Shown piece after piece: positions 1 to 53,171 of a stretch of 53,171 nucleotides of DNA; the stretch's first letter is position 1; every line of letters begins with the position of its first letter. The translations under genes were made by a program, and so were the position numbers. The stretch lies in contig JAFSNG010000012.1 of assembly GCA_017447515.1 (NCBI GenBank), forward strand, positions 1 through 53,171, written 5' to 3'. Source of the DNA: Prevotella sp. Lineage in GTDB: Bacteria; Bacteroidota; Bacteroidia; Bacteroidales; Bacteroidaceae. A model generated the notes under the pieces. It searched no databases, was not told the origin of the DNA, and was given only the letters and a program-made list of their open reading frames with translations.

Positions 1-62
1 GTGCAAACACTGCTTCTCAGTTGATGTTTCATCGTATATTCGTTTTTGTCTGATTTAGCTTG

Positions 63-94
63 CAAAGGTAAGCAATTTCCCCTTAAACACCAAA
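63..94 (-). promoter_or_regulatory. Promoter of a leftward gene outside the window
   Basis: On the minus strand a TACCTTTG -7 box (63-70) lies exactly 20 bp from a TTTG -33 box (91-94), the standard Bacteroidetes arrangement. Transcription would start near position 55 and leave the window at its left edge, so the gene it serves is not visible. Confidence 0.7.
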
Positions 95-202
95 CGATTT
101 TGGGGAAAAATGAAGAAAAGCCGAGAGTGAAAGGTTAATGCGCGCTGACAGCAAGGAGGAAAACGGGAGACAGCAGGGAGAGAAACGGGATTTTGTCCCT
201 AG

Positions 203-348
203 TAAAAAGGGAGCGAGTCGGTAGGTAAACAGATTCGGGCGACCGTGCTTATTAATGTGCACGGCCGTGCTTATTATTGCGAGCGGGCGTGCTTATTATT
301 GCGGGCGGCCGCCCGAATCCCAATTTTTACCTACTTACACTCGCTTCC
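203..348 (-). terminator. Large fold-back terminator of the GH2-GH53 gene
   Basis: Imperfect inverted arms lie at 209-240 and 311-348. Three blocks pair: GATTCGGGC (232-240 with 311-319), GTAGGTAAA (221-229 with 326-334), and a 10-base block with one mismatch (209-218 with 339-348). Read leftwards, the second arm is followed at once by a T-rich run (203-208), as in an intrinsic terminator. The right arm contains the last codons and stop of the glycosidase gene. The loop holds three tandem 22-bp repeats and two 12-14 bp perfect palindromes. The rest of 1-326 shows no gene. Confidence 0.6.
243..308. repeat. Three tandem 22-bp repeats with palindromic junctions
   Basis: Three directly adjacent 22-bp units occupy 243-264, 265-286 and 287-308, each carrying the core GTGCTTATTA. 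Perfect palindromes sit at unit borders: GCACGGCCGTGC (259-270) and CGGGCGGCCGCCCG (302-315). The block forms the loop of the fold-back described for 203-348. It is too short, and has no spacers, for a CRISPR array. Confidence 0.8.
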
Positions 349-3300
349 GTAAAGGCGTCCATGATAGCCGTTGGCTGGTTGTTCTGGAAGGCACCCAATT
401 TGTAGAAACGATCGGTTTCCGGAGCCCAGTAGAACACGCCTTGACAATGACCTCCACAATGGTTGCGCGCCATATCAATGACAGCTGCGATAATCTCCTT
501 TCCCTCAATGGGTTTAGCTGCTTCGACACCTGTCTCGACGACCAGCATGGGTTTGTGGTATTTCTCCCACAGGCGATTGATGTTCGCAGTGGCTTTCTCC
601 ACCGTTTCCTGCCAACTCTTGGTATGATTGCCCTTTATATCCCAATAAGGATAAACACTGAGGCCAATCATATCGTAACGGGTCTTATACTGAGCCAGTC
701 CGTCGAAGATGAAGTCATAACGGTGAGGGTCAAAGGCTCCGTCGAGATGAATGATGACTTCTGCCTTCGGAAACACTTGTTTTACAGCCACATAGCCAGC
801 ATCCGTCAATCCTGCATATTGCTGCATGTTTTCCTGCGCACGACCCATAGGCCAGAGGAAGCCGTTAGTGGTCTCGTTGCCTACCTGTACCCAGCGCACT
901 TCAACTCCAGCGTCCTTGATGGCTTGCAGTACCTCACGAGTATGGGTAGCCAACGCCTGACACATCTCCTGATAGTTCATCTCCTTCCACGCAGCAGGAA
1001 TGTTCTGCTGACCAGGATCGGCCCACCAGTCGCTATAGTGGAAGTCTATCATTACGGCCATTCCCTGCTTCTTGGCGCGTTTTGCCATCTTGACGACATC
1101 GTCCTGACTGCATAGCCTATCTTTGGGATTGACCCACACGCGCAGACGGACGGCATTCAGTCCCAGTTCACGCATCAGGGCCGTACATTCGCGAGGTTCG
1201 CCTTTAGCATTGCGCAACTGCACGCCTCGCGCCTCAAGATCGGTAGTGCCGCTGATGTCAGCACCCAGCCAGAAGGATTCTTCATTGGGTTTCGTCAAGA
1301 CATACGATGAAGCAGACTCCCGCATAACGCTCTGAGAATCAACGGTTTCGAGACTTAGTACAGCAGGTCTCAAATGTCCCTTGCAGTCCTTTACTGTCAA
1401 CGTCACCTTTCCTGCCTTCGTCGTAGGTCGCAGTATGACCACCAGTTCGCCATTGAAAAGCTTCATCGTGGGTTGCTTGAATGATTCCAGCGAGGTAGCA
1501 TCACCATTGCAGACAGCCTCGAACTTAGCCTCACCTGCAACGCTGAACGTCAACTGTTCCTGACAGGTGGGAACGGGAACGCCATGCTTGTCCTGTACTG
1601 ATACGCGGACATATATCAAATCTTCGCCATCAGCCTTGTGTTCACTGGTCTCTGCCTGAGCCACCAGTTGCACAGCCTTACCTGCCGTCTGGCGCACATC
1701 TTCACCGATTTTGTTGCCCTGCTCGTCGTAAACAACGACACGGATTTCGCCAGGCTTGTATTTCACGTCGTTCCAACGCAGACGATAGCGGTCGAGACGC
1801 TCCGCTTTGTTCTTGCGCACCCTACCCTGCGACTTACCATTGACAAAGAGTTCACCCTCGACACCATCGGTATAGCAATAGACGGGCGTCACCTGCCCTT
1901 TGCGATTGGGCCACGTCCAGTGAGGCAGCAAGTGAACGGTATGTTCCTGCGTGTTCCAACGGCTCTTATATAGATAGTAGCGGTCCTTAGGCAGTCCTGC
2001 TAAGTCGCAGATGCCAAAATAACTGCTACGCGAAGGCCAGTATTCATCGTAAGGTGTAGGCTCGCCCAGATAGTCGTAACCCGTCCAAACGAATTCACCA
2101 ATTACCCACGGGTAGTCATCCTGCCACACCCAGTCGTCGTCAGGCAGGTTCGACCACGAGCAGTATTCCACATCGTAACTTGAGCACTGTCCATCGGCTT
2201 TCAGGATGGCAGTCGGGTCGTAAGTGGGCGCCCACGAAGCATATTGCGAATTGTCGGTGACCACAACGGGGAATTTATACACACCTCGAGAGCTTACCGT
2301 AGAGGCCGTCTCAGAGCCTAGCAGGAAACCTTGCGGCAACTGCTTGATATTGTTGGCATATTTGTGGACGCGATAGTTGAAACCAGGCACCTGCATAGCC
2401 TGAGCAAAGCCACCGGCAATAGACTTCTCGGCATGATCCATTCCCTGAGTGACTGGACGCGTGGGGTCGAGAGCATTGCAAAGGCCCTGCAACTGAATAC
2501 TGATTTGGCGGCCCTCCTCACTGCCTTGTTCAGGAATCTCATTGCCAATGGACCACATCACGATTGAGGGATGATTCCTATGGTTCAGCACGAGGTTGGT
2601 GATATCCCGCTCAGCCCACTCTCGGAAATTACGGGCATAGCCGTTCTTGCACTTCGGATAAATCCACATATCGAACGACTCTGCCATCACCATCATACCC
2701 AGCGAATCGCAGATATCCATTTGCCACGTAGAAGGCATGTTGTGAGACGTACGGATAGCGTCGCAACCCATTGCCTTCAACATCTGAATCTGGCGAATCA
2801 AGGCCGTCTTGTTAATGGCAGCACCTAAGGGTCCTAAGTCGTGATGTAGGCAAACACCCTTCAGTTTGCGCGTCACACCGTTCAGTTGGAAACCGTTTTC
2901 TCTACTGACGCGAATGGTGCGGATGCCTGTATTAATTTCCTTGCTATCCAACAGCACATGATGTTCAGGTCCGACGGGGCCTATCTTTTGCACCTTAGCT
3001 CTAACCTTATATAAATAAGGTGTCTCAGGTGACCATAGCTGAGGATTCGAAATGGTAAATTTGGCATATACCTTCCCGTCATGCTCAATACGAATATCGT
3101 GACCGCCGGCAGAACGGCCATCAGGCGAAATCAGCGTTACATTACCCACCATATTCTTATCAGCATTGATCACTCTGAACTCAACATCAACAATAGCCTT
3201 GCCATTGTCGATACTCATTGTGCGGGCATACAGGCTCCAATCATCAATATGGGTTTTCTGGGTCAACACCAATGTCACAGGGCGATAAAGTCCGGCACCA

Positions 3301-3806
3301 GGATACCAACGGCTGCTCTCCTCCAAATTCTGCAGATGTACGCAGATATCCAGCTCTTTGGTTATCGTCGTTGGCGGATTTTGGAGAAAGCGTGTTGCAT
3401 CCACGCGGAAAGCATTATAACCATAAGCCCAATAGCCCGCCTCCTCGCCATTGATAGTCACACGGGGCTCGGCCATAGCACCGTCGAACACAAGTTCAGC
3501 AGCATCGTAACCATCAGGCACACTGACGGTCGTTCGATACCAGCCTTCACCAATCCAGGGAAGTGCCCCACTGCGGCCGGACTTTTCCGTAGCCTCCGTC
3601 TCACCATTCTGTTCGATAGCAACCTTCTGCAAGTCCCACTTCTTATCGAATGGTCCTGCTATAGCCCAATCGTGAGGAATGTCTACCTTCTCCCACGTCT
3701 TTTGGTCACGTGAGAATTCCCATGTCTTCAAATTGATTTCGCGTCTTGTTTGTGCTGTCAGCAATTGACAGGACAACAGTACTGCAAGTAATAGTTTTAG
3801 TCTCAT
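327..3806 (-). CDS. GH2 beta-galactosidase fused to GH53 endo-galactanase
   Basis: The protein has 1159 residues and a signal peptide; an LLSC motif at residues 10-13 makes a lipoprotein possible. The GH2 part has a sugar-binding domain (about 25-185), an Ig-like domain, and a TIM barrel with the acid/base Glu in SIGNEIPEQ near 422 and the nucleophile Glu in IGEFVWTGYDYLGE near 570. Further Ig-like segments follow to about 830. From about 840 to the end is a complete GH53 domain, starting at FWLGADISG, with catalytic Glu in VGNETTNG near 978 and VVETG near 1090. GH53 enzymes cut beta-1,4-galactan internally and GH2 beta-galactosidases remove terminal galactose, so one secreted protein may carry out both steps. 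The GH2 specificity is inferred; other beta-glycosidase activities are possible. The gene has its own promoter at 3826-3857. Confidence 0.88.
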   Translation of the reverse strand: MRLKLLLAVLLSCQLLTAQTRREINLKTWEFSRDQKTWEKVDIPHDWAIAGPFDKKWDLQKVAIEQNGETEATEKSGRSGALPWIGEGWYRTTVSVPDGYDAAELVFDGAMAEPRVTINGEEAGYWAYGYNAFRVDATRFLQNPPTTITKELDICVHLQNLEESSRWYPGAGLYRPVTLVLTQKTHIDDWSLYARTMSIDNGKAIVDVEFRVINADKNMVGNVTLISPDGRSAGGHDIRIEHDGKVYAKFTISNPQLWSPETPYLYKVRAKVQKIGPVGPEHHVLLDSKEINTGIRTIRVSRENGFQLNGVTRKLKGVCLHHDLGPLGAAINKTALIRQIQMLKAMGCDAIRTSHNMPSTWQMDICDSLGMMVMAESFDMWIYPKCKNGYARNFREWAERDITNLVLNHRNHPSIVMWSIGNEIPEQGSEEGRQISIQLQGLCNALDPTRPVTQGMDHAEKSIAGGFAQAMQVPGFNYRVHKYANNIKQLPQGFLLGSETASTVSSRGVYKFPVVVTDNSQYASWAPTYDPTAILKADGQCSSYDVEYCSWSNLPDDDWVWQDDYPWVIGEFVWTGYDYLGEPTPYDEYWPSRSSYFGICDLAGLPKDRYYLYKSRWNTQEHTVHLLPHWTWPNRKGQVTPVYCYTDGVEGELFVNGKSQGRVRKNKAERLDRYRLRWNDVKYKPGEIRVVVYDEQGNKIGEDVRQTAGKAVQLVAQAETSEHKADGEDLIYVRVSVQDKHGVPVPTCQEQLTFSVAGEAKFEAVCNGDATSLESFKQPTMKLFNGELVVILRPTTKAGKVTLTVKDCKGHLRPAVLSLETVDSQSVMRESASSYVLTKPNEESFWLGADISGTTDLEARGVQLRNAKGEPRECTALMRELGLNAVRLRVWVNPKDRLCSQDDVVKMAKRAKKQGMAVMIDFHYSDWWADPGQQNIPAAWKEMNYQEMCQALATHTREVLQAIKDAGVEVRWVQVGNETTNGFLWPMGRAQENMQQYAGLTDAGYVAVKQVFPKAEVIIHLDGAFDPHRYDFIFDGLAQYKTRYDMIGLSVYPYWDIKGNHTKSWQETVEKATANINRLWEKYHKPMLVVETGVEAAKPIEGKEIIAAVIDMARNHCGGHCQGVFYWAPETDRFYKLGAFQNNQPTAIMDAFTEASVSR

Positions 3807-3825
3807 AACATCAGTAATTTGCCTA

Positions 3826-3857
3826 CAAAATTACGAATAATTGGGCGAAACACCAAA
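3826..3857 (-). promoter_or_regulatory. Promoter of the GH2-GH53 gene
   Basis: Minus-strand TAATTTTG (-7 box, 3826-3833) and TTTG (-33 box, 3854-3857) are separated by exactly 20 bp. The start codon lies about 20 bases downstream of the -7 box, at 3806. Confidence 0.75.
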
Positions 3858-3864
3858 TAAAGAC

Positions 3865-3904
3865 GAAAAAAATTCCCCGCAGATTCAGTTCTGCGGGGAA
3901 TTTT
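3865..3904 (-). terminator. Intrinsic terminator of the OmpA-family gene
   Basis: A perfect 15-bp stem (3869-3883 with 3890-3904) has a 6-base loop. Its core is CCCCGCAGA and it ends in a T run on the minus strand. It lies just after the ompA-type stop codon. Confidence 0.9.
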
Positions 3905-3927
3905 GATATCTGAATGTTCGCTACTGC

Positions 3928-5136
3928 TTACTGCTTAGTAGTATCGATGAACATTGCAACGCGGTTGAAGTCAATCTCGTCAGACAGCTTGTCAGTTGCG
4001 CCAAGACCCTCAGTAGTGATGCGGTTTGCAGCAATCTTATACTTCTTGATCAGAGCGTTCTTAACAGCGTCAGCACGCTTCTCAGACAGCTTCTGGTTCA
4101 GCTCAGCATTACCCTCGGGTGAAGCATAGCCCTGAACCTTAACGATAGACTCAGGATGATTCTTCATGTACTTAGCAATCATCTCGATGCTTGCATACTG
4201 TGCAGGCTCGATAGTGCTCTTGCCCTGACGGAAGATAACGATAGGCTGCAGAGTCTCAACCTTCTTCTCTACAACAGTAGCGGTAGGACGAGCCTCGCAA
4301 GCAGCGAGCTTAGCCTTCAGGTCAGCGATAGTCTGAGCATCAGCAGCAATCTTACCATCCTTAGCGTTCACGTCAGCACGGAGCTCGTTGATCTTAGCAT
4401 TCAGACCGTCGATCTCAGCCTGGTCGCGCAGCTGGGCCTTCACGAAGTTGTGAGTACCGTTGCTGTTGCCGAACTTATAGTTCAAACCAGCCTTAAGGCT
4501 GAATAAAGAACGGTTGATATCATACTGGAAGCCAGGATCATTAATACCAGCAATAGCCTCAACTGCAGACATGTCAATACCATTTGACCATGCATGCAGG
4601 TTGTAGGTCAGAGCAGGCTCAATGTAGAGCTGCCAAGCCTTTGCGGCACCCAGATTGAAAGTAAAATCAAGAGCGATCTTAGAATTCAGACCATTAGTCT
4701 TAGGAAGGTGATTGAAGTCATGCTCCCAACCGAAACCACCAAGAGCAATCAGTTCGAAAGCACGGGGCTCACCAGGATAACCAGCAAACAGATTGCTCAG
4801 GTTGAAAGTACCCAGCAGGTTTAAGTCAAGAGCATTGATGAAAGTCTTAGAACCAGCATAAAACTTATCGTTACACTTGAAATAGAGATCTGCATCAGCA
4901 GCCAGGCCGAAAACAGTTGTCAGGTTCTTACCAAGACGAACGCCAAAGGTAGGAGCGATAGACTTGAAGAAACCATTACCAGCATCCTTATAGCTCTCCT
5001 TGGGCAATGTTGAAACGCCAGCGTTGATACCGAAGTACCAGTTATCACCAGCCTTGTTAGAAGTGATTGCAGTATTCTGTGCACTCACTGAAGCTGCCAT
5101 CATAGTAGCAGCAATCATCAAAAAAAACTTTTTCAT
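3928..5136 (-). CDS. OmpA-family outer membrane protein
   Basis: The protein has 402 residues. A signal peptide (MKKFFLMIAATMMAASVSA) precedes an eight-stranded-barrel-like region with alternating hydrophobic strands to about residue 225. A coiled-coil segment follows (about 230-285), then an OmpA/MotB peptidoglycan-binding domain to the C-terminus, recognisable by GYASPEGNAELNQKLSEKRA and the late NRVAMF. Family members anchor the outer membrane to peptidoglycan. The gene stands alone, with its own promoter (5208-5239), a roughly 65-base leader and a strong terminator, which suggests high independent expression. The coding strand uses few synonymous codons, as is common in abundant proteins. 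Confidence 0.9.
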   Translation of the reverse strand: MKKFFLMIAATMMAASVSAQNTAITSNKAGDNWYFGINAGVSTLPKESYKDAGNGFFKSIAPTFGVRLGKNLTTVFGLAADADLYFKCNDKFYAGSKTFINALDLNLLGTFNLSNLFAGYPGEPRAFELIALGGFGWEHDFNHLPKTNGLNSKIALDFTFNLGAAKAWQLYIEPALTYNLHAWSNGIDMSAVEAIAGINDPGFQYDINRSLFSLKAGLNYKFGNSNGTHNFVKAQLRDQAEIDGLNAKINELRADVNAKDGKIAADAQTIADLKAKLAACEARPTATVVEKKVETLQPIVIFRQGKSTIEPAQYASIEMIAKYMKNHPESIVKVQGYASPEGNAELNQKLSEKRADAVKNALIKKYKIAANRITTEGLGATDKLSDEIDFNRVAMFIDTTKQ

Positions 5137-5207
5137 TTTGTAATAACTAATTAGTTTAAAATTAATAAATGTATCTTATTTTATGCTTATCTTCTTATTT
5201 TCGGGTG

Positions 5208-5239
5208 CAAAGTAAGTAAAAAAAACGATAAGTTCCAAA
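5208..5239 (-). promoter_or_regulatory. Promoter of the OmpA-family gene
   Basis: Minus-strand TTACTTTG (5208-5215, one base off TAnnTTTG) lies 20 bp from TTTG (5236-5239). The leader to the start codon at 5136 is about 65 bases. The interval 5240-5357 is A/T-rich and shows nothing else recognisable. Confidence 0.65.
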
Positions 5240-5357
5240 TAAAATCACAAAAAAGTGCAAAAAAACGTGTATTTTTCATCCCAAAATAGCGTTTTCTACT
5301 AAAAAAAGCCTAAAAAGAACACTTTTTTAAGTAATTATTGAAAAAAAAGGAGAAAAG

Positions 5358-5389
5358 TTTGGTGGAACAAGAAAAAAATATTACTTTTG
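5358..5389 (+). promoter_or_regulatory. rpoD promoter
   Basis: TTTG (5358-5361), a 20-bp spacer and TACTTTTG (5382-5389) match the Bacteroidetes primary-sigma consensus perfectly. The box lies inside the longest possible rpoD reading frame (TTG at 5387), which argues for the ATG at 5417 as the real start. Confidence 0.8.
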
Positions 5390-5405
5390 CATCCGGCTTT
5401 AAAAC

Positions 5406-5420
5406 ATGACTACCGCATGA
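5406..5420 (+). other. Four-codon leader ORF overlapping the rpoD start
   Basis: ATG ACT ACC GCA TGA encodes Met-Thr-Thr-Ala. Its stop overlaps the rpoD start in the form ATGA (5417-5420). Its ATG would lie only about 10 bases after the expected transcription start. It may be chance, but the arrangement repeats the 4-bp overlaps seen between the next genes. Confidence 0.35.
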
Positions 5421-6280
5421 GGCAACTGAAGATCACCAAATCAATCACAAACCGCGAAAGCGAGGCACTGGAGAAATACCTGTCGGAAATCGGCAAAGAG
5501 GAACTTCTTTCAGCAGAGGAAGAGGTAGAACTGGCACAGCGCATTCGTAAGGGAGACAAGAAGGCGCTGGAAAAGCTGACAAAGTCGAACCTGAGGTTTG
5601 TGGTGAGTGTGGCCAAACAATACCAGAACCAGGGACTTTCGCTACCCGACCTGATTAACGAGGGTAACGTAGGACTGATAAAGGCTGCCGAGAAATATGA
5701 CGAGACGAGAGGGTTTAAATTTATCTCCTATGCCGTTTGGTGGATTCGTCAGAGTATTCTGCAGGCCATAGCCGAGCAGAGCCGCATCGTAAGACTGCCA
5801 TTGAACCAGCTGGGGTCGATGAACAAGATTAACCGTATGCTGACGAAATTCGAACAGGAGAACGAACGCAGGCCGTCGGTGGATGAGATTTCCGAGGTCA
5901 TCGACATTCCTGAGGATAAAGTTGACGAAGCCATCAACGTGTCAGGACGCCAGGTATCGGTTGACGCGCCGTTTGTAGATGGTGAGGACAACTCGCTGCT
6001 GGACGTGCTGGTAAACAGCGACGCTCCTATGGCCGACAAGCAGTTGGTGGTGGAATCATTGCAGGCGGAAATCATGGACGCGCTGAAGATGCTGACAGTA
6101 CGCGAACGCAACATCATCACAGCCTTTTACGGCATAGGACAGCCGGAAATGACACTGGAGGAGATAGGCACAAAATTCGGCCTTACGCGCGAGCGCGTTA
6201 GACAAATTAAGGAGAAAGCCATCCGCCGACTGCGTGGAAATACAAAGAACAAGATATTAAAAGCATATTTAGGAGCATGA
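5417..6280 (+). CDS. rpoD: Primary sigma factor RpoD (sigma-ABfr type)
   Basis: The protein has 287 residues from ATG 5417 ([20 protein letters not shown]), the start typical of Bacteroidetes RpoD. This short form lacks most of region 1.1. Region 1.2 is around YLSEIGKEE, region 2 contains [17 protein letters not shown] and the -7 recognition and melting helices ([15 protein letters not shown]), region 3 follows, and region 4 ends with the DNA-binding helix around [19 protein letters not shown]. It directs RNA polymerase to the TTTG/TAnnTTTG promoters listed here. Its stop overlaps the next start by 4 bases, so it heads an operon with a secreted protein and an HD hydrolase. Confidence 0.97.
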
Positions 6281-6687
6281 AATCAATAAGGTATATACTG
6301 CTGTTGGCGGCAACGTTCATGACGTTGGGAGCAAGCGCAAAACCCATGAAGACAGACCGCGTCTACATGTTTGGATTTTCGGCATCGTTCAAGGACTCGG
6401 TCATCTACGTGACAGACATCCAGAACGTAAAGGGTGCTTGGATAGATACTAAAACGAAATTCCTGTTGCCGCGTGACGAATATTCACAACAACTGAAAAT
6501 CTATCTAGAAGAAACACTTCAACAGTCTAAGCGGGTGTGCATGGTTTTCTTCTATTTAGACAAGAAGAAGGCTGAGAAGAAATTTCTGAAACTGATGAAG
6601 AAATACCAGAAAGGTTACGACGTTCGACACGTGAACGTGACGGAATTCAAGTTCGACCCGATAGATATGTCACCAGAACAGAAATGA
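6277..6687 (+). CDS. Small secreted protein of unknown function
   Basis: The protein has 136 residues, with a signal peptide ending ASA near residue 21 and a mature part of about 115 residues rich in Lys and aromatic residues. I do not recognise a named domain. The pattern of short strands, a helix with many Lys ([17 protein letters not shown]) and a final strand suggests a compact alpha/beta fold. It overlaps rpoD upstream and the HD gene downstream by 4 bases each (ATGA), so the three are probably translated in a coupled way. A link between a periplasmic protein and the primary sigma factor is not obvious; co-location may simply reflect shared expression. Confidence 0.85.
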
Positions 6688-7892
6688 CGGAACACAAAAT
6701 CATCAACGACCCAGTTTTCGGGTTTATCAAGATCAGACGTGGACTGCTGTACGATATCGTACAGCATCCGTTTTTTCAACGCCTGAACCGCATCAACCAG
6801 CTGGGACTGGCGTCGGTGGTTTATCCCGGAGCGCGCCACACCCGGTTCCAGCATTCGTTAGGAGCCTTTTACTTGATGTCGGAAGCTGTGAAATCACTAA
6901 GCGAGAAAGGAGTGTACATCTTCGATTCGGAGGCGGAAGCCGTCCAAGCTGCCATCCTTTTGCATGACATCGGTCACGGCCCATTCTCACACGTATTGGA
7001 ACATACACTTATCAACGGAGTGTCACACGAAGATATCTCGCTGCTGATGATGGAGCGCATAAACCGCGAGATGAAGGGACAATTGGCGTTGGCTATCAGC
7101 ATTTTCAAAGACGAATATCCGAACAAGATATTCCATCAGCTCATATCCAGTCAGTTGGATATGGACCGGCTGGACTACCTGCGCCGCGACTCGTTCTTTA
7201 CAGGCGTAACAGAAGGTAATATCGGGTCGGCACGCATTATCAAGATGCTGAACGTAGCCGACGAAAGACTCGTCGTCGACGCGAAAGGTATCTACTCAAT
7301 AGAAAACTACCTGACGACACGACGGCTGATGTACTGGCAGGTGTATCTGCATAAGACGGCCGTCGGATACGAGAAGATATTGGTGAACGCACTGACACGA
7401 GCACGCGACCTGATGCGGATGGGATATGACATTTTTGCCTCCCCTGCCCTTGCCTATTTTCTGAAAAACGACGTCACATTTGACGACCACACATTGGACA
7501 TTTATGCCGAATTGGATGACAGCGACATTTGGAGTGCTATGAAGGCTTGGAAGCATTCTGATGACAAAATTCTTGCCATTTTGGCCACCGATATGACAGA
7601 CCGTCGACTGTTTAAAGTGGAAGTCAGTGAGGAGCGACCATCGGAAGAAAGAATGGCCGAAATCGCCCATGGAATAGCAGAAAGGCTGCATATTTCATTG
7701 GAAGATACGCGCTACCTGATGACGCTGACAGAGATAGGGAAAGATATGTATAATCCCGAAGACGACAGCATCGGAATTCTTTACAAAGACGGCACGGTAA
7801 GAGACATTTCGGAAGCATCGGAAATCTTAAACGTACATTTACTTTCTAAAAAAATACGTAAATATTACCTCTGTTATCAACGTTTTTCATAA
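6684..7892 (+). CDS. HD-domain phosphohydrolase (dGTPase-like)
   Basis: The protein has 402 residues. The metal site of the HD superfamily is visible: H in RHTRFQHSLG near residue 50, HD in LLHDIGHGPFSHVLEH near 95, and a later D in SSQLDMDRLDYLRRDS near 160. Members related to dGTP triphosphohydrolase and SAMHD1 hydrolyse (d)NTPs or similar phosphorylated substrates in the cytoplasm; the substrate here cannot be read from sequence. The start is the ATG that overlaps the preceding stop. The gene is commonly found next to lpxD in Bacteroidales. Confidence 0.9.
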   Translation: MTEHKIINDPVFGFIKIRRGLLYDIVQHPFFQRLNRINQLGLASVVYPGARHTRFQHSLGAFYLMSEAVKSLSEKGVYIFDSEAEAVQAAILLHDIGHGPFSHVLEHTLINGVSHEDISLLMMERINREMKGQLALAISIFKDEYPNKIFHQLISSQLDMDRLDYLRRDSFFTGVTEGNIGSARIIKMLNVADERLVVDAKGIYSIENYLTTRRLMYWQVYLHKTAVGYEKILVNALTRARDLMRMGYDIFASPALAYFLKNDVTFDDHTLDIYAELDDSDIWSAMKAWKHSDDKILAILATDMTDRRLFKVEVSEERPSEERMAEIAHGIAERLHISLEDTRYLMTLTEIGKDMYNPEDDSIGILYKDGTVRDISEASEILNVHLLSKKIRKYYLCYQRFS

Positions 7893-7900
7893 AAAATGCT

Positions 7901-7908
7901 TATCTTTG
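7901..7908 (+). promoter_or_regulatory. Likely -7 box upstream of lpxD
   Basis: TATCTTTG matches the -7 consensus and ends about 30 bases before the lpxD start. I see no TTTG at the expected distance, so the promoter may be weak. Confidence 0.5.
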
Positions 7909-7937
7909 TAGCGTTTTTATAAAAAATAATAGTGACT

Positions 7938-8936
7938 ATGAAGTTTACAGCGCGACAAATAGCCGACTTTATTGGCGGTAAAGTGGAAGGAAACGAACAA
8001 GCTTCTGTCCACACTTTTGCGAAGATTGAAGAAGGTCAGGAAGGAGCTATTACATTCCTTTCGAACCCCAAATATACCCAATACATCTACGACACAAAAG
8101 CCACCATCGTACTGGTGAATGAAGACCTAGAACTGGAGCATCCCGTCAGCTGCACGCTGATTCGCGTGAAGAATGCGTACGAGTGTGTGGCCAAATTGAT
8201 GCAAATGTATGCTCAGTCGCTGCCCAAAAAGACAGGTGTTGACCCGCTGGCCTTTGTATCGCCCAGTGCACAAATTGGCAAAGACGTCTACATCGGTCCG
8301 TTCACCTACGTCGGCGAAGGAGTAAAGATTGGTGATGGAACGCGTATTTACCCCAACGTGACCATCTATGATGGTAGTCAGATTGGCAAGAATGTCACTA
8401 TACACGCTGGTGCCGTCATCGGTGCCGACGGTTTCGGTTTCGCTCCCAATACGGAGGGTTACGAAAAGATTCCGCAGTTAGGCATTGTCATCATCGAGGA
8501 CGATGTGGAGATTGGCGCCAATACCTGTGTCGACCGTTCGACGATGGGCCAGACCATTATTCATCAGGGTGTGAAACTGGACAACCTCATCCAGGTGGCC
8601 CACAACTGTGAGATTGGTGAGAATACGGTGATGTCTGCTCAGGTCGGTATGGCTGGTTCAACGAAAATCGGTGCGTGGTGTATGGTAGGCGGTCAGGCCG
8701 GATTCTCTGGTCACATTCATGTTGCTGACAGGACAATGGTAGGTGCACAGTGTGGTGTCATCGGTAATACCAAAGGCGACGGTGAGACGCTAATCGGTTC
8801 TCCTGCTGTCAATCCGAAGATGTATTTCAAGGCCAGGGCACTGGATGCGAAACTGCCTGACATGTACCGCCAGATAGCACAATTGCAGCGTGAAATCGAC
8901 GCGCTGAAGGAGATTGTGCAAATTGAGAGATTGTGA
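7938..8936 (+). CDS. lpxD: UDP-3-O-acylglucosamine N-acyltransferase LpxD
   Basis: The protein has 332 residues from ATG 7938; a GTG six bases upstream is a less likely start. It has an N-terminal uridine-binding domain (1-100) and then a left-handed beta-helix of hexapeptide repeats (about 100-300) with [15 protein letters not shown] and the catalytic His in [12 protein letters not shown]-terminal helix follows. It adds the second acyl chain in lipid A synthesis, in the cytoplasm. It lies directly before lpxC-fabZ and lpxA, the conserved lipid A order of Bacteroidetes. Confidence 0.96.
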
Positions 8937-8960
8937 TTTCGGCTAATGAAATAAAAAAAT

Positions 8961-8992
8961 TGTAAAACAGTCAAATAGTAAAACATTAAGAT
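8961..8992 (+). repeat. Octamer array before lpxC-fabZ
   Basis: Four successive 8-base units, such as TGTAAAAC and AGTAAAAC, fill the spacer up to the start codon. Units 1 and 3 match in 7 of 8 positions. The word GTCAAATA recurs in the spacer before nhaD. Confidence 0.5.
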
Positions 8993-10373
8993 GAAACAAA
9001 AGACTTTGAAAGGTAGCTTTTCGTTGTACGGAAAAGGCCTGCATACGGGTTTGAACCTGACTGTCACGTTCAACCCTGCACCCGAGAACCACGGTTATAA
9101 AATACAACGCATCGATATGGAGGGTGAACCCACTATTGATGCCATTGCTGAGAACGTCATTGACACCCAGCGTGGTACCGTTTTGGGTAAGGGCGACGCT
9201 CGTGTCTCTACCGTAGAACACGGACTTGCTGCACTCTACGCTTTAGGCATTGACAACTGTCTGATACAAGTCAACGGACCAGAATTCCCCATACTTGATG
9301 GATCGGCCATCAAGTATGTCGAGAAAATTGTTGAAGTCGGTATCGAGGAGCAGAATGCCCCCAAGGACTTCTACATTATCCGTAAGAAGATTGAGGTAAA
9401 AGACGAGCAAACAGGTTCCTGTATCACCATCCTGCCTGACGACGAGTTCTCCATCACAGCGATGTGCTCATTCGAGTCGAAATTCATCAATTCGCAGTTT
9501 GCGACACTCGAAAAGATTGACAATTTTGCCAGTGAGATTGCTGCTGCTCGTACCTTCGTCTTCGTACGCGACATCGAGCCTTTGTTACAAGCCAACCTCA
9601 TCAAGGGCGGCGACATGGACAACGCCATCGTCATCTACGAACGTCAGACCACCCAGGAGCGTCTTAACTGGCTTGCTGACATGTTAGGTGTAGAGCACCG
9701 CGATGCCAATGAGCTTGGTTATATACAGCACAAGCCATTAGTTTGGGAGAACGAGTGTACACGCCACAAACTGCTCGACGTCATTGGCGATATGGCACTC
9801 ATCGGCAAGCCCATCAAGGGACGTATTATTGCCACACGTCCAGGCCATACCATTAATAACAAGTTTGCCCGCCAGATGCGCAAGGAGATTCGCAAGCATG
9901 AGGTACAGGCACCCATCTACGATCCCAACGAGGAGCCTATCATGGATGTCAACCGCATCCGCGAACTCCTGCCCCACCGCTATCCCATGCAGTTGGTCGA
10001 TAAAGTCATCTCACTGGGCGCCAACACCATCGTTGGTATCAAGAATGTCACCGGCAACGAGCCGTTCTTCCAAGGGCACTTCCCCGAGGAACCCGTTATG
10101 CCTGGTGTACTGCAGATTGAGGCTATGGCGCAGTGTGGTGGACTGTTAGTGCTGAACACGCTGGAAGAGCCCGAACGCTGGAGTACTTATTTCATGAAGA
10201 TTGACGACGTGAAGTTCCGCCAGAAAGTTGTTCCTGGCGACACGCTGCTCTTCAAGGTCGACCTATTGGCCCCAGTTCGTCACGGCATCTCGTCGATGAA
10301 GGGTTACATGTTTGTAGGCGACCACGTAGTAGCCGAAGCGTCGTTCACCGCCCAAATCGTCAAGAATAAATAA
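8991..10373 (+). CDS. lpxC/fabZ: Bifunctional LpxC deacetylase / FabZ dehydratase
   Basis: The protein has 460 residues. Residues 1-310 are LpxC, the zinc deacetylase that commits UDP-3-O-acyl-GlcNAc to lipid A: GLHTG near the start, VEHGLAALYALGID, and the C-terminal HKLLDVIGDMALIG. Residues 322-460 are FabZ, the hotdog-fold 3-hydroxyacyl-ACP dehydratase: LLPHRYPMQLVDKV and the catalytic His in FFQGHFPEEPVMPG. This fusion is characteristic of the Bacteroidetes lineage. It joins the enzyme that uses hydroxyacyl-derived substrates with the enzyme that competes for hydroxyacyl-ACP. Confidence 0.97.
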   Translation: MKQKTLKGSFSLYGKGLHTGLNLTVTFNPAPENHGYKIQRIDMEGEPTIDAIAENVIDTQRGTVLGKGDARVSTVEHGLAALYALGIDNCLIQVNGPEFPILDGSAIKYVEKIVEVGIEEQNAPKDFYIIRKKIEVKDEQTGSCITILPDDEFSITAMCSFESKFINSQFATLEKIDNFASEIAAARTFVFVRDIEPLLQANLIKGGDMDNAIVIYERQTTQERLNWLADMLGVEHRDANELGYIQHKPLVWENECTRHKLLDVIGDMALIGKPIKGRIIATRPGHTINNKFARQMRKEIRKHEVQAPIYDPNEEPIMDVNRIRELLPHRYPMQLVDKVISLGANTIVGIKNVTGNEPFFQGHFPEEPVMPGVLQIEAMAQCGGLLVLNTLEEPERWSTYFMKIDDVKFRQKVVPGDTLLFKVDLLAPVRHGISSMKGYMFVGDHVVAEASFTAQIVKNK

Positions 10374-10374
10374 T

Positions 10375-10413
10375 CGTCATAACGATAAACGTTATAACGC
10401 AATAACGAAAAAA
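10375..10413 (+). repeat. CG-initiated octamer array between fabZ and lpxA
   Basis: The spacer consists of units of 7-8 bases that each begin with CG and are rich in ATAA, for example CGTTATAA and CGCAATAA. The spacer between pheT and yebC uses the same vocabulary. Confidence 0.5.
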
Positions 10414-10414
10414 T

Positions 10415-11188
10415 ATGGCAAACCAAATTCATCCATTAGCAGTTGTAGACCCAGAGGCAAAGCTGGGCGACAACAACGTCATAGGTCCCTTCTGTGTGAT
10501 TGACAAGAACGTCGTCATTGGCGACAACAACAAGTTGCTGAACAGCGTGACGCTGCACTTTGGCACACGTCTCGGCAATAACAATGAGATATTCCCCGGT
10601 GCATCCATCTCGACGAAACCTCAGGACTTGAAGTTCCAAGGTGAAGAGACCACTTGCGAGATTGGCGACAACAACTCCATCCGCGAGAATGTCACCATCA
10701 GTCGCGGTACCGCATCGAAGGGCAAGACCGTCATTGGCAATGGCAACCTGCTGATGGAGAATATGCACATCGGCCACGACTGTGTCATCGGCAACGGCTG
10801 CATCATCGGCAACTCGACGAAGTTTGCCGGCGAGGTCATCGTCGACGACTTTGCCATCATCTCTGCCACCTGTCTGTTCCACCAGTTCCTCCACATCGGC
10901 GGATACATCATGTTCCAGGGAGGTTCACGCACCTCACAGGACATTCCTCCCTACGTCATCGCCGGAAAGGAACCTGTGCGCTATGCCGGTGTGAACCTCA
11001 TCGGACTGCGCCGTCGCGGATTCCCTAACGATACCATCGAGGCCATTCACGATGCCTACCGTATCATCTACTCCAAGGGTGTGATGAAGGACGGTATCGC
11101 CGAAGCCCGTGCCAAGTATCCCGACTCGAAAGAGGTGGAATACATCTGCTCGTTCATCGAGAATTCGAAGCGCGGCGTCATACGTTGA
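10415..11188 (+). CDS. lpxA: UDP-GlcNAc acyltransferase LpxA
   Basis: The protein has 257 residues, the usual LpxA length. Hexapeptide repeats make a left-handed beta-helix to about residue 190 (IGDNNKLLNSV, IGNGNLLMENMHIGHDCVIG, with the catalytic His in MHIGHDC), followed by an alpha-helical tail. It catalyses the first step of lipid A synthesis, the transfer of 3-hydroxyacyl from ACP to UDP-GlcNAc. It completes the lpxD-lpxC/fabZ-lpxA cluster. Confidence 0.96.
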   Translation: MANQIHPLAVVDPEAKLGDNNVIGPFCVIDKNVVIGDNNKLLNSVTLHFGTRLGNNNEIFPGASISTKPQDLKFQGEETTCEIGDNNSIRENVTISRGTASKGKTVIGNGNLLMENMHIGHDCVIGNGCIIGNSTKFAGEVIVDDFAIISATCLFHQFLHIGGYIMFQGGSRTSQDIPPYVIAGKEPVRYAGVNLIGLRRRGFPNDTIEAIHDAYRIIYSKGVMKDGIAEARAKYPDSKEVEYICSFIENSKRGVIR

Positions 11189-11208
11189 ACACAGAACATT
11201 GTACGACG

Positions 11209-12105
11209 ATGGCGGATACGCTGATTGTCATTACAGGCCCTACCGCTGTGGGCAAGACGGATCTTACCATCAAACTGGCCCGTCACTACCACACGCCGGT
11301 CATCAATGCCGACTCGCGCCAGATATACCGTGAGATTCGCATCGGCACCGCTGCTCCCAGCGAGGAACAGTTGCAACAGGCCAAGCACTATTTCGTGGGC
11401 AACAAGAGCATCCACGACTACTACAATGCCTCGATGTATGAGCAGGACGTACTCGAGGTGCTGAAGGAGCTACCTTCAGACACAAACATCCTCTCTGGCG
11501 GCAGCATGATGTACATCGACGCCGTGTGTAACGGCATTGACGACATTCCCACTGTCCGCGACGATATCCGTGAGGAAATGAAGCGACGCTACGAGGAGGA
11601 AGGGCTGGAGGCACTCTGCGAAGACCTACGCCGGCTGGACCCCGAACACTATGCCATCGTCGACCGACAGAACTACCGTCGCGTCATCCATGCCCTCGAG
11701 ATTTGCTACCAGACAGGACGTACCTACACCTCGTTTCGCACGCAGTCCAAGAAAGAGCGTCCGTTCCGTATCATCAAGATCGGACTCAATCGCGACCGCG
11801 ACGAATTATATAATAGGATTAACGCGCGCGTGGACGCGATGATAGAACAAGGACTGCTCCACGAGGCCGAGAGTCTGTACGACCAGCGCCAGCTGAACGC
11901 GCTGAACACCGTAGGATACAAGGAACTGTTCGACTATATGGATGGTCGCTGGTCGCTGGACGAAGCCGTTGAGCGCATGAAGGGTAACACGCGGCGCTAC
12001 GCCCGCAAACAGCTGACATGGTTCAAACGCGACGAACAGGTCCGCTGGTTCCATCCGGACGACAAAGACAACATTCTGAGATATATTGAGGAGTTTAGGA
12101 GTTAA
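11209..12105 (+). CDS. miaA: tRNA dimethylallyltransferase MiaA
   Basis: The protein has 298 residues from ATG 11209; a TTG start at 11185 would overlap lpxA and lacks support. The P-loop is GPTAVGKTDL, followed by NADSRQIYREI and GGSMMYIDAVCNGID, with the tRNA-binding segment DRQNYRRVIHALE. It transfers a dimethylallyl group to adenosine 37 of tRNAs reading codons that start with U. The gene ends inside an octamer repeat array. Confidence 0.95.
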   Translation: MADTLIVITGPTAVGKTDLTIKLARHYHTPVINADSRQIYREIRIGTAAPSEEQLQQAKHYFVGNKSIHDYYNASMYEQDVLEVLKELPSDTNILSGGSMMYIDAVCNGIDDIPTVRDDIREEMKRRYEEEGLEALCEDLRRLDPEHYAIVDRQNYRRVIHALEICYQTGRTYTSFRTQSKKERPFRIIKIGLNRDRDELYNRINARVDAMIEQGLLHEAESLYDQRQLNALNTVGYKELFDYMDGRWSLDEAVERMKGNTRRYARKQLTWFKRDEQVRWFHPDDKDNILRYIEEFRS

Positions 12106-12130
12106 GAAGTTAAGTAGATAAGTAGATAAG
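12091..12130 (+). repeat. Five-unit octamer array over the miaA stop
   Basis: Five contiguous 8-base units end in AG; neighbouring units differ by one to three bases (for example GAGTTAAG next to AAGTTAAG, and TAGATAAG twice). The miaA stop TAA (12103-12105) falls inside the second unit. Confidence 0.7.
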
Positions 12131-12150
12131 ACAATAGAGCAGTTAACGTT

Positions 12151-14619
12151 ATGAAACAATACATTGAAAAACTTGGTCAGGTATTCCCGAAAGCCTGGCA
12201 ATGGTATAAGGGCCTGTACAAGGGTCGCAAATGGTACGTCAAAGTCCTGTCCGCCCTGTGTACCCTCGTCGTGGCCTTCTTCCTTTACCTGGTGATGGTC
12301 GACATCAATTTCCTGTGGCTCTTCGGCAAGTCACCATCGATGAGCGACGTGCGCAACACCCACCCCGCCGAAGCCTCCGAGATATACAGTGCCGACGGCA
12401 AGCTCATCGGCAAGTTCTTCAGCGAAAACCGTATGCCCGTCAGCTACGACGACGTGAACGAGTCTTTCTGGAACGCATTGGTAGATACTGAGGACGAGCG
12501 TTTCTACCGCCATCATGGCATCGATTATCAGGCCTTCGTTGCTGCCCTCAAGGACTATATACTCCACCGCGACGCCCGCGGTGCCTCCACCATTACCCAA
12601 CAGCTGGCCAAGAACCTGTTCCGCGTCCGCACACAATACTCTACCGGTCTGCTGGGCAACATCCCCGGTCTGAAGATTCTCATCATGAAGAGCAAGGAGT
12701 GGATTACGGCCTACAAGCTGGAGTGGTATTTCTCCAAGGAGGAAATCATCACCATGTATGCCAACACCGTCGACTTCGGCTCCAACGCCTTCGGCATCAA
12801 GACCGCTGCCAAGACCTATTTCGGCACCACGCCCAAACACATAACTACCGAGCAGGCTGCCGTACTCGTCGGACTGCTGAAAGCCACCACCTACTATAAT
12901 CCGCGTATCAATCCCAAGAACGCCCTGGGCCGCCGCAATGTGGTACTCGACAACATGTTCCGTCACGGCCACCTCACCGAGGCCGAGAACGACTCGCTGA
13001 AACAGACTGAAATCAAACTCGACTACAGCGTGGAGAATGCCTACGACGGCGAGGCCAACTACTTCCGCGAAGCTGTGGCCGACTGGATGAAACAGTGGTG
13101 CAAGGAATATTACGGTGACGACCGTGCCTACGCCTACTACACCGAAGGACTGAAGATACATACCACCCTCGACATGCGCATGCAGCACTATGCCGAGGAG
13201 GCTGCCATCAAGCAGATGAAAGAGGTGCAGAAGACCTTCAACCAGCATTGGGGCAACGTCAATCCCTGGCAGGACGAACGCCACATCGAAATTCCTCATT
13301 TCATCGAGGACCTCGCCAAGAAACTGCCTGTCTACCGCCTGCTCTCGCAGAAGTATGACGGCAATCAGGACTCCATCGACTATTACCTGAACCTGCCCCA
13401 TCCTGTCAAGCTTTTCGATTACGAGAAAGGCTTCATCGAGAAAGAAATCTCTACGCTCGACAGCATCCGCTACATGGAACACTTCATGCACTGCGGCTTC
13501 GTAGCCATCGAGCCACAGACCGGCCACGTCAAGGCCTGGGTGGGCGACATCGACTTCAAGACATGGAAATACGATAAGGTGACAGCCATGCGACAGCCGG
13601 GCTCCACCTTCAAGCTATTCGTTTATGCCGAGGCCATGAACCAGGGTATTACCCCTTGCGACACCCGCCGCGACGAATATTTCTCCATGAAGGTCATGGA
13701 TAAGGGCAAGGAGGTCACGTGGGCGCCCACCAATGCTGACGGTCGCTTTTCCAATATGGACATCACGCTCAAACAGGCCTTCGCCATGAGCATCAACAGC
13801 GTTGCCGTCCGTCTGGGTCAGGAGGTCGGCATCGACCGAATTGTCCGCACGGCTCACGACATGGGCATCAAGTCGAAGCTCGACCCCACGCCGTCGTTGA
13901 CCCTTGGTGCCAGCGATGTAAACCTGCTCGAACTCGTGTCGTCCTACTGCACGCCCGTCAACGACGGCAAGGCCATCGGTCCTGTGCTCGTCACGAAAAT
14001 TGAGGACCGCGAGGGCAACGTTGTCTACGAGGCCAATGCCGAACCGCGCCAGGTGCTCTCAGCCAAGAGTGCCTTCTACGTCCAGCAGTTGCTCATGGGC
14101 GGCATGAGCGGCACGTCGTCACGCCTGCGCGGATTTGTGGGCAATGCCAACAACGATACCGACTTCGGCGGTAAGACCGGCACGTCCAACAACCACTCCG
14201 ATGCCTGGTTCGTCGGCACTACGCCGCGCCTCGTCTGCGGCGCCTGGGTCGGTGGCGAATACCGCTGCATCCATTTCCGCACTGGCCAGCTCGGACAGGG
14301 TAACCGCACCGCGCTGCCCATCTGCGGCTACTTCCTCGGCTCCATCCTGAACGACAAGCAGTTCAGCCAATACCGCATCCGATTCCAGAAACCCGACAAC
14401 ATCGCCGTATTCCCAGGCGACTACAATTGTGGCGGTTACTTCATGGCTCCCGCCGACAGTGACTCGCTGGCCGTTGACAGCCTTGGAATAGAGGAAATCG
14501 ACATGGTAGTCGACGAATTCGGCAACGTCGTTCCCGTGCCCAAGGAGCACAACGAAGAGGTCACACAACAGCCTCAACCCGACGAGCCACAGGCTGCGCT
14601 GGAGCCGAAAGAAGAATAA
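12151..14619 (+). CDS. Class A penicillin-binding protein (PBP1A type)
   Basis: The protein has 822 residues. A membrane anchor lies at about 30-50. The GT51 glycosyltransferase domain (about 70-250) contains EDERFYRHHGID and GASTITQQLAKNLF. The transpeptidase domain (about 430-740) has the nucleophile Ser in STFK near 484, the SxN motif SIN and KTG near 675. The tail is acidic and proline-rich. It polymerises and cross-links peptidoglycan on the periplasmic side. It follows miaA by 45 bases. An inverted repeat follows the gene. Confidence 0.95.
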   Translation: MKQYIEKLGQVFPKAWQWYKGLYKGRKWYVKVLSALCTLVVAFFLYLVMVDINFLWLFGKSPSMSDVRNTHPAEASEIYSADGKLIGKFFSENRMPVSYDDVNESFWNALVDTEDERFYRHHGIDYQAFVAALKDYILHRDARGASTITQQLAKNLFRVRTQYSTGLLGNIPGLKILIMKSKEWITAYKLEWYFSKEEIITMYANTVDFGSNAFGIKTAAKTYFGTTPKHITTEQAAVLVGLLKATTYYNPRINPKNALGRRNVVLDNMFRHGHLTEAENDSLKQTEIKLDYSVENAYDGEANYFREAVADWMKQWCKEYYGDDRAYAYYTEGLKIHTTLDMRMQHYAEEAAIKQMKEVQKTFNQHWGNVNPWQDERHIEIPHFIEDLAKKLPVYRLLSQKYDGNQDSIDYYLNLPHPVKLFDYEKGFIEKEISTLDSIRYMEHFMHCGFVAIEPQTGHVKAWVGDIDFKTWKYDKVTAMRQPGSTFKLFVYAEAMNQGITPCDTRRDEYFSMKVMDKGKEVTWAPTNADGRFSNMDITLKQAFAMSINSVAVRLGQEVGIDRIVRTAHDMGIKSKLDPTPSLTLGASDVNLLELVSSYCTPVNDGKAIGPVLVTKIEDREGNVVYEANAEPRQVLSAKSAFYVQQLLMGGMSGTSSRLRGFVGNANNDTDFGGKTGTSNNHSDAWFVGTTPRLVCGAWVGGEYRCIHFRTGQLGQGNRTALPICGYFLGSILNDKQFSQYRIRFQKPDNIAVFPGDYNCGGYFMAPADSDSLAVDSLGIEEIDMVVDEFGNVVPVPKEHNEEVTQQPQPDEPQAALEPKEE

Positions 14620-14641
14620 TATAAGGCTAATGAGAACGTTT

Positions 14642-14680
14642 GCGAGGAAAAAACTGAAATAAATTTGGTTTTTTCCTCGC
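14642..14680 (+). promoter_or_regulatory. Perfect 13-bp inverted repeat over the lacI-type promoter
   Basis: GCGAGGAAAAAAC (14642-14654) is repeated in perfect inversion at 14668-14680 with a 13-base gap. The right arm lies between the -33 and -7 boxes of the next gene. It could be an operator for autoregulation, a terminator for the PBP gene, or both; there is no clean T run after it, which favours an operator. Confidence 0.55.
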
Positions 14681-14695
14681 TTATTCGTACCTTTG
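14664..14695 (+). promoter_or_regulatory. Promoter of the LacI-type regulator
   Basis: TTTG (14664-14667) and TACCTTTG (14688-14695) are separated by 20 bp, and the -7 box ends 8 bases before the ATG at 14704. It probably also drives the altronate dehydratase and thioesterase genes, which follow closely. Confidence 0.75.
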
Positions 14696-14703
14696 CACGA
14701 GTT

Positions 14704-15774
14704 ATGGCAATAGAAAAGACCAGAATCAAGGATATCGCCGAGCGTGCCGGCGTATCTACCGGCACCGTAGACCGTGTGTTACACAACCGTCCTAACGTGT
14801 CGAAGAAGGCTCTTGCGAAAGTGCAAAGGGCATTGGAGGAAATGGACTACAAGCCCAACATGTATGCTTCGGCATTGGCTTACAACAAGGATTACCACTT
14901 CGTCAGCATCATCCCGAAACACGAGTCGGAAGCCTACTGGGAAGAGGTGGAGGAAGGTGAACAGATGTGTTGCGAACGCTACAGCGATTTCCGCATCTTC
15001 AACAAGGTGCTCTACTACAACCGCTTCTCGCCCGAGACCTTTGCCAAGGTCATGAACGACGTCCTCAAGCAGGAACCCGACGGCGTCATCGTCGTCCCCT
15101 CAAACATTGAGGTTACCCGCCGCTACACCGACATCATGCACGAGCGCAACATCCCGTTCATTCTCCTTGACTCTTACATGCCCGACCTCAAGCCCCTGTC
15201 GTTCTACGGTCAGGACTCCTTCGCTTCCGGCTATTTCGCTGCCCGAATGTTGATGATGATAGCCCCAAAGGAGAAAGAAATCATGCTCATGAAACAGATG
15301 CGCAACGGCAATGTGGCCTCCAAACAGCAGGAGAACCGCGAGACGGGCTTCCGTCACTACATGCACGACCATTTCCCGTCCGTCAAAATCACTGAGGTAA
15401 ACCTCTCGCTCGACGACAAGCGCGACAAATATGACGTCATCCTCGAGGATTTTTTCACCAACCATCCGTCGGTACATCATTGCATTACGTTCAATTCCAA
15501 GGCTCACCTCGTGGGAGAATATCTGCTAAAGTCCAACCGCCGCAACATCCAGATTATGGGCTATGACATGGTTCCGAAGAATGCCGAGTGTGTCCGTCAG
15601 GGCAGCATATCGTTCCTCATTGCGCAGCATGCTTACATGCAGGGCTACGCCTGCATCGACACGCTCTTCCGCGCCATCGTGCTGAAGAAAGAAGTCGACC
15701 CCATCAACTACATGCCCATCGAACTGCTTTCCAAGGAGAACATCGACTTCTATCGCAGGAAGAATATCGGATAA
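14704..15774 (+). CDS. LacI-family transcriptional regulator
   Basis: The protein has 356 residues from ATG 14704; the longer TTG frame from 14665 would run through the promoter. The N-terminal helix-turn-helix is TRIKDIAERAGVSTGTVDRV with the hinge helix (NVSKKALAKVQRALEEMDY). It has Asp where LacI itself has Ser in TVSR, a variant seen in other LacI-like sugar regulators. Residues 60-350 form a periplasmic-binding-protein-like ligand domain. The ligand is unknown; the following altronate dehydratase gene suggests a uronate or a related intermediate. Autoregulation through the 14642-14680 inverted repeat is plausible. Confidence 0.92.
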   Translation: MAIEKTRIKDIAERAGVSTGTVDRVLHNRPNVSKKALAKVQRALEEMDYKPNMYASALAYNKDYHFVSIIPKHESEAYWEEVEEGEQMCCERYSDFRIFNKVLYYNRFSPETFAKVMNDVLKQEPDGVIVVPSNIEVTRRYTDIMHERNIPFILLDSYMPDLKPLSFYGQDSFASGYFAARMLMMIAPKEKEIMLMKQMRNGNVASKQQENRETGFRHYMHDHFPSVKITEVNLSLDDKRDKYDVILEDFFTNHPSVHHCITFNSKAHLVGEYLLKSNRRNIQIMGYDMVPKNAECVRQGSISFLIAQHAYMQGYACIDTLFRAIVLKKEVDPINYMPIELLSKENIDFYRRKNIG

Positions 15775-15804
15775 ATCAAACAATACTAAAACAAAAACAA
15801 ATTT

Positions 15805-17301
15805 ATGGAACAAGCTACATTTCTAAAGATTAATCCCGCCGACAGTGTCGTTGTATGTCTCGCACCGAAGAAGAAGGGCGACATCATTGAGCTCGACGGC
15901 AAGCAAATCACACTGAACCAGGACACTCCGGCTGGTCACAAAGTACTCATCACCGACGTCAAAGAAGGTGAAAACATCATCAAGTACGGCTATCCCATCG
16001 GTCACGCCCGCGAGGACTTGAAGGCCGGCGACTGGGTCAACGAGAACAATCTCAAGACCAATCTTAGCGGCACGCTCGAATACACGTATCAGCCTGTCGA
16101 CGAACAACTTACCATCAAAAACGAAAATAGATCCTTTAAGGGTTACGTGCGCAAGAACGGCGACGTCGGCGTACGCAACGAAATATGGATTGTGCCCACC
16201 GTCGGCTGCGTCAACGGCATTGCCGAACGCCTCGCCCACCGCCTGATGATGGAGACTGGCGGGCGTGACGTTGACGCCATCTGGACCTGGCACCACAACT
16301 ACGGCTGCTCACAGCTCTCCGAGGACCACGAAAACACCCGCAAAGTGCTGCGCGACATCTGTCTCCACCCCAATGCCGGTGGCGTGCTCGTGCTTAGCCT
16401 CGGTTGTGAAAACAACCAGCCCGAGGATTTCATGGCAATGCTTGGCGACTACGACAAATCGCGCATCAAGCTGCTAGTTACCCAGCGCGTCGAGGGTGAC
16501 GAGATAGAGGCCGGCATGCAGCTGCTCCGCGAACTCTATGCCCAGGCTGCTCAGGACAAGCGCGAGGACGTTCCCGTCTCCAAGCTCCGCGTCGGTCTGA
16601 AGTGCGGCGGCAGCGACGGTTTCAGCGGCATCACCGCCAATCCCCTCGTCGGCGAATTCTCCGACTGGCTTGTAGCCCAGGGCGGCACCAGTGTGCTCAC
16701 CGAGGTTCCCGAGATGTTCGGTGCCGAAACCATCCTCATGAACCGTTGCGAGACCCCCGAGCTGTTCCAGCAGACCGTCTCGATGATCAACAATTTCAAG
16801 AACTATTTCCTCTCTCACGGCGAACCCGTCGGCGAGAATCCCTCACCCGGCAACAAGGCCGGTGGTATCTCCACCCTCGAGGACAAAGCTCTCGGCTGCA
16901 CACAGAAGTGCGGCAAGGCACCCGTCAGCGGCGTCATGGAGTATGGCGACCGCCTCACGGCCAACGGCCTCAACCTGCTCTCAGCCCCCGGCAACGACCT
17001 CGTAGCCTCCACGGCCCTCGCCTCATGCGGCTGCCACATCGTACTCTTCACCACCGGTCGCGGCACACCCTTCGGCACCTTTGTGCCAACCATGAAGGTC
17101 GCCACCAACCCCGTGCTGGCCAAGAACAAGCCCCATTGGGTCGATTTCTCCGCCGGACAGCTCGTCGAGGGCCGCACCATGCAGGAACTCGTCCCCGAAT
17201 TCATCGACAAGGTCCTTGCCGTAGCATCTGGCGAGAAAGCCCGCAACGAAGAGAACGGCTACCGCGAGATTTCCATCTTCAAGAATGGCGTAACACTCTA
17301 A
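15805..17301 (+). CDS. uxaA: Altronate dehydratase family protein UxaA
   Basis: The protein has 498 residues. An N-terminal SAF domain (1-95) is followed by the dehydratase domain, with conserved Cys and His around WTWHHNYGCSQL, the glycine-rich GLKCGGSDGFSG, and CGCHIVLFTTGRGTPFG near the end. UxaA converts D-altronate to 2-keto-3-deoxygluconate in galacturonate catabolism; galactarate dehydratases are close relatives, so the exact substrate is not certain. It lies 30 bases after the LacI-type regulator. The other genes of the pathway (uxaB, uxaC, kdgK) are not in this window. Confidence 0.9.
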   Translation: MEQATFLKINPADSVVVCLAPKKKGDIIELDGKQITLNQDTPAGHKVLITDVKEGENIIKYGYPIGHAREDLKAGDWVNENNLKTNLSGTLEYTYQPVDEQLTIKNENRSFKGYVRKNGDVGVRNEIWIVPTVGCVNGIAERLAHRLMMETGGRDVDAIWTWHHNYGCSQLSEDHENTRKVLRDICLHPNAGGVLVLSLGCENNQPEDFMAMLGDYDKSRIKLLVTQRVEGDEIEAGMQLLRELYAQAAQDKREDVPVSKLRVGLKCGGSDGFSGITANPLVGEFSDWLVAQGGTSVLTEVPEMFGAETILMNRCETPELFQQTVSMINNFKNYFLSHGEPVGENPSPGNKAGGISTLEDKALGCTQKCGKAPVSGVMEYGDRLTANGLNLLSAPGNDLVASTALASCGCHIVLFTTGRGTPFGTFVPTMKVATNPVLAKNKPHWVDFSAGQLVEGRTMQELVPEFIDKVLAVASGEKARNEENGYREISIFKNGVTL

Positions 17302-17307
17302 CCATCT

Positions 17308-17721
17308 ATGACACTGTTAGAACTACTGTCACGCAACGATCGTTTCGCCGCCAATAGCGGTTGCATACTCAAAGAGATTCGCGAGGGTTACGCCAGGGCT
17401 GAACTGGTCGTAACCCCCGAGCACCTCAATGCCGGCGGCGTCTGTCAGGGCGGAGCATTCTTCACCCTCGCCGACATTGCCCTCGCCGCAGTCATGAACT
17501 GTCACCGCGGTCTCACCTTCGGCATCGAGAACAACATCATGTTCCTCCACAGTGCCAAGGCCGGCGACACACTCATTGCCGAGGCCACCGAGGTATACAA
17601 CCACCACAAGATTCCCTACGTCGACGTTCGCATCACCAACCAGCATGGCGACCTTTGCTGTGTCGTCACTGGTCTCGCTTACCGCAAAGACACCGCTCTC
17701 CCCATCGATGGACTGATGTAG
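17308..17721 (+). CDS. PaaI-type hotdog thioesterase
   Basis: The protein has 137 residues and a single hotdog domain. Family features are LNAGGVCQGGAFFTLADIALAA (the N-terminal helix region with Gly-Gly) and YVDVRITNQHGDL in the late strands. Such enzymes hydrolyse acyl- or aryl-CoA thioesters in the cytoplasm. It starts 6 bases after uxaA, so it is co-transcribed, but a direct role in uronate use is not evident. Confidence 0.9.
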   Translation: MTLLELLSRNDRFAANSGCILKEIREGYARAELVVTPEHLNAGGVCQGGAFFTLADIALAAVMNCHRGLTFGIENNIMFLHSAKAGDTLIAEATEVYNHHKIPYVDVRITNQHGDLCCVVTGLAYRKDTALPIDGLM

Positions 17722-17734
17722 GTGTTTTTTTATA

Positions 17735-17855
17735 AGTAATTCAGACTATATAATACCTTATTAAATAATAAAGCGGTGACCCTCACAGGCAACCGCTCTA
17801 TATCTTCAATAGGTATTAGTCCTTTTTAAGGTAAAAAGATTGTTTTCAGGATAAC
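17735..17855 (-). ncRNA. Candidate structured small RNA
   Basis: Leftward transcription from the promoter at 17860-17891 would give an RNA with a rod-like fold. AATACCT (17813-17819 region) pairs with AGGTATT (17753-17759 region), and a hairpin with a 6-bp perfect stem AGCGGT/ACCGCT (17772-17797) continues through further G-C and G-U pairs to a GUGA (GNRA) tetraloop. The GNRA loop exists only on this strand. There is no clear terminator on this strand. Read rightwards, the same fold precedes TCCTTTTT and could instead terminate the thioesterase operon. I cannot assign it to a known RNA family. Confidence 0.4.
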
Positions 17856-17859
17856 GGTG

Positions 17860-17891
17860 CAAATTTACGACTTTTTTTGTTAACATGCAAA
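17860..17891 (-). promoter_or_regulatory. Orphan leftward promoter in the 17722-18104 gap
   Basis: Minus-strand TAAATTTG (17860-17867) and TTTG (17888-17891) have the exact 20-bp spacing. No leftward gene follows; the nearest gene runs the other way. This supports a small RNA or an antisense transcript. From 17892 to 18054 the sequence is A/T-rich, with a LacI-operator-like word at 17971-17985. Confidence 0.55.
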
Positions 17892-18054
17892 CATTTTATC
17901 ATTTAATTACTCAAATATTTTTTGTGTCCCCACACAATTTGTATTTTTACCCTAAATTCCTTAAAAAAACTTGCGCAAACGATTGAAAAAATTGATTTGT
18001 CTTAAGAAATTACCTCTTCGCAGCTTCTGAAATGTAAAATCCACATAAATATGG

Positions 18055-18086
18055 ATTGTGGATTTATAAATTATGTCGTACCTTTG
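18055..18086 (+). promoter_or_regulatory. Promoter of the TonB-dependent receptor
   Basis: TACCTTTG (18079-18086) with ATTG (18055-18058, one base off TTTG) at 20-bp spacing. The box lies inside the longest open frame from 18051, so the ATG at 18105 is chosen as the start. Confidence 0.65.
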
Positions 18087-18104
18087 CAGCCGAAAAATGT
18101 AATT

Positions 18105-20423
18105 ATGATTGAAATAAAAAGATTATACCTCTGTTTTTCGGCAATACTTTTCTGTATGAATGGTCTTGCTGGTGGTGTGTCGGAAGTGGTCAATGACACC
18201 TCTCGCGTTGTTGATTTGGATGAAGTGGTTATTGTGGCTCAGCCTAAGGAGCAGACGCGCCTGCGCCTGCAACCCCTCAGCAGTTCTGTCTTCGGCAGTG
18301 AGCAAATGCAGCAAATCAATGTCCGCGACCTTAGTCAGTTGTCGCAATATGTCCCCTCGTTCTCCATGCCGGCCTATGGTTCGCGCCTGACCTCTTCCAT
18401 GTATATGCGCGGTATAGGTTCACGCATCAACAACCCTGCCGTTGGTGTTTATTACGACAATATCCCGCTCATGTCAAAGGCCGCATATAACAACCATTTC
18501 TACATGCTCGATCGTGTGGATGTACTTCGCGGTCCCCAGGGGACGCTTTACGGCCAGAACACCGAGGGCGGACTTGTGCGCATCTATTCGAAGAATCCGA
18601 TGAGCTATCAGGGTACAGATATCAATTTGAGCATCGGCACGGGCTTTTACCGTAATGTCGAATTGGCTCACTTCCATCGTCCCTCTGATAAGTTGGCATT
18701 TTCCGTTGCAGGTTTCTACAGTGGTCTGAAAGGCTTTATCGAGAATCAGAATTTCGACGAGCGCAATGACAAGAGTCTTGAGGCAGGTGGCAAGGTACAT
18801 CTCATCTTCCAGCCCAATCAGCAGTTGAAGTTCGACTGGACGGCTGATTACCAGTATGTCAATCAGAATGGTTTTGCCTATGGTGAGTTCCGGCCATTTG
18901 CCACCATTATTCCTACTGATGAGACCGTCCAGGATCCCGCTACGACCATTATGAACGGCTATAAGCGTAACATGTTGAACACTGGTCTCGCCATCAGTTA
19001 CGACATGGACAACCTGCTCTTTACCTCGACCACGAGCTACCAGTTCCTGCAAGACCGAATGCAGATGGATCAGGACTATATGACTCCCGACTATCTCCAA
19101 TTGGAACAGCGTCAAAAGATGAACGCCCTCACGCAAGAATTCGTGCTTCGCTCCCACGACAAGAGCCGCTGGCAGCATACCACGGGTCTCTTTGGCTCCT
19201 ATCAGTGGTTGCGCACCGATGCTCCTGTCTATTTCGGCGATGCCATGCGCGCCCAATTGGCACAGAACATTCTGGGTAATATGCCAAAACTGGTGCAGTC
19301 AATGTTTACCGTATGGGAAATTCCGACGTTGGATGTTGCCGAGCAATTCCATACGCCGCAGCTGAATCTGGGCTTCTTCCACGAGTCGAACATCCAGTTG
19401 ACCGATCGCTTGAAAGCCACCGTGGGCTTCCGGCTGAATTATGACAGAGTGGAGATAGACTACGACACTCAGGCACTCATGAAGTTGCACTATGCGACCA
19501 GATTGTTGTTCTTCACGATGGAACATACAAACGGTTTGCAATCGCAGCTTTCCCATTCCTACGACAAGAATTACTTCCAGTTCCTGCCCAAAGTAGCACT
19601 GACCTATAGTCTTGGCGGAGGTCTTGGCAACATCTATGCCCTCGTATCAAAAGGTTATCGCTCAGGCGGTTACAACATCCAAATGTTCAGCGACATTCTT
19701 CAGACTGACCTCAAGGTAAACGGCAAGAATAGCATTTCGCTGAAAGACGAGACGAAGACGCTAAGTCATACTGCCGCGGACTATGCCGCCATCGAGGAGA
19801 CGATCAGTTACAAGCCTGAGGAGTCGTGGAACTACGAGGTGGGAACGCACTTGAACCTCTTCGACAATCTGTTACATTTCGACCTCGCGCTCTATTATAT
19901 GCAGATACGCAATCAGCAACTGTCCATCATGGAGCCCAACAGCAACTACGGACGCATGATGGTGAATGCTGGCAAGAGCCACTCCTGCGGTTTGGAGACT
20001 ACGCTTCGTGGCCGTCTGTTTGACAACGCCTTGGACTGGGCCGTCACCTACAGCTTCACCAATGCCAAGTTCGACGAGTACGACACCTACAAGGACAATG
20101 ACGTTCCCTTCGTTCCGAAGCATACCTTCAGCGTCATTGTCGATTACCATATTGACAAGCTTACCATCGGTGCTAACGTCAGCGGTCAGGGCAAGACGTG
20201 GTGGGACGAAGCCAACACCTACAGCCAGAATTTGTATGCCCTCCTCGGCATTCATGCCGCTTACGATTTCGGCCCCGTCGTCCTCAACCTCTGGGGACGC
20301 AACCTGACCGATACGAAATACAATACTTTTGCCGTTCAGAGCAGTGCTGCCGGAGGTACACGCTACTTTGCCCAGCGTGGTAATCCGATTCAGCTCGGAA
20401 TGGACGTAAACATACATTTCTAA
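18105..20423 (+). CDS. TonB-dependent outer membrane receptor
   Basis: The protein has 772 residues from ATG 18105. The signal peptide ends near LAGG. A plug domain (about 60-180) contains MYMRGIGSRINNPAVGVYYD and VDVLRGPQGTLYGQNTEGG, both typical of TonB receptors. A 22-stranded barrel follows, ending in a C-terminal Phe. It lacks the N-terminal carboxypeptidase-like repeat of SusC proteins and has no SusD partner, so it resembles receptors for siderophores, vitamins or small glycosides more than polysaccharide-utilisation SusC. The ligand is unknown. It sits between the uronate operon and rprXY, with separate promoters. Confidence 0.92.
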   Translation: MIEIKRLYLCFSAILFCMNGLAGGVSEVVNDTSRVVDLDEVVIVAQPKEQTRLRLQPLSSSVFGSEQMQQINVRDLSQLSQYVPSFSMPAYGSRLTSSMYMRGIGSRINNPAVGVYYDNIPLMSKAAYNNHFYMLDRVDVLRGPQGTLYGQNTEGGLVRIYSKNPMSYQGTDINLSIGTGFYRNVELAHFHRPSDKLAFSVAGFYSGLKGFIENQNFDERNDKSLEAGGKVHLIFQPNQQLKFDWTADYQYVNQNGFAYGEFRPFATIIPTDETVQDPATTIMNGYKRNMLNTGLAISYDMDNLLFTSTTSYQFLQDRMQMDQDYMTPDYLQLEQRQKMNALTQEFVLRSHDKSRWQHTTGLFGSYQWLRTDAPVYFGDAMRAQLAQNILGNMPKLVQSMFTVWEIPTLDVAEQFHTPQLNLGFFHESNIQLTDRLKATVGFRLNYDRVEIDYDTQALMKLHYATRLLFFTMEHTNGLQSQLSHSYDKNYFQFLPKVALTYSLGGGLGNIYALVSKGYRSGGYNIQMFSDILQTDLKVNGKNSISLKDETKTLSHTAADYAAIEETISYKPEESWNYEVGTHLNLFDNLLHFDLALYYMQIRNQQLSIMEPNSNYGRMMVNAGKSHSCGLETTLRGRLFDNALDWAVTYSFTNAKFDEYDTYKDNDVPFVPKHTFSVIVDYHIDKLTIGANVSGQGKTWWDEANTYSQNLYALLGIHAAYDFGPVVLNLWGRNLTDTKYNTFAVQSSAAGGTRYFAQRGNPIQLGMDVNIHF

Positions 20424-20520
20424 ATTTAATATACATAACTAAACTATATATTTTTTGTTAAACTCGTTAAAATTAACGGAAATAATTAACTAAAAGACTT
20501 CTTCGTAACGGAAAAAGCAC

Positions 20521-20528
20521 TACCTTTG
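20521..20528 (+). promoter_or_regulatory. -7 box of the rprXY operon
   Basis: TACCTTTG fits the consensus; the -33 region (ACTT) is poor, which may mean activator dependence. The leader of about 75 bases contains a GCTCG/CGAGC hairpin (20557-20572). Upstream, AATTAACGG (20471-20479) is shared with two sites at 46510 and 46584. Confidence 0.6.
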
Positions 20529-20606
20529 CAACGTAAAACTTAGCGAAGTTGCTCACGCTCGGAAAAACGAGCTTTGCACTCGCTTACTTGCAACATTGCA
20601 ACCGTT

Positions 20607-22178
20607 ATGAAGAAGTCTACTATTTGGGCCATTGCCATCATCATGGGATTCTCGTTCCTGGCACTGCTCTATCTTCAGTTCTCTTATGTAGAAGAGATGG
20701 TAAAGATGAAGAAAGAGCAGTTCGACGAGAGTGTCAATCGTAGTCTCTACCAGGCATCACACAATCTGGAGGTCAACGAGACCGCACGCTATCTGGAGAA
20801 GGACGTCAGGGAAACCGAGCGCCGCGCCTACCAGCAGGACTCCGTATTCAGCGACGGACTGGGCTCTATCAAGCATTCCCATCAGTTTGCCGTTGCGGCC
20901 GACGATGGCACTGTCTATTCCTCGTTCCAGCTGAAGACGTTCGAGATGAAGCCCTCCAGCATTCCCAAGGCCATGATTCTGCGTAAGGATAAGAATTCAT
21001 TGGTCGATGCCGCCAAGTCCATGCAGGAGATTGTCCGCAACCGCTATGTCTACCAGAAAGCCCTGCTCGATGAGGTCGTATATAATATATTGTATACTGC
21101 CAGCGACAAACCGCTGAAGGAGCGCATCAATTTCCGCATGCTCGACAACGATATCCGCGAGGAGCTGGCCAACAACGGCATCAACATTCCATACCATTTC
21201 ACTGTCTCGACCACCGACGGCCGCGAGGTCTACCGCTGTCCGGACTATTCGGAGAAAGGCGAGAAGTATGCTTACACGCAGTACCTGTTCCGCAACGACC
21301 CGCAGTCGAAGATGGGTATCGTGAAGATTCATTTCCCCGAAATGAGTAGCTACATCTTCTCCAGTGTGCGTTTCATGATTCCCAGCATCATCTTTACCAT
21401 CGTACTGCTCATCACATTCCTCTTTACTATCGTGGTCATCTTCCGTCAGAAGCGCTATTCGGAAATCAAGAACGACTTCATCAACAATATGACCCACGAG
21501 TTGAAGACCCCGATTGCCTCCATCTCGCTGGCCGCACAAATGATGAACGACGACAGTGTACCCAAGACCGAGCAGATGACCAAACACCTGGGTAGCGTCA
21601 TTGGCGACGAGTCGAAACGCCTGCGCTTCCTCGTTGAAAAGGTGCTCCAGATGTCGATGTTCGACAAGAAGAGCGTGGTATTCAAGCGCAAGGAACTGGA
21701 CCTCAACGAGATGGTGGAGCAGACTGCCCAGACGTTCTCCCTGCGCGTAGAACACACTGGCGGTAAGATATACACCGAGATTGAGGCTGTCGATTCAGCC
21801 ATCTACGTCGACGAGGTACACTTCCAGAATGCCATTACCAACTTGATGGACAATGCCGTGAAGTATCGCAAGCCCGACGAACCCATCGACATCTATCTGC
21901 GTACATGGAACGACGAACACAAGCACCTCTGTCTCTCCATCCGCGACACCGGTCAGGGCATCAAGAAAGAGAACGTCAAGAAAATCTTCGACAAGTTCTA
22001 TCGTGTCCACACGGGCAACAAGCACGACGTCAAGGGTTTCGGACTCGGTCTGGCCTACGTCAAGAAGGTTGTCGACCTTCACCAGGGCAGTATCAAGGTC
22101 GAGAGCGAACTGGGCAAGGGAACCAAATTCACCATCACCCTGCCTGTTTTGGACGAAAACGCTGAAACCAACAAGTGA
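20607..22178 (+). CDS. rprX: Sensor histidine kinase RprX
   Basis: The protein has 523 residues from ATG 20607. It has two transmembrane segments (about 6-25 and 255-280) that enclose a periplasmic sensor region of about 230 residues. The HisKA box is MTHELKTPIASISLAAQMMN, with the phospho-accepting His near 296. The HATPase domain has the N box NAITNLMDNAVKY, G1 RDTGQGI and G2 GFGLGLAYVKKV. The partner response regulator follows after 47 bases. In Bacteroides fragilis RprXY was isolated through an effect on tetracycline resistance, and related systems act in stress responses; the signal is not established here. Confidence 0.93.
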   Translation: MKKSTIWAIAIIMGFSFLALLYLQFSYVEEMVKMKKEQFDESVNRSLYQASHNLEVNETARYLEKDVRETERRAYQQDSVFSDGLGSIKHSHQFAVAADDGTVYSSFQLKTFEMKPSSIPKAMILRKDKNSLVDAAKSMQEIVRNRYVYQKALLDEVVYNILYTASDKPLKERINFRMLDNDIREELANNGINIPYHFTVSTTDGREVYRCPDYSEKGEKYAYTQYLFRNDPQSKMGIVKIHFPEMSSYIFSSVRFMIPSIIFTIVLLITFLFTIVVIFRQKRYSEIKNDFINNMTHELKTPIASISLAAQMMNDDSVPKTEQMTKHLGSVIGDESKRLRFLVEKVLQMSMFDKKSVVFKRKELDLNEMVEQTAQTFSLRVEHTGGKIYTEIEAVDSAIYVDEVHFQNAITNLMDNAVKYRKPDEPIDIYLRTWNDEHKHLCLSIRDTGQGIKKENVKKIFDKFYRVHTGNKHDVKGFGLGLAYVKKVVDLHQGSIKVESELGKGTKFTITLPVLDENAETNK

Positions 22179-22225
22179 CACAATAAATAAACAAATTCAT
22201 TAATAACCCACAAAAATTTAGAATT

Positions 22226-22924
22226 ATGGACGACAAACTGAAAATTCTTCTTTGCGAAGACGACGAGAACCTCGGAATGCTGTTACGCGAGTATTTGGCA
22301 GCTAAAGGTTATGTGGCAGAGCTCTGTCCCGACGGCGAGGCTGGCTACAAGGCATTCCTCAAGACCAAGTTCGACATCTGTGTGCTCGACGTGATGATGC
22401 CCAAAAAGGACGGCTTCACGCTTGCTCAGGAAATCCGTCAGGCCAATCCCGACATTCCCATCATCTTCCTCACCGCCAAGACGCTCAAGGAGGATATCCT
22501 CGAAGGATTCAAGATTGGTGCCGACGACTACATCACCAAGCCCTTCTCCATGGAGGAGCTCGTATTCCGCGTAGAGGCCATCCTGCGCCGTGTCCGTGGC
22601 AAGAAAAACCGCGAGAGCTCGGTCTATCACATCGGCCGCTTCACCTTCGACACGCAGAAGCAGCTGCTTGCCATTGGTGAGAAGCAGACCAAGCTCACAA
22701 CGAAGGAGAACGAGCTGCTGGCCCTGCTTTGCAGCCATTCCAACGAGATTCTCCAGCGCGACTTCGCCCTGAAGACCATCTGGATTGACGACAACTACTT
22801 CAATGCCCGTTCAATGGATGTCTACATCACCAAGCTGCGCAAGCACCTGAAGGACGACCCGCAGATCGAGATTATCAACATCCATGGCAAGGGTTACAAG
22901 CTCATCACCCCCGACGCAGAGTAA
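22226..22924 (+). CDS. rprY: Response regulator RprY
   Basis: The protein has 232 residues. The receiver domain has the acidic pocket EDDE near the start, the phosphorylated Asp in CVLDVMMPKKDGF near 55, and Lys in DDYITKPF. An OmpR/PhoB winged-helix output domain follows (about 130-230), with RSMDVYITKLRKHLK as recognition helix and the wing at HGKGYKL. The sequence is strongly reminiscent of Bacteroides RprY over its whole length. It forms an operon with rprX and is followed by a strong terminator. Confidence 0.95.
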   Translation: MDDKLKILLCEDDENLGMLLREYLAAKGYVAELCPDGEAGYKAFLKTKFDICVLDVMMPKKDGFTLAQEIRQANPDIPIIFLTAKTLKEDILEGFKIGADDYITKPFSMEELVFRVEAILRRVRGKKNRESSVYHIGRFTFDTQKQLLAIGEKQTKLTTKENELLALLCSHSNEILQRDFALKTIWIDDNYFNARSMDVYITKLRKHLKDDPQIEIINIHGKGYKLITPDAE

Positions 22925-23003
22925 CAATTAATTCAAATCATCAATCGAGTTAATAAAATCGACGAATTGAATTAATAAAGGAGGAAAACTCCCTCCGAAA
23001 TCA

Positions 23004-23048
23004 CAAGATTCCGCAAGGCCCTGATGAGCCTGCGGAATCTTGCTTTTA
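23004..23048 (+). terminator. Terminator of the rprXY operon
   Basis: A 12-bp perfect stem (CAAGATTCCGCA, 23004-23015, with 23031-23042) is extended by three G-C pairs past one bulged base, and is followed by CTTTT. Confidence 0.9.
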
Positions 23049-23182
23049 TCTCTACTGCGACGAGATGGAGTGATGGTTAGCAAGGACGAGCGTTTAGCGG
23101 TAGCGGGCAGTTGAAGGGGAAAAGTGCCGTGCAGACCGCCCGTAACCGTGTTTTATTACCTTATATTTCTGAGGAAAGGAAC

Positions 23183-23914
23183 TTACATTCCCTCGGGTTT
23201 CATGTTGGTGTACACGGTCTGAACGTCGTCGAAGTCCTCGAGCTTTTCAATCATCTTGTCGATGGTCTCGCGCTCCTCGGGAGTAACGTCCTTTAGGTCG
23301 TTGGGGATGCGGGTAAACTCAGCACCGGTAACCTCGAAACCGTTCTCCTCCAAGTGCTTCTGGATGGCGCCGAACGACTGGGGGTCGCCGTAGATCGTGA
23401 TTGAGTTCTCCTCCTCGTCCTCGTCGTACTCGTCCTCTACGCCGTAGTCGATGAGGTCGAGAATCATCTCGTCCATATCGAGACCGTCGGTCTTCTTGAA
23501 GGTGAACACGCACTTGTGGTCGAACAGGAACGACAGCGAGCCCTGAGTACCCAGGTTGCCGTTGAACTTGTTGAACACCGAACGGACGTCACCCACGGTG
23601 CGTGTGGTGTTGTCGGTCAACGTGTCGACGAAGATAGCTACTCCGTGAGGGCCATATCCCTCGTAAGTCACTTCCTTGTAGTCGCTCTGGTCCTTACCCA
23701 TTGCGTTCTTGATGGCACGCTCGATGTTGTCCTTCGGCATGTTCTCGCGCTTGGCGTTGGCGATGATAGCACGCAGCGCAGGGTTCATATCGGGCTCCGG
23801 ACCGCCTGCCTTTACGGCAATGGCAATCTGCTTGCCAATCTTGGTAAATGTCTTGGCCATGTGGCCCCATCTCTTCAATTTCGCAGCTTTGCGATATTCA
23901 AATGCTCTTCCCAT
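23183..23914 (-). CDS. yebC: YebC/PmpR-family protein
   Basis: The protein has 243 residues and opens with MGRAFEYRKAAKLKRWGHMA, the typical form of the family start in this phylum. Three domains are expected; VTYEGYGPHGVAIFVDTLTDN is the hallmark of domain 2, and an acidic stretch (EDEYDEDEEENS) is inserted near residue 170. YebC proteins act as transcription regulators, and a member is reported to help ribosomes at difficult (proline-rich) sequences. It is the second gene after pheT, 60 bases downstream, in one leftward operon. Confidence 0.95.
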   Translation of the reverse strand: MGRAFEYRKAAKLKRWGHMAKTFTKIGKQIAIAVKAGGPEPDMNPALRAIIANAKRENMPKDNIERAIKNAMGKDQSDYKEVTYEGYGPHGVAIFVDTLTDNTTRTVGDVRSVFNKFNGNLGTQGSLSFLFDHKCVFTFKKTDGLDMDEMILDLIDYGVEDEYDEDEEENSITIYGDPQSFGAIQKHLEENGFEVTGAEFTRIPNDLKDVTPEERETIDKMIEKLEDFDDVQTVYTNMKPEGM

Positions 23915-23974
23915 TGTTATTATTTTTTCGTTATTATTTTTTTGTCGTTATTACGGTATTTCGTTACGAAACCC

Positions 23975-26428
23975 TTAGCGCAGCTCGGCGTTGAGTTGCT
24001 TCTTGAGGTTCTGAATCAGTTTGCTCATGATTGCCTCAATCTGCTTGTCGCCCATGGTCTTTTCGGGGTCTTGCAGGATGAAGTTGACGGCATACGATTT
24101 TTTGCCAGCGGGCAGCTTGTCGCCCTCGTAGACGTCGAACAGCTCGACTTTCTTGAGGAACTTCTTCTCGGTCTGACGGGCAATGTCCTCAATCTGCTGG
24201 AACTCGACGCTCTTGTCGATGAGCAAGGCGAGGTCGCGGCTGACAGACGGGAACTTAGGAATGTCGGTGAACTCCACCTTCTGCTTGCGGATGACCTTCA
24301 TCAGGGCTGTCCAGTTGAGCTCGGCGTAATATACGGGCGTATCAATGTCGAACTGCTTCTGCAGCTTCTTGGTCAGCACGCCCAGTTCGATGAGTTTCTT
24401 GCCACCACGATTTTCGATGGTGAGACCAGCGGAGAAAATGGCGTTCTCACTCTTCTTGCGCACCAACATACCCGGCTGCACACCAATGCGAGCGAGGATG
24501 TTGTCGACGTGTGCATCGAGCTCAGCAAACGACGTGTCCTCGTTGGCATGAGCCCACGAACCTTCGACACGCTTGCCGGTCAGCCACAATCCCATGTGAT
24601 ACTGCTCCTTATAAGCCTGCATGGGGTCGTCCTGATTCTCCTTGGCGGGGTCGAAACTGTAAACGTTTCCGAACTCGAAGAAACGGCAGTTGGGGTTCTT
24701 GCGCTTCACGTTGTGTTCAACGCTCTCTAAACCGCCAAAGAGCAGTGTACCGCGCATGACGTTGAGGTCACTGCTGAGCGGGTTCATAATGTGAACCAAC
24801 CCCTTCTTCTGTTCGTCGTCATAGTATGCCGATTTACTCAACGAGTTATTCAGGATTTCGTTGAAGCCGGCACCCACCAGCTGCTCGCTGACGATGTTGG
24901 CCAGCTTGTGCTTCTGGTCTTCATCGCCCTTGATGACAAGGCTGGACTTCAACTGCGTGGGAATCTCCACATTATTATATCCGTAGATGCGCAGGATGTC
25001 CTCAACGACGTCGCAAGGACGCTGCACGTCGACGCGGTAGGCGGGAATCTCCAATTGCATTCCCTCGGAGTTTTCTCCGAGGACCTTCATCTCCAGACTC
25101 TCGCAGATGCTCTTGATGGTCTCGACGGGAATGTCCTTACCCACCAGCGAGTGAACATAGCTGTACTGGAGGTCAACAACGACGTTCTCCATCTTCTCGG
25201 GATAGACGTCCTTGATTTCCATCGAAACCTTACCGCCAGCCAGTTCCTTGCAAAGCAGGGCGGCATATTTCAGCGCGTCAATCACGCCATTGGGATCAAT
25301 TCCACGTTCAAAGCGGAACGAAGCATCAGTGCTCAGTCCGTGACGGCGGGCCGACTTACGAATCCAAGTGGGATGGAAGTAAGCACTCTCGAGCACGACG
25401 TTCTTCGTCGTCTCATAGGTACCACTACCCTTTCCGCCAAAGACACCTGCGATACACATGGGTTCCTCGGCGTTGCAGATTGCGAGGTCGCGGTCAGAGA
25501 GCTTATGTTCCTCACCATCGAGCGTGACAAACGGCGTGCCTTCCGGCATGGTCTTCACCACAATCTTATGACCCTTCACCATATCGGCATCGAAGCAATG
25601 CAGGGGCTGACCCAGCGCCATCATCACGTAGTTGGTGATGTCGACAATATTGTTAATCGGACGCAATCCGATAACGCTCAGTTTGTTCTTCAGCCATTCG
25701 GGCGATTCCTTCACCTCACAGTCGGTGATGCTGACGCAGGCATAGCGCTTGCAGGCATCGGTGTTTTCGATGACGACGTCGATAGGCAACGAGTTATCAT
25801 CGACGGAGAACGTCGATGCATTCGGCTTATGAGTAGCGGTTTTGTAGCCGTTCTGCTTCAGCCAGGCATAGAGGTCGCGAGCAACGCCCCAATGCGAGAG
25901 GGCGTCAGCGCGGTTGGCTGTGATGTCCACCTCGATGAGCCAGTCGCTCTCCAAGTGGTAATACTCGGCAGCAGGGGTACCGACGACGGCATCCTCCGGC
26001 AATACGATGATGCCGTCGTGAGAGGTGCCGATGCCAATCTCGTCCTCGGCACAAATCATACCCAGCGACTCGACGCCACGCAGCTTCGACTTCTTGATGA
26101 CAAACTCCTTATCGCCATCATAGAGCACGCAGCCCAAATCGGCCACGATGACCTTCTGGCCAGCAGCTACATTGGGAGCGCCGCAGACAATCTGCTGGGG
26201 TTCGCCCTTGCCTAAATCAACGGTAGTTACATGCAAATGGTCTGAATCGGGGTGCATCTCGCACGTGAGCACTTTACCAACGTAAAGTCCCTTCAGACCG
26301 CCCTTAATACTTTGTACTTCTTCGAGTGCGTCGACCTCGAGACCTGTCGATGTCAAGGCATCGCAAACCTCCTGTGGTGTGAGGTCGAAATCAACGTACT
26401 CCTTTAACCATTTATACGATATATTCAT
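23975..26428 (-). CDS. pheT: Phenylalanine-tRNA ligase beta subunit
   Basis: The protein has 817 residues from ATG 26428 (MNISYKWLKEYVDFDLTPQE); the frame extends 12 codons upstream, but into the promoter. Domains in order: an EMAP-like tRNA-binding domain (about 40-160), B3/4 editing domain, B5 domain, the catalytic-like core (around RFFEFGNVYSF), and a C-terminal FDX-ACB anticodon-binding domain. It forms an alpha2-beta2 enzyme with PheS, which is not encoded in this window. yebC lies downstream in the same operon. Confidence 0.97.
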   Translation of the reverse strand: MNISYKWLKEYVDFDLTPQEVCDALTSTGLEVDALEEVQSIKGGLKGLYVGKVLTCEMHPDSDHLHVTTVDLGKGEPQQIVCGAPNVAAGQKVIVADLGCVLYDGDKEFVIKKSKLRGVESLGMICAEDEIGIGTSHDGIIVLPEDAVVGTPAAEYYHLESDWLIEVDITANRADALSHWGVARDLYAWLKQNGYKTATHKPNASTFSVDDNSLPIDVVIENTDACKRYACVSITDCEVKESPEWLKNKLSVIGLRPINNIVDITNYVMMALGQPLHCFDADMVKGHKIVVKTMPEGTPFVTLDGEEHKLSDRDLAICNAEEPMCIAGVFGGKGSGTYETTKNVVLESAYFHPTWIRKSARRHGLSTDASFRFERGIDPNGVIDALKYAALLCKELAGGKVSMEIKDVYPEKMENVVVDLQYSYVHSLVGKDIPVETIKSICESLEMKVLGENSEGMQLEIPAYRVDVQRPCDVVEDILRIYGYNNVEIPTQLKSSLVIKGDEDQKHKLANIVSEQLVGAGFNEILNNSLSKSAYYDDEQKKGLVHIMNPLSSDLNVMRGTLLFGGLESVEHNVKRKNPNCRFFEFGNVYSFDPAKENQDDPMQAYKEQYHMGLWLTGKRVEGSWAHANEDTSFAELDAHVDNILARIGVQPGMLVRKKSENAIFSAGLTIENRGGKKLIELGVLTKKLQKQFDIDTPVYYAELNWTALMKVIRKQKVEFTDIPKFPSVSRDLALLIDKSVEFQQIEDIARQTEKKFLKKVELFDVYEGDKLPAGKKSYAVNFILQDPEKTMGDKQIEAIMSKLIQNLKKQLNAELR

Positions 26429-26461
26429 TGCAATGATATTTGATGTCTCTAAAAACGCGTG

Positions 26462-26493
26462 CAAAATTACGAAAAAAAATCGAGCCCACCAAA
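26462..26493 (-). promoter_or_regulatory. pheT promoter
   Basis: Minus-strand TAATTTTG (26462-26469) and TTTG (26490-26493) have the exact 20-bp spacing. The promoter overlaps the terminator of the upstream nhaD operon: the -33 box lies at the edge of the terminator stem and the T run falls in the spacer. Confidence 0.8.
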
Positions 26494-26503
26494 AGGTGAG
26501 CCC
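26471..26503 (-). terminator. Terminator of the nhaD operon
   Basis: A 9-bp stem with two G-U pairs (26482-26490 with 26495-26503) closes a four-base loop, and is followed on the minus strand by eight T residues (26472-26479). It ends 7 bases beyond the nhaD stop. Confidence 0.85.
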
Positions 26504-26509
26504 ATTTTC

Positions 26510-27886
26510 TTATATTACATAGAACATATTCATCTCAAGCCAGAGGATGATGAAGCCAATTATCCAGCCCAGCAACACCTTGGGCGTCATGTGCTTTACA
26601 TACCAACCAAGCTGAACGTGCTCCATCTTCATCAGGGCCAGGCCGCTGATGCTGCCAATCGTCAGCAGGCAACCGCCGATGGCCGTCGTGTAAGCCACGA
26701 CACTCCAATAGGCACCGTTGGTGCCGAGTGCTCCCCCACCCAATGTGTAGAGCGAGATGTTGGAAATGGCGATGGTGAACGAGTCGACGACGGAGCTGAG
26801 CATTCCCGCCAGAATACCTAAAAGCCAGATGTCGTGAACGTAGGTATCGAACCATGCTGCCACGTCACTCCATACGCCTGTCTCGGTGACTACGCCCATA
26901 CCTAACATAATGCCCATAACGAAAAGCATCTGCTGGATGGCACCATACTGCAGAGCGCGTGGAATGCGGCGCTGGGCCATCTGGTCGGCATTCATCAGCT
27001 TGCGATTAAAGGCTTCGTTGACCACCCACAATACTGACAGCACACACAGCGCGCCGAGGAAGGGAGCCAACTTGGTAATGTTGTGGAAAGTGGGGATAAA
27101 CCATAATCCACCAATGCCCACGATGAGCATCACCACACGCTGCCAGCGGTTCAGACGCGTGTCGTCGCCACGGTAGGGCGAAGGGTTCCAGGCCGTGTCG
27201 AGACGGTCGGGCAACTGACGGTTGATCAGGATGGTAGGGATGATCCACGCCACCAAAGCAGGAATGAGCAAGTAGGCTGAGAAACGGCTAGCCGTCACGG
27301 CACCACCATCCCAGAGTATCAGTCCGATAGGGTCACCAATGACCGTAAAGCTTCCTCCCGCATTGGCGGCAAGGACGATGGCCGAACCCACCAACATGCG
27401 TTGACGGGAGTTTTGCAAGATGTTATGCATGATGACCAGCATCATCGTTGCCGTCGTGAGGTTGTCGAGGTTGGCCGATAGGATGAATGTTGCGATGGTA
27501 ATGGTCCACAACAGGCGTTTCGAGTTGCGCGTACGAATCCATTCGGTGATGAAGTCGAAACAGCCGTTGTTGTTGAGAATTTCCACTATCGACATCGTGG
27601 CCAGCAGGAACATGACGATAGCCGCCGCCTTGCCGACGTAGTTCAGAAACACGTTATTGTAAATGAACAACTTGACCGTCTCGCTAGTCGGCACAGCACC
27701 ATTGAGCCACTCCTGATAATCCTGCGGATGTTGGTCGGCCACAAAATCGGCACCCCAACAGACGTAAACCACCCACCCTACTGTTCCGAGGAACATGGCA
27801 ATGGCGGCCTTGTTGACTCCCGTCAGATGACCTGTGGCTATAAGCACATAGGCCAGAATGAGCATTGTTACTATAATGAGCGTCAT
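26510..27886 (-). CDS. nhaD: NhaD-type Na+/H+ antiporter
   Basis: The protein has 458 residues and about 11-13 hydrophobic membrane segments. It belongs to the ion transporter superfamily. Recognisable parts are FLLATMSIVEILNNNGCFD, ILSANLDNLTTATMMLVIMH and LAANAGGSFTVIGDPIGLIL, with conserved polar residues inside the helices. It exchanges sodium (or lithium) for protons across the inner membrane. It is the last gene of a leftward series and ends at the terminator 26471-26503. Confidence 0.92.
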   Translation of the reverse strand: MTLIIVTMLILAYVLIATGHLTGVNKAAIAMFLGTVGWVVYVCWGADFVADQHPQDYQEWLNGAVPTSETVKLFIYNNVFLNYVGKAAAIVMFLLATMSIVEILNNNGCFDFITEWIRTRNSKRLLWTITIATFILSANLDNLTTATMMLVIMHNILQNSRQRMLVGSAIVLAANAGGSFTVIGDPIGLILWDGGAVTASRFSAYLLIPALVAWIIPTILINRQLPDRLDTAWNPSPYRGDDTRLNRWQRVVMLIVGIGGLWFIPTFHNITKLAPFLGALCVLSVLWVVNEAFNRKLMNADQMAQRRIPRALQYGAIQQMLFVMGIMLGMGVVTETGVWSDVAAWFDTYVHDIWLLGILAGMLSSVVDSFTIAISNISLYTLGGGALGTNGAYWSVVAYTTAIGGCLLTIGSISGLALMKMEHVQLGWYVKHMTPKVLLGWIIGFIILWLEMNMFYVI

Positions 27887-27912
27887 ATTATTTGACTATT
27901 TTATTATTTGAC
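27886..27912 (-). repeat. 16-bp-period direct repeat before nhaD
   Basis: TATTATTTGAC occurs at 27886-27896 and again at 27902-27912, a period of 16 (twice 8). It fills the spacer between the dipeptidase stop and the nhaD start and shares the word GTCAAATA with the lpxC leader. Confidence 0.5.
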
Positions 27913-27915
27913 AAT

Positions 27916-29559
27916 TTATTCTGGGACGACGTAGCGATCTCCTGTTTGACGAATGAGTTCACGAGCGTAGCCGGAGGCAAAACCGGGACGACGAACGGTA
28001 GCGCCGAGTCCGTATTTCGAACGCTTGAAGACACCGTTCTCATCGGGTTTCACGGCCATATCGTTGTATTTCACTACGAGATAGAAGGCCAGCTGACGCC
28101 AGCGTTCGAGCATCTGCTGAGCCTGCTGGACGCTATAGGTATTGAGGAATCGCTGCATCTCGGCGGATTCCATCTTCATGGCCTTGGCCTCGATGTCGGG
28201 CTGCTGGGCAAAGTAGGCATTCTGCAGGGAGTCGCGAACGGCCTTCAGCGACGGGAACAGCATCGAATAGCGCGGATAAACCATATTGCTGACCCAATTT
28301 TCCACCCAGTAGGCATTCTTCATAGAGAACGTCACCTCGTCAGCACCCGGAGTATTGTAACACTCGGGCTGCTCGGTCATCGAACAGTAGATGGGAGTAT
28401 ATGCCACCATATTGCCGTCGTCGTTACCAAACCAGAAACAACCTCCAACCTCGCGGGGCATCCACGAACGCATCTGCGAGACGTAGGTCCAAGCGGTCTG
28501 CTGCGTCGACGTCGGACGTTCGTTGAAGTATTTCTTTCCGTCTACCTTATAATATAAAGGTGTGGGACGATAAGGCATTTGCCAGATGCCGCCACCGATA
28601 TCCGTCGAGTCGATGGCAAGCGGTGTACCTTCAAAGTGGTCTCGCATGTCGTTGATAACATCCTGCACGCTCACCTTCTTGTCGGGAATGACCCACAGCG
28701 GCATATCCTCGGCATCCTTGTCCTTACCCAATGCCCAAGGCAGATAGCGGTCCATGCCCTTCACGTGGTGATTGAAGAAGCTCCACACGCGGGCATCGCA
28801 AATGCGGCGACCACTGAAATCGGGGAAGGCATAAGCATTCTTAAACGAGAATTCCTCATCCTTGCCACTGAACCACCCCATCTTACGAGCATACTTGATG
28901 ACGTTCTTCGAATACAGCACGTTTTCCTTATCCTTCAGGGGGAACACGCCAATGCGGCTCTGGTTGGCATGGCCGCAGATAGCCTCATCGGGAATGCGGC
29001 GAGCAACCCATACGACACGTTCTTTCGATACGCTGCGGTCGGGGCCACAACCCTGCATCTCCATAATCCATGCCTCCTCAGGGTCACAAATGGTAAACGT
29101 CTCGCCCTCGCTACAATAACCGTATTGCTCCGCCAATGTGGTCATTATTTGGATGGCTTCGCGGGCATTCTTTGAGCGTTGCAGAGCAATATAAATCAAT
29201 GAACCATAATCAATTACACCTGTCGAGTCAACCATTTCCTCACGGCCTCCATAAGTCGTTTCGCCAATGGTTACCTGCCACTCGTTGATGTTACCGACGA
29301 CGTTGTAGGTCTCTTCAGCCTCGAGAATTTCTCCGAGGTATTTGTTGGTGTCCCACTCATAAATCTTTCGCATCTCGCCTTTCGTGTGCTTGCCAGCGGG
29401 ATAGTGGTACAGCCACATAAAGGCACCATACGAGTCGGCATTATACGAACAGATAACACTGCCGTCCACCGAGGCTTTCTTGCCTACAATAAAATTAGTA
29501 CAAGCCAGCGCATAAACCCCAGCCATCATTACAGTCGCTAAAAGCAATATTCGTTTCAT
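27916..29559 (-). CDS. Peptidase family C69 dipeptidase
   Basis: The protein has 547 residues. The signal peptide ends at LA just before CTNFIVGKKAS; in this Ntn-hydrolase family cleavage exposes the N-terminal catalytic Cys (residue 20). Other family features are DGSVICSYNADSYG, the EEAWIMEMQGCGPD segment and the arginine-rich WVARRIPDEAICGHANQSRIG. Such enzymes cleave dipeptides, here probably in the periplasm. The 41-base spacer to the upstream gene is entirely a 7-base repeat array. Confidence 0.9.
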   Translation of the reverse strand: MKRILLLATVMMAGVYALACTNFIVGKKASVDGSVICSYNADSYGAFMWLYHYPAGKHTKGEMRKIYEWDTNKYLGEILEAEETYNVVGNINEWQVTIGETTYGGREEMVDSTGVIDYGSLIYIALQRSKNAREAIQIMTTLAEQYGYCSEGETFTICDPEEAWIMEMQGCGPDRSVSKERVVWVARRIPDEAICGHANQSRIGVFPLKDKENVLYSKNVIKYARKMGWFSGKDEEFSFKNAYAFPDFSGRRICDARVWSFFNHHVKGMDRYLPWALGKDKDAEDMPLWVIPDKKVSVQDVINDMRDHFEGTPLAIDSTDIGGGIWQMPYRPTPLYYKVDGKKYFNERPTSTQQTAWTYVSQMRSWMPREVGGCFWFGNDDGNMVAYTPIYCSMTEQPECYNTPGADEVTFSMKNAYWVENWVSNMVYPRYSMLFPSLKAVRDSLQNAYFAQQPDIEAKAMKMESAEMQRFLNTYSVQQAQQMLERWRQLAFYLVVKYNDMAVKPDENGVFKRSKYGLGATVRRPGFASGYARELIRQTGDRYVVPE

Positions 29560-29560
29560 A

Positions 29561-29609
29561 TCTAATCAATTCACAATTATCAAATATCCATTATCAATTC
29601 TTAAATCTC
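29561..29609 (-). repeat. Seven-unit heptamer array filling a spacer
   Basis: Seven contiguous 7-base units occupy the whole gap between two genes and the last codons of the upstream one. Most units on the minus (coding) strand begin with GA, for example GATAATG and GATATTT. The metallo-hydrolase stop (29601-29603) lies within the array. Confidence 0.7.
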
Positions 29610-30359
29610 TATCTCTTGTCCGTCGTAGGCCATTTGGATATCTTTCGGCAACGAGGCGTTTACATCTTCGTGACGCCCAATGTCGTGACTCGAATGGATG
29701 AGCCACGTCTGACGGGCACCAATCAGCCGGGCAAAATCCACGGCTTCATCCAGCGTCTGGTGCGAGTGGTGAGGCTTTTGTCGTAAGGCGTTGACCACAA
29801 GCACTTCAGCTCCTATGATGTAATCGAGTTCTCCGTCGTCAATGGTCTTCATATCCGTGATATATGCCAGCGGACCAATGCGGAAGCCAAGTATTGGCAG
29901 GTCGTGATGCATCACTTGGAATGGCATGATGTCGAGATCACCAATCGTCAATTTTTCGTGTGGATGAATCTCGTGTAACTGGATGGCCGGAACGCCTGGA
30001 TAGCGATGTTCGGCAAAACAGTATGGCAACATCTGCAACATCCCTTGACGTGCTATCGGGTCGGCATAGACATTGATTTCGCCAAACTGACAGTAAGGGC
30101 GGATATCGTCCATTCCTCCCATGTGGTCGTAATGGGCGTGGGTAATCAGGATACCGTCAATCTTCCGGAACGGCTGGTTCATAATCTGTTGACGGAAATC
30201 GGGACCGCAGTCGATGAGCAGACGCGTTTGCTCGGTCTCGACGAGTGCCGAACAGCGCAGACGCTTGTCCTTTGCATCCGTACTGCTGCACGTGTAGCAT
30301 TGGCAACCGATAGTCGGCACGCCACACGAGGTTCCCGTTCCTAAAAAAGTCAGTTTCAT
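29601..30359 (-). CDS. Metallo-beta-lactamase-fold hydrolase (PhnP-like)
   Basis: The protein has 252 residues. The metal site HAHYDH is in ILITHAHYDHMGGMDDI near 75, with later His residues in VMHHDLPILGF and IHSSHD near the C-terminus. The N-terminal FLGTGTSCGVPTIGCQCYTC has the cysteine pattern of PhnP-like phosphodiesterases. These enzymes hydrolyse cyclic phosphates or related diesters; the substrate is unknown. It overlaps murB by 4 bases and is translated with it. Confidence 0.9.
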   Translation of the reverse strand: MKLTFLGTGTSCGVPTIGCQCYTCSSTDAKDKRLRCSALVETEQTRLLIDCGPDFRQQIMNQPFRKIDGILITHAHYDHMGGMDDIRPYCQFGEINVYADPIARQGMLQMLPYCFAEHRYPGVPAIQLHEIHPHEKLTIGDLDIMPFQVMHHDLPILGFRIGPLAYITDMKTIDDGELDYIIGAEVLVVNALRQKPHHSHQTLDEAVDFARLIGARQTWLIHSSHDIGRHEDVNASLPKDIQMAYDGQEIEI

Positions 30360-31357
30360 ATAATGTTTACTTCCGGATGTATGTCAATTCCAAATTTCTC
30401 GCGAACGTCCTTGCGGATGGCTTCACACAGCGTTACAACTTCCGCACCAGTGGCACCGCCTCGGTTGACGAGCACTAGCGCCTGTTTGTCGTGAACTCCG
30501 GCACGTCCCAGCGAACGGCCTTTCCAGCCACATTGTTCTATCATCCAACCTGCCGGAATCTTTTCGTGGTCGCTGTCAATCGTATAATGAGGTATGTCTT
30601 CATACTGCGCTGCCAGCGATTCGTATTTCTCGCGACTTACCACAGGATTCATAAAGAAACTGCCTGCATTACCCGTTACTTTGGGGTCGGGCAACTTGGC
30701 ATTGCGGATATCGATGATGACGGCACGCAACTGCGCCGCCGTAGGAATGCTGATACCCCTACGCTCCAGCTCGGCACGGATATTGCCGTAATCTAACTTG
30801 GGCTCAAACGTCGATTGCAACGCGTATGTTACGTGAGTCATCAGATACTGGTTCTTCCAGTCGTGCTTGAAACGACTGTCGCGATAACCATATTGGCAGT
30901 CGGCATTGCTAAACTGCCGCAACTGTCCCGTAGCAATCTCAATGGCTTCAACCTCGACTATCAGGTCTTTCGCCTCGACACCATAGGCTCCAATGTTTTG
31001 CACGGCACTGGCTCCTACATCGCCAGGAATCAACGACAGGTTCTCGGCACCATAGAGTCCGTGCTCTACTGCCATTGCCACTATCCTATCCCATTCCATA
31101 CCGCTGCCGCAGGTCATCCTGCAACCGTCGATATCGACACCCATCAATGCAGAGTGAACCACAACACCCTCGAAGTCGCGAGTCAACAGTAGGTTGCTGC
31201 CCCCACCTATTATTATATAGGGATCTTCTGTCTCTCGCAAAATAGCAGCCACGTCACGCGCCTCATCCACAGTACAGTATTCCAAGAACCTCGTGCACCG
31301 TGCCTCAATGCCAAACGTGTTATGCTCCTTCAGGCTGTAGTTGCTTATATCTTTCAT
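30356..31357 (-). CDS. murB: UDP-N-acetylenolpyruvoylglucosamine reductase MurB
   Basis: The protein has 333 residues, the usual MurB length for the E. coli type. FAD-binding segments are IIGGGSNLLLTRDFEG and GDVGASAVQNIGAYGVE. The type-I loop YRDSRFKHDWKNQY is present, as are the catalytic Ser in GNAGSFFMNP and a final Glu in IHPEVNII. It makes UDP-N-acetylmuramate for peptidoglycan in the cytoplasm. Confidence 0.96.
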   Translation of the reverse strand: MKDISNYSLKEHNTFGIEARCTRFLEYCTVDEARDVAAILRETEDPYIIIGGGSNLLLTRDFEGVVVHSALMGVDIDGCRMTCGSGMEWDRIVAMAVEHGLYGAENLSLIPGDVGASAVQNIGAYGVEAKDLIVEVEAIEIATGQLRQFSNADCQYGYRDSRFKHDWKNQYLMTHVTYALQSTFEPKLDYGNIRAELERRGISIPTAAQLRAVIIDIRNAKLPDPKVTGNAGSFFMNPVVSREKYESLAAQYEDIPHYTIDSDHEKIPAGWMIEQCGWKGRSLGRAGVHDKQALVLVNRGGATGAEVVTLCEAIRKDVREKFGIDIHPEVNII

Positions 31358-31359
31358 CC

Positions 31360-31401
31360 TTACCTCTTACTTTTTACCTCTGACATCAGACATCTTACGT
31401 C
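31360..31401 (-). repeat. Six-unit heptamer array over the DUF4348 stop
   Basis: Six contiguous 7-base units, five fitting NNNCNTC on the plus strand (TTACCTC occurs twice, AGACATC once). The stop of the lipoprotein gene (31395-31397) is inside the last unit. The array reaches to within 3 bases of the murB start. Confidence 0.75.
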
Positions 31402-32237
31402 GTCAGCTTCGTCAATTTCCATTTACCGTCTTTCTTCACAAACCCCATCTCCAACTCCATACCGTTTGCTATGCCGCGCAGCACAAAGATTTTCTTGTTG
31501 CCACTCTTGTGGGGCTGACCGTAAATGATGTTGAAAATCATCTTTTGAGGCAACTCAGGTGCGAATGCCTCCCATGTGTCCGAAGATATCAGCCCTTCCA
31601 TGCGTGCAAAGTCGTCATCGGGGTCTGGACCCTCAAATTCCATGGTTTCGTTCAGACTCTCCAACTGAAAATCATGATCTGTCGCAAACTGGTGGTAAAA
31701 CTCCAGGAACGATGCGTTCGTCGATTGGCTAATGGGGATAGTATTGATGCTCGTCAGCATCCAAGCGCCACGAAGACGGTCAAAGATATGTTGCACCACG
31801 GCTCCTGTGTTGAAGTATATCATCTCTACTATCGCATGGTTCAGCGACGTGTCCTTCACCACTTCCATCTGTTTCTCACTGTCGAACAGCAGCGTATAGT
31901 AGTCCTGGCGCATAAAGTAACGTTCCATCTTCCACTCGCCCTTCTCAATCTTCCCTTCCTTGCCAGCTTTCGTCGTCTTCAGCGGAAAGAGAATACGCTC
32001 CATCTGCAACGACTTATTCGCCGCAAAGTTGAAGATAAAGTCGTCGAACAACTCGTCAGCGGCCTTGGGCATCGGGATGTTTGCCAACAGGTCGGCAATA
32101 CTGTCGTTGGCGGTAGAATCTACACTCGTCGTCTGCACAGAATCTGCCGGGACCACATCCTCGGTTACTCCCGTCTTACTGCCTCCGCATGCTATCAACA
32201 ACATGCTGCAGACCAAACCAACAAAAAACCGTTTCAT
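31395..32237 (-). CDS. Lipoprotein, probably DUF4348
   Basis: The protein has 280 residues. A lipoprotein signal peptide (lipobox LIAC, Cys near 17) is followed by a low-complexity Ser/Thr/Asp-rich linker to about residue 50, then a globular domain rich in aromatic residues (FDDFIFNFAANKSLQMERI and MRQDYYTLLFDSEKQM). I recognise it as the Bacteroidales DUF4348 type, from memory. The domain resembles small NTF2-like secreted folds. Function unknown. It lies between GH127 and murB, 25 bases from the former. Confidence 0.8.
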   Translation of the reverse strand: MKRFFVGLVCSMLLIACGGSKTGVTEDVVPADSVQTTSVDSTANDSIADLLANIPMPKAADELFDDFIFNFAANKSLQMERILFPLKTTKAGKEGKIEKGEWKMERYFMRQDYYTLLFDSEKQMEVVKDTSLNHAIVEMIYFNTGAVVQHIFDRLRGAWMLTSINTIPISQSTNASFLEFYHQFATDHDFQLESLNETMEFEGPDPDDDFARMEGLISSDTWEAFAPELPQKMIFNIIYGQPHKSGNKKIFVLRGIANGMELEMGFVKKDGKWKLTKLTT

Positions 32238-32262
32238 GAATAATCGTTCTCTAAAACTATTT

Positions 32263-34638
32263 TCAATTTCCCTTCACCAGTCTCACCTCGTAGATTTCTC
32301 CAATCTGCTTGCGGGGCTTAGCAACAAATTTTACGCGTACCTGCGTTTTACCTTTCAGCAACTCGGCGGGAACGGGATAGGTCTCGTACTTAAACTCGGA
32401 GATGCGATACTTGCCCGTGTTGTTCACCGATGTCACCAGTACGTCATCAACGAAGATGTCGAACTCATGGCTCTTCCACTCGCCAACACCCCAATACTTC
32501 AGACGCAGCGAGAGGTCGGTTTCTCCGCCCGTTTGCATCAGATAACTGAAATAATGACCGTCACGAGCGTCACGGAAGAACACGTCGTTGGTATTACCTA
32601 CGAACGAATCGTCAGTCTCCATAAAGTGATCGCTCTCAGGCTGTTGCTCGCCAGGCTGAACTTTATCGGTTGTGCGCGCCTCCAAAGCTTGGCGTTCCTG
32701 TTCCTGCTTGGCCAGATTGTCCAGATAGCCCTGATAGCTATCCTCCGTCAGAGCCAGCCAATACATCATATAACGTGCATCGTGCAACTCGAAGAACGGC
32801 ATCAGCTCGTTACGAATTTCGTTCACCATCTTGGTATTGAACGTAAAGTGCAGGGGCTTGCCGGCAATGGGTTGCAAATGGTTGGCGATGTCGTCAATAT
32901 GATTGTTAATCAGGATCGGTGCCTCATTGATGGGCTGTTTCTTACCCACTGCCAACTGTCCGAAACGGCTGTCGTCGGCAATCAGACCAACCAAATCCTC
33001 GGTGCCAGTCTTCATAGCAAGCATGATAGGACCGTGCATCAAAGCAATATACTGCGGCAGGTTGGGCAGATACTTCACACTGTTGTACATAGGAAAGTTG
33101 ATGTCCACCACGTCGCCTTTCTTCCATTGGCGGTCAATGGTAACGTAGGATGACGGGCCAGTGATGATCTGCACAGGCTGACCATTCACTTTCACCGAGA
33201 ACTGCCCCGGCTTCACCCAACCAGGGTAACGAATCTGAAGCGCAAATTTGCCTTTGCCCTGCGTAATGGTAATCTTGCTGGTTTCGCTATAGGGGAACGC
33301 CGTTTCTTGACGGAGCTGGACACCTTTTTCCCTCCAATTCAGTTCGGAAGCCACAAAGAGGTTCACAAACAGGGCATCACCAACGTGGGTATAGACGAAC
33401 TGCCCATATTTACCGTGATTCTCCATACCTGTTCCCACGCAACACCACATCGCCTCGTTGGGCGCAGAATAGTTACGGTAGTGACGCGGACGGGCCGACG
33501 TGAAATAAACATAGCCGCCATGTTCCGGATGTTGGCTCGAAAGAATATGGTTGAAGGTGGCCAACTCATAGAAGTCCGCATAGCGAGCCTCGGGATTGCG
33601 GCGGTGCAGTTCCTCGGTCAATTTCAACATATTGTTGGTGTTACACGTCTCGGGACCGTCGATATCCTCGACAAAATCCTGACAGGCCTCTTTGCTGGGG
33701 AAGTGTTCGCGACGACTATTGCCGCCGAACGCGAGTGACCTTTCTCCGGTCACGATGTCCCAGAAGTAAGCGCTGGCATTATGGTACACTTCGTCACCCG
33801 AGAGTTCCGAAATACGCTCGAAACCCACAACTTTCGGCACTTGCGTGTTGGCGTGCAGATTATCCAGACAGTCCTGCCGCTGTGACAAAGGCTGCAGCAG
33901 ACGCTTGTGCGAGAAACGACGGGCCGCGTTCAGATATTTCCTATCGCCTGTGATGGCGTAGGCGTCAGCCAGTACCTCGTTCATGCCGCCGTGCTCTGTA
34001 TGCAGTGATTGCTCCACCTGAGCGTCACTGAGGTCTGCTGTCAGATTGATAATCCAGTCGCAGAAACCAAGGAACAGCTGCTTGGCCTGTTCGTTGCCGC
34101 AATATACCCAGGCATCGCGCAGACCGGCATACATCTTATGTAGGTTGTAGAACGGCACCCACGCGCCGTAATAGGGTCCGAAGTTTCCCTTCTTATATGC
34201 CGACCAGATGCGGTCGCTGCCGGGAACACCGCCTACATAGCCCTTGCCCCATTCGGGATGGTTCTTGGCATTGGCATCAGCACAGCGTTGCAACTCGCTA
34301 ATCCAATAATCCAAGCGTTCCTTACACTCCTTGCTTCCCGTAGCAGCATTGATAGCCATCGCCGTCAGATAGTGTCCTCCGACATGTCCGTCCAATCCGT
34401 CCCAGTTGGGATAAGACTTTCCTTTGGGCGTCAGTCCCGCCTCCTTCAGATAAGGTGCCAACAGACGATCGTTGTCGTACTTCAATAGTACGCTGACGTT
34501 CAGGTCACGGGCCTTCTTCAGCGGTCCGTCCAACAATGTCACATCACCAAGTGGAAACTCATCGCTGTAGAGCTTGTCTTGTGCTCCAGCGGTCATACCG
34601 ACAGCCAAAAGTGCGGAAAGGATAAATATTCTTTTCAT
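32263..34638 (-). CDS. GH127-type beta-L-arabinofuranosidase
   Basis: The protein has 791 residues from ATG 34638; the frame extends 33 codons upstream across the promoter. A signal peptide ends at TAGAQ. The (alpha/alpha)6 barrel has the zinc/nucleophile residues known from the Bifidobacterium enzyme HypBA1: Glu and Cys in ETCNTNNM near 330 and the paired Cys in MWCCVGTGMENHG near 398. Beta-sandwich domains follow. Family members remove beta-L-arabinofuranose from pectic or glycoprotein glycans; several Bacteroidetes relatives (GH146 and others) have different linkages, so the exact specificity is open. It heads the leftward series that ends with nhaD. Confidence 0.85.
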   Translation of the reverse strand: MKRIFILSALLAVGMTAGAQDKLYSDEFPLGDVTLLDGPLKKARDLNVSVLLKYDNDRLLAPYLKEAGLTPKGKSYPNWDGLDGHVGGHYLTAMAINAATGSKECKERLDYWISELQRCADANAKNHPEWGKGYVGGVPGSDRIWSAYKKGNFGPYYGAWVPFYNLHKMYAGLRDAWVYCGNEQAKQLFLGFCDWIINLTADLSDAQVEQSLHTEHGGMNEVLADAYAITGDRKYLNAARRFSHKRLLQPLSQRQDCLDNLHANTQVPKVVGFERISELSGDEVYHNASAYFWDIVTGERSLAFGGNSRREHFPSKEACQDFVEDIDGPETCNTNNMLKLTEELHRRNPEARYADFYELATFNHILSSQHPEHGGYVYFTSARPRHYRNYSAPNEAMWCCVGTGMENHGKYGQFVYTHVGDALFVNLFVASELNWREKGVQLRQETAFPYSETSKITITQGKGKFALQIRYPGWVKPGQFSVKVNGQPVQIITGPSSYVTIDRQWKKGDVVDINFPMYNSVKYLPNLPQYIALMHGPIMLAMKTGTEDLVGLIADDSRFGQLAVGKKQPINEAPILINNHIDDIANHLQPIAGKPLHFTFNTKMVNEIRNELMPFFELHDARYMMYWLALTEDSYQGYLDNLAKQEQERQALEARTTDKVQPGEQQPESDHFMETDDSFVGNTNDVFFRDARDGHYFSYLMQTGGETDLSLRLKYWGVGEWKSHEFDIFVDDVLVTSVNNTGKYRISEFKYETYPVPAELLKGKTQVRVKFVAKPRKQIGEIYEVRLVKGN

Positions 34639-34656
34639 CGATTGCGAAATTTTCTG

Positions 34657-34688
34657 CAAAGATACAAATAAGCGAGTAAAGAACCAAA
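34657..34688 (-). promoter_or_regulatory. GH127 promoter
   Basis: Minus-strand TATCTTTG (34657-34664) and TTTG (34685-34688) have the exact 20-bp spacing. The -33 box lies in a hairpin (34678-34714), and a degenerate copy of the whole promoter is found 85 bp upstream. Confidence 0.8.
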
Positions 34689-34778
34689 GGAAAACTCGTT
34701 TTTCTTTGTTCTTTCGAGCGAAAGTATCTTCTCGCATAGCGAAAAGTTACAAATAAGCAAGCAAAATACCAAAAAAAT
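34664..34778. repeat. 85-bp-offset direct repeat and hairpin between divergent genes
   Basis: ACAAATAAGC and about 20 following, mostly matching, bases occur at 34664 and again at 34749. Between them an A/T-rich hairpin (arms 34678-34694 and 34700-34714, with two bulged bases) surrounds a CTCG loop. The repeat duplicates the -33 region of the GH127 promoter in the stretch between GH127 and rsmG. Confidence 0.6.
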
Positions 34779-34789
34779 AATCCAAAACC

Positions 34790-34821
34790 TTTGGTTCATT
34801 ACTCATTTATTTGTACCTTTG
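34790..34821 (+). promoter_or_regulatory. rsmG promoter
   Basis: TTTG (34790-34793) and TACCTTTG (34814-34821) have the exact 20-bp spacing; the ATG at 34827 follows 6 bases after the -7 box, so the transcript is nearly leaderless. Confidence 0.8.
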
Positions 34822-34826
34822 TCAGC

Positions 34827-35453
34827 ATGAAAGCAGAAATCATCAAGAAATACTTTCCGGAACTGACGGAAAAACAGCTGGGACAGTATGAGCTGTTGGA
34901 CGATTTGTATCGAGACTGGAACGCGAAAATCAACGTCATCTCACGCAAGGACATCGACAACTTGTACGAACACCATGTGCTGCATTCGCTGGCGATTGCA
35001 AGAATGTTGCATTTCAAGGCAGGAACGAAGATTTTAGACTTCGGTACTGGCGGTGGCTTTCCAGGTATTCCGCTGGCCATTATGTTTCCCGAGTGCCAGT
35101 TTAAGCTTATCGACGGAACTGGAAAGAAAATCCGTGTGGCTCAAGAGGTGGCAAAGGCTGTTGGGCTGGAGAACTGTGAACCTGTCCAGCTGCGTGGCGA
35201 AGACGAGCGGGGGCGCTACGACTTCATAGTGAGCCGTGCGGTGATGCCACTGCCCGACTTGGAGCGAATCGTACGCAAGAATGTGGCCAAAGAGAGCCGC
35301 AACGCACTTCCCAACGGCATTATCTGCTTGAAAGGCGGCACGCTGGATGCCGAACTGCAGCCATTCCGCAGGATTGTAGATACGGCAGACATCAGCCAAT
35401 GGTTCAGCGAGGAGTGGTTTAAGGAAAAATACGTTATTTATTTACCGCTATGA
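34827..35453 (+). CDS. rsmG: 16S rRNA m7G527 methyltransferase RsmG
   Basis: The protein has 208 residues. The SAM-binding motif is ILDFGTGGGFPGIPLAIMFP, followed by LIDGTGKKIRVAQEVAKA, and the catalytic-region motif FIVSRAVMPLP. It methylates G527 of 16S rRNA; in other bacteria its loss gives low-level streptomycin resistance. The start at ATG 34827 is set by the promoter. It overlaps ispE by 4 bases. Confidence 0.95.
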   Translation: MKAEIIKKYFPELTEKQLGQYELLDDLYRDWNAKINVISRKDIDNLYEHHVLHSLAIARMLHFKAGTKILDFGTGGGFPGIPLAIMFPECQFKLIDGTGKKIRVAQEVAKAVGLENCEPVQLRGEDERGRYDFIVSRAVMPLPDLERIVRKNVAKESRNALPNGIICLKGGTLDAELQPFRRIVDTADISQWFSEEWFKEKYVIYLPL

Positions 35454-36283
35454 TAGTCTATCCTATTGCAAAGATTAATCTGGGACTGAACGTCGTAGAG
35501 AAACGCCCCGACGGTTATCATAATTTGGAGACGGTATTTTATCCTGTGCCAATCAAGGATGCGCTGGAGGTTATGCCCATGGACGAAGGATTCCCATCAG
35601 ACGTTGACTGCGACCTGAAAACGACGAACATCCATATAGAAGGTGACGAGCAGAAGAACCTGGTGGTCAGGGCCTACCGATTGCTGAAAGAAGACTTCCC
35701 TACCCTGCCCCGTTGTCATGCCCACCTATGGAAAGGAATACCCACACAAGCCGGTATGGGCGGCGGTTCGAGTGACTGCGCCTATATGATTCTGCTGCTG
35801 AACGACATGTTCCATTTGGGGTTGAGCGAACAAAAGATGATGAACTATGCCGCACGGTTAGGTGCCGATTGCGCGTTCTTCATCAAGAGCCGTCCGTGCT
35901 ATGCCGAAGGTATCGGCGAACGACTGGAGAATATCAGCCTCGACCTGAGCGAATGGTATATCGGTGTGGTTCGTCCCGACATTCCCGTGCCGACGAAAGA
36001 GGCTTTTGCACGCATCCATCCTCACTATCCGCAGAACAACTGTCGCGAAGTGGTGATGCAGCCTGTGGAAACATGGAAGGAGGAACTAGTAAACGACTTC
36101 GAGGAGAGCGTCTTTGCCGTACATTCCGAATTAGCGCAAGTGAAACAGCAGCTATATAATATGGGCGCCACCTATGCGGCCATGTCTGGCTCAGGCAGCG
36201 CCCTGTTCGGACTGTTCAAGGAAAGTCCCGACCATCTCAGTCAGGTATTCCCAGATATGTTTACGTTTAGTAGTTTGTTATAG
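35450..36283 (+). CDS. ispE: 4-diphosphocytidyl-2-C-methyl-D-erythritol kinase IspE
   Basis: The protein has 277 residues. GHMP kinase motifs: AKINLGLNVVEKRPDGYHN at the N-terminus, the ATP loop PTQAGMGGGSSDCAY near 105, and the late AAMSGSGSALFGLF. It phosphorylates CDP-ME in the methylerythritol phosphate route to isoprenoids. It is translationally coupled to rsmG. MiaA in this window uses a product of the same pathway (dimethylallyl diphosphate). Confidence 0.96.
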   Translation: MIVYPIAKINLGLNVVEKRPDGYHNLETVFYPVPIKDALEVMPMDEGFPSDVDCDLKTTNIHIEGDEQKNLVVRAYRLLKEDFPTLPRCHAHLWKGIPTQAGMGGGSSDCAYMILLLNDMFHLGLSEQKMMNYAARLGADCAFFIKSRPCYAEGIGERLENISLDLSEWYIGVVRPDIPVPTKEAFARIHPHYPQNNCREVVMQPVETWKEELVNDFEESVFAVHSELAQVKQQLYNMGATYAAMSGSGSALFGLFKESPDHLSQVFPDMFTFSSLL

Positions 36284-36306
36284 TTTCAGATGCTGCAGAA
36301 GACACA

Positions 36307-36921
36307 TCAGTCTTTGTCGCTCTTATCGCCCATCAAGACAGAAGTGCGAACACGACTCAGTGTCTCGGGAGTCATCTGCAGATAGCTGGCAATATACACC
36401 AGCGGAGCACGCAACACCAACTGTGGCGAACGCTTGACGAGTTTCGAATAGCGTTCCTGAGCCGACTCGAAGCGCAGCATATCGGCATGTACCTGCGAAA
36501 TGATGAGCGACTCCTCCAGAATCTTACGATAGAGCATCTGGATATTGACGTTACGAACGGCCTCGTGCTCCAGTTCGCGCTTGGGTAGTGCAAAGAGAAT
36601 GGTAGGTTCCAAGGCCACCATCTGCTGGGCAGAAGGTTTCTCGGTGAACAGGCTCTCGATGCTCATCACGATATTGTTCTCGGTAGCCATATACTCAGTC
36701 AGTTCCTTGCCATTCTTGTAGTAGAACTGGCGTACCAATCCTTTGGCTACCCAATAGATGTTTTCGCAGACTTCACCCTCGCGGAGGATGATTTCACCCT
36801 TTTGAAACTTCTTTGGAATCAGAATGCCTTCTAACGCATCCAGTTCCTCATGGGTCATGGTACTGTAGCGGCGAGCCAATTCACGCGCCACGTCTCTTGT
36901 TGTCAGTCCGATTGTAGTCAT
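36307..36921 (-). CDS. Crp/Fnr-family transcriptional regulator
   Basis: The protein has 204 residues. An N-terminal cyclic-nucleotide-binding-type beta-roll covers about 30-125 (FQKGEIILREGEVCENIYWV), then a dimerisation helix and a winged helix with VYIASYLQMTPETLSRVRTS as the DNA-binding helix-turn-helix. The phosphate-binding cassette of true cAMP binders is not apparent, and there are no Fnr-type cysteine clusters, so the effector is unknown. It lies downstream of lepA by 52 bases and may be co-transcribed; the 3' end faces ispE. Confidence 0.9.
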   Translation of the reverse strand: MTTIGLTTRDVARELARRYSTMTHEELDALEGILIPKKFQKGEIILREGEVCENIYWVAKGLVRQFYYKNGKELTEYMATENNIVMSIESLFTEKPSAQQMVALEPTILFALPKRELEHEAVRNVNIQMLYRKILEESLIISQVHADMLRFESAQERYSKLVKRSPQLVLRAPLVYIASYLQMTPETLSRVRTSVLMGDKSDKD

Positions 36922-36973
36922 ATTCTTTCTATTTCCTTATTTAGATTGTTATTAGTTTCTGTTCTCTAAGTAC

Positions 36974-38755
36974 TTAGTCAAGTTTCAGCACGGCAAGGAA
37001 GGCTTTCTGAGGCACCTCCACATTGCCGATTTGCTTCATGCGCTTCTTACCTCGTTTCTGCTTCTCCAGCAGTTTTCGCTTACGGCTCACATCACCACCA
37101 TAACACTTGGCCGTCACGTCCTTTCGTACCTGTTTCACCGTCTCGCGGGCAATGATCTTGGCTCCGATGGCGGCCTGAATGGCAATGTCGAACTGCTGGC
37201 GCGGAATGAGTTCCTTCAATTTCTCACACATACGGCGACCGAAAGTGACGGCATTGTCCGCATGAGTCAGCGTCGACAGCGCATCAACAGGTTCACCATT
37301 GAGCAGAATATCGAGTTTGACGAGTTTCGACGGGCGGAATGAGTCGACATGATAGTCGAACGACGCATAACCCTTCGAGATACTCTTGAGTTTGTCGTAG
37401 AAGTCAATGACGATTTCGCCCAGCGGCAACATGAAACGCAATTCCACACGTCCACCACTGACATACTGTTGATCTATGAGTTCACCACGTTTGTCGAGAC
37501 ATAATGTCATGATGGGACCGATATAGTCAGCTGCAGTGATAATCGAGGCCTTGATGTAAGGTTCCTCAATGTGGTCAATCATCGTCAGGTCAGGCAATCC
37601 GGAGGGGTTGTGTACCTCTTTCTCCTCACCCTGCTTCGTATAGCACATATAGGTAACGTTAGGAACCGTGGTAATAACGTCCATGTCGAACTCACGGTCC
37701 AGTCGCTCCTGCACAATCTCCATGTGGAGCAGGCCCAAGAAACCGCAACGGAAACCGAAGCCCAAAGCCACAGAGGTCTCAGGAACGAACGTCAGCGAGG
37801 CATCGTTCAGTTGTAGTTTCTCCAACGAGGCACGAAGGTTTTCATAGTCTGTAGGATCAATGGGATAGACACCGGCAAACACCATTGGTTTGACCTCTTG
37901 GAAACCCTCAATGGCCTTGTTACAAGGACGGTCGATATGCGTAATGGTATCGCCGACCTTCACTTCTTTGGCGTTCTTGATACCCGAAATGATGTAGCCT
38001 ACCTCACCCGTCCGAAGTTCCTTTCGGGGAATCATGTCCATCTTCAATACGCCTACCTCGTCAGCGTCGTACTCCATTCCGGTATTGAAGAACTTCACCT
38101 TGTCGCCCTGGCGAATCACACCATTGTTAATCTTGAAGTAGGCTATGATGCCGCGGAACGAATTGAACACCGAGTCGAATATTAACGCCTGCAGCGGAGC
38201 CTGCTCGTCACCCTCGGGATGAGGAATACGCTCAACAACAGCATTCAGGATGTCCTCAACGCCCTCGCCGGTTTTTCCTGAGGCACGAATGATGTCATCA
38301 GGGTCGCAACCAATGAGGTCTACGATTTCGTCTTCCACCTCGTCAGGCATAGCCGACGGCATATCAATCTTGTTGATGACGGGAATAATCTCAAGGTCAT
38401 TGTCAATGGCCAAATAGAGATTCGAGATAGTCTGTGCTTGTACACCCTGAGTGGCATCAACCACCAGCAAGGCACCCTCACAAGCTGCAATAGAACGGCT
38501 GACTTCGTAGGAGAAGTCGACGTGTCCCGGGGTGTCAATGAGGTTCAGAATATATTTTTCACCCTTGTACATATACTCCATCTGGATGGCGTGGCTCTTG
38601 ATGGTGATGCCGCGCTCACGTTCCAGTTCCATGTCGTCCAACATCTGTCCTTCCGTCACCTGGATGGTCTTGGTAAACTCCAGCAGACGGTCGGCCAGCG
38701 TCGACTTCCCATGGTCGATATGTGCAATGATGCAGAAATTTCTTATATGGTCCAT
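36974..38755 (-). CDS. lepA: Elongation factor 4 (LepA)
   Basis: The protein has 593 residues from ATG 38755 ([20 protein letters not shown]); an upstream in-frame ATG would lie in the promoter. GTPase motifs: [28 protein letters not shown] and [11 protein letters not shown]-like domains II, III and V follow, and the LepA C-terminal domain ends [10 protein letters not shown]. It is a ribosomal GTPase linked to ribosome assembly or back-translocation. Confidence 0.97.
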
Positions 38756-38780
38756 AGTCGTGAAAACACAAATAGCTTTG

Positions 38781-38788
38781 CAAAGATA
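38781..38788 (-). promoter_or_regulatory. -7 box of lepA
   Basis: Minus-strand TATCTTTG lies about 25 bases upstream of the lepA start. No good -33 box is seen. Confidence 0.55.
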
Positions 38789-38849
38789 CAACAAAAAATC
38801 GAAACGACCTACACAAGTGTGCAGATTTTTATAATTTTTTTCGTTTCAG

Positions 38850-39650
38850 CTAATCAAGTTCGAAGATTCCACTGGGAGAATTGCGCTTGAGAACCTCCAA
38901 ATGGAAGTCCACTCCGGCAATAATTCCAAAATCACGCAACACGCTTTCAACAGTCTTGCGGGCCAGTTCAGGATGGTTGTTCTCCTCACTGAGATGACAC
39001 AACCATACATTGCGCATATTCTCTGTCATATTCTCAACCAATGCCAATCCACAGTTGCGGTTGCTGAGGTGACCGGTCTCCGAGAGGATGCGCGTCTTCA
39101 GGAACTGCGGATAGGGACCACTCATCACCATTTCCTCGTCGTGATTGGCCTCGATCACCAGATGGCGCGCACGACGAATGTATTCTTTCATTTCGTCAGT
39201 CACCCTGCCGACATCGGTCATGATGCAGAAATTAGTCCCCTCAGCCTCAATGAAATAGCCCACATTATCGCTGCTGTCGTGAGGAACACCGAACGGCGTC
39301 ACCTGGAAGTCTCCTATCTGGATGGTCTCGTCTTTGTTAATAACGCGAGCCAGCTCGGAAGGAATCTTCTGTGTGATACAATAGTTGCGATTAATGCCGA
39401 TATGTACATCACGGGTAGCGTAAACAGGAATGTGATAGTCGTTGCTGAACGAACCAACGGACTTGATGTGGTCAGCATGGTCGTGGGTGATGAGCACATG
39501 ATGAACCTGAGAAAGACTGAAGCCGTATTCACGACAATCTTTCTTCAACCCTCGCAAACCTACACCGAGGTCTATCAGCAGGGCATCATTCGGAGTGGTA
39601 AGCAAGTAGCAGTTTCCACTGCTTCCACTACCAAAAGAGATGAACTTCAT
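38850..39650 (-). CDS. Metallo-beta-lactamase-fold hydrolase (WalJ/YycJ-like)
   Basis: The protein has 266 residues from the second of two adjacent Met codons (39650); 39653 is equally possible. The N-terminus MKFISFGSGSSGNCYLL and the metal site ITHDHADHIKSVG are typical. The following His and Asp ligands are in FGVPHDSSDNVGYF and MTDVGRVT. The late segment VWLCHLSEENNHPELARKTV is characteristic of this subfamily. Relatives are 5'-3' DNA exonucleases or repair-linked proteins. A promoter box lies at 39675-39682. Confidence 0.9.
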   Translation of the reverse strand: MKFISFGSGSSGNCYLLTTPNDALLIDLGVGLRGLKKDCREYGFSLSQVHHVLITHDHADHIKSVGSFSNDYHIPVYATRDVHIGINRNYCITQKIPSELARVINKDETIQIGDFQVTPFGVPHDSSDNVGYFIEAEGTNFCIMTDVGRVTDEMKEYIRRARHLVIEANHDEEMVMSGPYPQFLKTRILSETGHLSNRNCGLALVENMTENMRNVWLCHLSEENNHPELARKTVESVLRDFGIIAGVDFHLEVLKRNSPSGIFELD

Positions 39651-39674
39651 CATACACTCATGCCAAAATTTGTG

Positions 39675-39682
39675 CAAAGGTA
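39675..39682 (-). promoter_or_regulatory. -7 box of the WalJ-like gene
   Basis: Minus-strand TACCTTTG, 25 bases before the start codon. The -33 region is not a good match. It stands back to back with the promoter of the rightward lipoprotein gene. Confidence 0.6.
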
Positions 39683-39689
39683 TAAAAAA

Positions 39690-39717
39690 GTTAAGAATTA
39701 AGAGACAAGAATTAAGA
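39690..39717 (+). repeat. Four-unit heptamer array between divergent promoters
   Basis: Four contiguous 7-base units, with ATTAAGA occurring twice (39697-39703 and 39711-39717). The array lies between the -7 boxes of the two divergent genes. Confidence 0.65.
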
Positions 39718-39725
39718 GTTTTTTG

Positions 39726-39733
39726 TATCTTTG
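39726..39733 (+). promoter_or_regulatory. -7 box of the small lipoprotein gene
   Basis: TATCTTTG ends 26 bases before the ATG at 39760. No clear -33 box; the heptamer array occupies that region. Confidence 0.55.
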
Positions 39734-39759
39734 CAGAAAAATTTACTTATTTCACGTTT

Positions 39760-40200
39760 ATGAGACTATTTCTATTTCTTCTGACGGCCGCGATAACCGT
39801 AAGCTGCAACACGGGATTCGATGGAGACAGCGAGGCGCTGAACACCGCTACCGACTGGGCGGAGGCTTACTTCAACTGCGACTTCAAGGATGCTGCCACA
39901 AACGCAACAGCTGAAAGCGACAAGTGGTTACGCTTTGCTGCATCGAACACGACAGAGGAGGATTTGAAGCTGGTGAATGGCGGTGCCACAGTCAGTGCAG
40001 CAGACTACTTCACCATAGCCAACGACACCCTGCGCGTCGTCACCCTGACAGTCAGGAATTTTCTAAAGACTACCGCTGTCGGAGCACCTGCCGAATTACA
40101 GCAGGAAGGGCGCTTCCTTGTTACCATCGTGAAACGCGACGGGGATTGGAAAGTTAGAATGGAAGGCCTACCGCGAAGTGAAAAGCAAAGTCGCGACTGA
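39760..40200 (+). CDS. Small lipoprotein or secreted protein of unknown function
   Basis: The protein has 146 residues from ATG 39760; upstream in-frame Met codons would precede the promoter. The N-terminus has a hydrophobic segment ending TVSC near 17, a weak lipobox. The mature part (about 130 residues) has an NTF2-like pattern: a helix with WAEAYFNCDFKDAA, then long strands ending FLVTIVKRDGDWKVRMEG. DUF4878-like lipoproteins look similar, but I do not claim the family. The last 47 bases overlap the 3' end of tamL on the other strand. Confidence 0.85.
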   Translation: MRLFLFLLTAAITVSCNTGFDGDSEALNTATDWAEAYFNCDFKDAATNATAESDKWLRFAASNTTEEDLKLVNGGATVSAADYFTIANDTLRVVTLTVRNFLKTTAVGAPAELQQEGRFLVTIVKRDGDWKVRMEGLPRSEKQSRD

Positions 40201-42364
40201 GTTTCGGGTGAATTATCGGGAAATGCTCGCGACTATTCTTGTATGCAGGGTTGACGGCCTTCATACCCATGTCAAAACGCAAGATGAAATAGTCGAAGTT
40301 CAGGCGCAGTCCGAGACCATAGCTGGCGGCTATCTGTTTCCAGAATTCTGATAACTTGAACTGTCCTCCCGGCACATCCTCATAATCACGAATGTTCCAA
40401 ATATTTCCGGCATCCACAAACAGCGCACCATCCAACTTCCAGAACAGGTGAGCACGATACTCCATGTTCAAGTCGAGTTTCATATCGCCAGTATGATATA
40501 CATAGATGATATTACCGTCGTCGCCGGAATAGTTTCCGGGGCCCAAGGTGCGCACACTCCATCCACGCACACTATTGGCACCACCCGAGAAATAGCTCTT
40601 CTCGAACGGCAGCACGCTACAGTTGCCATAGGGATAGGCAATACCCAAACCCGCATGAAGCACCAACTGGCGACGATAGCCGAGCTGGAAGTTATGCGTA
40701 TAGTCCACATCACCTTTCACATATTGTGCAAAGGCCACATCCAGAAAAGTATACTGTCCCTCATCATTCTTATGGAAACCGAAGACATGTGCCAGCAAAT
40801 CCAACAGGTTACCACCCGTCTCGATGTTCGTTTTGATGGCATATCGGCCGTTGTTATAGGTATATCGGAACCCGGTGTTCATGATGAAGAGGTCGGAATA
40901 GTTAATGAGCAACAGCGAATTCCGATTCTCGGCATCATCCAGATATTCTTCTCTGAAAGTATCACTAATCCAGGGCATGGAGATGTAGTTCAACTCAAGC
41001 AGGTTAATCTGATAACGGTCGTGATGGTTGGGATTGTTCCACTTGTAGCGCCAGCTGGCATTCAACACACGGCGCAGAAACTCAGGGCGGTTCTGCAAAT
41101 CGACCATCAGCGACACTTCGGACGAGGCATTGATGCGCTGACGGATGGACCTGCTTAGGAATGGTGCTATGAATCGCGGAAACGACAAACTCGTCTGCAA
41201 GCTATATTCCAAGAAGTCGGAGTTGGAATAGCCCTCAAGCCCCCTGATAGCTTCGTAGGCGCCACGCAACTCTACCGTCAGCAGTTCGGAACCACGGAAG
41301 ATATTGCGGTTCTGATAGGTCAGCGAGGCGGCAAAGCCTAAATCACCAGCCGTATTTGTACCCTCGGGTTGGAACGAGATGGACGACGGTTTGTTGGTAC
41401 TGAGCTGGATATCGCAGTCGAGTTGTCGCTTTTCGAGGTCTTCCTGAAAACTGATGTTCGTATAACGTATAGCCCCCAGACGTCCGAAATGGTTGTATGT
41501 CGTCTGTTGGTCGGCCGCCGAATAGAGGTCTCCCATGCGAATGTAGGTATTGTTACGCAGCACCTTGGGACGCAGATGGATAATCGTATCGTCAGCATTG
41601 CCACTGTGGAAGCGGATATCGCGAATGGTGTATTGCTGATGAATGGCATCTGTTACCTGATTGTTGCGAAAGCGGTGCAGCACCAGCGTGATGTCAATAC
41701 CGGTTGTTCCCGGCACGGAATCAGCTCTATACGTGATGAAATCCTTGTTGAAACGGTAATAGCCCGTATTGGTCAGCAGTTGTGTGATACGCTTGCGTTC
41801 AGCGTCGAGAGTCTCAATGCTGAAAGTCATACCGCGGTGCAAGCCACGATTCTCGGGTTTGTCCACTTCAAGGATTTGGGCAATGATCGTGTCCTGAATG
41901 TCGTATTCGATGTGGCGGAGGGAATAGATGGGACCTGGATGAACCTGATAGGTAGTACGAAGTTTACGGCCTTTGGTCGTATTCGTGGCATCTACTGTAG
42001 CACGCAGATAGCCCATATTCTGTAGCTGGGTTTGCAGACTCCTGATTGACTGTTGCGTCTGCAACGAGTCATAGAGCACCGGAGCCTCTCCTATGTTGCG
42101 CAGCATGCGATTCACCCAACGTGACGTATCGCGACCGGAAAGGGAATAAGTATAGAGGGGAATCTTGGCAGCAGAGAACCAACGCGAATTGCCTGTCTGG
42201 CGGATGTAATCCCTCATCTCGGTAGTGGTCAGGCCACGAACCGGAGCATCGCTTTTTATATGCACCTTGTCCAACAGATAGTCGCCTTCAGCAACGTATT
42301 TCGTCTCTGAACACGAGGTCAAAATCAAGACCAACAGGGCGGCAATGAAAAAAAACTGCTTCAT
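40154..42364 (-). CDS. tamL: BamA/TamA-family outer membrane lipoprotein TamL
   Basis: The protein has 736 residues from ATG 42364. A lipoprotein signal (LILTSC, Cys near 18) is unusual for a barrel protein but characteristic of Bacteroidetes TamL. POTRA-like repeats lie in about 25-370 (YLLDKVHIKSDAPVRGLTTT, LRHIEYDIQDTIIAQ and the RDIRFHSGN segment). A 16-stranded barrel of the D15 type follows, with PFEKSYFSGGANSVRGW (the conserved RGW loop motif), ending FAVGLPF. It is thought to work with TamB in outer membrane assembly; no tamB gene is present here. It is divergent from the methyltransferase gene. Confidence 0.9.
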   Translation of the reverse strand: MKQFFFIAALLVLILTSCSETKYVAEGDYLLDKVHIKSDAPVRGLTTTEMRDYIRQTGNSRWFSAAKIPLYTYSLSGRDTSRWVNRMLRNIGEAPVLYDSLQTQQSIRSLQTQLQNMGYLRATVDATNTTKGRKLRTTYQVHPGPIYSLRHIEYDIQDTIIAQILEVDKPENRGLHRGMTFSIETLDAERKRITQLLTNTGYYRFNKDFITYRADSVPGTTGIDITLVLHRFRNNQVTDAIHQQYTIRDIRFHSGNADDTIIHLRPKVLRNNTYIRMGDLYSAADQQTTYNHFGRLGAIRYTNISFQEDLEKRQLDCDIQLSTNKPSSISFQPEGTNTAGDLGFAASLTYQNRNIFRGSELLTVELRGAYEAIRGLEGYSNSDFLEYSLQTSLSFPRFIAPFLSRSIRQRINASSEVSLMVDLQNRPEFLRRVLNASWRYKWNNPNHHDRYQINLLELNYISMPWISDTFREEYLDDAENRNSLLLINYSDLFIMNTGFRYTYNNGRYAIKTNIETGGNLLDLLAHVFGFHKNDEGQYTFLDVAFAQYVKGDVDYTHNFQLGYRRQLVLHAGLGIAYPYGNCSVLPFEKSYFSGGANSVRGWSVRTLGPGNYSGDDGNIIYVYHTGDMKLDLNMEYRAHLFWKLDGALFVDAGNIWNIRDYEDVPGGQFKLSEFWKQIAASYGLGLRLNFDYFILRFDMGMKAVNPAYKNSREHFPIIHPKLSRDFAFHFAVGLPF

Positions 42365-42371
42365 TTGAGCG

Positions 42372-42399
42372 CAAAGGTACGAAATTTTTTGTAAATTTG
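42372..42399. promoter_or_regulatory. Back-to-back -7 boxes for tamL and the methyltransferase
   Basis: TACCTTTG on the minus strand (42372-42379) serves tamL and TAAATTTG on the plus strand (42392-42399) serves the methyltransferase. Each has a TTTG at 24 bp that lies near or inside the other's box, so the two promoters occupy almost the same DNA and probably exclude one another. Confidence 0.6.
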
Positions 42400-42420
42400 C
42401 ACACAAATAATGCAAAAAAC

Positions 42421-43170
42421 ATGATTAGCAAAAACCAAATCAAGCTCATTCGCTCGCTGGAGCTGAAGAAGAACCGCCGGCACGAGAACCTCTTCGTGGC
42501 AGAAGGACCGAAGGTCGTAGGCGATTTGTTGCAGGCAGGATTCCTGCCCCACTCCGTCTTTTCGACCACTGAACGCCCTGACGCACAACTGATTACAGAA
42601 GAGGAACTGCGTCGCATCAGTTTCCTGCAACATCCACAAGAGGTGCTGGCGCTGTTCCAGATTCCCGCTCAGCCCTCAGACATCTTACATCATCCATCTG
42701 ACATCATCCCTCATCCCTCATCCCTCTCCCTCGCTCTCGACGGCGTGCAGGATCCAGGCAACGTCGGTACCATTATCCGCATTGCCGACTGGTTTGGCAT
42801 CGACACCATCTACTGTTCACCGGATACAGCCGATGTCTATAATCCCAAGGTCGTGCAAGCCACTATGGGCAGCCTCGCACACGTACATATTATATATTGC
42901 GACCTGCTGGAACTGTTTGCCCATTGTCAATGTTCTGTTTACGGCACCCTGCTCGACGGCAAAAACATCTACGAACAGTCCCTCACCGCCGACGGCATCA
43001 TCGTCATGGGCAACGAAGGCAACGGCATCTCGGAGGCCGTCAGGGAGAAGATTACCCACCGCCTGCTCATTCCCAACTACCATACTGGCGACCACACGGC
43101 CGAAAGCCTCAATGTGGCCATAGCGACAGCCATCACCTGTGCAGAATTCAAGAGGAGGGCTGCCCTATGA
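42421..43170 (+). CDS. TrmH/SpoU-family RNA 2'-O-methyltransferase
   Basis: The protein has 249 residues from ATG 42421. An N-terminal substrate-binding domain (KNQIKLIRSLELKKNRR, L7Ae-like fold) is followed by a SPOUT domain with the three knot motifs: LDGVQDPGNVGTIIRIADWF, VMGNEGNGIS and HTAESLNVAIATAI. It methylates rRNA or tRNA ribose; the target is not determinable. The linker between the two domains (about residues 83-103) is encoded by an eight-unit heptamer array (42671-42726), which makes it longer and richer in Ser, Pro, His and Ile than I would expect for the family. It overlaps the next gene by 4 bases. Confidence 0.9.
   Translation: MISKNQIKLIRSLELKKNRRHENLFVAEGPKVVGDLLQAGFLPHSVFSTTERPDAQLITEEELRRISFLQHPQEVLALFQIPAQPSDILHHPSDIIPHPSSLSLALDGVQDPGNVGTIIRIADWFGIDTIYCSPDTADVYNPKVVQATMGSLAHVHIIYCDLLELFAHCQCSVYGTLLDGKNIYEQSLTADGIIVMGNEGNGISEAVREKITHRLLIPNYHTGDHTAESLNVAIATAITCAEFKRRAAL
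42671..42726 (+). repeat. Eight-unit heptamer array inside the methyltransferase gene
   Basis: Eight contiguous 7-base units all fit NNNCNTC; ATCCCTC occurs three times in a row at the end. The strand orientation is opposite to the arrays at stop codons. The first 15 bases (from 42670) are identical to a stretch in the next gene at 43389. Confidence 0.85.
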
Positions 43171-43952
43171 TATTCTATTTCACTGGTACTGGAAACACCC
43201 GCTGGGCAGCCCAGCAGCTGGCGGAAGCGACAGGCGACGAACTGCGTTTTATACCTGACGAACTCGGCAAAGGCGAGCTAAGCTATACGCTGAAGGACGG
43301 CGAACGACTGGGATTCTGCTTTCCCACCCACGGCTGGCAACCGCCACGTATTGTCCGCGAATTCATCCGCAAGGCCACCTTCAACCTTCAGCCCTCAGAC
43401 ATCACCCATCAACCGTCTTACATCTACGCCCTCACAACCTGCGGCGACAACATGGGATATGCCATGCGCATCTTCGATAAAGAGCTGTCGCAGAAAGGGT
43501 TACACACCGATGCACGCTTTGCCATCGTGATGCCCGAATCGAACGTCTGCTTCTCGTTTCTTCATCTCGACACCGACGAGAAAGCCCTCCGGAAGGTCAA
43601 TGCTGCCCGACAGCGAATGACACATATCTGTCAGGTTGTCAAGGAATGCCAGCGCGACGTGGAGGAACTGGTGAAAGGTGCCATTCCCTTTACCTACACC
43701 TACATCATTGGCGGTTACTACAACAAACACCTCATCACCGACCGTCACTTCTGGGTCGATGCCGAGGCCTGCATCCAGTGCGGTCTCTGTGCCAAGCTAT
43801 GTCCTGTCGACGACATAAAAGGTACACCGCCCGTGTGGCAACACAACGAACGGTGTACAAATTGTCTGGCCTGTTATCATCACTGTCCCCGTCACGCCAT
43901 CCATTGGGGCGACATGAAGCGCGGACAGTATGTTTTCAGAGGTGAGAGGTGA
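43167..43952 (+). CDS. EFR1-family flavodoxin-ferredoxin protein
   Basis: The protein has 261 residues. An N-terminal flavodoxin-like domain opens with MIFYFTGTGNTRWAAQQLA (FMN phosphate loop). Two C-terminal [4Fe-4S] motifs are CIQCGLCAKLCP and CTNCLACYHHCP. Such proteins are presumed electron carriers in anaerobes. Residues about 73-86 (FNLQPSDITHQPSY) are encoded by a six-unit heptamer array and look like an insertion in the flavodoxin domain. The gene overlaps the methyltransferase by 4 bases (ATGA), and its 3' end meets yggS tail to tail with 4 bases between stops. Confidence 0.9.
   Translation: MIFYFTGTGNTRWAAQQLAEATGDELRFIPDELGKGELSYTLKDGERLGFCFPTHGWQPPRIVREFIRKATFNLQPSDITHQPSYIYALTTCGDNMGYAMRIFDKELSQKGLHTDARFAIVMPESNVCFSFLHLDTDEKALRKVNAARQRMTHICQVVKECQRDVEELVKGAIPFTYTYIIGGYYNKHLITDRHFWVDAEACIQCGLCAKLCPVDDIKGTPPVWQHNERCTNCLACYHHCPRHAIHWGDMKRGQYVFRGER
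43383..43424 (+). repeat. Six-unit heptamer array inside the EFR1 gene
   Basis: Six contiguous 7-base units all fit NNNCNTC (for example AGACATC and TTACATC). The total of 42 bases is exactly 14 codons, so the frame is kept. Confidence 0.8.
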
Positions 43953-43959
43953 GAGGTTA
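43939..43959. repeat. Three-unit heptamer array over two converging stops
   Basis: Units GAGGTGA (twice) and GAGGTTA contain the TGA stop of the EFR1 gene (43950-43952) and, on the other strand, the TAA stop of yggS (43957-43959). Confidence 0.75.
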
Positions 43960-44628
43960 GTAAACTCTCGGTCCGAAGATAGTCGTGCCGATGCGTACTA
44001 TAGTGCTGCCCTCCTCTATGGCTATCTTGTAGTCGTGGCTCATTCCCCAGGAGCGCTCACGGAAGTAGTCGACATCAGCAAAATACTGTTCCTTGACCTG
44101 ATAGAACAATTCTCGACCCTGACGGAACTCCGAACGTATCTGCTCCATGTCGTCCACGTTGGAAGCCATCATCATCAGTCCGCAGATGCGCACATGCTGC
44201 AGCTGACGCCAGCTGCCTTCAGCCAGCAGCTGCCACAGCGCATCAGGCGTCAGGCCATACTTGGTCTCCTCCTCAGCGATGTGCAGTTCTAACAGCACGG
44301 CAATGGTGCGTCCGCATTTGGCAGCCTGCTTGTCAATCTCCTTCAGCAGCTTTAGTGAGTCCACAGCTTCTATCATCGTGATGTAAGGGACGATATACTT
44401 CACCTTGTTGGTCTGCAGGTGGCCGATGAAATGCCAGTAGATATCCTTGGGCAACGTCTCGTGCTTCAGGCGCAGTTCTTGCTCGTGGCTCTCGCCGAAG
44501 ATGCGCTGTCCCTCAGCGTAGGCAGCCTCGATATACTCGTTGGGATGATACTTACTGATGGCCACGAGATGTACACCCCGTGGCAAATCGGCCAGCACCT
44601 TACGCAGATTTCCTTTTACGTCGTACAT
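43957..44628 (-). CDS. YggS/PLPBP-family pyridoxal phosphate-binding protein
   Basis: The protein has 223 residues and a single alanine-racemase-like barrel. The PLP lysine is in HLVAISKYHPNEYIEAAY near 27, followed by FGESHEQELRLKHE, the WHFIGHLQTNKVKYI signature, and RSWGMSHDYKIAIEEGSTIVRIGTTIFG at the end (the conserved MSxD motif reads MSHD). The family has no known enzyme activity and controls vitamin B6 and amino acid balance. It is the third gene of a leftward operon with DUF4494 and the pseudokinase. Confidence 0.95.
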   Translation of the reverse strand: MYDVKGNLRKVLADLPRGVHLVAISKYHPNEYIEAAYAEGQRIFGESHEQELRLKHETLPKDIYWHFIGHLQTNKVKYIVPYITMIEAVDSLKLLKEIDKQAAKCGRTIAVLLELHIAEEETKYGLTPDALWQLLAEGSWRQLQHVRICGLMMMASNVDDMEQIRSEFRQGRELFYQVKEQYFADVDYFRERSWGMSHDYKIAIEEGSTIVRIGTTIFGPRVY

Positions 44629-44646
44629 GACAGCGGAAGCAAATTA

Positions 44647-44674
44647 TTCACTCTTCATTCTTCACTCTTCACTT
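44647..44674 (-). repeat. Four-unit heptamer array over the DUF4494 stop
   Basis: Four contiguous 7-base units: TTCACTC occurs twice, with TTCATTC between the copies and a last near copy. The DUF4494 stop (44655-44657) is inside the array. In another register the units fit NNNCNTC, as elsewhere. Confidence 0.8.
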
Positions 44675-45119
44675 CCTTGCCGTATTCGAACACGTCCATC
44701 AGCGTGGTCTCGTTCACAGCAGCTATCACGTAGTCAATCATCGTGGTACCCATCACGCTCTCGATGTTGCTCACCGCACCCTTCAGCGTGCCGGCCTGCA
44801 CCAGATAGTTCACGTTCGAACGCTTTTCCTTCTCCGTCTTCTCGTCGATGGTGATAAACTGCAACTTCGCCTTGTACCAGCGGTCGGCCATTTCCTCGTC
44901 CGAGAAGAATATCTCCTTATACGGTGCTATCTTGATGTCCTTGATGGTAAACTCGCCACTGATGTAGCTCGACATTTCTTCCATAATACGTTTTTCAGCC
45001 TCCGTAAACGACAGGGCGTCAACCACGTAACTCTCCGTAACCTTCTTCTGCAAGCCGTCCTCCATCACTTTCTCGTAGGCTATCTTGCACTCAAACCAAA
45101 TTGCTGTTCTTGATCTCAT
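44655..45119 (-). CDS. DUF4494 protein
   Basis: The protein has 154 residues, cytoplasmic, and I recognise it as the Bacteroidetes DUF4494 type (W-FE-KI-Y at the start, then ESYVVDALSFTEAEKRIMEE and FTIKDIKIAPYKEIFFSDEE). It appears to be two alpha/beta units. No function is known to me. It sits between the pseudokinase (35-base gap) and yggS (26-base gap), all leftward, so the three form one operon. Confidence 0.88.
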   Translation of the reverse strand: MRSRTAIWFECKIAYEKVMEDGLQKKVTESYVVDALSFTEAEKRIMEEMSSYISGEFTIKDIKIAPYKEIFFSDEEMADRWYKAKLQFITIDEKTEKEKRSNVNYLVQAGTLKGAVSNIESVMGTTMIDYVIAAVNETTLMDVFEYGKEVKSEE

Positions 45120-45154
45120 ATTTCAACTATTATCTTTTATCTATATTTATCTCA

Positions 45155-46390
45155 CTATTTCTGAATAGCCCTGCTATTCGTATTCAGCTGCTGTTTCTTC
45201 TGATTCGTGATACGCTCAATAATCTCCGTGGCAATCAGCTGTGAACGCTCGGGCGTCAAACCCGCATCGGCACCCAGTTCGCTCTGCGACTTCATCAGCT
45301 CCTCGATGGTCGACTCGCTCTCCGACATGAATTTCTTCTCGCTGTTGCTCATATATTCCTTATTATATATCTTCGACAGGATGCGGTCGGCCTCCTTCTC
45401 GTAGCGCTTGCGGAATATCTCCTCCGCCTTCGCCTGGAAGTCACGCTCCGCAGCCTCGTCCACAACCAGCGAATCACCGTCGCTCGTCACACCCAGTTCC
45501 GCAGGGTCGAAACCGTCGTCTATCAGGTCGTCGGTAGCCGTGCGCGGAGCAGGTTTCACAAACTCTATCGGCTGCGTCTCAGGGAAATACTCGAAATACA
45601 AGCCCACGCAAACCAGCGTGATAATGACGGCAGCCACCAGCGTGATGATTGAACGGAAACTCGCACGGCGCTTCTGGATGGCCTTCACCATGTCTGCAGG
45701 CGTGTCGAAACGGTCTTCGGGAGCCTCGCTGACGGCCTTCTTCAGCGCCGGGCGATACTCCAGCGGCAGGTCGCTCTTGTCATAGAGACTGAGCATGAAC
45801 TTACCGATGCTGTAGATATCGCAGCGGTCGTCTATGGAACCACCGTTCAACACCTCGGGAGCCACATATCGGGCATCGTCGCCATAGAACGCCTGCTGGT
45901 CGCTCAGTCCGCCATAGAACGAGCCGTGCGTCAGCAACAGCGCACTGTTGTCACCCTTGCGCACAAACACCGTTTTGGGCGAATAGCAAACGTGTCGCAA
46001 GCCCTGTTCGTGCAAGTATGTCGTAGCATCCGCCAGCGACGTCAGCACATTATCCATAAAGCCCTTCTCGGCTACTACTGCCGGATTGTCTATCAGCAGC
46101 TGCTCGAAGGTCTGGTAATTGCCCAGTTCCAGCTCCAGTCGCGTCACGTCACCCTTATCATCTGTCACAGGCGTAAAGTGCAGCTGGTGTTTGTCCACCA
46201 GCGTCTTGTTCCGCTCACACTCCGCCTGCAGGGCCTTCGCAAAGGCAATGTTCTGGTTCAGTTCCGCACGAATGTCCACCACACCACGCCATTTGCCGTC
46301 CACCTGCTCACGATAGAACCCGCCTATCGGCAGCATCACCGGATGCTTCTTGCCATCATTCCTGGCCGCCAGTAACTCTTCGTAATTCAT
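45155..46390 (-). CDS. Membrane-anchored Ser/Thr pseudokinase
   Basis: The protein has 411 residues. Residues about 80-240 follow the protein kinase C-lobe: LADATTYLHEQGLRH, then YVAPEVLNGG (APE motif) and DDRCDIYSIGKFMLSL, and EAPEDRFDTPADMVKAIQ. The catalytic elements are missing: HRD is replaced by HVC near 134, DFG by THG near 155, and the N-lobe has no glycine loop or VAIK lysine. A transmembrane helix lies at 245-265 (SIITLVAAVIITLVCVGLYF). The last 145 residues are charged, helical and predicted outside. It is probably a scaffold or sensor rather than an active kinase. The start at ATG 46390 follows the -7 box at 46413. Confidence 0.85.
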   Translation of the reverse strand: MNYEELLAARNDGKKHPVMLPIGGFYREQVDGKWRGVVDIRAELNQNIAFAKALQAECERNKTLVDKHQLHFTPVTDDKGDVTRLELELGNYQTFEQLLIDNPAVVAEKGFMDNVLTSLADATTYLHEQGLRHVCYSPKTVFVRKGDNSALLLTHGSFYGGLSDQQAFYGDDARYVAPEVLNGGSIDDRCDIYSIGKFMLSLYDKSDLPLEYRPALKKAVSEAPEDRFDTPADMVKAIQKRRASFRSIITLVAAVIITLVCVGLYFEYFPETQPIEFVKPAPRTATDDLIDDGFDPAELGVTSDGDSLVVDEAAERDFQAKAEEIFRKRYEKEADRILSKIYNKEYMSNSEKKFMSESESTIEELMKSQSELGADAGLTPERSQLIATEIIERITNQKKQQLNTNSRAIQK

Positions 46391-46412
46391 GTCTTATTCC
46401 ATTTTGAATGCG

Positions 46413-46420
46413 CAAAAGTA
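46413..46420 (-). promoter_or_regulatory. -7 box of the pseudokinase operon
   Basis: Minus-strand TACTTTTG lies 22 bases before the start codon. There is no TTTG at the expected distance. Confidence 0.55.
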
Positions 46421-46509
46421 CAAAAACTTCTCAATATACAGCGAATTTCATTTGATTTTTTAACACTATTAAAGCGTATATCCGTCCCGGCTGTATTCAA
46501 TTAATGCGC

Positions 46510-46660
46510 AATTAACGGGAATTCGCATTGCAACGCCACACTCCCAAGGGGAGAACGCCACACTCTGTACCTTTAGGTCAGAGAATTAACGGTAATTCGT
46601 AACCTTTGCAGCACTCAGTCGAAATGGTATACTTTTGAATTATTTTTTTGTATACTTTTA
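46510..46660 (+). promoter_or_regulatory. Repeat-rich region with orphan rightward promoter-like boxes
   Basis: Two 16-base copies (15 matching) of AATTAACGGnAATTCG occur at 46510-46525 and 46584-46599, and two copies of AACGCCACACTC at 46532 and 46554. Rightward -7-like boxes: TACCTTTA (46568), an imperfect box at 46600-46608, TACTTTTG (46630-46637, with TTTG 21 bp upstream) and TACTTTTA (46653). GTATACTTTT is repeated at 46628 and 46651. No rightward gene follows: both flanking genes run leftward. Otherwise 46391-46691 shows no coding. Confidence 0.5.
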
Positions 46661-46691
46661 CGTTATCATTTACAAGCATATTGTGAGTTCA

Positions 46692-49319
46692 TTAAGGTCT
46701 TGTAACCTCAAGAGTCTTAAGGCAGCTATCGTCTGATGAACCACCGTAAAGAATGTTGTAACGACCACTTAAAGCCATCATACATCCTGTGTGAACATCA
46801 TACCATGCGAACGTCTCATCATCGATATCCAACTCCACATTTACGGTTTCACCCTTGGCTACATTCACACGCTTGAAACCACGAAGCGTCTTCACAGGAC
46901 CTTCACTGTCATCCGGACGCTGAACATAGAGCTGAACAACCTCTGCGCCATCACGTGAACCTGTATTGGTAACTGGGATGATAATCTTCTCCTTTGTCAT
47001 TTTGCCGTCTGCTGTATATGAAGCAGGAACAAGTTGTGCATCTCCATAGGAGAACGTTGTGTATGAGAGTCCATGACCGAAGCAGAACTGAGGCTTCTCT
47101 TTCATATAGCGATAGGTACGACCCTTCATGCTGTAATCAAGGAAACTTGGCATCTGAAGTGTATCCTTATAGAAAGTGAGAGGCAGACGACCTGACGGAT
47201 TGTTGTCACCAAAGAGTGTCTCTGCCACTGCCTGACCACCCATCTGACCTGGATAGAACACCTGCATCATTGCATCACAGTTCTCTGCTTCAGGAACCAT
47301 AGCCATTGCAGAACCTGAGCAGTTGATATATACGATGCGCTTGCCTGCCTTATGAATCTTGGCAATGAGGTCGCGCTGAACACGTGGGAGCTGAATATCA
47401 GTACGGTCGCCGCCCTTGAAACCTTCAATCTGTACTGGCATCTCCTCTCCTTCAAGTCCCGGAGAGATACCACCAACAAAGACTACAACATCAGCAGAAC
47501 GAAGCTGTTTAAGCAACTGATCATCATTGAAATGAGTCGTGTTACCCATATCAAACATCAATGCGTTGATACCCTTACCACCTACATAGCGTAGTTCAAG
47601 CTCGTATGTCTTACCTGCCTCTGCAGAGAGAACATATACAGGTTCTTTGCTTTCACGACTACCCAACTGTCCCTCAGCCTCCTTGACAACTTCGCCATTT
47701 ACGAGCAACTGAATCTTAGAACATGCAGCTTTGATGTCAAACTCAATATTACTTGCTTCCGGGGTATTGATTGTTGTCTTATAGACTGCTGAGAAGTTCT
47801 CAAGATTCACACCTGCACGGAAAGTAGTTCCTCCATAGGTATAGAGCTGCATAGGGTTCTTGTAACGGCCGTAAGCAACTACAGGTCCGCTGAAGTCTGT
47901 TGTATTGTAATAGGCAGCATACCAGCCTTGTTCGCCAGCAGAACGACCAACACCCATCCAACTTTTATAGCTGGTGCTTTGTGCAAGTCCGCAACCCTGA
48001 GAGTAGATGAGCTTATTTGGCTTCACATACTTACGGATTCCATCAAGAATGGTAATGGTAGCATCGGGAGTACCGTTATAGTTACCCCAAAGCATGATAC
48101 TGTCGTTGGCATTAGGGCCTACAACTGCGATTGTCTGACGGGGATTCAGTGGCAACAATGGAGCTCTTTTGCCATCAGCAGAGCGGTCGTTCTTAAGAAG
48201 CACGATACCCTCGCGAGCTGCCTGCAGACTCTTTGCCTTATGATCAGCACAAGCTATGACAGATGCAGGAATATCATCGTATGGTGTCTTTTCATCCATC
48301 TCGCCAAGTTCGAAGCGAGCCTTGAGCAGACGGAATACAGACTGGTCGATACGGTTTTCGGTGATGAGTCCCTGACGCACAGCCTCTGGCAGTTCGATAT
48401 AAGAACCACCACACTCAAGGTCAGTACCGCTCCATACAGCCTTTGCATCTGCATGGATCGTATCAGGCTCAGTCATGTGAGCACCTGGGGTGTAAAAGTC
48501 ATTGATAGCCCAGCAGTCGCTTGTGACAAGTCCGTCAAAGCCCCAGTCGTTGCGCAGAATCTGTGTGAGCAGACGACTTGATCCGCAGCATGGCTCATTC
48601 TCATAACGGTTGTAAGCACACATCACCTCCTTGACCTTTGCCTCTGTGACGAGAGTCTTGAAGGCAGGCAGATAGGTTTCCCACAGGTCACGAAATGATA
48701 TATTATCTGCATTGAACACGTGACGGTTCCATTCTGGTCCGCTATGAACGGCATAATGCTTTGCACAGGCATGAGTCTTGTTGCCGTCAGGTCCTTGAAG
48801 ACCATTGACAACAGCAACGCCCATACGACTTGTGAGATATGGATCCTCACCATAGGTCTCCTGACCGCGTCCCCAACGTGGATCGCGGAAGATGTTTACG
48901 TTAGGAGTCCAGAATGTGAGCCCCTGATAGCGACGGATGTTGTCCTTGCTCTCTTCACGTGCAAGACGGTTTTTTACGCGCGCCTCAGTACTTGCAATAT
49001 CGAAACACTCTTGTACCAGATTAGTATCAAACGTTGCAGCCAGACCAATAGCCTGAGGAAACATTGTGGCAACACCATTTCGGGCTACACCATGCAGCGC
49101 TTCATTCCACCATTGATAAGGTTTCACACCAAGGCGTGCCACTGGTTTTGACTGGTCCATCATCAGACCGACCTTCTCCTCCAAGGTCAGACGCTTCAAT
49201 AGGTCGTTAGCACGCTCTGCAGCACTCAATTTGGCATCCTGATATGACAGGAGTGCCTGTGCATTGAGGATTGAGGTTGTTAAACTCAGCCCTAAGGCAA
49301 TAATAAAAGATTTCTTCAT
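46692..49319 (-). CDS. GH3 glycoside hydrolase with PA14 insertion
   Basis: The protein has 875 residues from ATG 49319; the frame extends 19 codons into the promoter. After the signal peptide (ILNAQ), the GH3 N-terminal barrel has GLTFWTPNVNIFRDPRWGRGQE, KHYAVHSGPEW and the nucleophile Asp in GLVTSDCWAIND near 280. The (alpha/beta)6 sandwich is split by a PA14-like domain (about 470-610). A fibronectin-III-like end (FSYGDAQLV onward) closes the protein. Related enzymes are beta-xylosidases, arabinosidases or beta-glucosidases; PA14-containing ones often act on glucosides or xylosides. Local G+C is lower than in neighbours (23 of 60 at 48001-48060 versus 40 of 60 at 45721-45780), which may indicate transfer. 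Confidence 0.9.
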   Translation of the reverse strand: MKKSFIIALGLSLTTSILNAQALLSYQDAKLSAAERANDLLKRLTLEEKVGLMMDQSKPVARLGVKPYQWWNEALHGVARNGVATMFPQAIGLAATFDTNLVQECFDIASTEARVKNRLAREESKDNIRRYQGLTFWTPNVNIFRDPRWGRGQETYGEDPYLTSRMGVAVVNGLQGPDGNKTHACAKHYAVHSGPEWNRHVFNADNISFRDLWETYLPAFKTLVTEAKVKEVMCAYNRYENEPCCGSSRLLTQILRNDWGFDGLVTSDCWAINDFYTPGAHMTEPDTIHADAKAVWSGTDLECGGSYIELPEAVRQGLITENRIDQSVFRLLKARFELGEMDEKTPYDDIPASVIACADHKAKSLQAAREGIVLLKNDRSADGKRAPLLPLNPRQTIAVVGPNANDSIMLWGNYNGTPDATITILDGIRKYVKPNKLIYSQGCGLAQSTSYKSWMGVGRSAGEQGWYAAYYNTTDFSGPVVAYGRYKNPMQLYTYGGTTFRAGVNLENFSAVYKTTINTPEASNIEFDIKAACSKIQLLVNGEVVKEAEGQLGSRESKEPVYVLSAEAGKTYELELRYVGGKGINALMFDMGNTTHFNDDQLLKQLRSADVVVFVGGISPGLEGEEMPVQIEGFKGGDRTDIQLPRVQRDLIAKIHKAGKRIVYINCSGSAMAMVPEAENCDAMMQVFYPGQMGGQAVAETLFGDNNPSGRLPLTFYKDTLQMPSFLDYSMKGRTYRYMKEKPQFCFGHGLSYTTFSYGDAQLVPASYTADGKMTKEKIIIPVTNTGSRDGAEVVQLYVQRPDDSEGPVKTLRGFKRVNVAKGETVNVELDIDDETFAWYDVHTGCMMALSGRYNILYGGSSDDSCLKTLEVTRP

Positions 49320-49344
49320 GTTAAAAAAATAGTTTAATCTGCTG

Positions 49345-49352
49345 CAAAGATA
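49345..49352 (-). promoter_or_regulatory. -7 box of the GH3 gene
   Basis: Minus-strand TATCTTTG lies 25 bases before the start. The -33 region is not conserved, so an activator may be needed. Confidence 0.55.
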
Positions 49353-49399
49353 CAAAAAATACTGAGATAATTCCACTTTTTATAGGTATTTTTTTATAA

Positions 49400-49477
49400 T
49401 GTTACTACTTGCGTCAGACAGATCTCAGTATCAAGCAGATTTGCGACAAACTCGCCTTTCCCAATCCCTCTTTCTTT
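49400..49477 (+). pseudogene. AraC-family regulator fragment
   Basis: In one frame, after a stop at 49397, the sequence reads YYLRQTDLSIKQICDKLAF and then PNPSFF. This is the second helix-turn-helix of AraC-type regulators (pattern LLxxTDLSIKQIAxxLGFxNPSFF), which should continue with a conserved FK or FR segment but does not here. The remaining 250 or more residues of a normal regulator are absent. It is a decayed remnant about 26 codons long, lying between the GH3 promoter and sodB and pointing rightward. Confidence 0.65.
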
Positions 49478-49546
49478 GATGTATCCCACCCTACTCACAG
49501 TTCGGCGAAAAAAACGCTGGTCAGCATTCTCGCCATCTTATTTCTC

Positions 49547-49567
49547 AGCCTTCAGTCCTCAAACCTC
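49547..49567 (-). repeat. Three-unit heptamer array over the sodB stop
   Basis: Three contiguous 7-base units fit NNNCNTC (AGCCTTC, AGTCCTC and a third). The sodB stop (49552-49554) spans the first two units. Confidence 0.7.
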
Positions 49568-50169
49568 TTCTCTATCACCTTCCAGTCGACAATCTGCCAA
49601 AGAGCTGAGAGATGAGCAGCACGGCGGTTCTGGTAATCCAGATAATACGCATGCTCCCAGACATCGAAGGTCAGTAACGGCTTCAACCCCTTCTGAACAG
49701 GATTAGCCGCATTCGCCTCCTGCGTAATCACCAAGGTGCCATCAGCATCTGCCGATAGCCATATCCAGCCAGAGCCAAATAGTCCTACTCCCTTCGCCTC
49801 AAACTCAGACTTGAAAGCCTCCACACTACCCCACTGCTTCTCGATCTGTGCAGCGAGTGCCCCCTCAGGAACGTGAGCAGCCTCACCGATAGGTTTAAAC
49901 TGCATGAAATACAACTCGTGGTTCAGTATCTGTCCTGCATTGTTAAATACCGCCCCTTCACTATGAAGGACAAGCTCTTTAAGCATCTCGAGTTCTCCAA
50001 GACTCCCCTCGCCTATTGGAGAGGGGTTAGGAGGTGAGGCTAGTCCATTCAGATTATCCACATACGCCTGAAGATGTTTCCCATGATGGAAACCAATTGT
50101 CTCTTTACTAATCACCGGTTCCAATGCCTCCGGTGCATACGGCAATGCCATCAATTCATATTTCTTCAT
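49552..50169 (-). CDS. sodB: Iron/manganese superoxide dismutase
   Basis: The protein has 205 residues. Metal ligands: His 28 in IGFHHGKHLQAYV, His in ILNHELYFMQF near 84, and Asp and His in FDVWEHAYYLDYQNRRA near 169-173. FGSGWIWLS and the Gln-containing segments favour an iron or cambialistic enzyme. It removes superoxide in the cytoplasm. Between the first two ligand helices the protein has a run rich in Pro, Ser and Gly (ASPPNPSPIGEGSLGELE) where relatives have a shorter loop; it is encoded by a palindromic element at 50005-50026. The spacer upstream contains a CATCAGA array. Confidence 0.94.
   Translation of the reverse strand: MKKYELMALPYAPEALEPVISKETIGFHHGKHLQAYVDNLNGLASPPNPSPIGEGSLGELEMLKELVLHSEGAVFNNAGQILNHELYFMQFKPIGEAAHVPEGALAAQIEKQWGSVEAFKSEFEAKGVGLFGSGWIWLSADADGTLVITQEANAANPVQKGLKPLLTFDVWEHAYYLDYQNRRAAHLSALWQIVDWKVIEKRFED
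50005..50026. repeat. Palindromic element inserted in the sodB coding region
   Basis: CCCCTCGCC (50005-50013) and GGAGAGGGG (50018-50026) form a stem with one mismatch around a TATT loop. The type CCCCTCTCC...GGAGAGGGG is familiar from intergenic palindromes of Bacteroidetes. Here it is in frame and encodes about seven residues of the Pro/Gly loop. Confidence 0.7.
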
Positions 50170-50200
50170 ATCAATAGTTTTAGTTTATTTATACTCCTTC

Positions 50201-50228
50201 CATCAGACATCAGACATCAGACATCATC
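50201..50228 (-). repeat. CATCAGA heptamer array upstream of sodB
   Basis: CATCAGA is repeated three times exactly, then CATCATC. It lies between the ATPase stop (50286) and the sodB start (50169). No -7 box is visible in the 116-base gap, so sodB may be expressed from upstream. Confidence 0.8.
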
Positions 50229-50285
50229 CTTCGTTCATGTCACTGACCTATCCCCTGGCATCACTCAGTTATTCATCACACCTTT

Positions 50286-51548
50286 CTATTTCTCCAACGC
50301 CCTCTCATCCATCAAAAACTCCTGGAGGCTCATAATCAGAATTCCATTCTCGTCATTGTGCCGTATCACATTGTCCTTGGTCACAACAACCTTCCTGAAC
50401 CCGTCACCCACATTCACCAGCGGACGCTCCTCCTGCTGCCGTTTTTCTGTAGTGGGTATCGAGAATGCCGACTGTACATACACTCGCTCATCAGCCTTGT
50501 TGCATACAAAATCCACCTCTATCTGCTTACGCACATACTTGCCGTCCTCCTGGCGCTCATTAATCTCCACCACCCCAACGTCAACAGAATACCCGCGCAG
50601 ACACAACTCGTTATACATCACATTTTCCATCAGGTGAGTCTCCTCAAGCTGACGGAAGTTCAGCCGAGCATTCCTCAACCCTGTGTCTGTGAAATAATAC
50701 TTATACGGCGTTGAAATATACCGTTTCCCTTTAATGTCATAACGCTCTGCCTGTTCTATCATGAAAGCATCGCACAGGTAATCCAGATACTGCTTTATCG
50801 TGACAGCCGACAACTTTCCCGTACCGGAACTTGTAAAAGTATCCTCCAGTTTCTTAGGATTCGTCAGCGAGCCAACTGCCGATGATATCACATTCAGCAA
50901 GCTCTCCAACTGAGCATCATTCTGCACCCGGTTTCGCTCAATGATATCCCTCAGGAAAACCTCGTCAAACAGGCGTTTCAAATAATCTGCCTTCTCCTCT
51001 CTCGATGGCAGTAAGGCGCAATAAGGCAGACCTCCAAAGGTCATATATTCAGTCCACACATCATCAAAGGGTTTGTCTGGCTGAATGGTTCTGTATTCCT
51101 TGAAACTCAACGGACGCAGATACATCTCGTCACCGCGCCCCCTGAATTCAGTAATAATATCTTTCGATAGGAATTTTGAGTTGGAGCCTGTCACGTAAGT
51201 GTCAAGGTTCTCTATATGCAAACAGCTGTTTAACACATCTTCAAACTCATCCATCAACTGCACCTCATCTATCAGCAAATAATAGGGCTTCTGGTCCTTA
51301 ATCTGCTTCTTAATGAAAGCCAGACAAGCATCTGGGTTACGTAGTTCCTTATTGGAACGATCCTCCAACTGTATCTCTATGATGTGATTCGGTTTAACGC
51401 CCGTCTCTATCAGATGCCTTTTGAAGAATTGAAACAACAAGTATGACTTCCCGCATCGTCTGATGCCGGTCACTATCTTCACACGCCCGTTGCCCTTGTG
51501 TGCAATTAGCCTTTCCAGATACCTGTCGCGCCTAATCTCCATTGTCAT
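50286..51548 (-). CDS. AAA-type ATPase with DUF4143 domain
   Basis: The protein has 420 residues; ATG 51542 is an alternative start. Walker A is GIRRCGKSYLLFQF near 30, Walker B LLIDEVQLMDEFEDV near 92, followed by the sensor VTGSNSKFLSKDI. The C-terminal DUF4143 part (about 205-400) contains YFTDTGLRNARL and NELCLRGYSVDVG with a nuclease-like segment (IEVDFVCNKADERVYVQSAF). These ATPases are common in Bacteroidetes and of uncertain function, possibly in DNA or defence processes. A weak -7 box (TAATTTTG, minus strand) is at 51598-51605. Confidence 0.92.
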   Translation of the reverse strand: MTMEIRRDRYLERLIAHKGNGRVKIVTGIRRCGKSYLLFQFFKRHLIETGVKPNHIIEIQLEDRSNKELRNPDACLAFIKKQIKDQKPYYLLIDEVQLMDEFEDVLNSCLHIENLDTYVTGSNSKFLSKDIITEFRGRGDEMYLRPLSFKEYRTIQPDKPFDDVWTEYMTFGGLPYCALLPSREEKADYLKRLFDEVFLRDIIERNRVQNDAQLESLLNVISSAVGSLTNPKKLEDTFTSSGTGKLSAVTIKQYLDYLCDAFMIEQAERYDIKGKRYISTPYKYYFTDTGLRNARLNFRQLEETHLMENVMYNELCLRGYSVDVGVVEINERQEDGKYVRKQIEVDFVCNKADERVYVQSAFSIPTTEKRQQEERPLVNVGDGFRKVVVTKDNVIRHNDENGILIMSLQEFLMDERALEK

Positions 51549-51689
51549 TCATTTAATATTTTTGCAATTCTTGCAATTTTACAAAATGTTTTGGCTACAA
51601 AATTAACGATTTCCTGCCGAACTTATTGCATTTCTTATCGTTTCTTTTGCATTTTTAACATATTACGTTCTCAAATATTCCTTTTTGCT

Positions 51690-51790
51690 CTCAACTCCCC
51701 CGCTTCCGGCACATTGGGGCGCGCCCCAAAGAGCCTCCAGCTTCCCACGATGGCCGGTTCCCTAATCGGTCACCCGCCTGCCTCAATCTC
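51690..51790. repeat. G+C-rich island with a 16-bp perfect palindrome
   Basis: Within an A/T-rich 300-base gap (51549-51848) about 100 bases are strongly G+C-rich and centred near the perfect palindrome TTGGGGCGCGCCCCAA (51714-51729). On the minus strand an open frame of 29 codons (HRGKLEALWGAPQCAGSG near its start) crosses it, but no start or ribosome signal is visible. It looks like a dispersed element rather than a gene. The rest of the gap holds only the weak ATPase promoter box and a heptamer array at the end. Confidence 0.45.
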
Positions 51791-51828
51791 CGTTTAATTT
51801 ATAATTGAATCATTCCCACAATTAATTC

Positions 51829-51849
51829 AGCCTTCATCCCTCAGACCTC
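51829..51849 (-). repeat. Three-unit heptamer array at the mini-gene stop
   Basis: Three contiguous units fit NNNCNTC (AGCCTTC, ATCCCTC and a third). The last touches the stop codon of the next gene (51849-51851). The unit AGCCTTC is shared with the sodB array and ATCCCTC with the methyltransferase array. Confidence 0.7.
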
Positions 51850-52079
51850 TATTTGTATTGATTCACCCTCTTACACTCCTCCATCATTTCCAACAATTCC
51901 TTGAACTTCTCAACCCTCTCCGGCTTCATCTTCCTAGCATTAAGAATCTTCCGATTCGCCTTCACCCAATTCAGCATATCATGCTCCTCAATTCTATACT
52001 TCGACGGATTCCGTTTATTCGTCTCAACAAATTGAGTCACCTCCTCATATTGTTTCAACCACCTTTCCTCTTGTGTCAT
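51849..52079 (-). CDS. Single helicase-associated-domain mini-protein
   Basis: The protein has 76 residues, highly charged and all helical. The spacing of aromatic and Pro/Arg residues (W-Y-V-FVETNKRNPSKY, E-ML-WVKANRKIL, ERVEKFKELLEMM) is that of one helicase-associated domain (PF03457-like), normally found in tandem at the end of large helicases and thought to bind nucleic acid. Here it stands alone, 5 bases after a DUF2971 gene, so the two are co-transcribed. The family call is from pattern only. Confidence 0.7.
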   Translation of the reverse strand: MTQEERWLKQYEEVTQFVETNKRNPSKYRIEEHDMLNWVKANRKILNARKMKPERVEKFKELLEMMEECKRVNQYK

Positions 52080-52084
52080 ACTAT

Positions 52085-53155
52085 TTATCTATAACTCCGT
52101 ATCTTGCTCTCCGAAACCATCAAACTATAGCCACAATCATGTCCGTAGTAAAACGTCTGCATCAGATTTGCGATATTTTCCTTCATGGCCGGTCCTATTA
52201 TTACTTTCTTCAACTTGAAAGGATAATCCCCTGCTTCTGGTTTGCCGGTCTTCTTTAGTCCTCGCTCCACGTACGGTGTCAATATTCCATTTTCATGGTT
52301 GATAAACCAACCATCTGGCTTGCCACTTTTCACCATCAGCCTATATTCCTCCTCTGTATTATAATCCACGTGTTTCAAGAAATGACGATAATTCTTCAAA
52401 AGATTTAGCCGGAATCTGATTCTCTTTGCCTTCAAAGATCTCATAAACCCCGTCACCTTCTTTAAGTCTTTATCTGGGTCTATATAGTTAATCTTGTACA
52501 GTCTGTCGTTCTTCTTTGTATCGCGTTTAAAAACCATGCAAACCCCTCTTGCATTGTCACCATAGAAACGCCACATATCCAAATCGTCTATCCTCGTCGT
52601 AAACGACGTGATAAACTCCTTATCCGCAAACAGGTATTTGTCATAGTCTTGCTCATACTTTTCTTTATAACTCTTAAGCATTTCGTCTAGAAAGTCCGTT
52701 TCTGTCTTGTCGTTCATGGATACGAGGCTGTTCATCCTCATCTTCCCCGACTTCAAAATAGCCACCAGAGTTTCAAAGGTTGTGTATTTTGCGATCTCAT
52801 CAACATTGCCTGCTTTCTGAGGCATCAACTTGCCAAGAATCCGAGTCTCCGTTTCCTCTTTCAGAATATAGCACTCCGATGTTGGGTCATATATTACTTC
52901 GTCTGCCTTGATGCTACAGCCAAGCTTCTTTTCTGCCAATTCATTAATAAATTCCCGTTGAGTGACAGCATCTTCAGGTTCCTTAAACACCTTCTGCATC
53001 CATTCATCAAATGATTTTTCATCGCGCAGAAGTTCATTTTTCCTGCGCACAGATAGTTTGCCATTCATAAAGTCAAACTCCCAGCAAGGTATATCATAAA
53101 CCGTCATGATGGGGTCTATCCTCATACGATTGCCCAATCTATAAACCAACTTCAT
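52085..53155 (-). CDS. DUF2971 protein, possibly incomplete at the window edge
   Basis: The frame gives 356 residues from ATG 53155, but it stays open to the window edge, so the true start may lie outside. The first 120 residues are a charged region I do not recognise. From about 125 the DUF2971 pattern is clear: KYTTFETLVAILKSGKMRMN, SLVSMNDKTE, FITSFTTRIDDLDMWRFYGD and GVCMVFKRD, then CGYSLMVSESKI at the end. DUF2971 proteins occur in accessory regions and are of unknown biochemical function; a defence role has been suggested for some but is not shown here. It lies 5 bases upstream of the mini-protein gene. Confidence 0.85.
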   Translation of the reverse strand: MKLVYRLGNRMRIDPIMTVYDIPCWEFDFMNGKLSVRRKNELLRDEKSFDEWMQKVFKEPEDAVTQREFINELAEKKLGCSIKADEVIYDPTSECYILKEETETRILGKLMPQKAGNVDEIAKYTTFETLVAILKSGKMRMNSLVSMNDKTETDFLDEMLKSYKEKYEQDYDKYLFADKEFITSFTTRIDDLDMWRFYGDNARGVCMVFKRDTKKNDRLYKINYIDPDKDLKKVTGFMRSLKAKRIRFRLNLLKNYRHFLKHVDYNTEEEYRLMVKSGKPDGWFINHENGILTPYVERGLKKTGKPEAGDYPFKLKKVIIGPAMKENIANLMQTFYYGHDCGYSLMVSESKIRSYR

Positions 53156-53171
53156 AAAGGGCTTCTCAAAA

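What the first reader, a model, noticed from the sequence alone, without database searches (positions are those of the whole stretch)
29561..51849. Degenerate 7-base arrays at gene ends, with GA every 7 bases on the coding strand
At least seven places hold contiguous degenerate heptamers in one register: 29561-29609, 31360-31401, 43939-43959, 44647-44674, 49547-49567, 50201-50228 and 51829-51849. All read GAnnnnn on the strand of the gene that ends there, and nearly all contain or touch that gene's stop codon. Words are shared between sites (AGACATC, ATCCCTC, AGCCTTC, TTACCTC) but the arrays are not copies of each other. Tandem heptanucleotide families (STRR) are known in cyanobacteria; I know of no description in Bacteroidales. 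The regular position and orientation suggest a mechanism tied to transcription or to 3' ends, not random slippage.
Basis: partly seen in the sequence, partly recalled or inferred. Interest (0 to 1): 0.8.

Follow-up and report, generated by a model that had tools for sequence, protein, structure and literature searches.

The report
Shifting seven-base repeats in rumen Prevotella
Short seven-base repeats are scattered through this rumen bacterium's genome, at gene ends and also inside working genes, and they change so fast that sister species can carry different words at the same spot; they look like a restless by-product of DNA copying rather than a signal that ends genes.

Summary
The arrays are real: 918,605 bases of the window's own genome hold 114 arrays of period 7, shuffles none. 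Missed were two strong arrays, 42668-42726 and 43377-43417, inside real genes, in frame, with the GA/TGA strand antisense. In all, 40 of 114 arrays lie inside genes. The gene-strand bias is strong where an array overlaps the upstream gene's end (24 sense, 4 antisense) and absent where it is clear of both genes (7 and 5). Orientation is best read as a stop-codon filter: nearly every array carries TGA or TAA, so it ends any frame entered in one orientation and stays open in the other. Turnover is fast: orthologues hold different families or none at one protein linker, and between two species about 95% identical four loci differ by family, the second family being common elsewhere in that genome. 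This suggests, but does not prove, that words are copied among arrays; local slippage remains the main rival. Heptamer repeats are known from cyanobacteria, Xanthomonas, Beggiatoaceae and a few Bacteroidetes; this is a new variant.

The parts
29567..29608 (-). heptamer array (TGATAAT-like) filling the gap between two minus-strand genes; overlaps the stop of 29601-30359
31359..31394 (-). heptamer array (mixed GATGTCT / GAGGTAA words) between the DUF4348 gene 31395-32237 and murB 30356-31357
42668..42726 (-). heptamer array (TGATGNN / TGAGGGA words on the minus strand) inside the plus-strand SpoU methylase gene, read in frame as PSDILHHPSDIIPHPSS
42421..43170 (+). SpoU-family RNA methylase gene that contains the array in the linker between its two domains
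   Evidence: PF22435 residues 4-77, PF00588 residues 102-240
43377..43417 (-). heptamer array inside the plus-strand flavodoxin/ferredoxin-like gene, read in frame as TFNLQPSDITHQPS
43167..43952 (+). 4Fe-4S / flavodoxin-like protein gene holding one array in a loop and ending in another
43938..43960 (+). TGAGAGG array supplying the stop of 43167-43952; the convergent gene 43957-44628 also ends in it
44647..44673 (-). TGAAGAG array that replaces the 3' end of the DUF4494 gene 44655-45119 and supplies its stop
49547..49567 (-). weak three-unit array at the stop of the superoxide dismutase gene 49552-50169
   Evidence: score 6, p 0.0045
50201..50226 (-). TGATGTC array, 59 bases beyond the stop of 50286-51548 and upstream of the SOD gene
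51829..51849 (-). weak three-unit array touching the stop of a 76-aa ORF
   Evidence: score 7, p 0.0055
12086..12130 (+). period-8 array at the end of gene 11209-12105, stops in three frames on the plus strand

Best explanation
These are dispersed, fast-evolving degenerate heptamer arrays made by a DNA-level process that works in steps of seven (sometimes eight) bases, not 3'-end elements. Shown: arrays occur between genes and inside genes; both kinds draw on one vocabulary of words built on TGA/TAA; for three of five families tested, units within an array are as varied as units of different arrays, a fourth is slightly and a fifth clearly array-specific; arrays gain and lose units, appear, disappear and differ in family at the same site between close species. 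Shown for strand: the bias towards the gene's strand is found where an array overlaps an ORF end and not where it is clear of both genes. Inferred: because 7 is not a multiple of 3, three stop-bearing units close all frames, so in one orientation an array becomes the end of whatever gene it meets, and in the other it can stay as an in-frame loop; the bias needs no dedicated mechanism. Inferred with less certainty: new or growing arrays are seeded at a short chance match to a family word and extended by repeated misalignment that copies words from other arrays in the genome. That would explain shared words, shuffled unit order and the parallel family differences.
For: Excess of period 7: 114 arrays in 918,605 bases, 0 in three shuffles, 0 for periods 5 and 10. 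Common pool: 26 of 40 coding arrays have exactly the consensus heptamer of a noncoding array, although those words cover 2.7% of heptamer space; of the 32 coding arrays with a stop-free sense consensus, 29 have an antisense stop, where 25% is expected at random. Filter: 24:4 overlapping versus 7:5 clear of genes, 29:6 antisense inside genes. Overwriting: read from the DNA, the DUF4494 protein ends KEVKSEE* here and KQEVKDEKPEFEG* in L179 and L180. Turnover: 11 of 30 SpoU genes (the best 30 matches, own included) hold an array in the same linker, of several families; 16 of 27 mapped noncoding arrays differ by an indel between about 95%-identical species, against 21 of 116 control segments (p 4e-5; both counted from both members of each pair, so a locus can count twice). 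Word copying: within-array against between-array unit identity 0.216/0.198, 0.138/0.129 and 0.463/0.430, each within one sd of random dealing; four loci are TGAACTT in one species and TAATSTT in its sister, in register in the three alignments read, and genome-wide hits go from 34 to 14 and from 18 to 55.
Against: TGAAGTT in the second species is array-specific (0.389 against 0.130), as local slippage predicts, and TGAGAGG slightly (0.247 against 0.195, 2.4 sd); with the grouping, TGATGNN is array-specific too (0.168 against 0.096). No blocks of three or more units are shared between arrays beyond chance, so copying, if real, is in short patches. The family difference could be sorting of an older mixed array followed by local expansion. 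Its loci were mostly chosen because they hold one of the two words, and 4:0 in one direction is p 0.125. No enzyme is identified. The period-8 family NNATAACG keeps the gene's orientation even when clear of genes (8 of 8), unlike the heptamers. TAA is commoner in noncoding than in antisense coding arrays (74:123 against 8:98, p 3e-9), which may point to some selection outside genes. The 'clear' class is small (12 and 8 arrays), so a modest bias is not excluded.
Confidence: 0.55

Rival explanations
1. Local replication slippage alone: the polymerase slips by 7 bases, each array grows from its own sequence, and shared words reflect composition and a few slippage-prone motifs.
For: Unit gains and losses of 7 or 21 bases between sister species (L266/L282 differ by exactly three units). 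The array at 43377 starts inside the codons of a Thr-Phe pair shared with L190. One family is clearly and others partly array-specific. A 7-base polymerase contact was proposed by Mrazek 2007 (seen only as cited in PMC4679880 and PMC4692102).
Against: Coding and noncoding arrays share exact words far above chance. In three of five families units in an array are no more alike than units of other arrays, and neighbouring units are not clearly more alike than shuffled ones. The same difference of family occurs at four loci.
Confidence: 0.27
2. One reading: arrays are selected 3'-end elements, for example stop signals in all three frames or transcription-end signals on the coding strand.
For: Arrays overlapping an upstream gene end are 24:4 sense; 43 of 55 one-strand noncoding arrays block all three frames; TAA is enriched outside genes. 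Rehm 2015 (PMC4692102, passages read) reports the same position and strand preference for G-rich heptads.
Against: 40 of 114 lie inside genes, mostly antisense; no bias when clear of genes; the stop core is equally kept antisense inside genes; the two gene-end sites of this window that could be checked, 43938 and 44647, have no array in L179, L180, L188 and L190.
Confidence: 0.1
3. A reverse transcriptase with a template RNA writes the repeats, like telomerase or the defence system DRT10.
For: DRT10 makes ncRNA-templated tandem-repeat DNA (9-nt units in Eco3; PMC12632851, passages read). A fixed TGA core with variable remainder resembles an anchor plus template.
Against: Pfam RVT_1 is not found in near-complete array-rich congeners (G055 with 283 pattern hits, G028 with 252, G032 with 189) and only in 22 of 60 genomes. 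Many families coexist in one genome, which would need many templates.
Confidence: 0.04
4. The words are binding sites of a DNA-binding protein, kept by selection in both orientations.
For: Fixed columns with one or two variable columns, as in T[GA]AGA[GA]G and TGA[TC]AAT; same words in coding and noncoding DNA.
Against: Families differ between species and between orthologous sites, and the four window sites checked in the nearest relatives have no array there.
Confidence: 0.04

Closest known systems
TAACTGA direct repeats of Beggiatoaceae, some cyanobacteria and five Bacteroidetes (MacGregor 2015, PMC4679880; abstract, introduction, section 10 and passages read)
   Same: tandem heptamers; stops in all three frames in one orientation; some sets in reverse orientation inside ORFs; indels mostly in 7-nt steps between two cyanobacterial strains
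   Different: one word; most lie just upstream of start codons in the Beggiatoaceae genome; here many TGA/TAA families, species-specific, a third inside genes
GGGNATC G-quadruplex heptads of Xanthomonas and Nostoc (Rehm 2015, PMC4692102; abstract and passages read)
   Same: dispersed degenerate heptamers, between co-directional genes, within 50 bp of the stop on the sense strand, sometimes overlapping it; variable between close species; sometimes inverted
   Different: G-rich, able to form G4; under-represented in coding regions; the main words here lack a G run and carry stops
STRR heptanucleotides of Calothrix and other cyanobacteria (name recalled; three Calothrix heptanucleotides are mentioned in PMC4692102)
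   Same: tandem heptamers in one genome
   Different: words not compared here
Rickettsia palindromic elements in genes (recalled; only a search listing seen)
   Same: dispersed DNA kept in frame inside protein genes
   Different: long palindromic units, not 7-base tandem arrays
DRT10 telomerase-like defence RT (PMC12632851, passages read)
   Same: makes short tandem-repeat DNA with an anchor
   Different: needs an RT and ncRNA; 9-nt unit in the main example; no insertion into the chromosome in the passages read

Membership tests
TAACTGA repeats | tandem copies of the word TAACTGA | tested here: not met
   none of the 45 consensus words of 114 arrays is TAACTGA or a rotation or complement of it
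TAACTGA repeats | stops in all three frames in forward orientation | tested here: met
   43 of 55 noncoding and 24 of 29 coding-antisense arrays block three frames on the stop-rich strand
GGGNATC G4 heptads | G-run in every unit | tested here: not met
   main words are TGAGAGG, TGATAAT, TAAGAGG, TGATGGC; a few units such as TGAGGGC hold GGG
Heptameric simple sequence repeats (LSSR) | excess of 7-base tandem units over other lengths and over chance | tested here: met
   114 at period 7 against 0, 4, 32 and 25 at periods 5, 6, 8 and 9, and 0 at period 7 in three shuffles
Heptameric simple sequence repeats (LSSR) | non-multiple-of-three units avoided in coding regions | tested here: inconclusive
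   density 0.048 per kb inside genes against 0.80 per kb elsewhere, yet 40 of 114 are inside genes
Telomerase-like RT product | an RT in the genome | tested here: not met
   no RVT_1 in near-complete array-rich G055, G028 and G032; other RT families not searched
Mismatch-repair-deficient repeat expansion | loss of MutS | tested here: not met
   MutS_I in 32 of 33 congeners searched, array-rich and array-poor alike; only G009, array-rich, had none
Intrinsic terminator / 3'-end signal | transcript ends in the array | not testable with these tools
   no RNA data

The most novel reading that the evidence does not exclude
Bacteroidota carry a trans-acting array-writing process: words are copied from a genome-wide pool into existing and new sites in 7-base steps, so that a lineage can change the sequence of many unlinked arrays in parallel, including loops inside proteins.
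Probability: 0.3. Interest if true: 0.85.

Novelty: new variant of a known kind. Interest (0 to 1): 0.6.

Why it matters
Why seven-base repeats are the most abundant class in many bacterial genomes (Mrazek 2007, as cited in PMC4679880) is an old open question. This genus offers genomes with zero to over 400 pattern hits and sister species in which arrays differ in family at the same site, so the mutational process can be read directly. The arrays also put repetitive peptides into enzymes and set where some genes end, which affects annotation and strain typing. The stop-filter result is a warning against reading the position and strand of such repeats as function.

Tried and rejected
A 3'-end mechanism: rejected as the main cause because the bias is absent away from ORF ends. 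Selection for stops as the keeper of the TGA core: not supported, equal in antisense coding arrays. RT or telomerase-like origin: RVT_1 missing in array-rich genomes. Mismatch-repair loss: MutS present in 32 of 33. Block copying of whole arrays: unit order not shared at three or more units beyond chance. Synteny around SOD in the 80 loci: of nine window proteins tried, besides SOD only two gave hits, in five loci and one, so SpoU was used instead. The read-backwards control of the genus and phylum scans is no clean null, because it too matches heptamer arrays in some genomes; in several it is as high as the pattern. unit counts are wrong: a variable overwrote the complement table and the minus-strand rows were corrupted; one search replaces them (the binomial tests do not depend on it). 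G009/G063 were not a close pair (70.5% over 2.6 kb) and were dropped. Gene calls are my own script, not a standard caller; starts are approximate. Ten paper searches listed no description of heptamer arrays in Prevotella; only named that genus, and 'heptameric repeats' with 'Bacteroidetes' gave no paper. Four papers were opened (PMC4679880, PMC4692102, PMC12632851, PMC4060949), in passages or sections only. The library is open-access only.
Full report
1. The observation. I scored tandem self-similarity at a fixed period. In the window, period 7 gives 7 segments scoring 11 or more, against 0-2 for each other period from 4 to 13 and none at period 7 in five shuffles. GA recurs in a dominant register on one strand at every site.

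2. Genome scale. I read 918,605 of the 1,921,349 bases of the window's genome (MAG, 78 contigs, 61% complete) as 61 stretches, window included, and called 727 genes with my own script. At score 12 there are 114 arrays of period 7, 32 of period 8, 25 of period 9, 4 of period 6, 0 of periods 5 and 10; three shuffles gave 0 at period 7. In 109 of 114 arrays the circular consensus unit holds TGA, TAA or TAG on at least one strand (random 47%).

3. Arrays inside genes. 40 of 114 arrays lie at least 30 bases inside a called gene. The window's 42421-43170 gene is a SpoU methylase whose two Pfam domains end at residue 77 and begin at 102; the array codes PSDILHHPSDIIPHPSS between them. Others sit in loops of NRPS, PriA-like, TatD-like and agmatine-deiminase-like proteins (apart from the window's two genes I named these from memory of their motifs, not from a family search). 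Of the 40, 29 have the stop on the antisense strand only, 6 on the sense strand only, 2 on both, 3 on neither. 26 of 40 have exactly the consensus word of some noncoding array.

4. Orientation. Among arrays with stops on one strand only: overlapping the upstream gene's end, 24 sense and 4 antisense; clear of both genes in a co-directional pair, 7 and 5; inside genes, 6 and 29. In a second species (G055, 307,593 bases, 40 arrays): 7 and 1; 5 and 3; 2 and 5. Pooled: 31 of 36 sense (p 1e-5), 12 of 20 sense (p 0.50), 34 of 42 antisense (p 7e-5) (binomials). Not in these counts, of the own genome's 114: 7 at stretch ends, 6 convergent (3 sense, 2 antisense, 1 both strands), 9 divergent, 3 overlapping the downstream gene, and those with stops on both strands or neither. 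The simplest reading is a filter: three stop-bearing heptamers close all frames, so a gene that meets such an array ends there, and only the reverse orientation can remain inside a gene. The DUF4494 gene shows it: VFEYGKEVKSEE* here, VFEYGKQEVKDEKPEFEG* in L179 (read from the DNA).

5. What keeps the TGA core. It is present in 107 of 120 units of antisense coding arrays and 200 of 234 noncoding units (p 0.41), so termination does not explain it. TAA is commoner outside genes (74 TAA to 123 TGA, against 8 to 98 inside), which leaves room for some selection, or for a protein-level cause inside genes. In the second species this difference is not seen (6:102 against 0:23).

6. Turnover. None of the four arrays at 42668, 43377, 43938 and 44647 is present in the two nearest syntenic relatives (L179/L130 and L180/L131). 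Of 30 SpoU genes, the best 30 of the matches in 196 of 200 genomes and including the window's own, 11 have a heptamer array in the same linker, from several families (GATGGCT, GTGAGAG, GAGAGTT, TGATGTC and others), and 19 none at score 8; mean linker length in the tool's cut 18.5 against 16.7 residues, so arrays seem mostly to replace linker sequence. Three pairs of species about 95% identical were compared. Counting from both members of each pair (so a locus can count twice), 27 noncoding arrays had mapped flanks: 16 differ by an indel, 3 by substitutions, 8 are identical; 14 could not be mapped. Coding arrays: 2 indel, 1 substitutions, 3 unmapped. Control noncoding segments: 21 of 116 mapped differ by an indel, 83 unmapped; control coding segments 1 of 175, 35 unmapped (noncoding p 4e-5).

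7. Word switching. In the pair G094/G179, hits of three TGAACTT units number 34 and 14, of three TAATSTT units 18 and 55 (overlapping hits, not loci). I fetched loci holding these words (not all of them) and mapped arrays with at least two exact words. Of 14 such arrays on the G094 side with flanks in the fetched G179 sequence, 4 are TGAACTT in G094 and TAATSTT in G179, 1 is partly so, 7 keep their family, 2 are lost, and none shows the reverse. Alignments of three of the four show conserved flanks and, where the arrays align, the other family's units in the same register. The loci were mostly chosen for these words, so the direction is only suggestive (4:0, p 0.125); at one of the four (L257:1254) the G094 array was not itself a pattern hit.

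8. Mechanism. For TGATAAT, TGATGGC and (second species) TGAACAT, unit identity within arrays equals that between arrays; TGAGAGG is slightly and TGAAGTT clearly array-specific, and TGATGNN is so under another grouping. Neighbouring units are not clearly more alike than shuffled ones, and strings of three units are not shared beyond chance. This fits repeated short-patch synthesis from a pool of existing arrays, seeded at a chance match (44647 begins where relatives read GTGAAAGACGAA or GTGAAGGACGAA; 43377 begins in the codons of a Thr-Phe pair shared with L190). That step is inference. Local slippage surely adds and removes units and may be most of the story; I give it 0.27 as the sole cause.

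9. Range. 54 of 60 genomes of the genus (own included) hold TGANNNN in four units, 0 to 424 hits each, and 94 of 118 across the phylum; among the places listed, dominant words differ by species. RVT_1 was found in 22 of 60 genomes and not in several near-complete array-rich ones; MutS is present in 32 of 33.

10. Known kinds. Heptamer repeats as such are known (Mrazek 2007 as cited; MacGregor 2015; Rehm 2015). MacGregor already noted stops in three frames and reverse repeats in ORFs, and Rehm the same gene-end preference. New here, as far as the ten searches show: many TGA-core families in Prevotella, in-frame antisense arrays as a large part of the total (29 of 114), the split of the strand bias by overlap with ORF ends, and family differences at fixed loci between sister species.

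Noticed in passing
own-genome stretches L009:4472-4505, L025:9237-9286, L032:18819-18852, L043:8633-8674 and others: Period-8 arrays of the word NNATAACG in short gaps between co-directional genes: 15 of 15 carry it on the gene strand, 8 of 8 when clear of both ORFs, none of the 15 inside genes. Unlike the heptamers, this may be a true oriented element.
   Followed up: partly
L035:13309-13398 and L017:12469-12522: Heptamer arrays that turn over into their own reverse complement in the middle, as a fold-back copy would give.
   Followed up: no
L044:11208-20000 (own contig C36): NRPS gene with arrays in several loops; two modules share MSGVRSQESGV, and one module has FLSPL(TSYLSPL)2 where another has FLSPL.
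   Followed up: no
window 43167-43952 against L180:10323-11138: The same loop of the flavodoxin/ferredoxin-like protein holds a different, longer insertion in L180 and is short in L190.
   Followed up: no
genus scan: Array load varies from 0 to 424 hits among 60 genomes of the genus, also among those 99% complete; the cause is unknown.
   Followed up: partly
   Followed up: no
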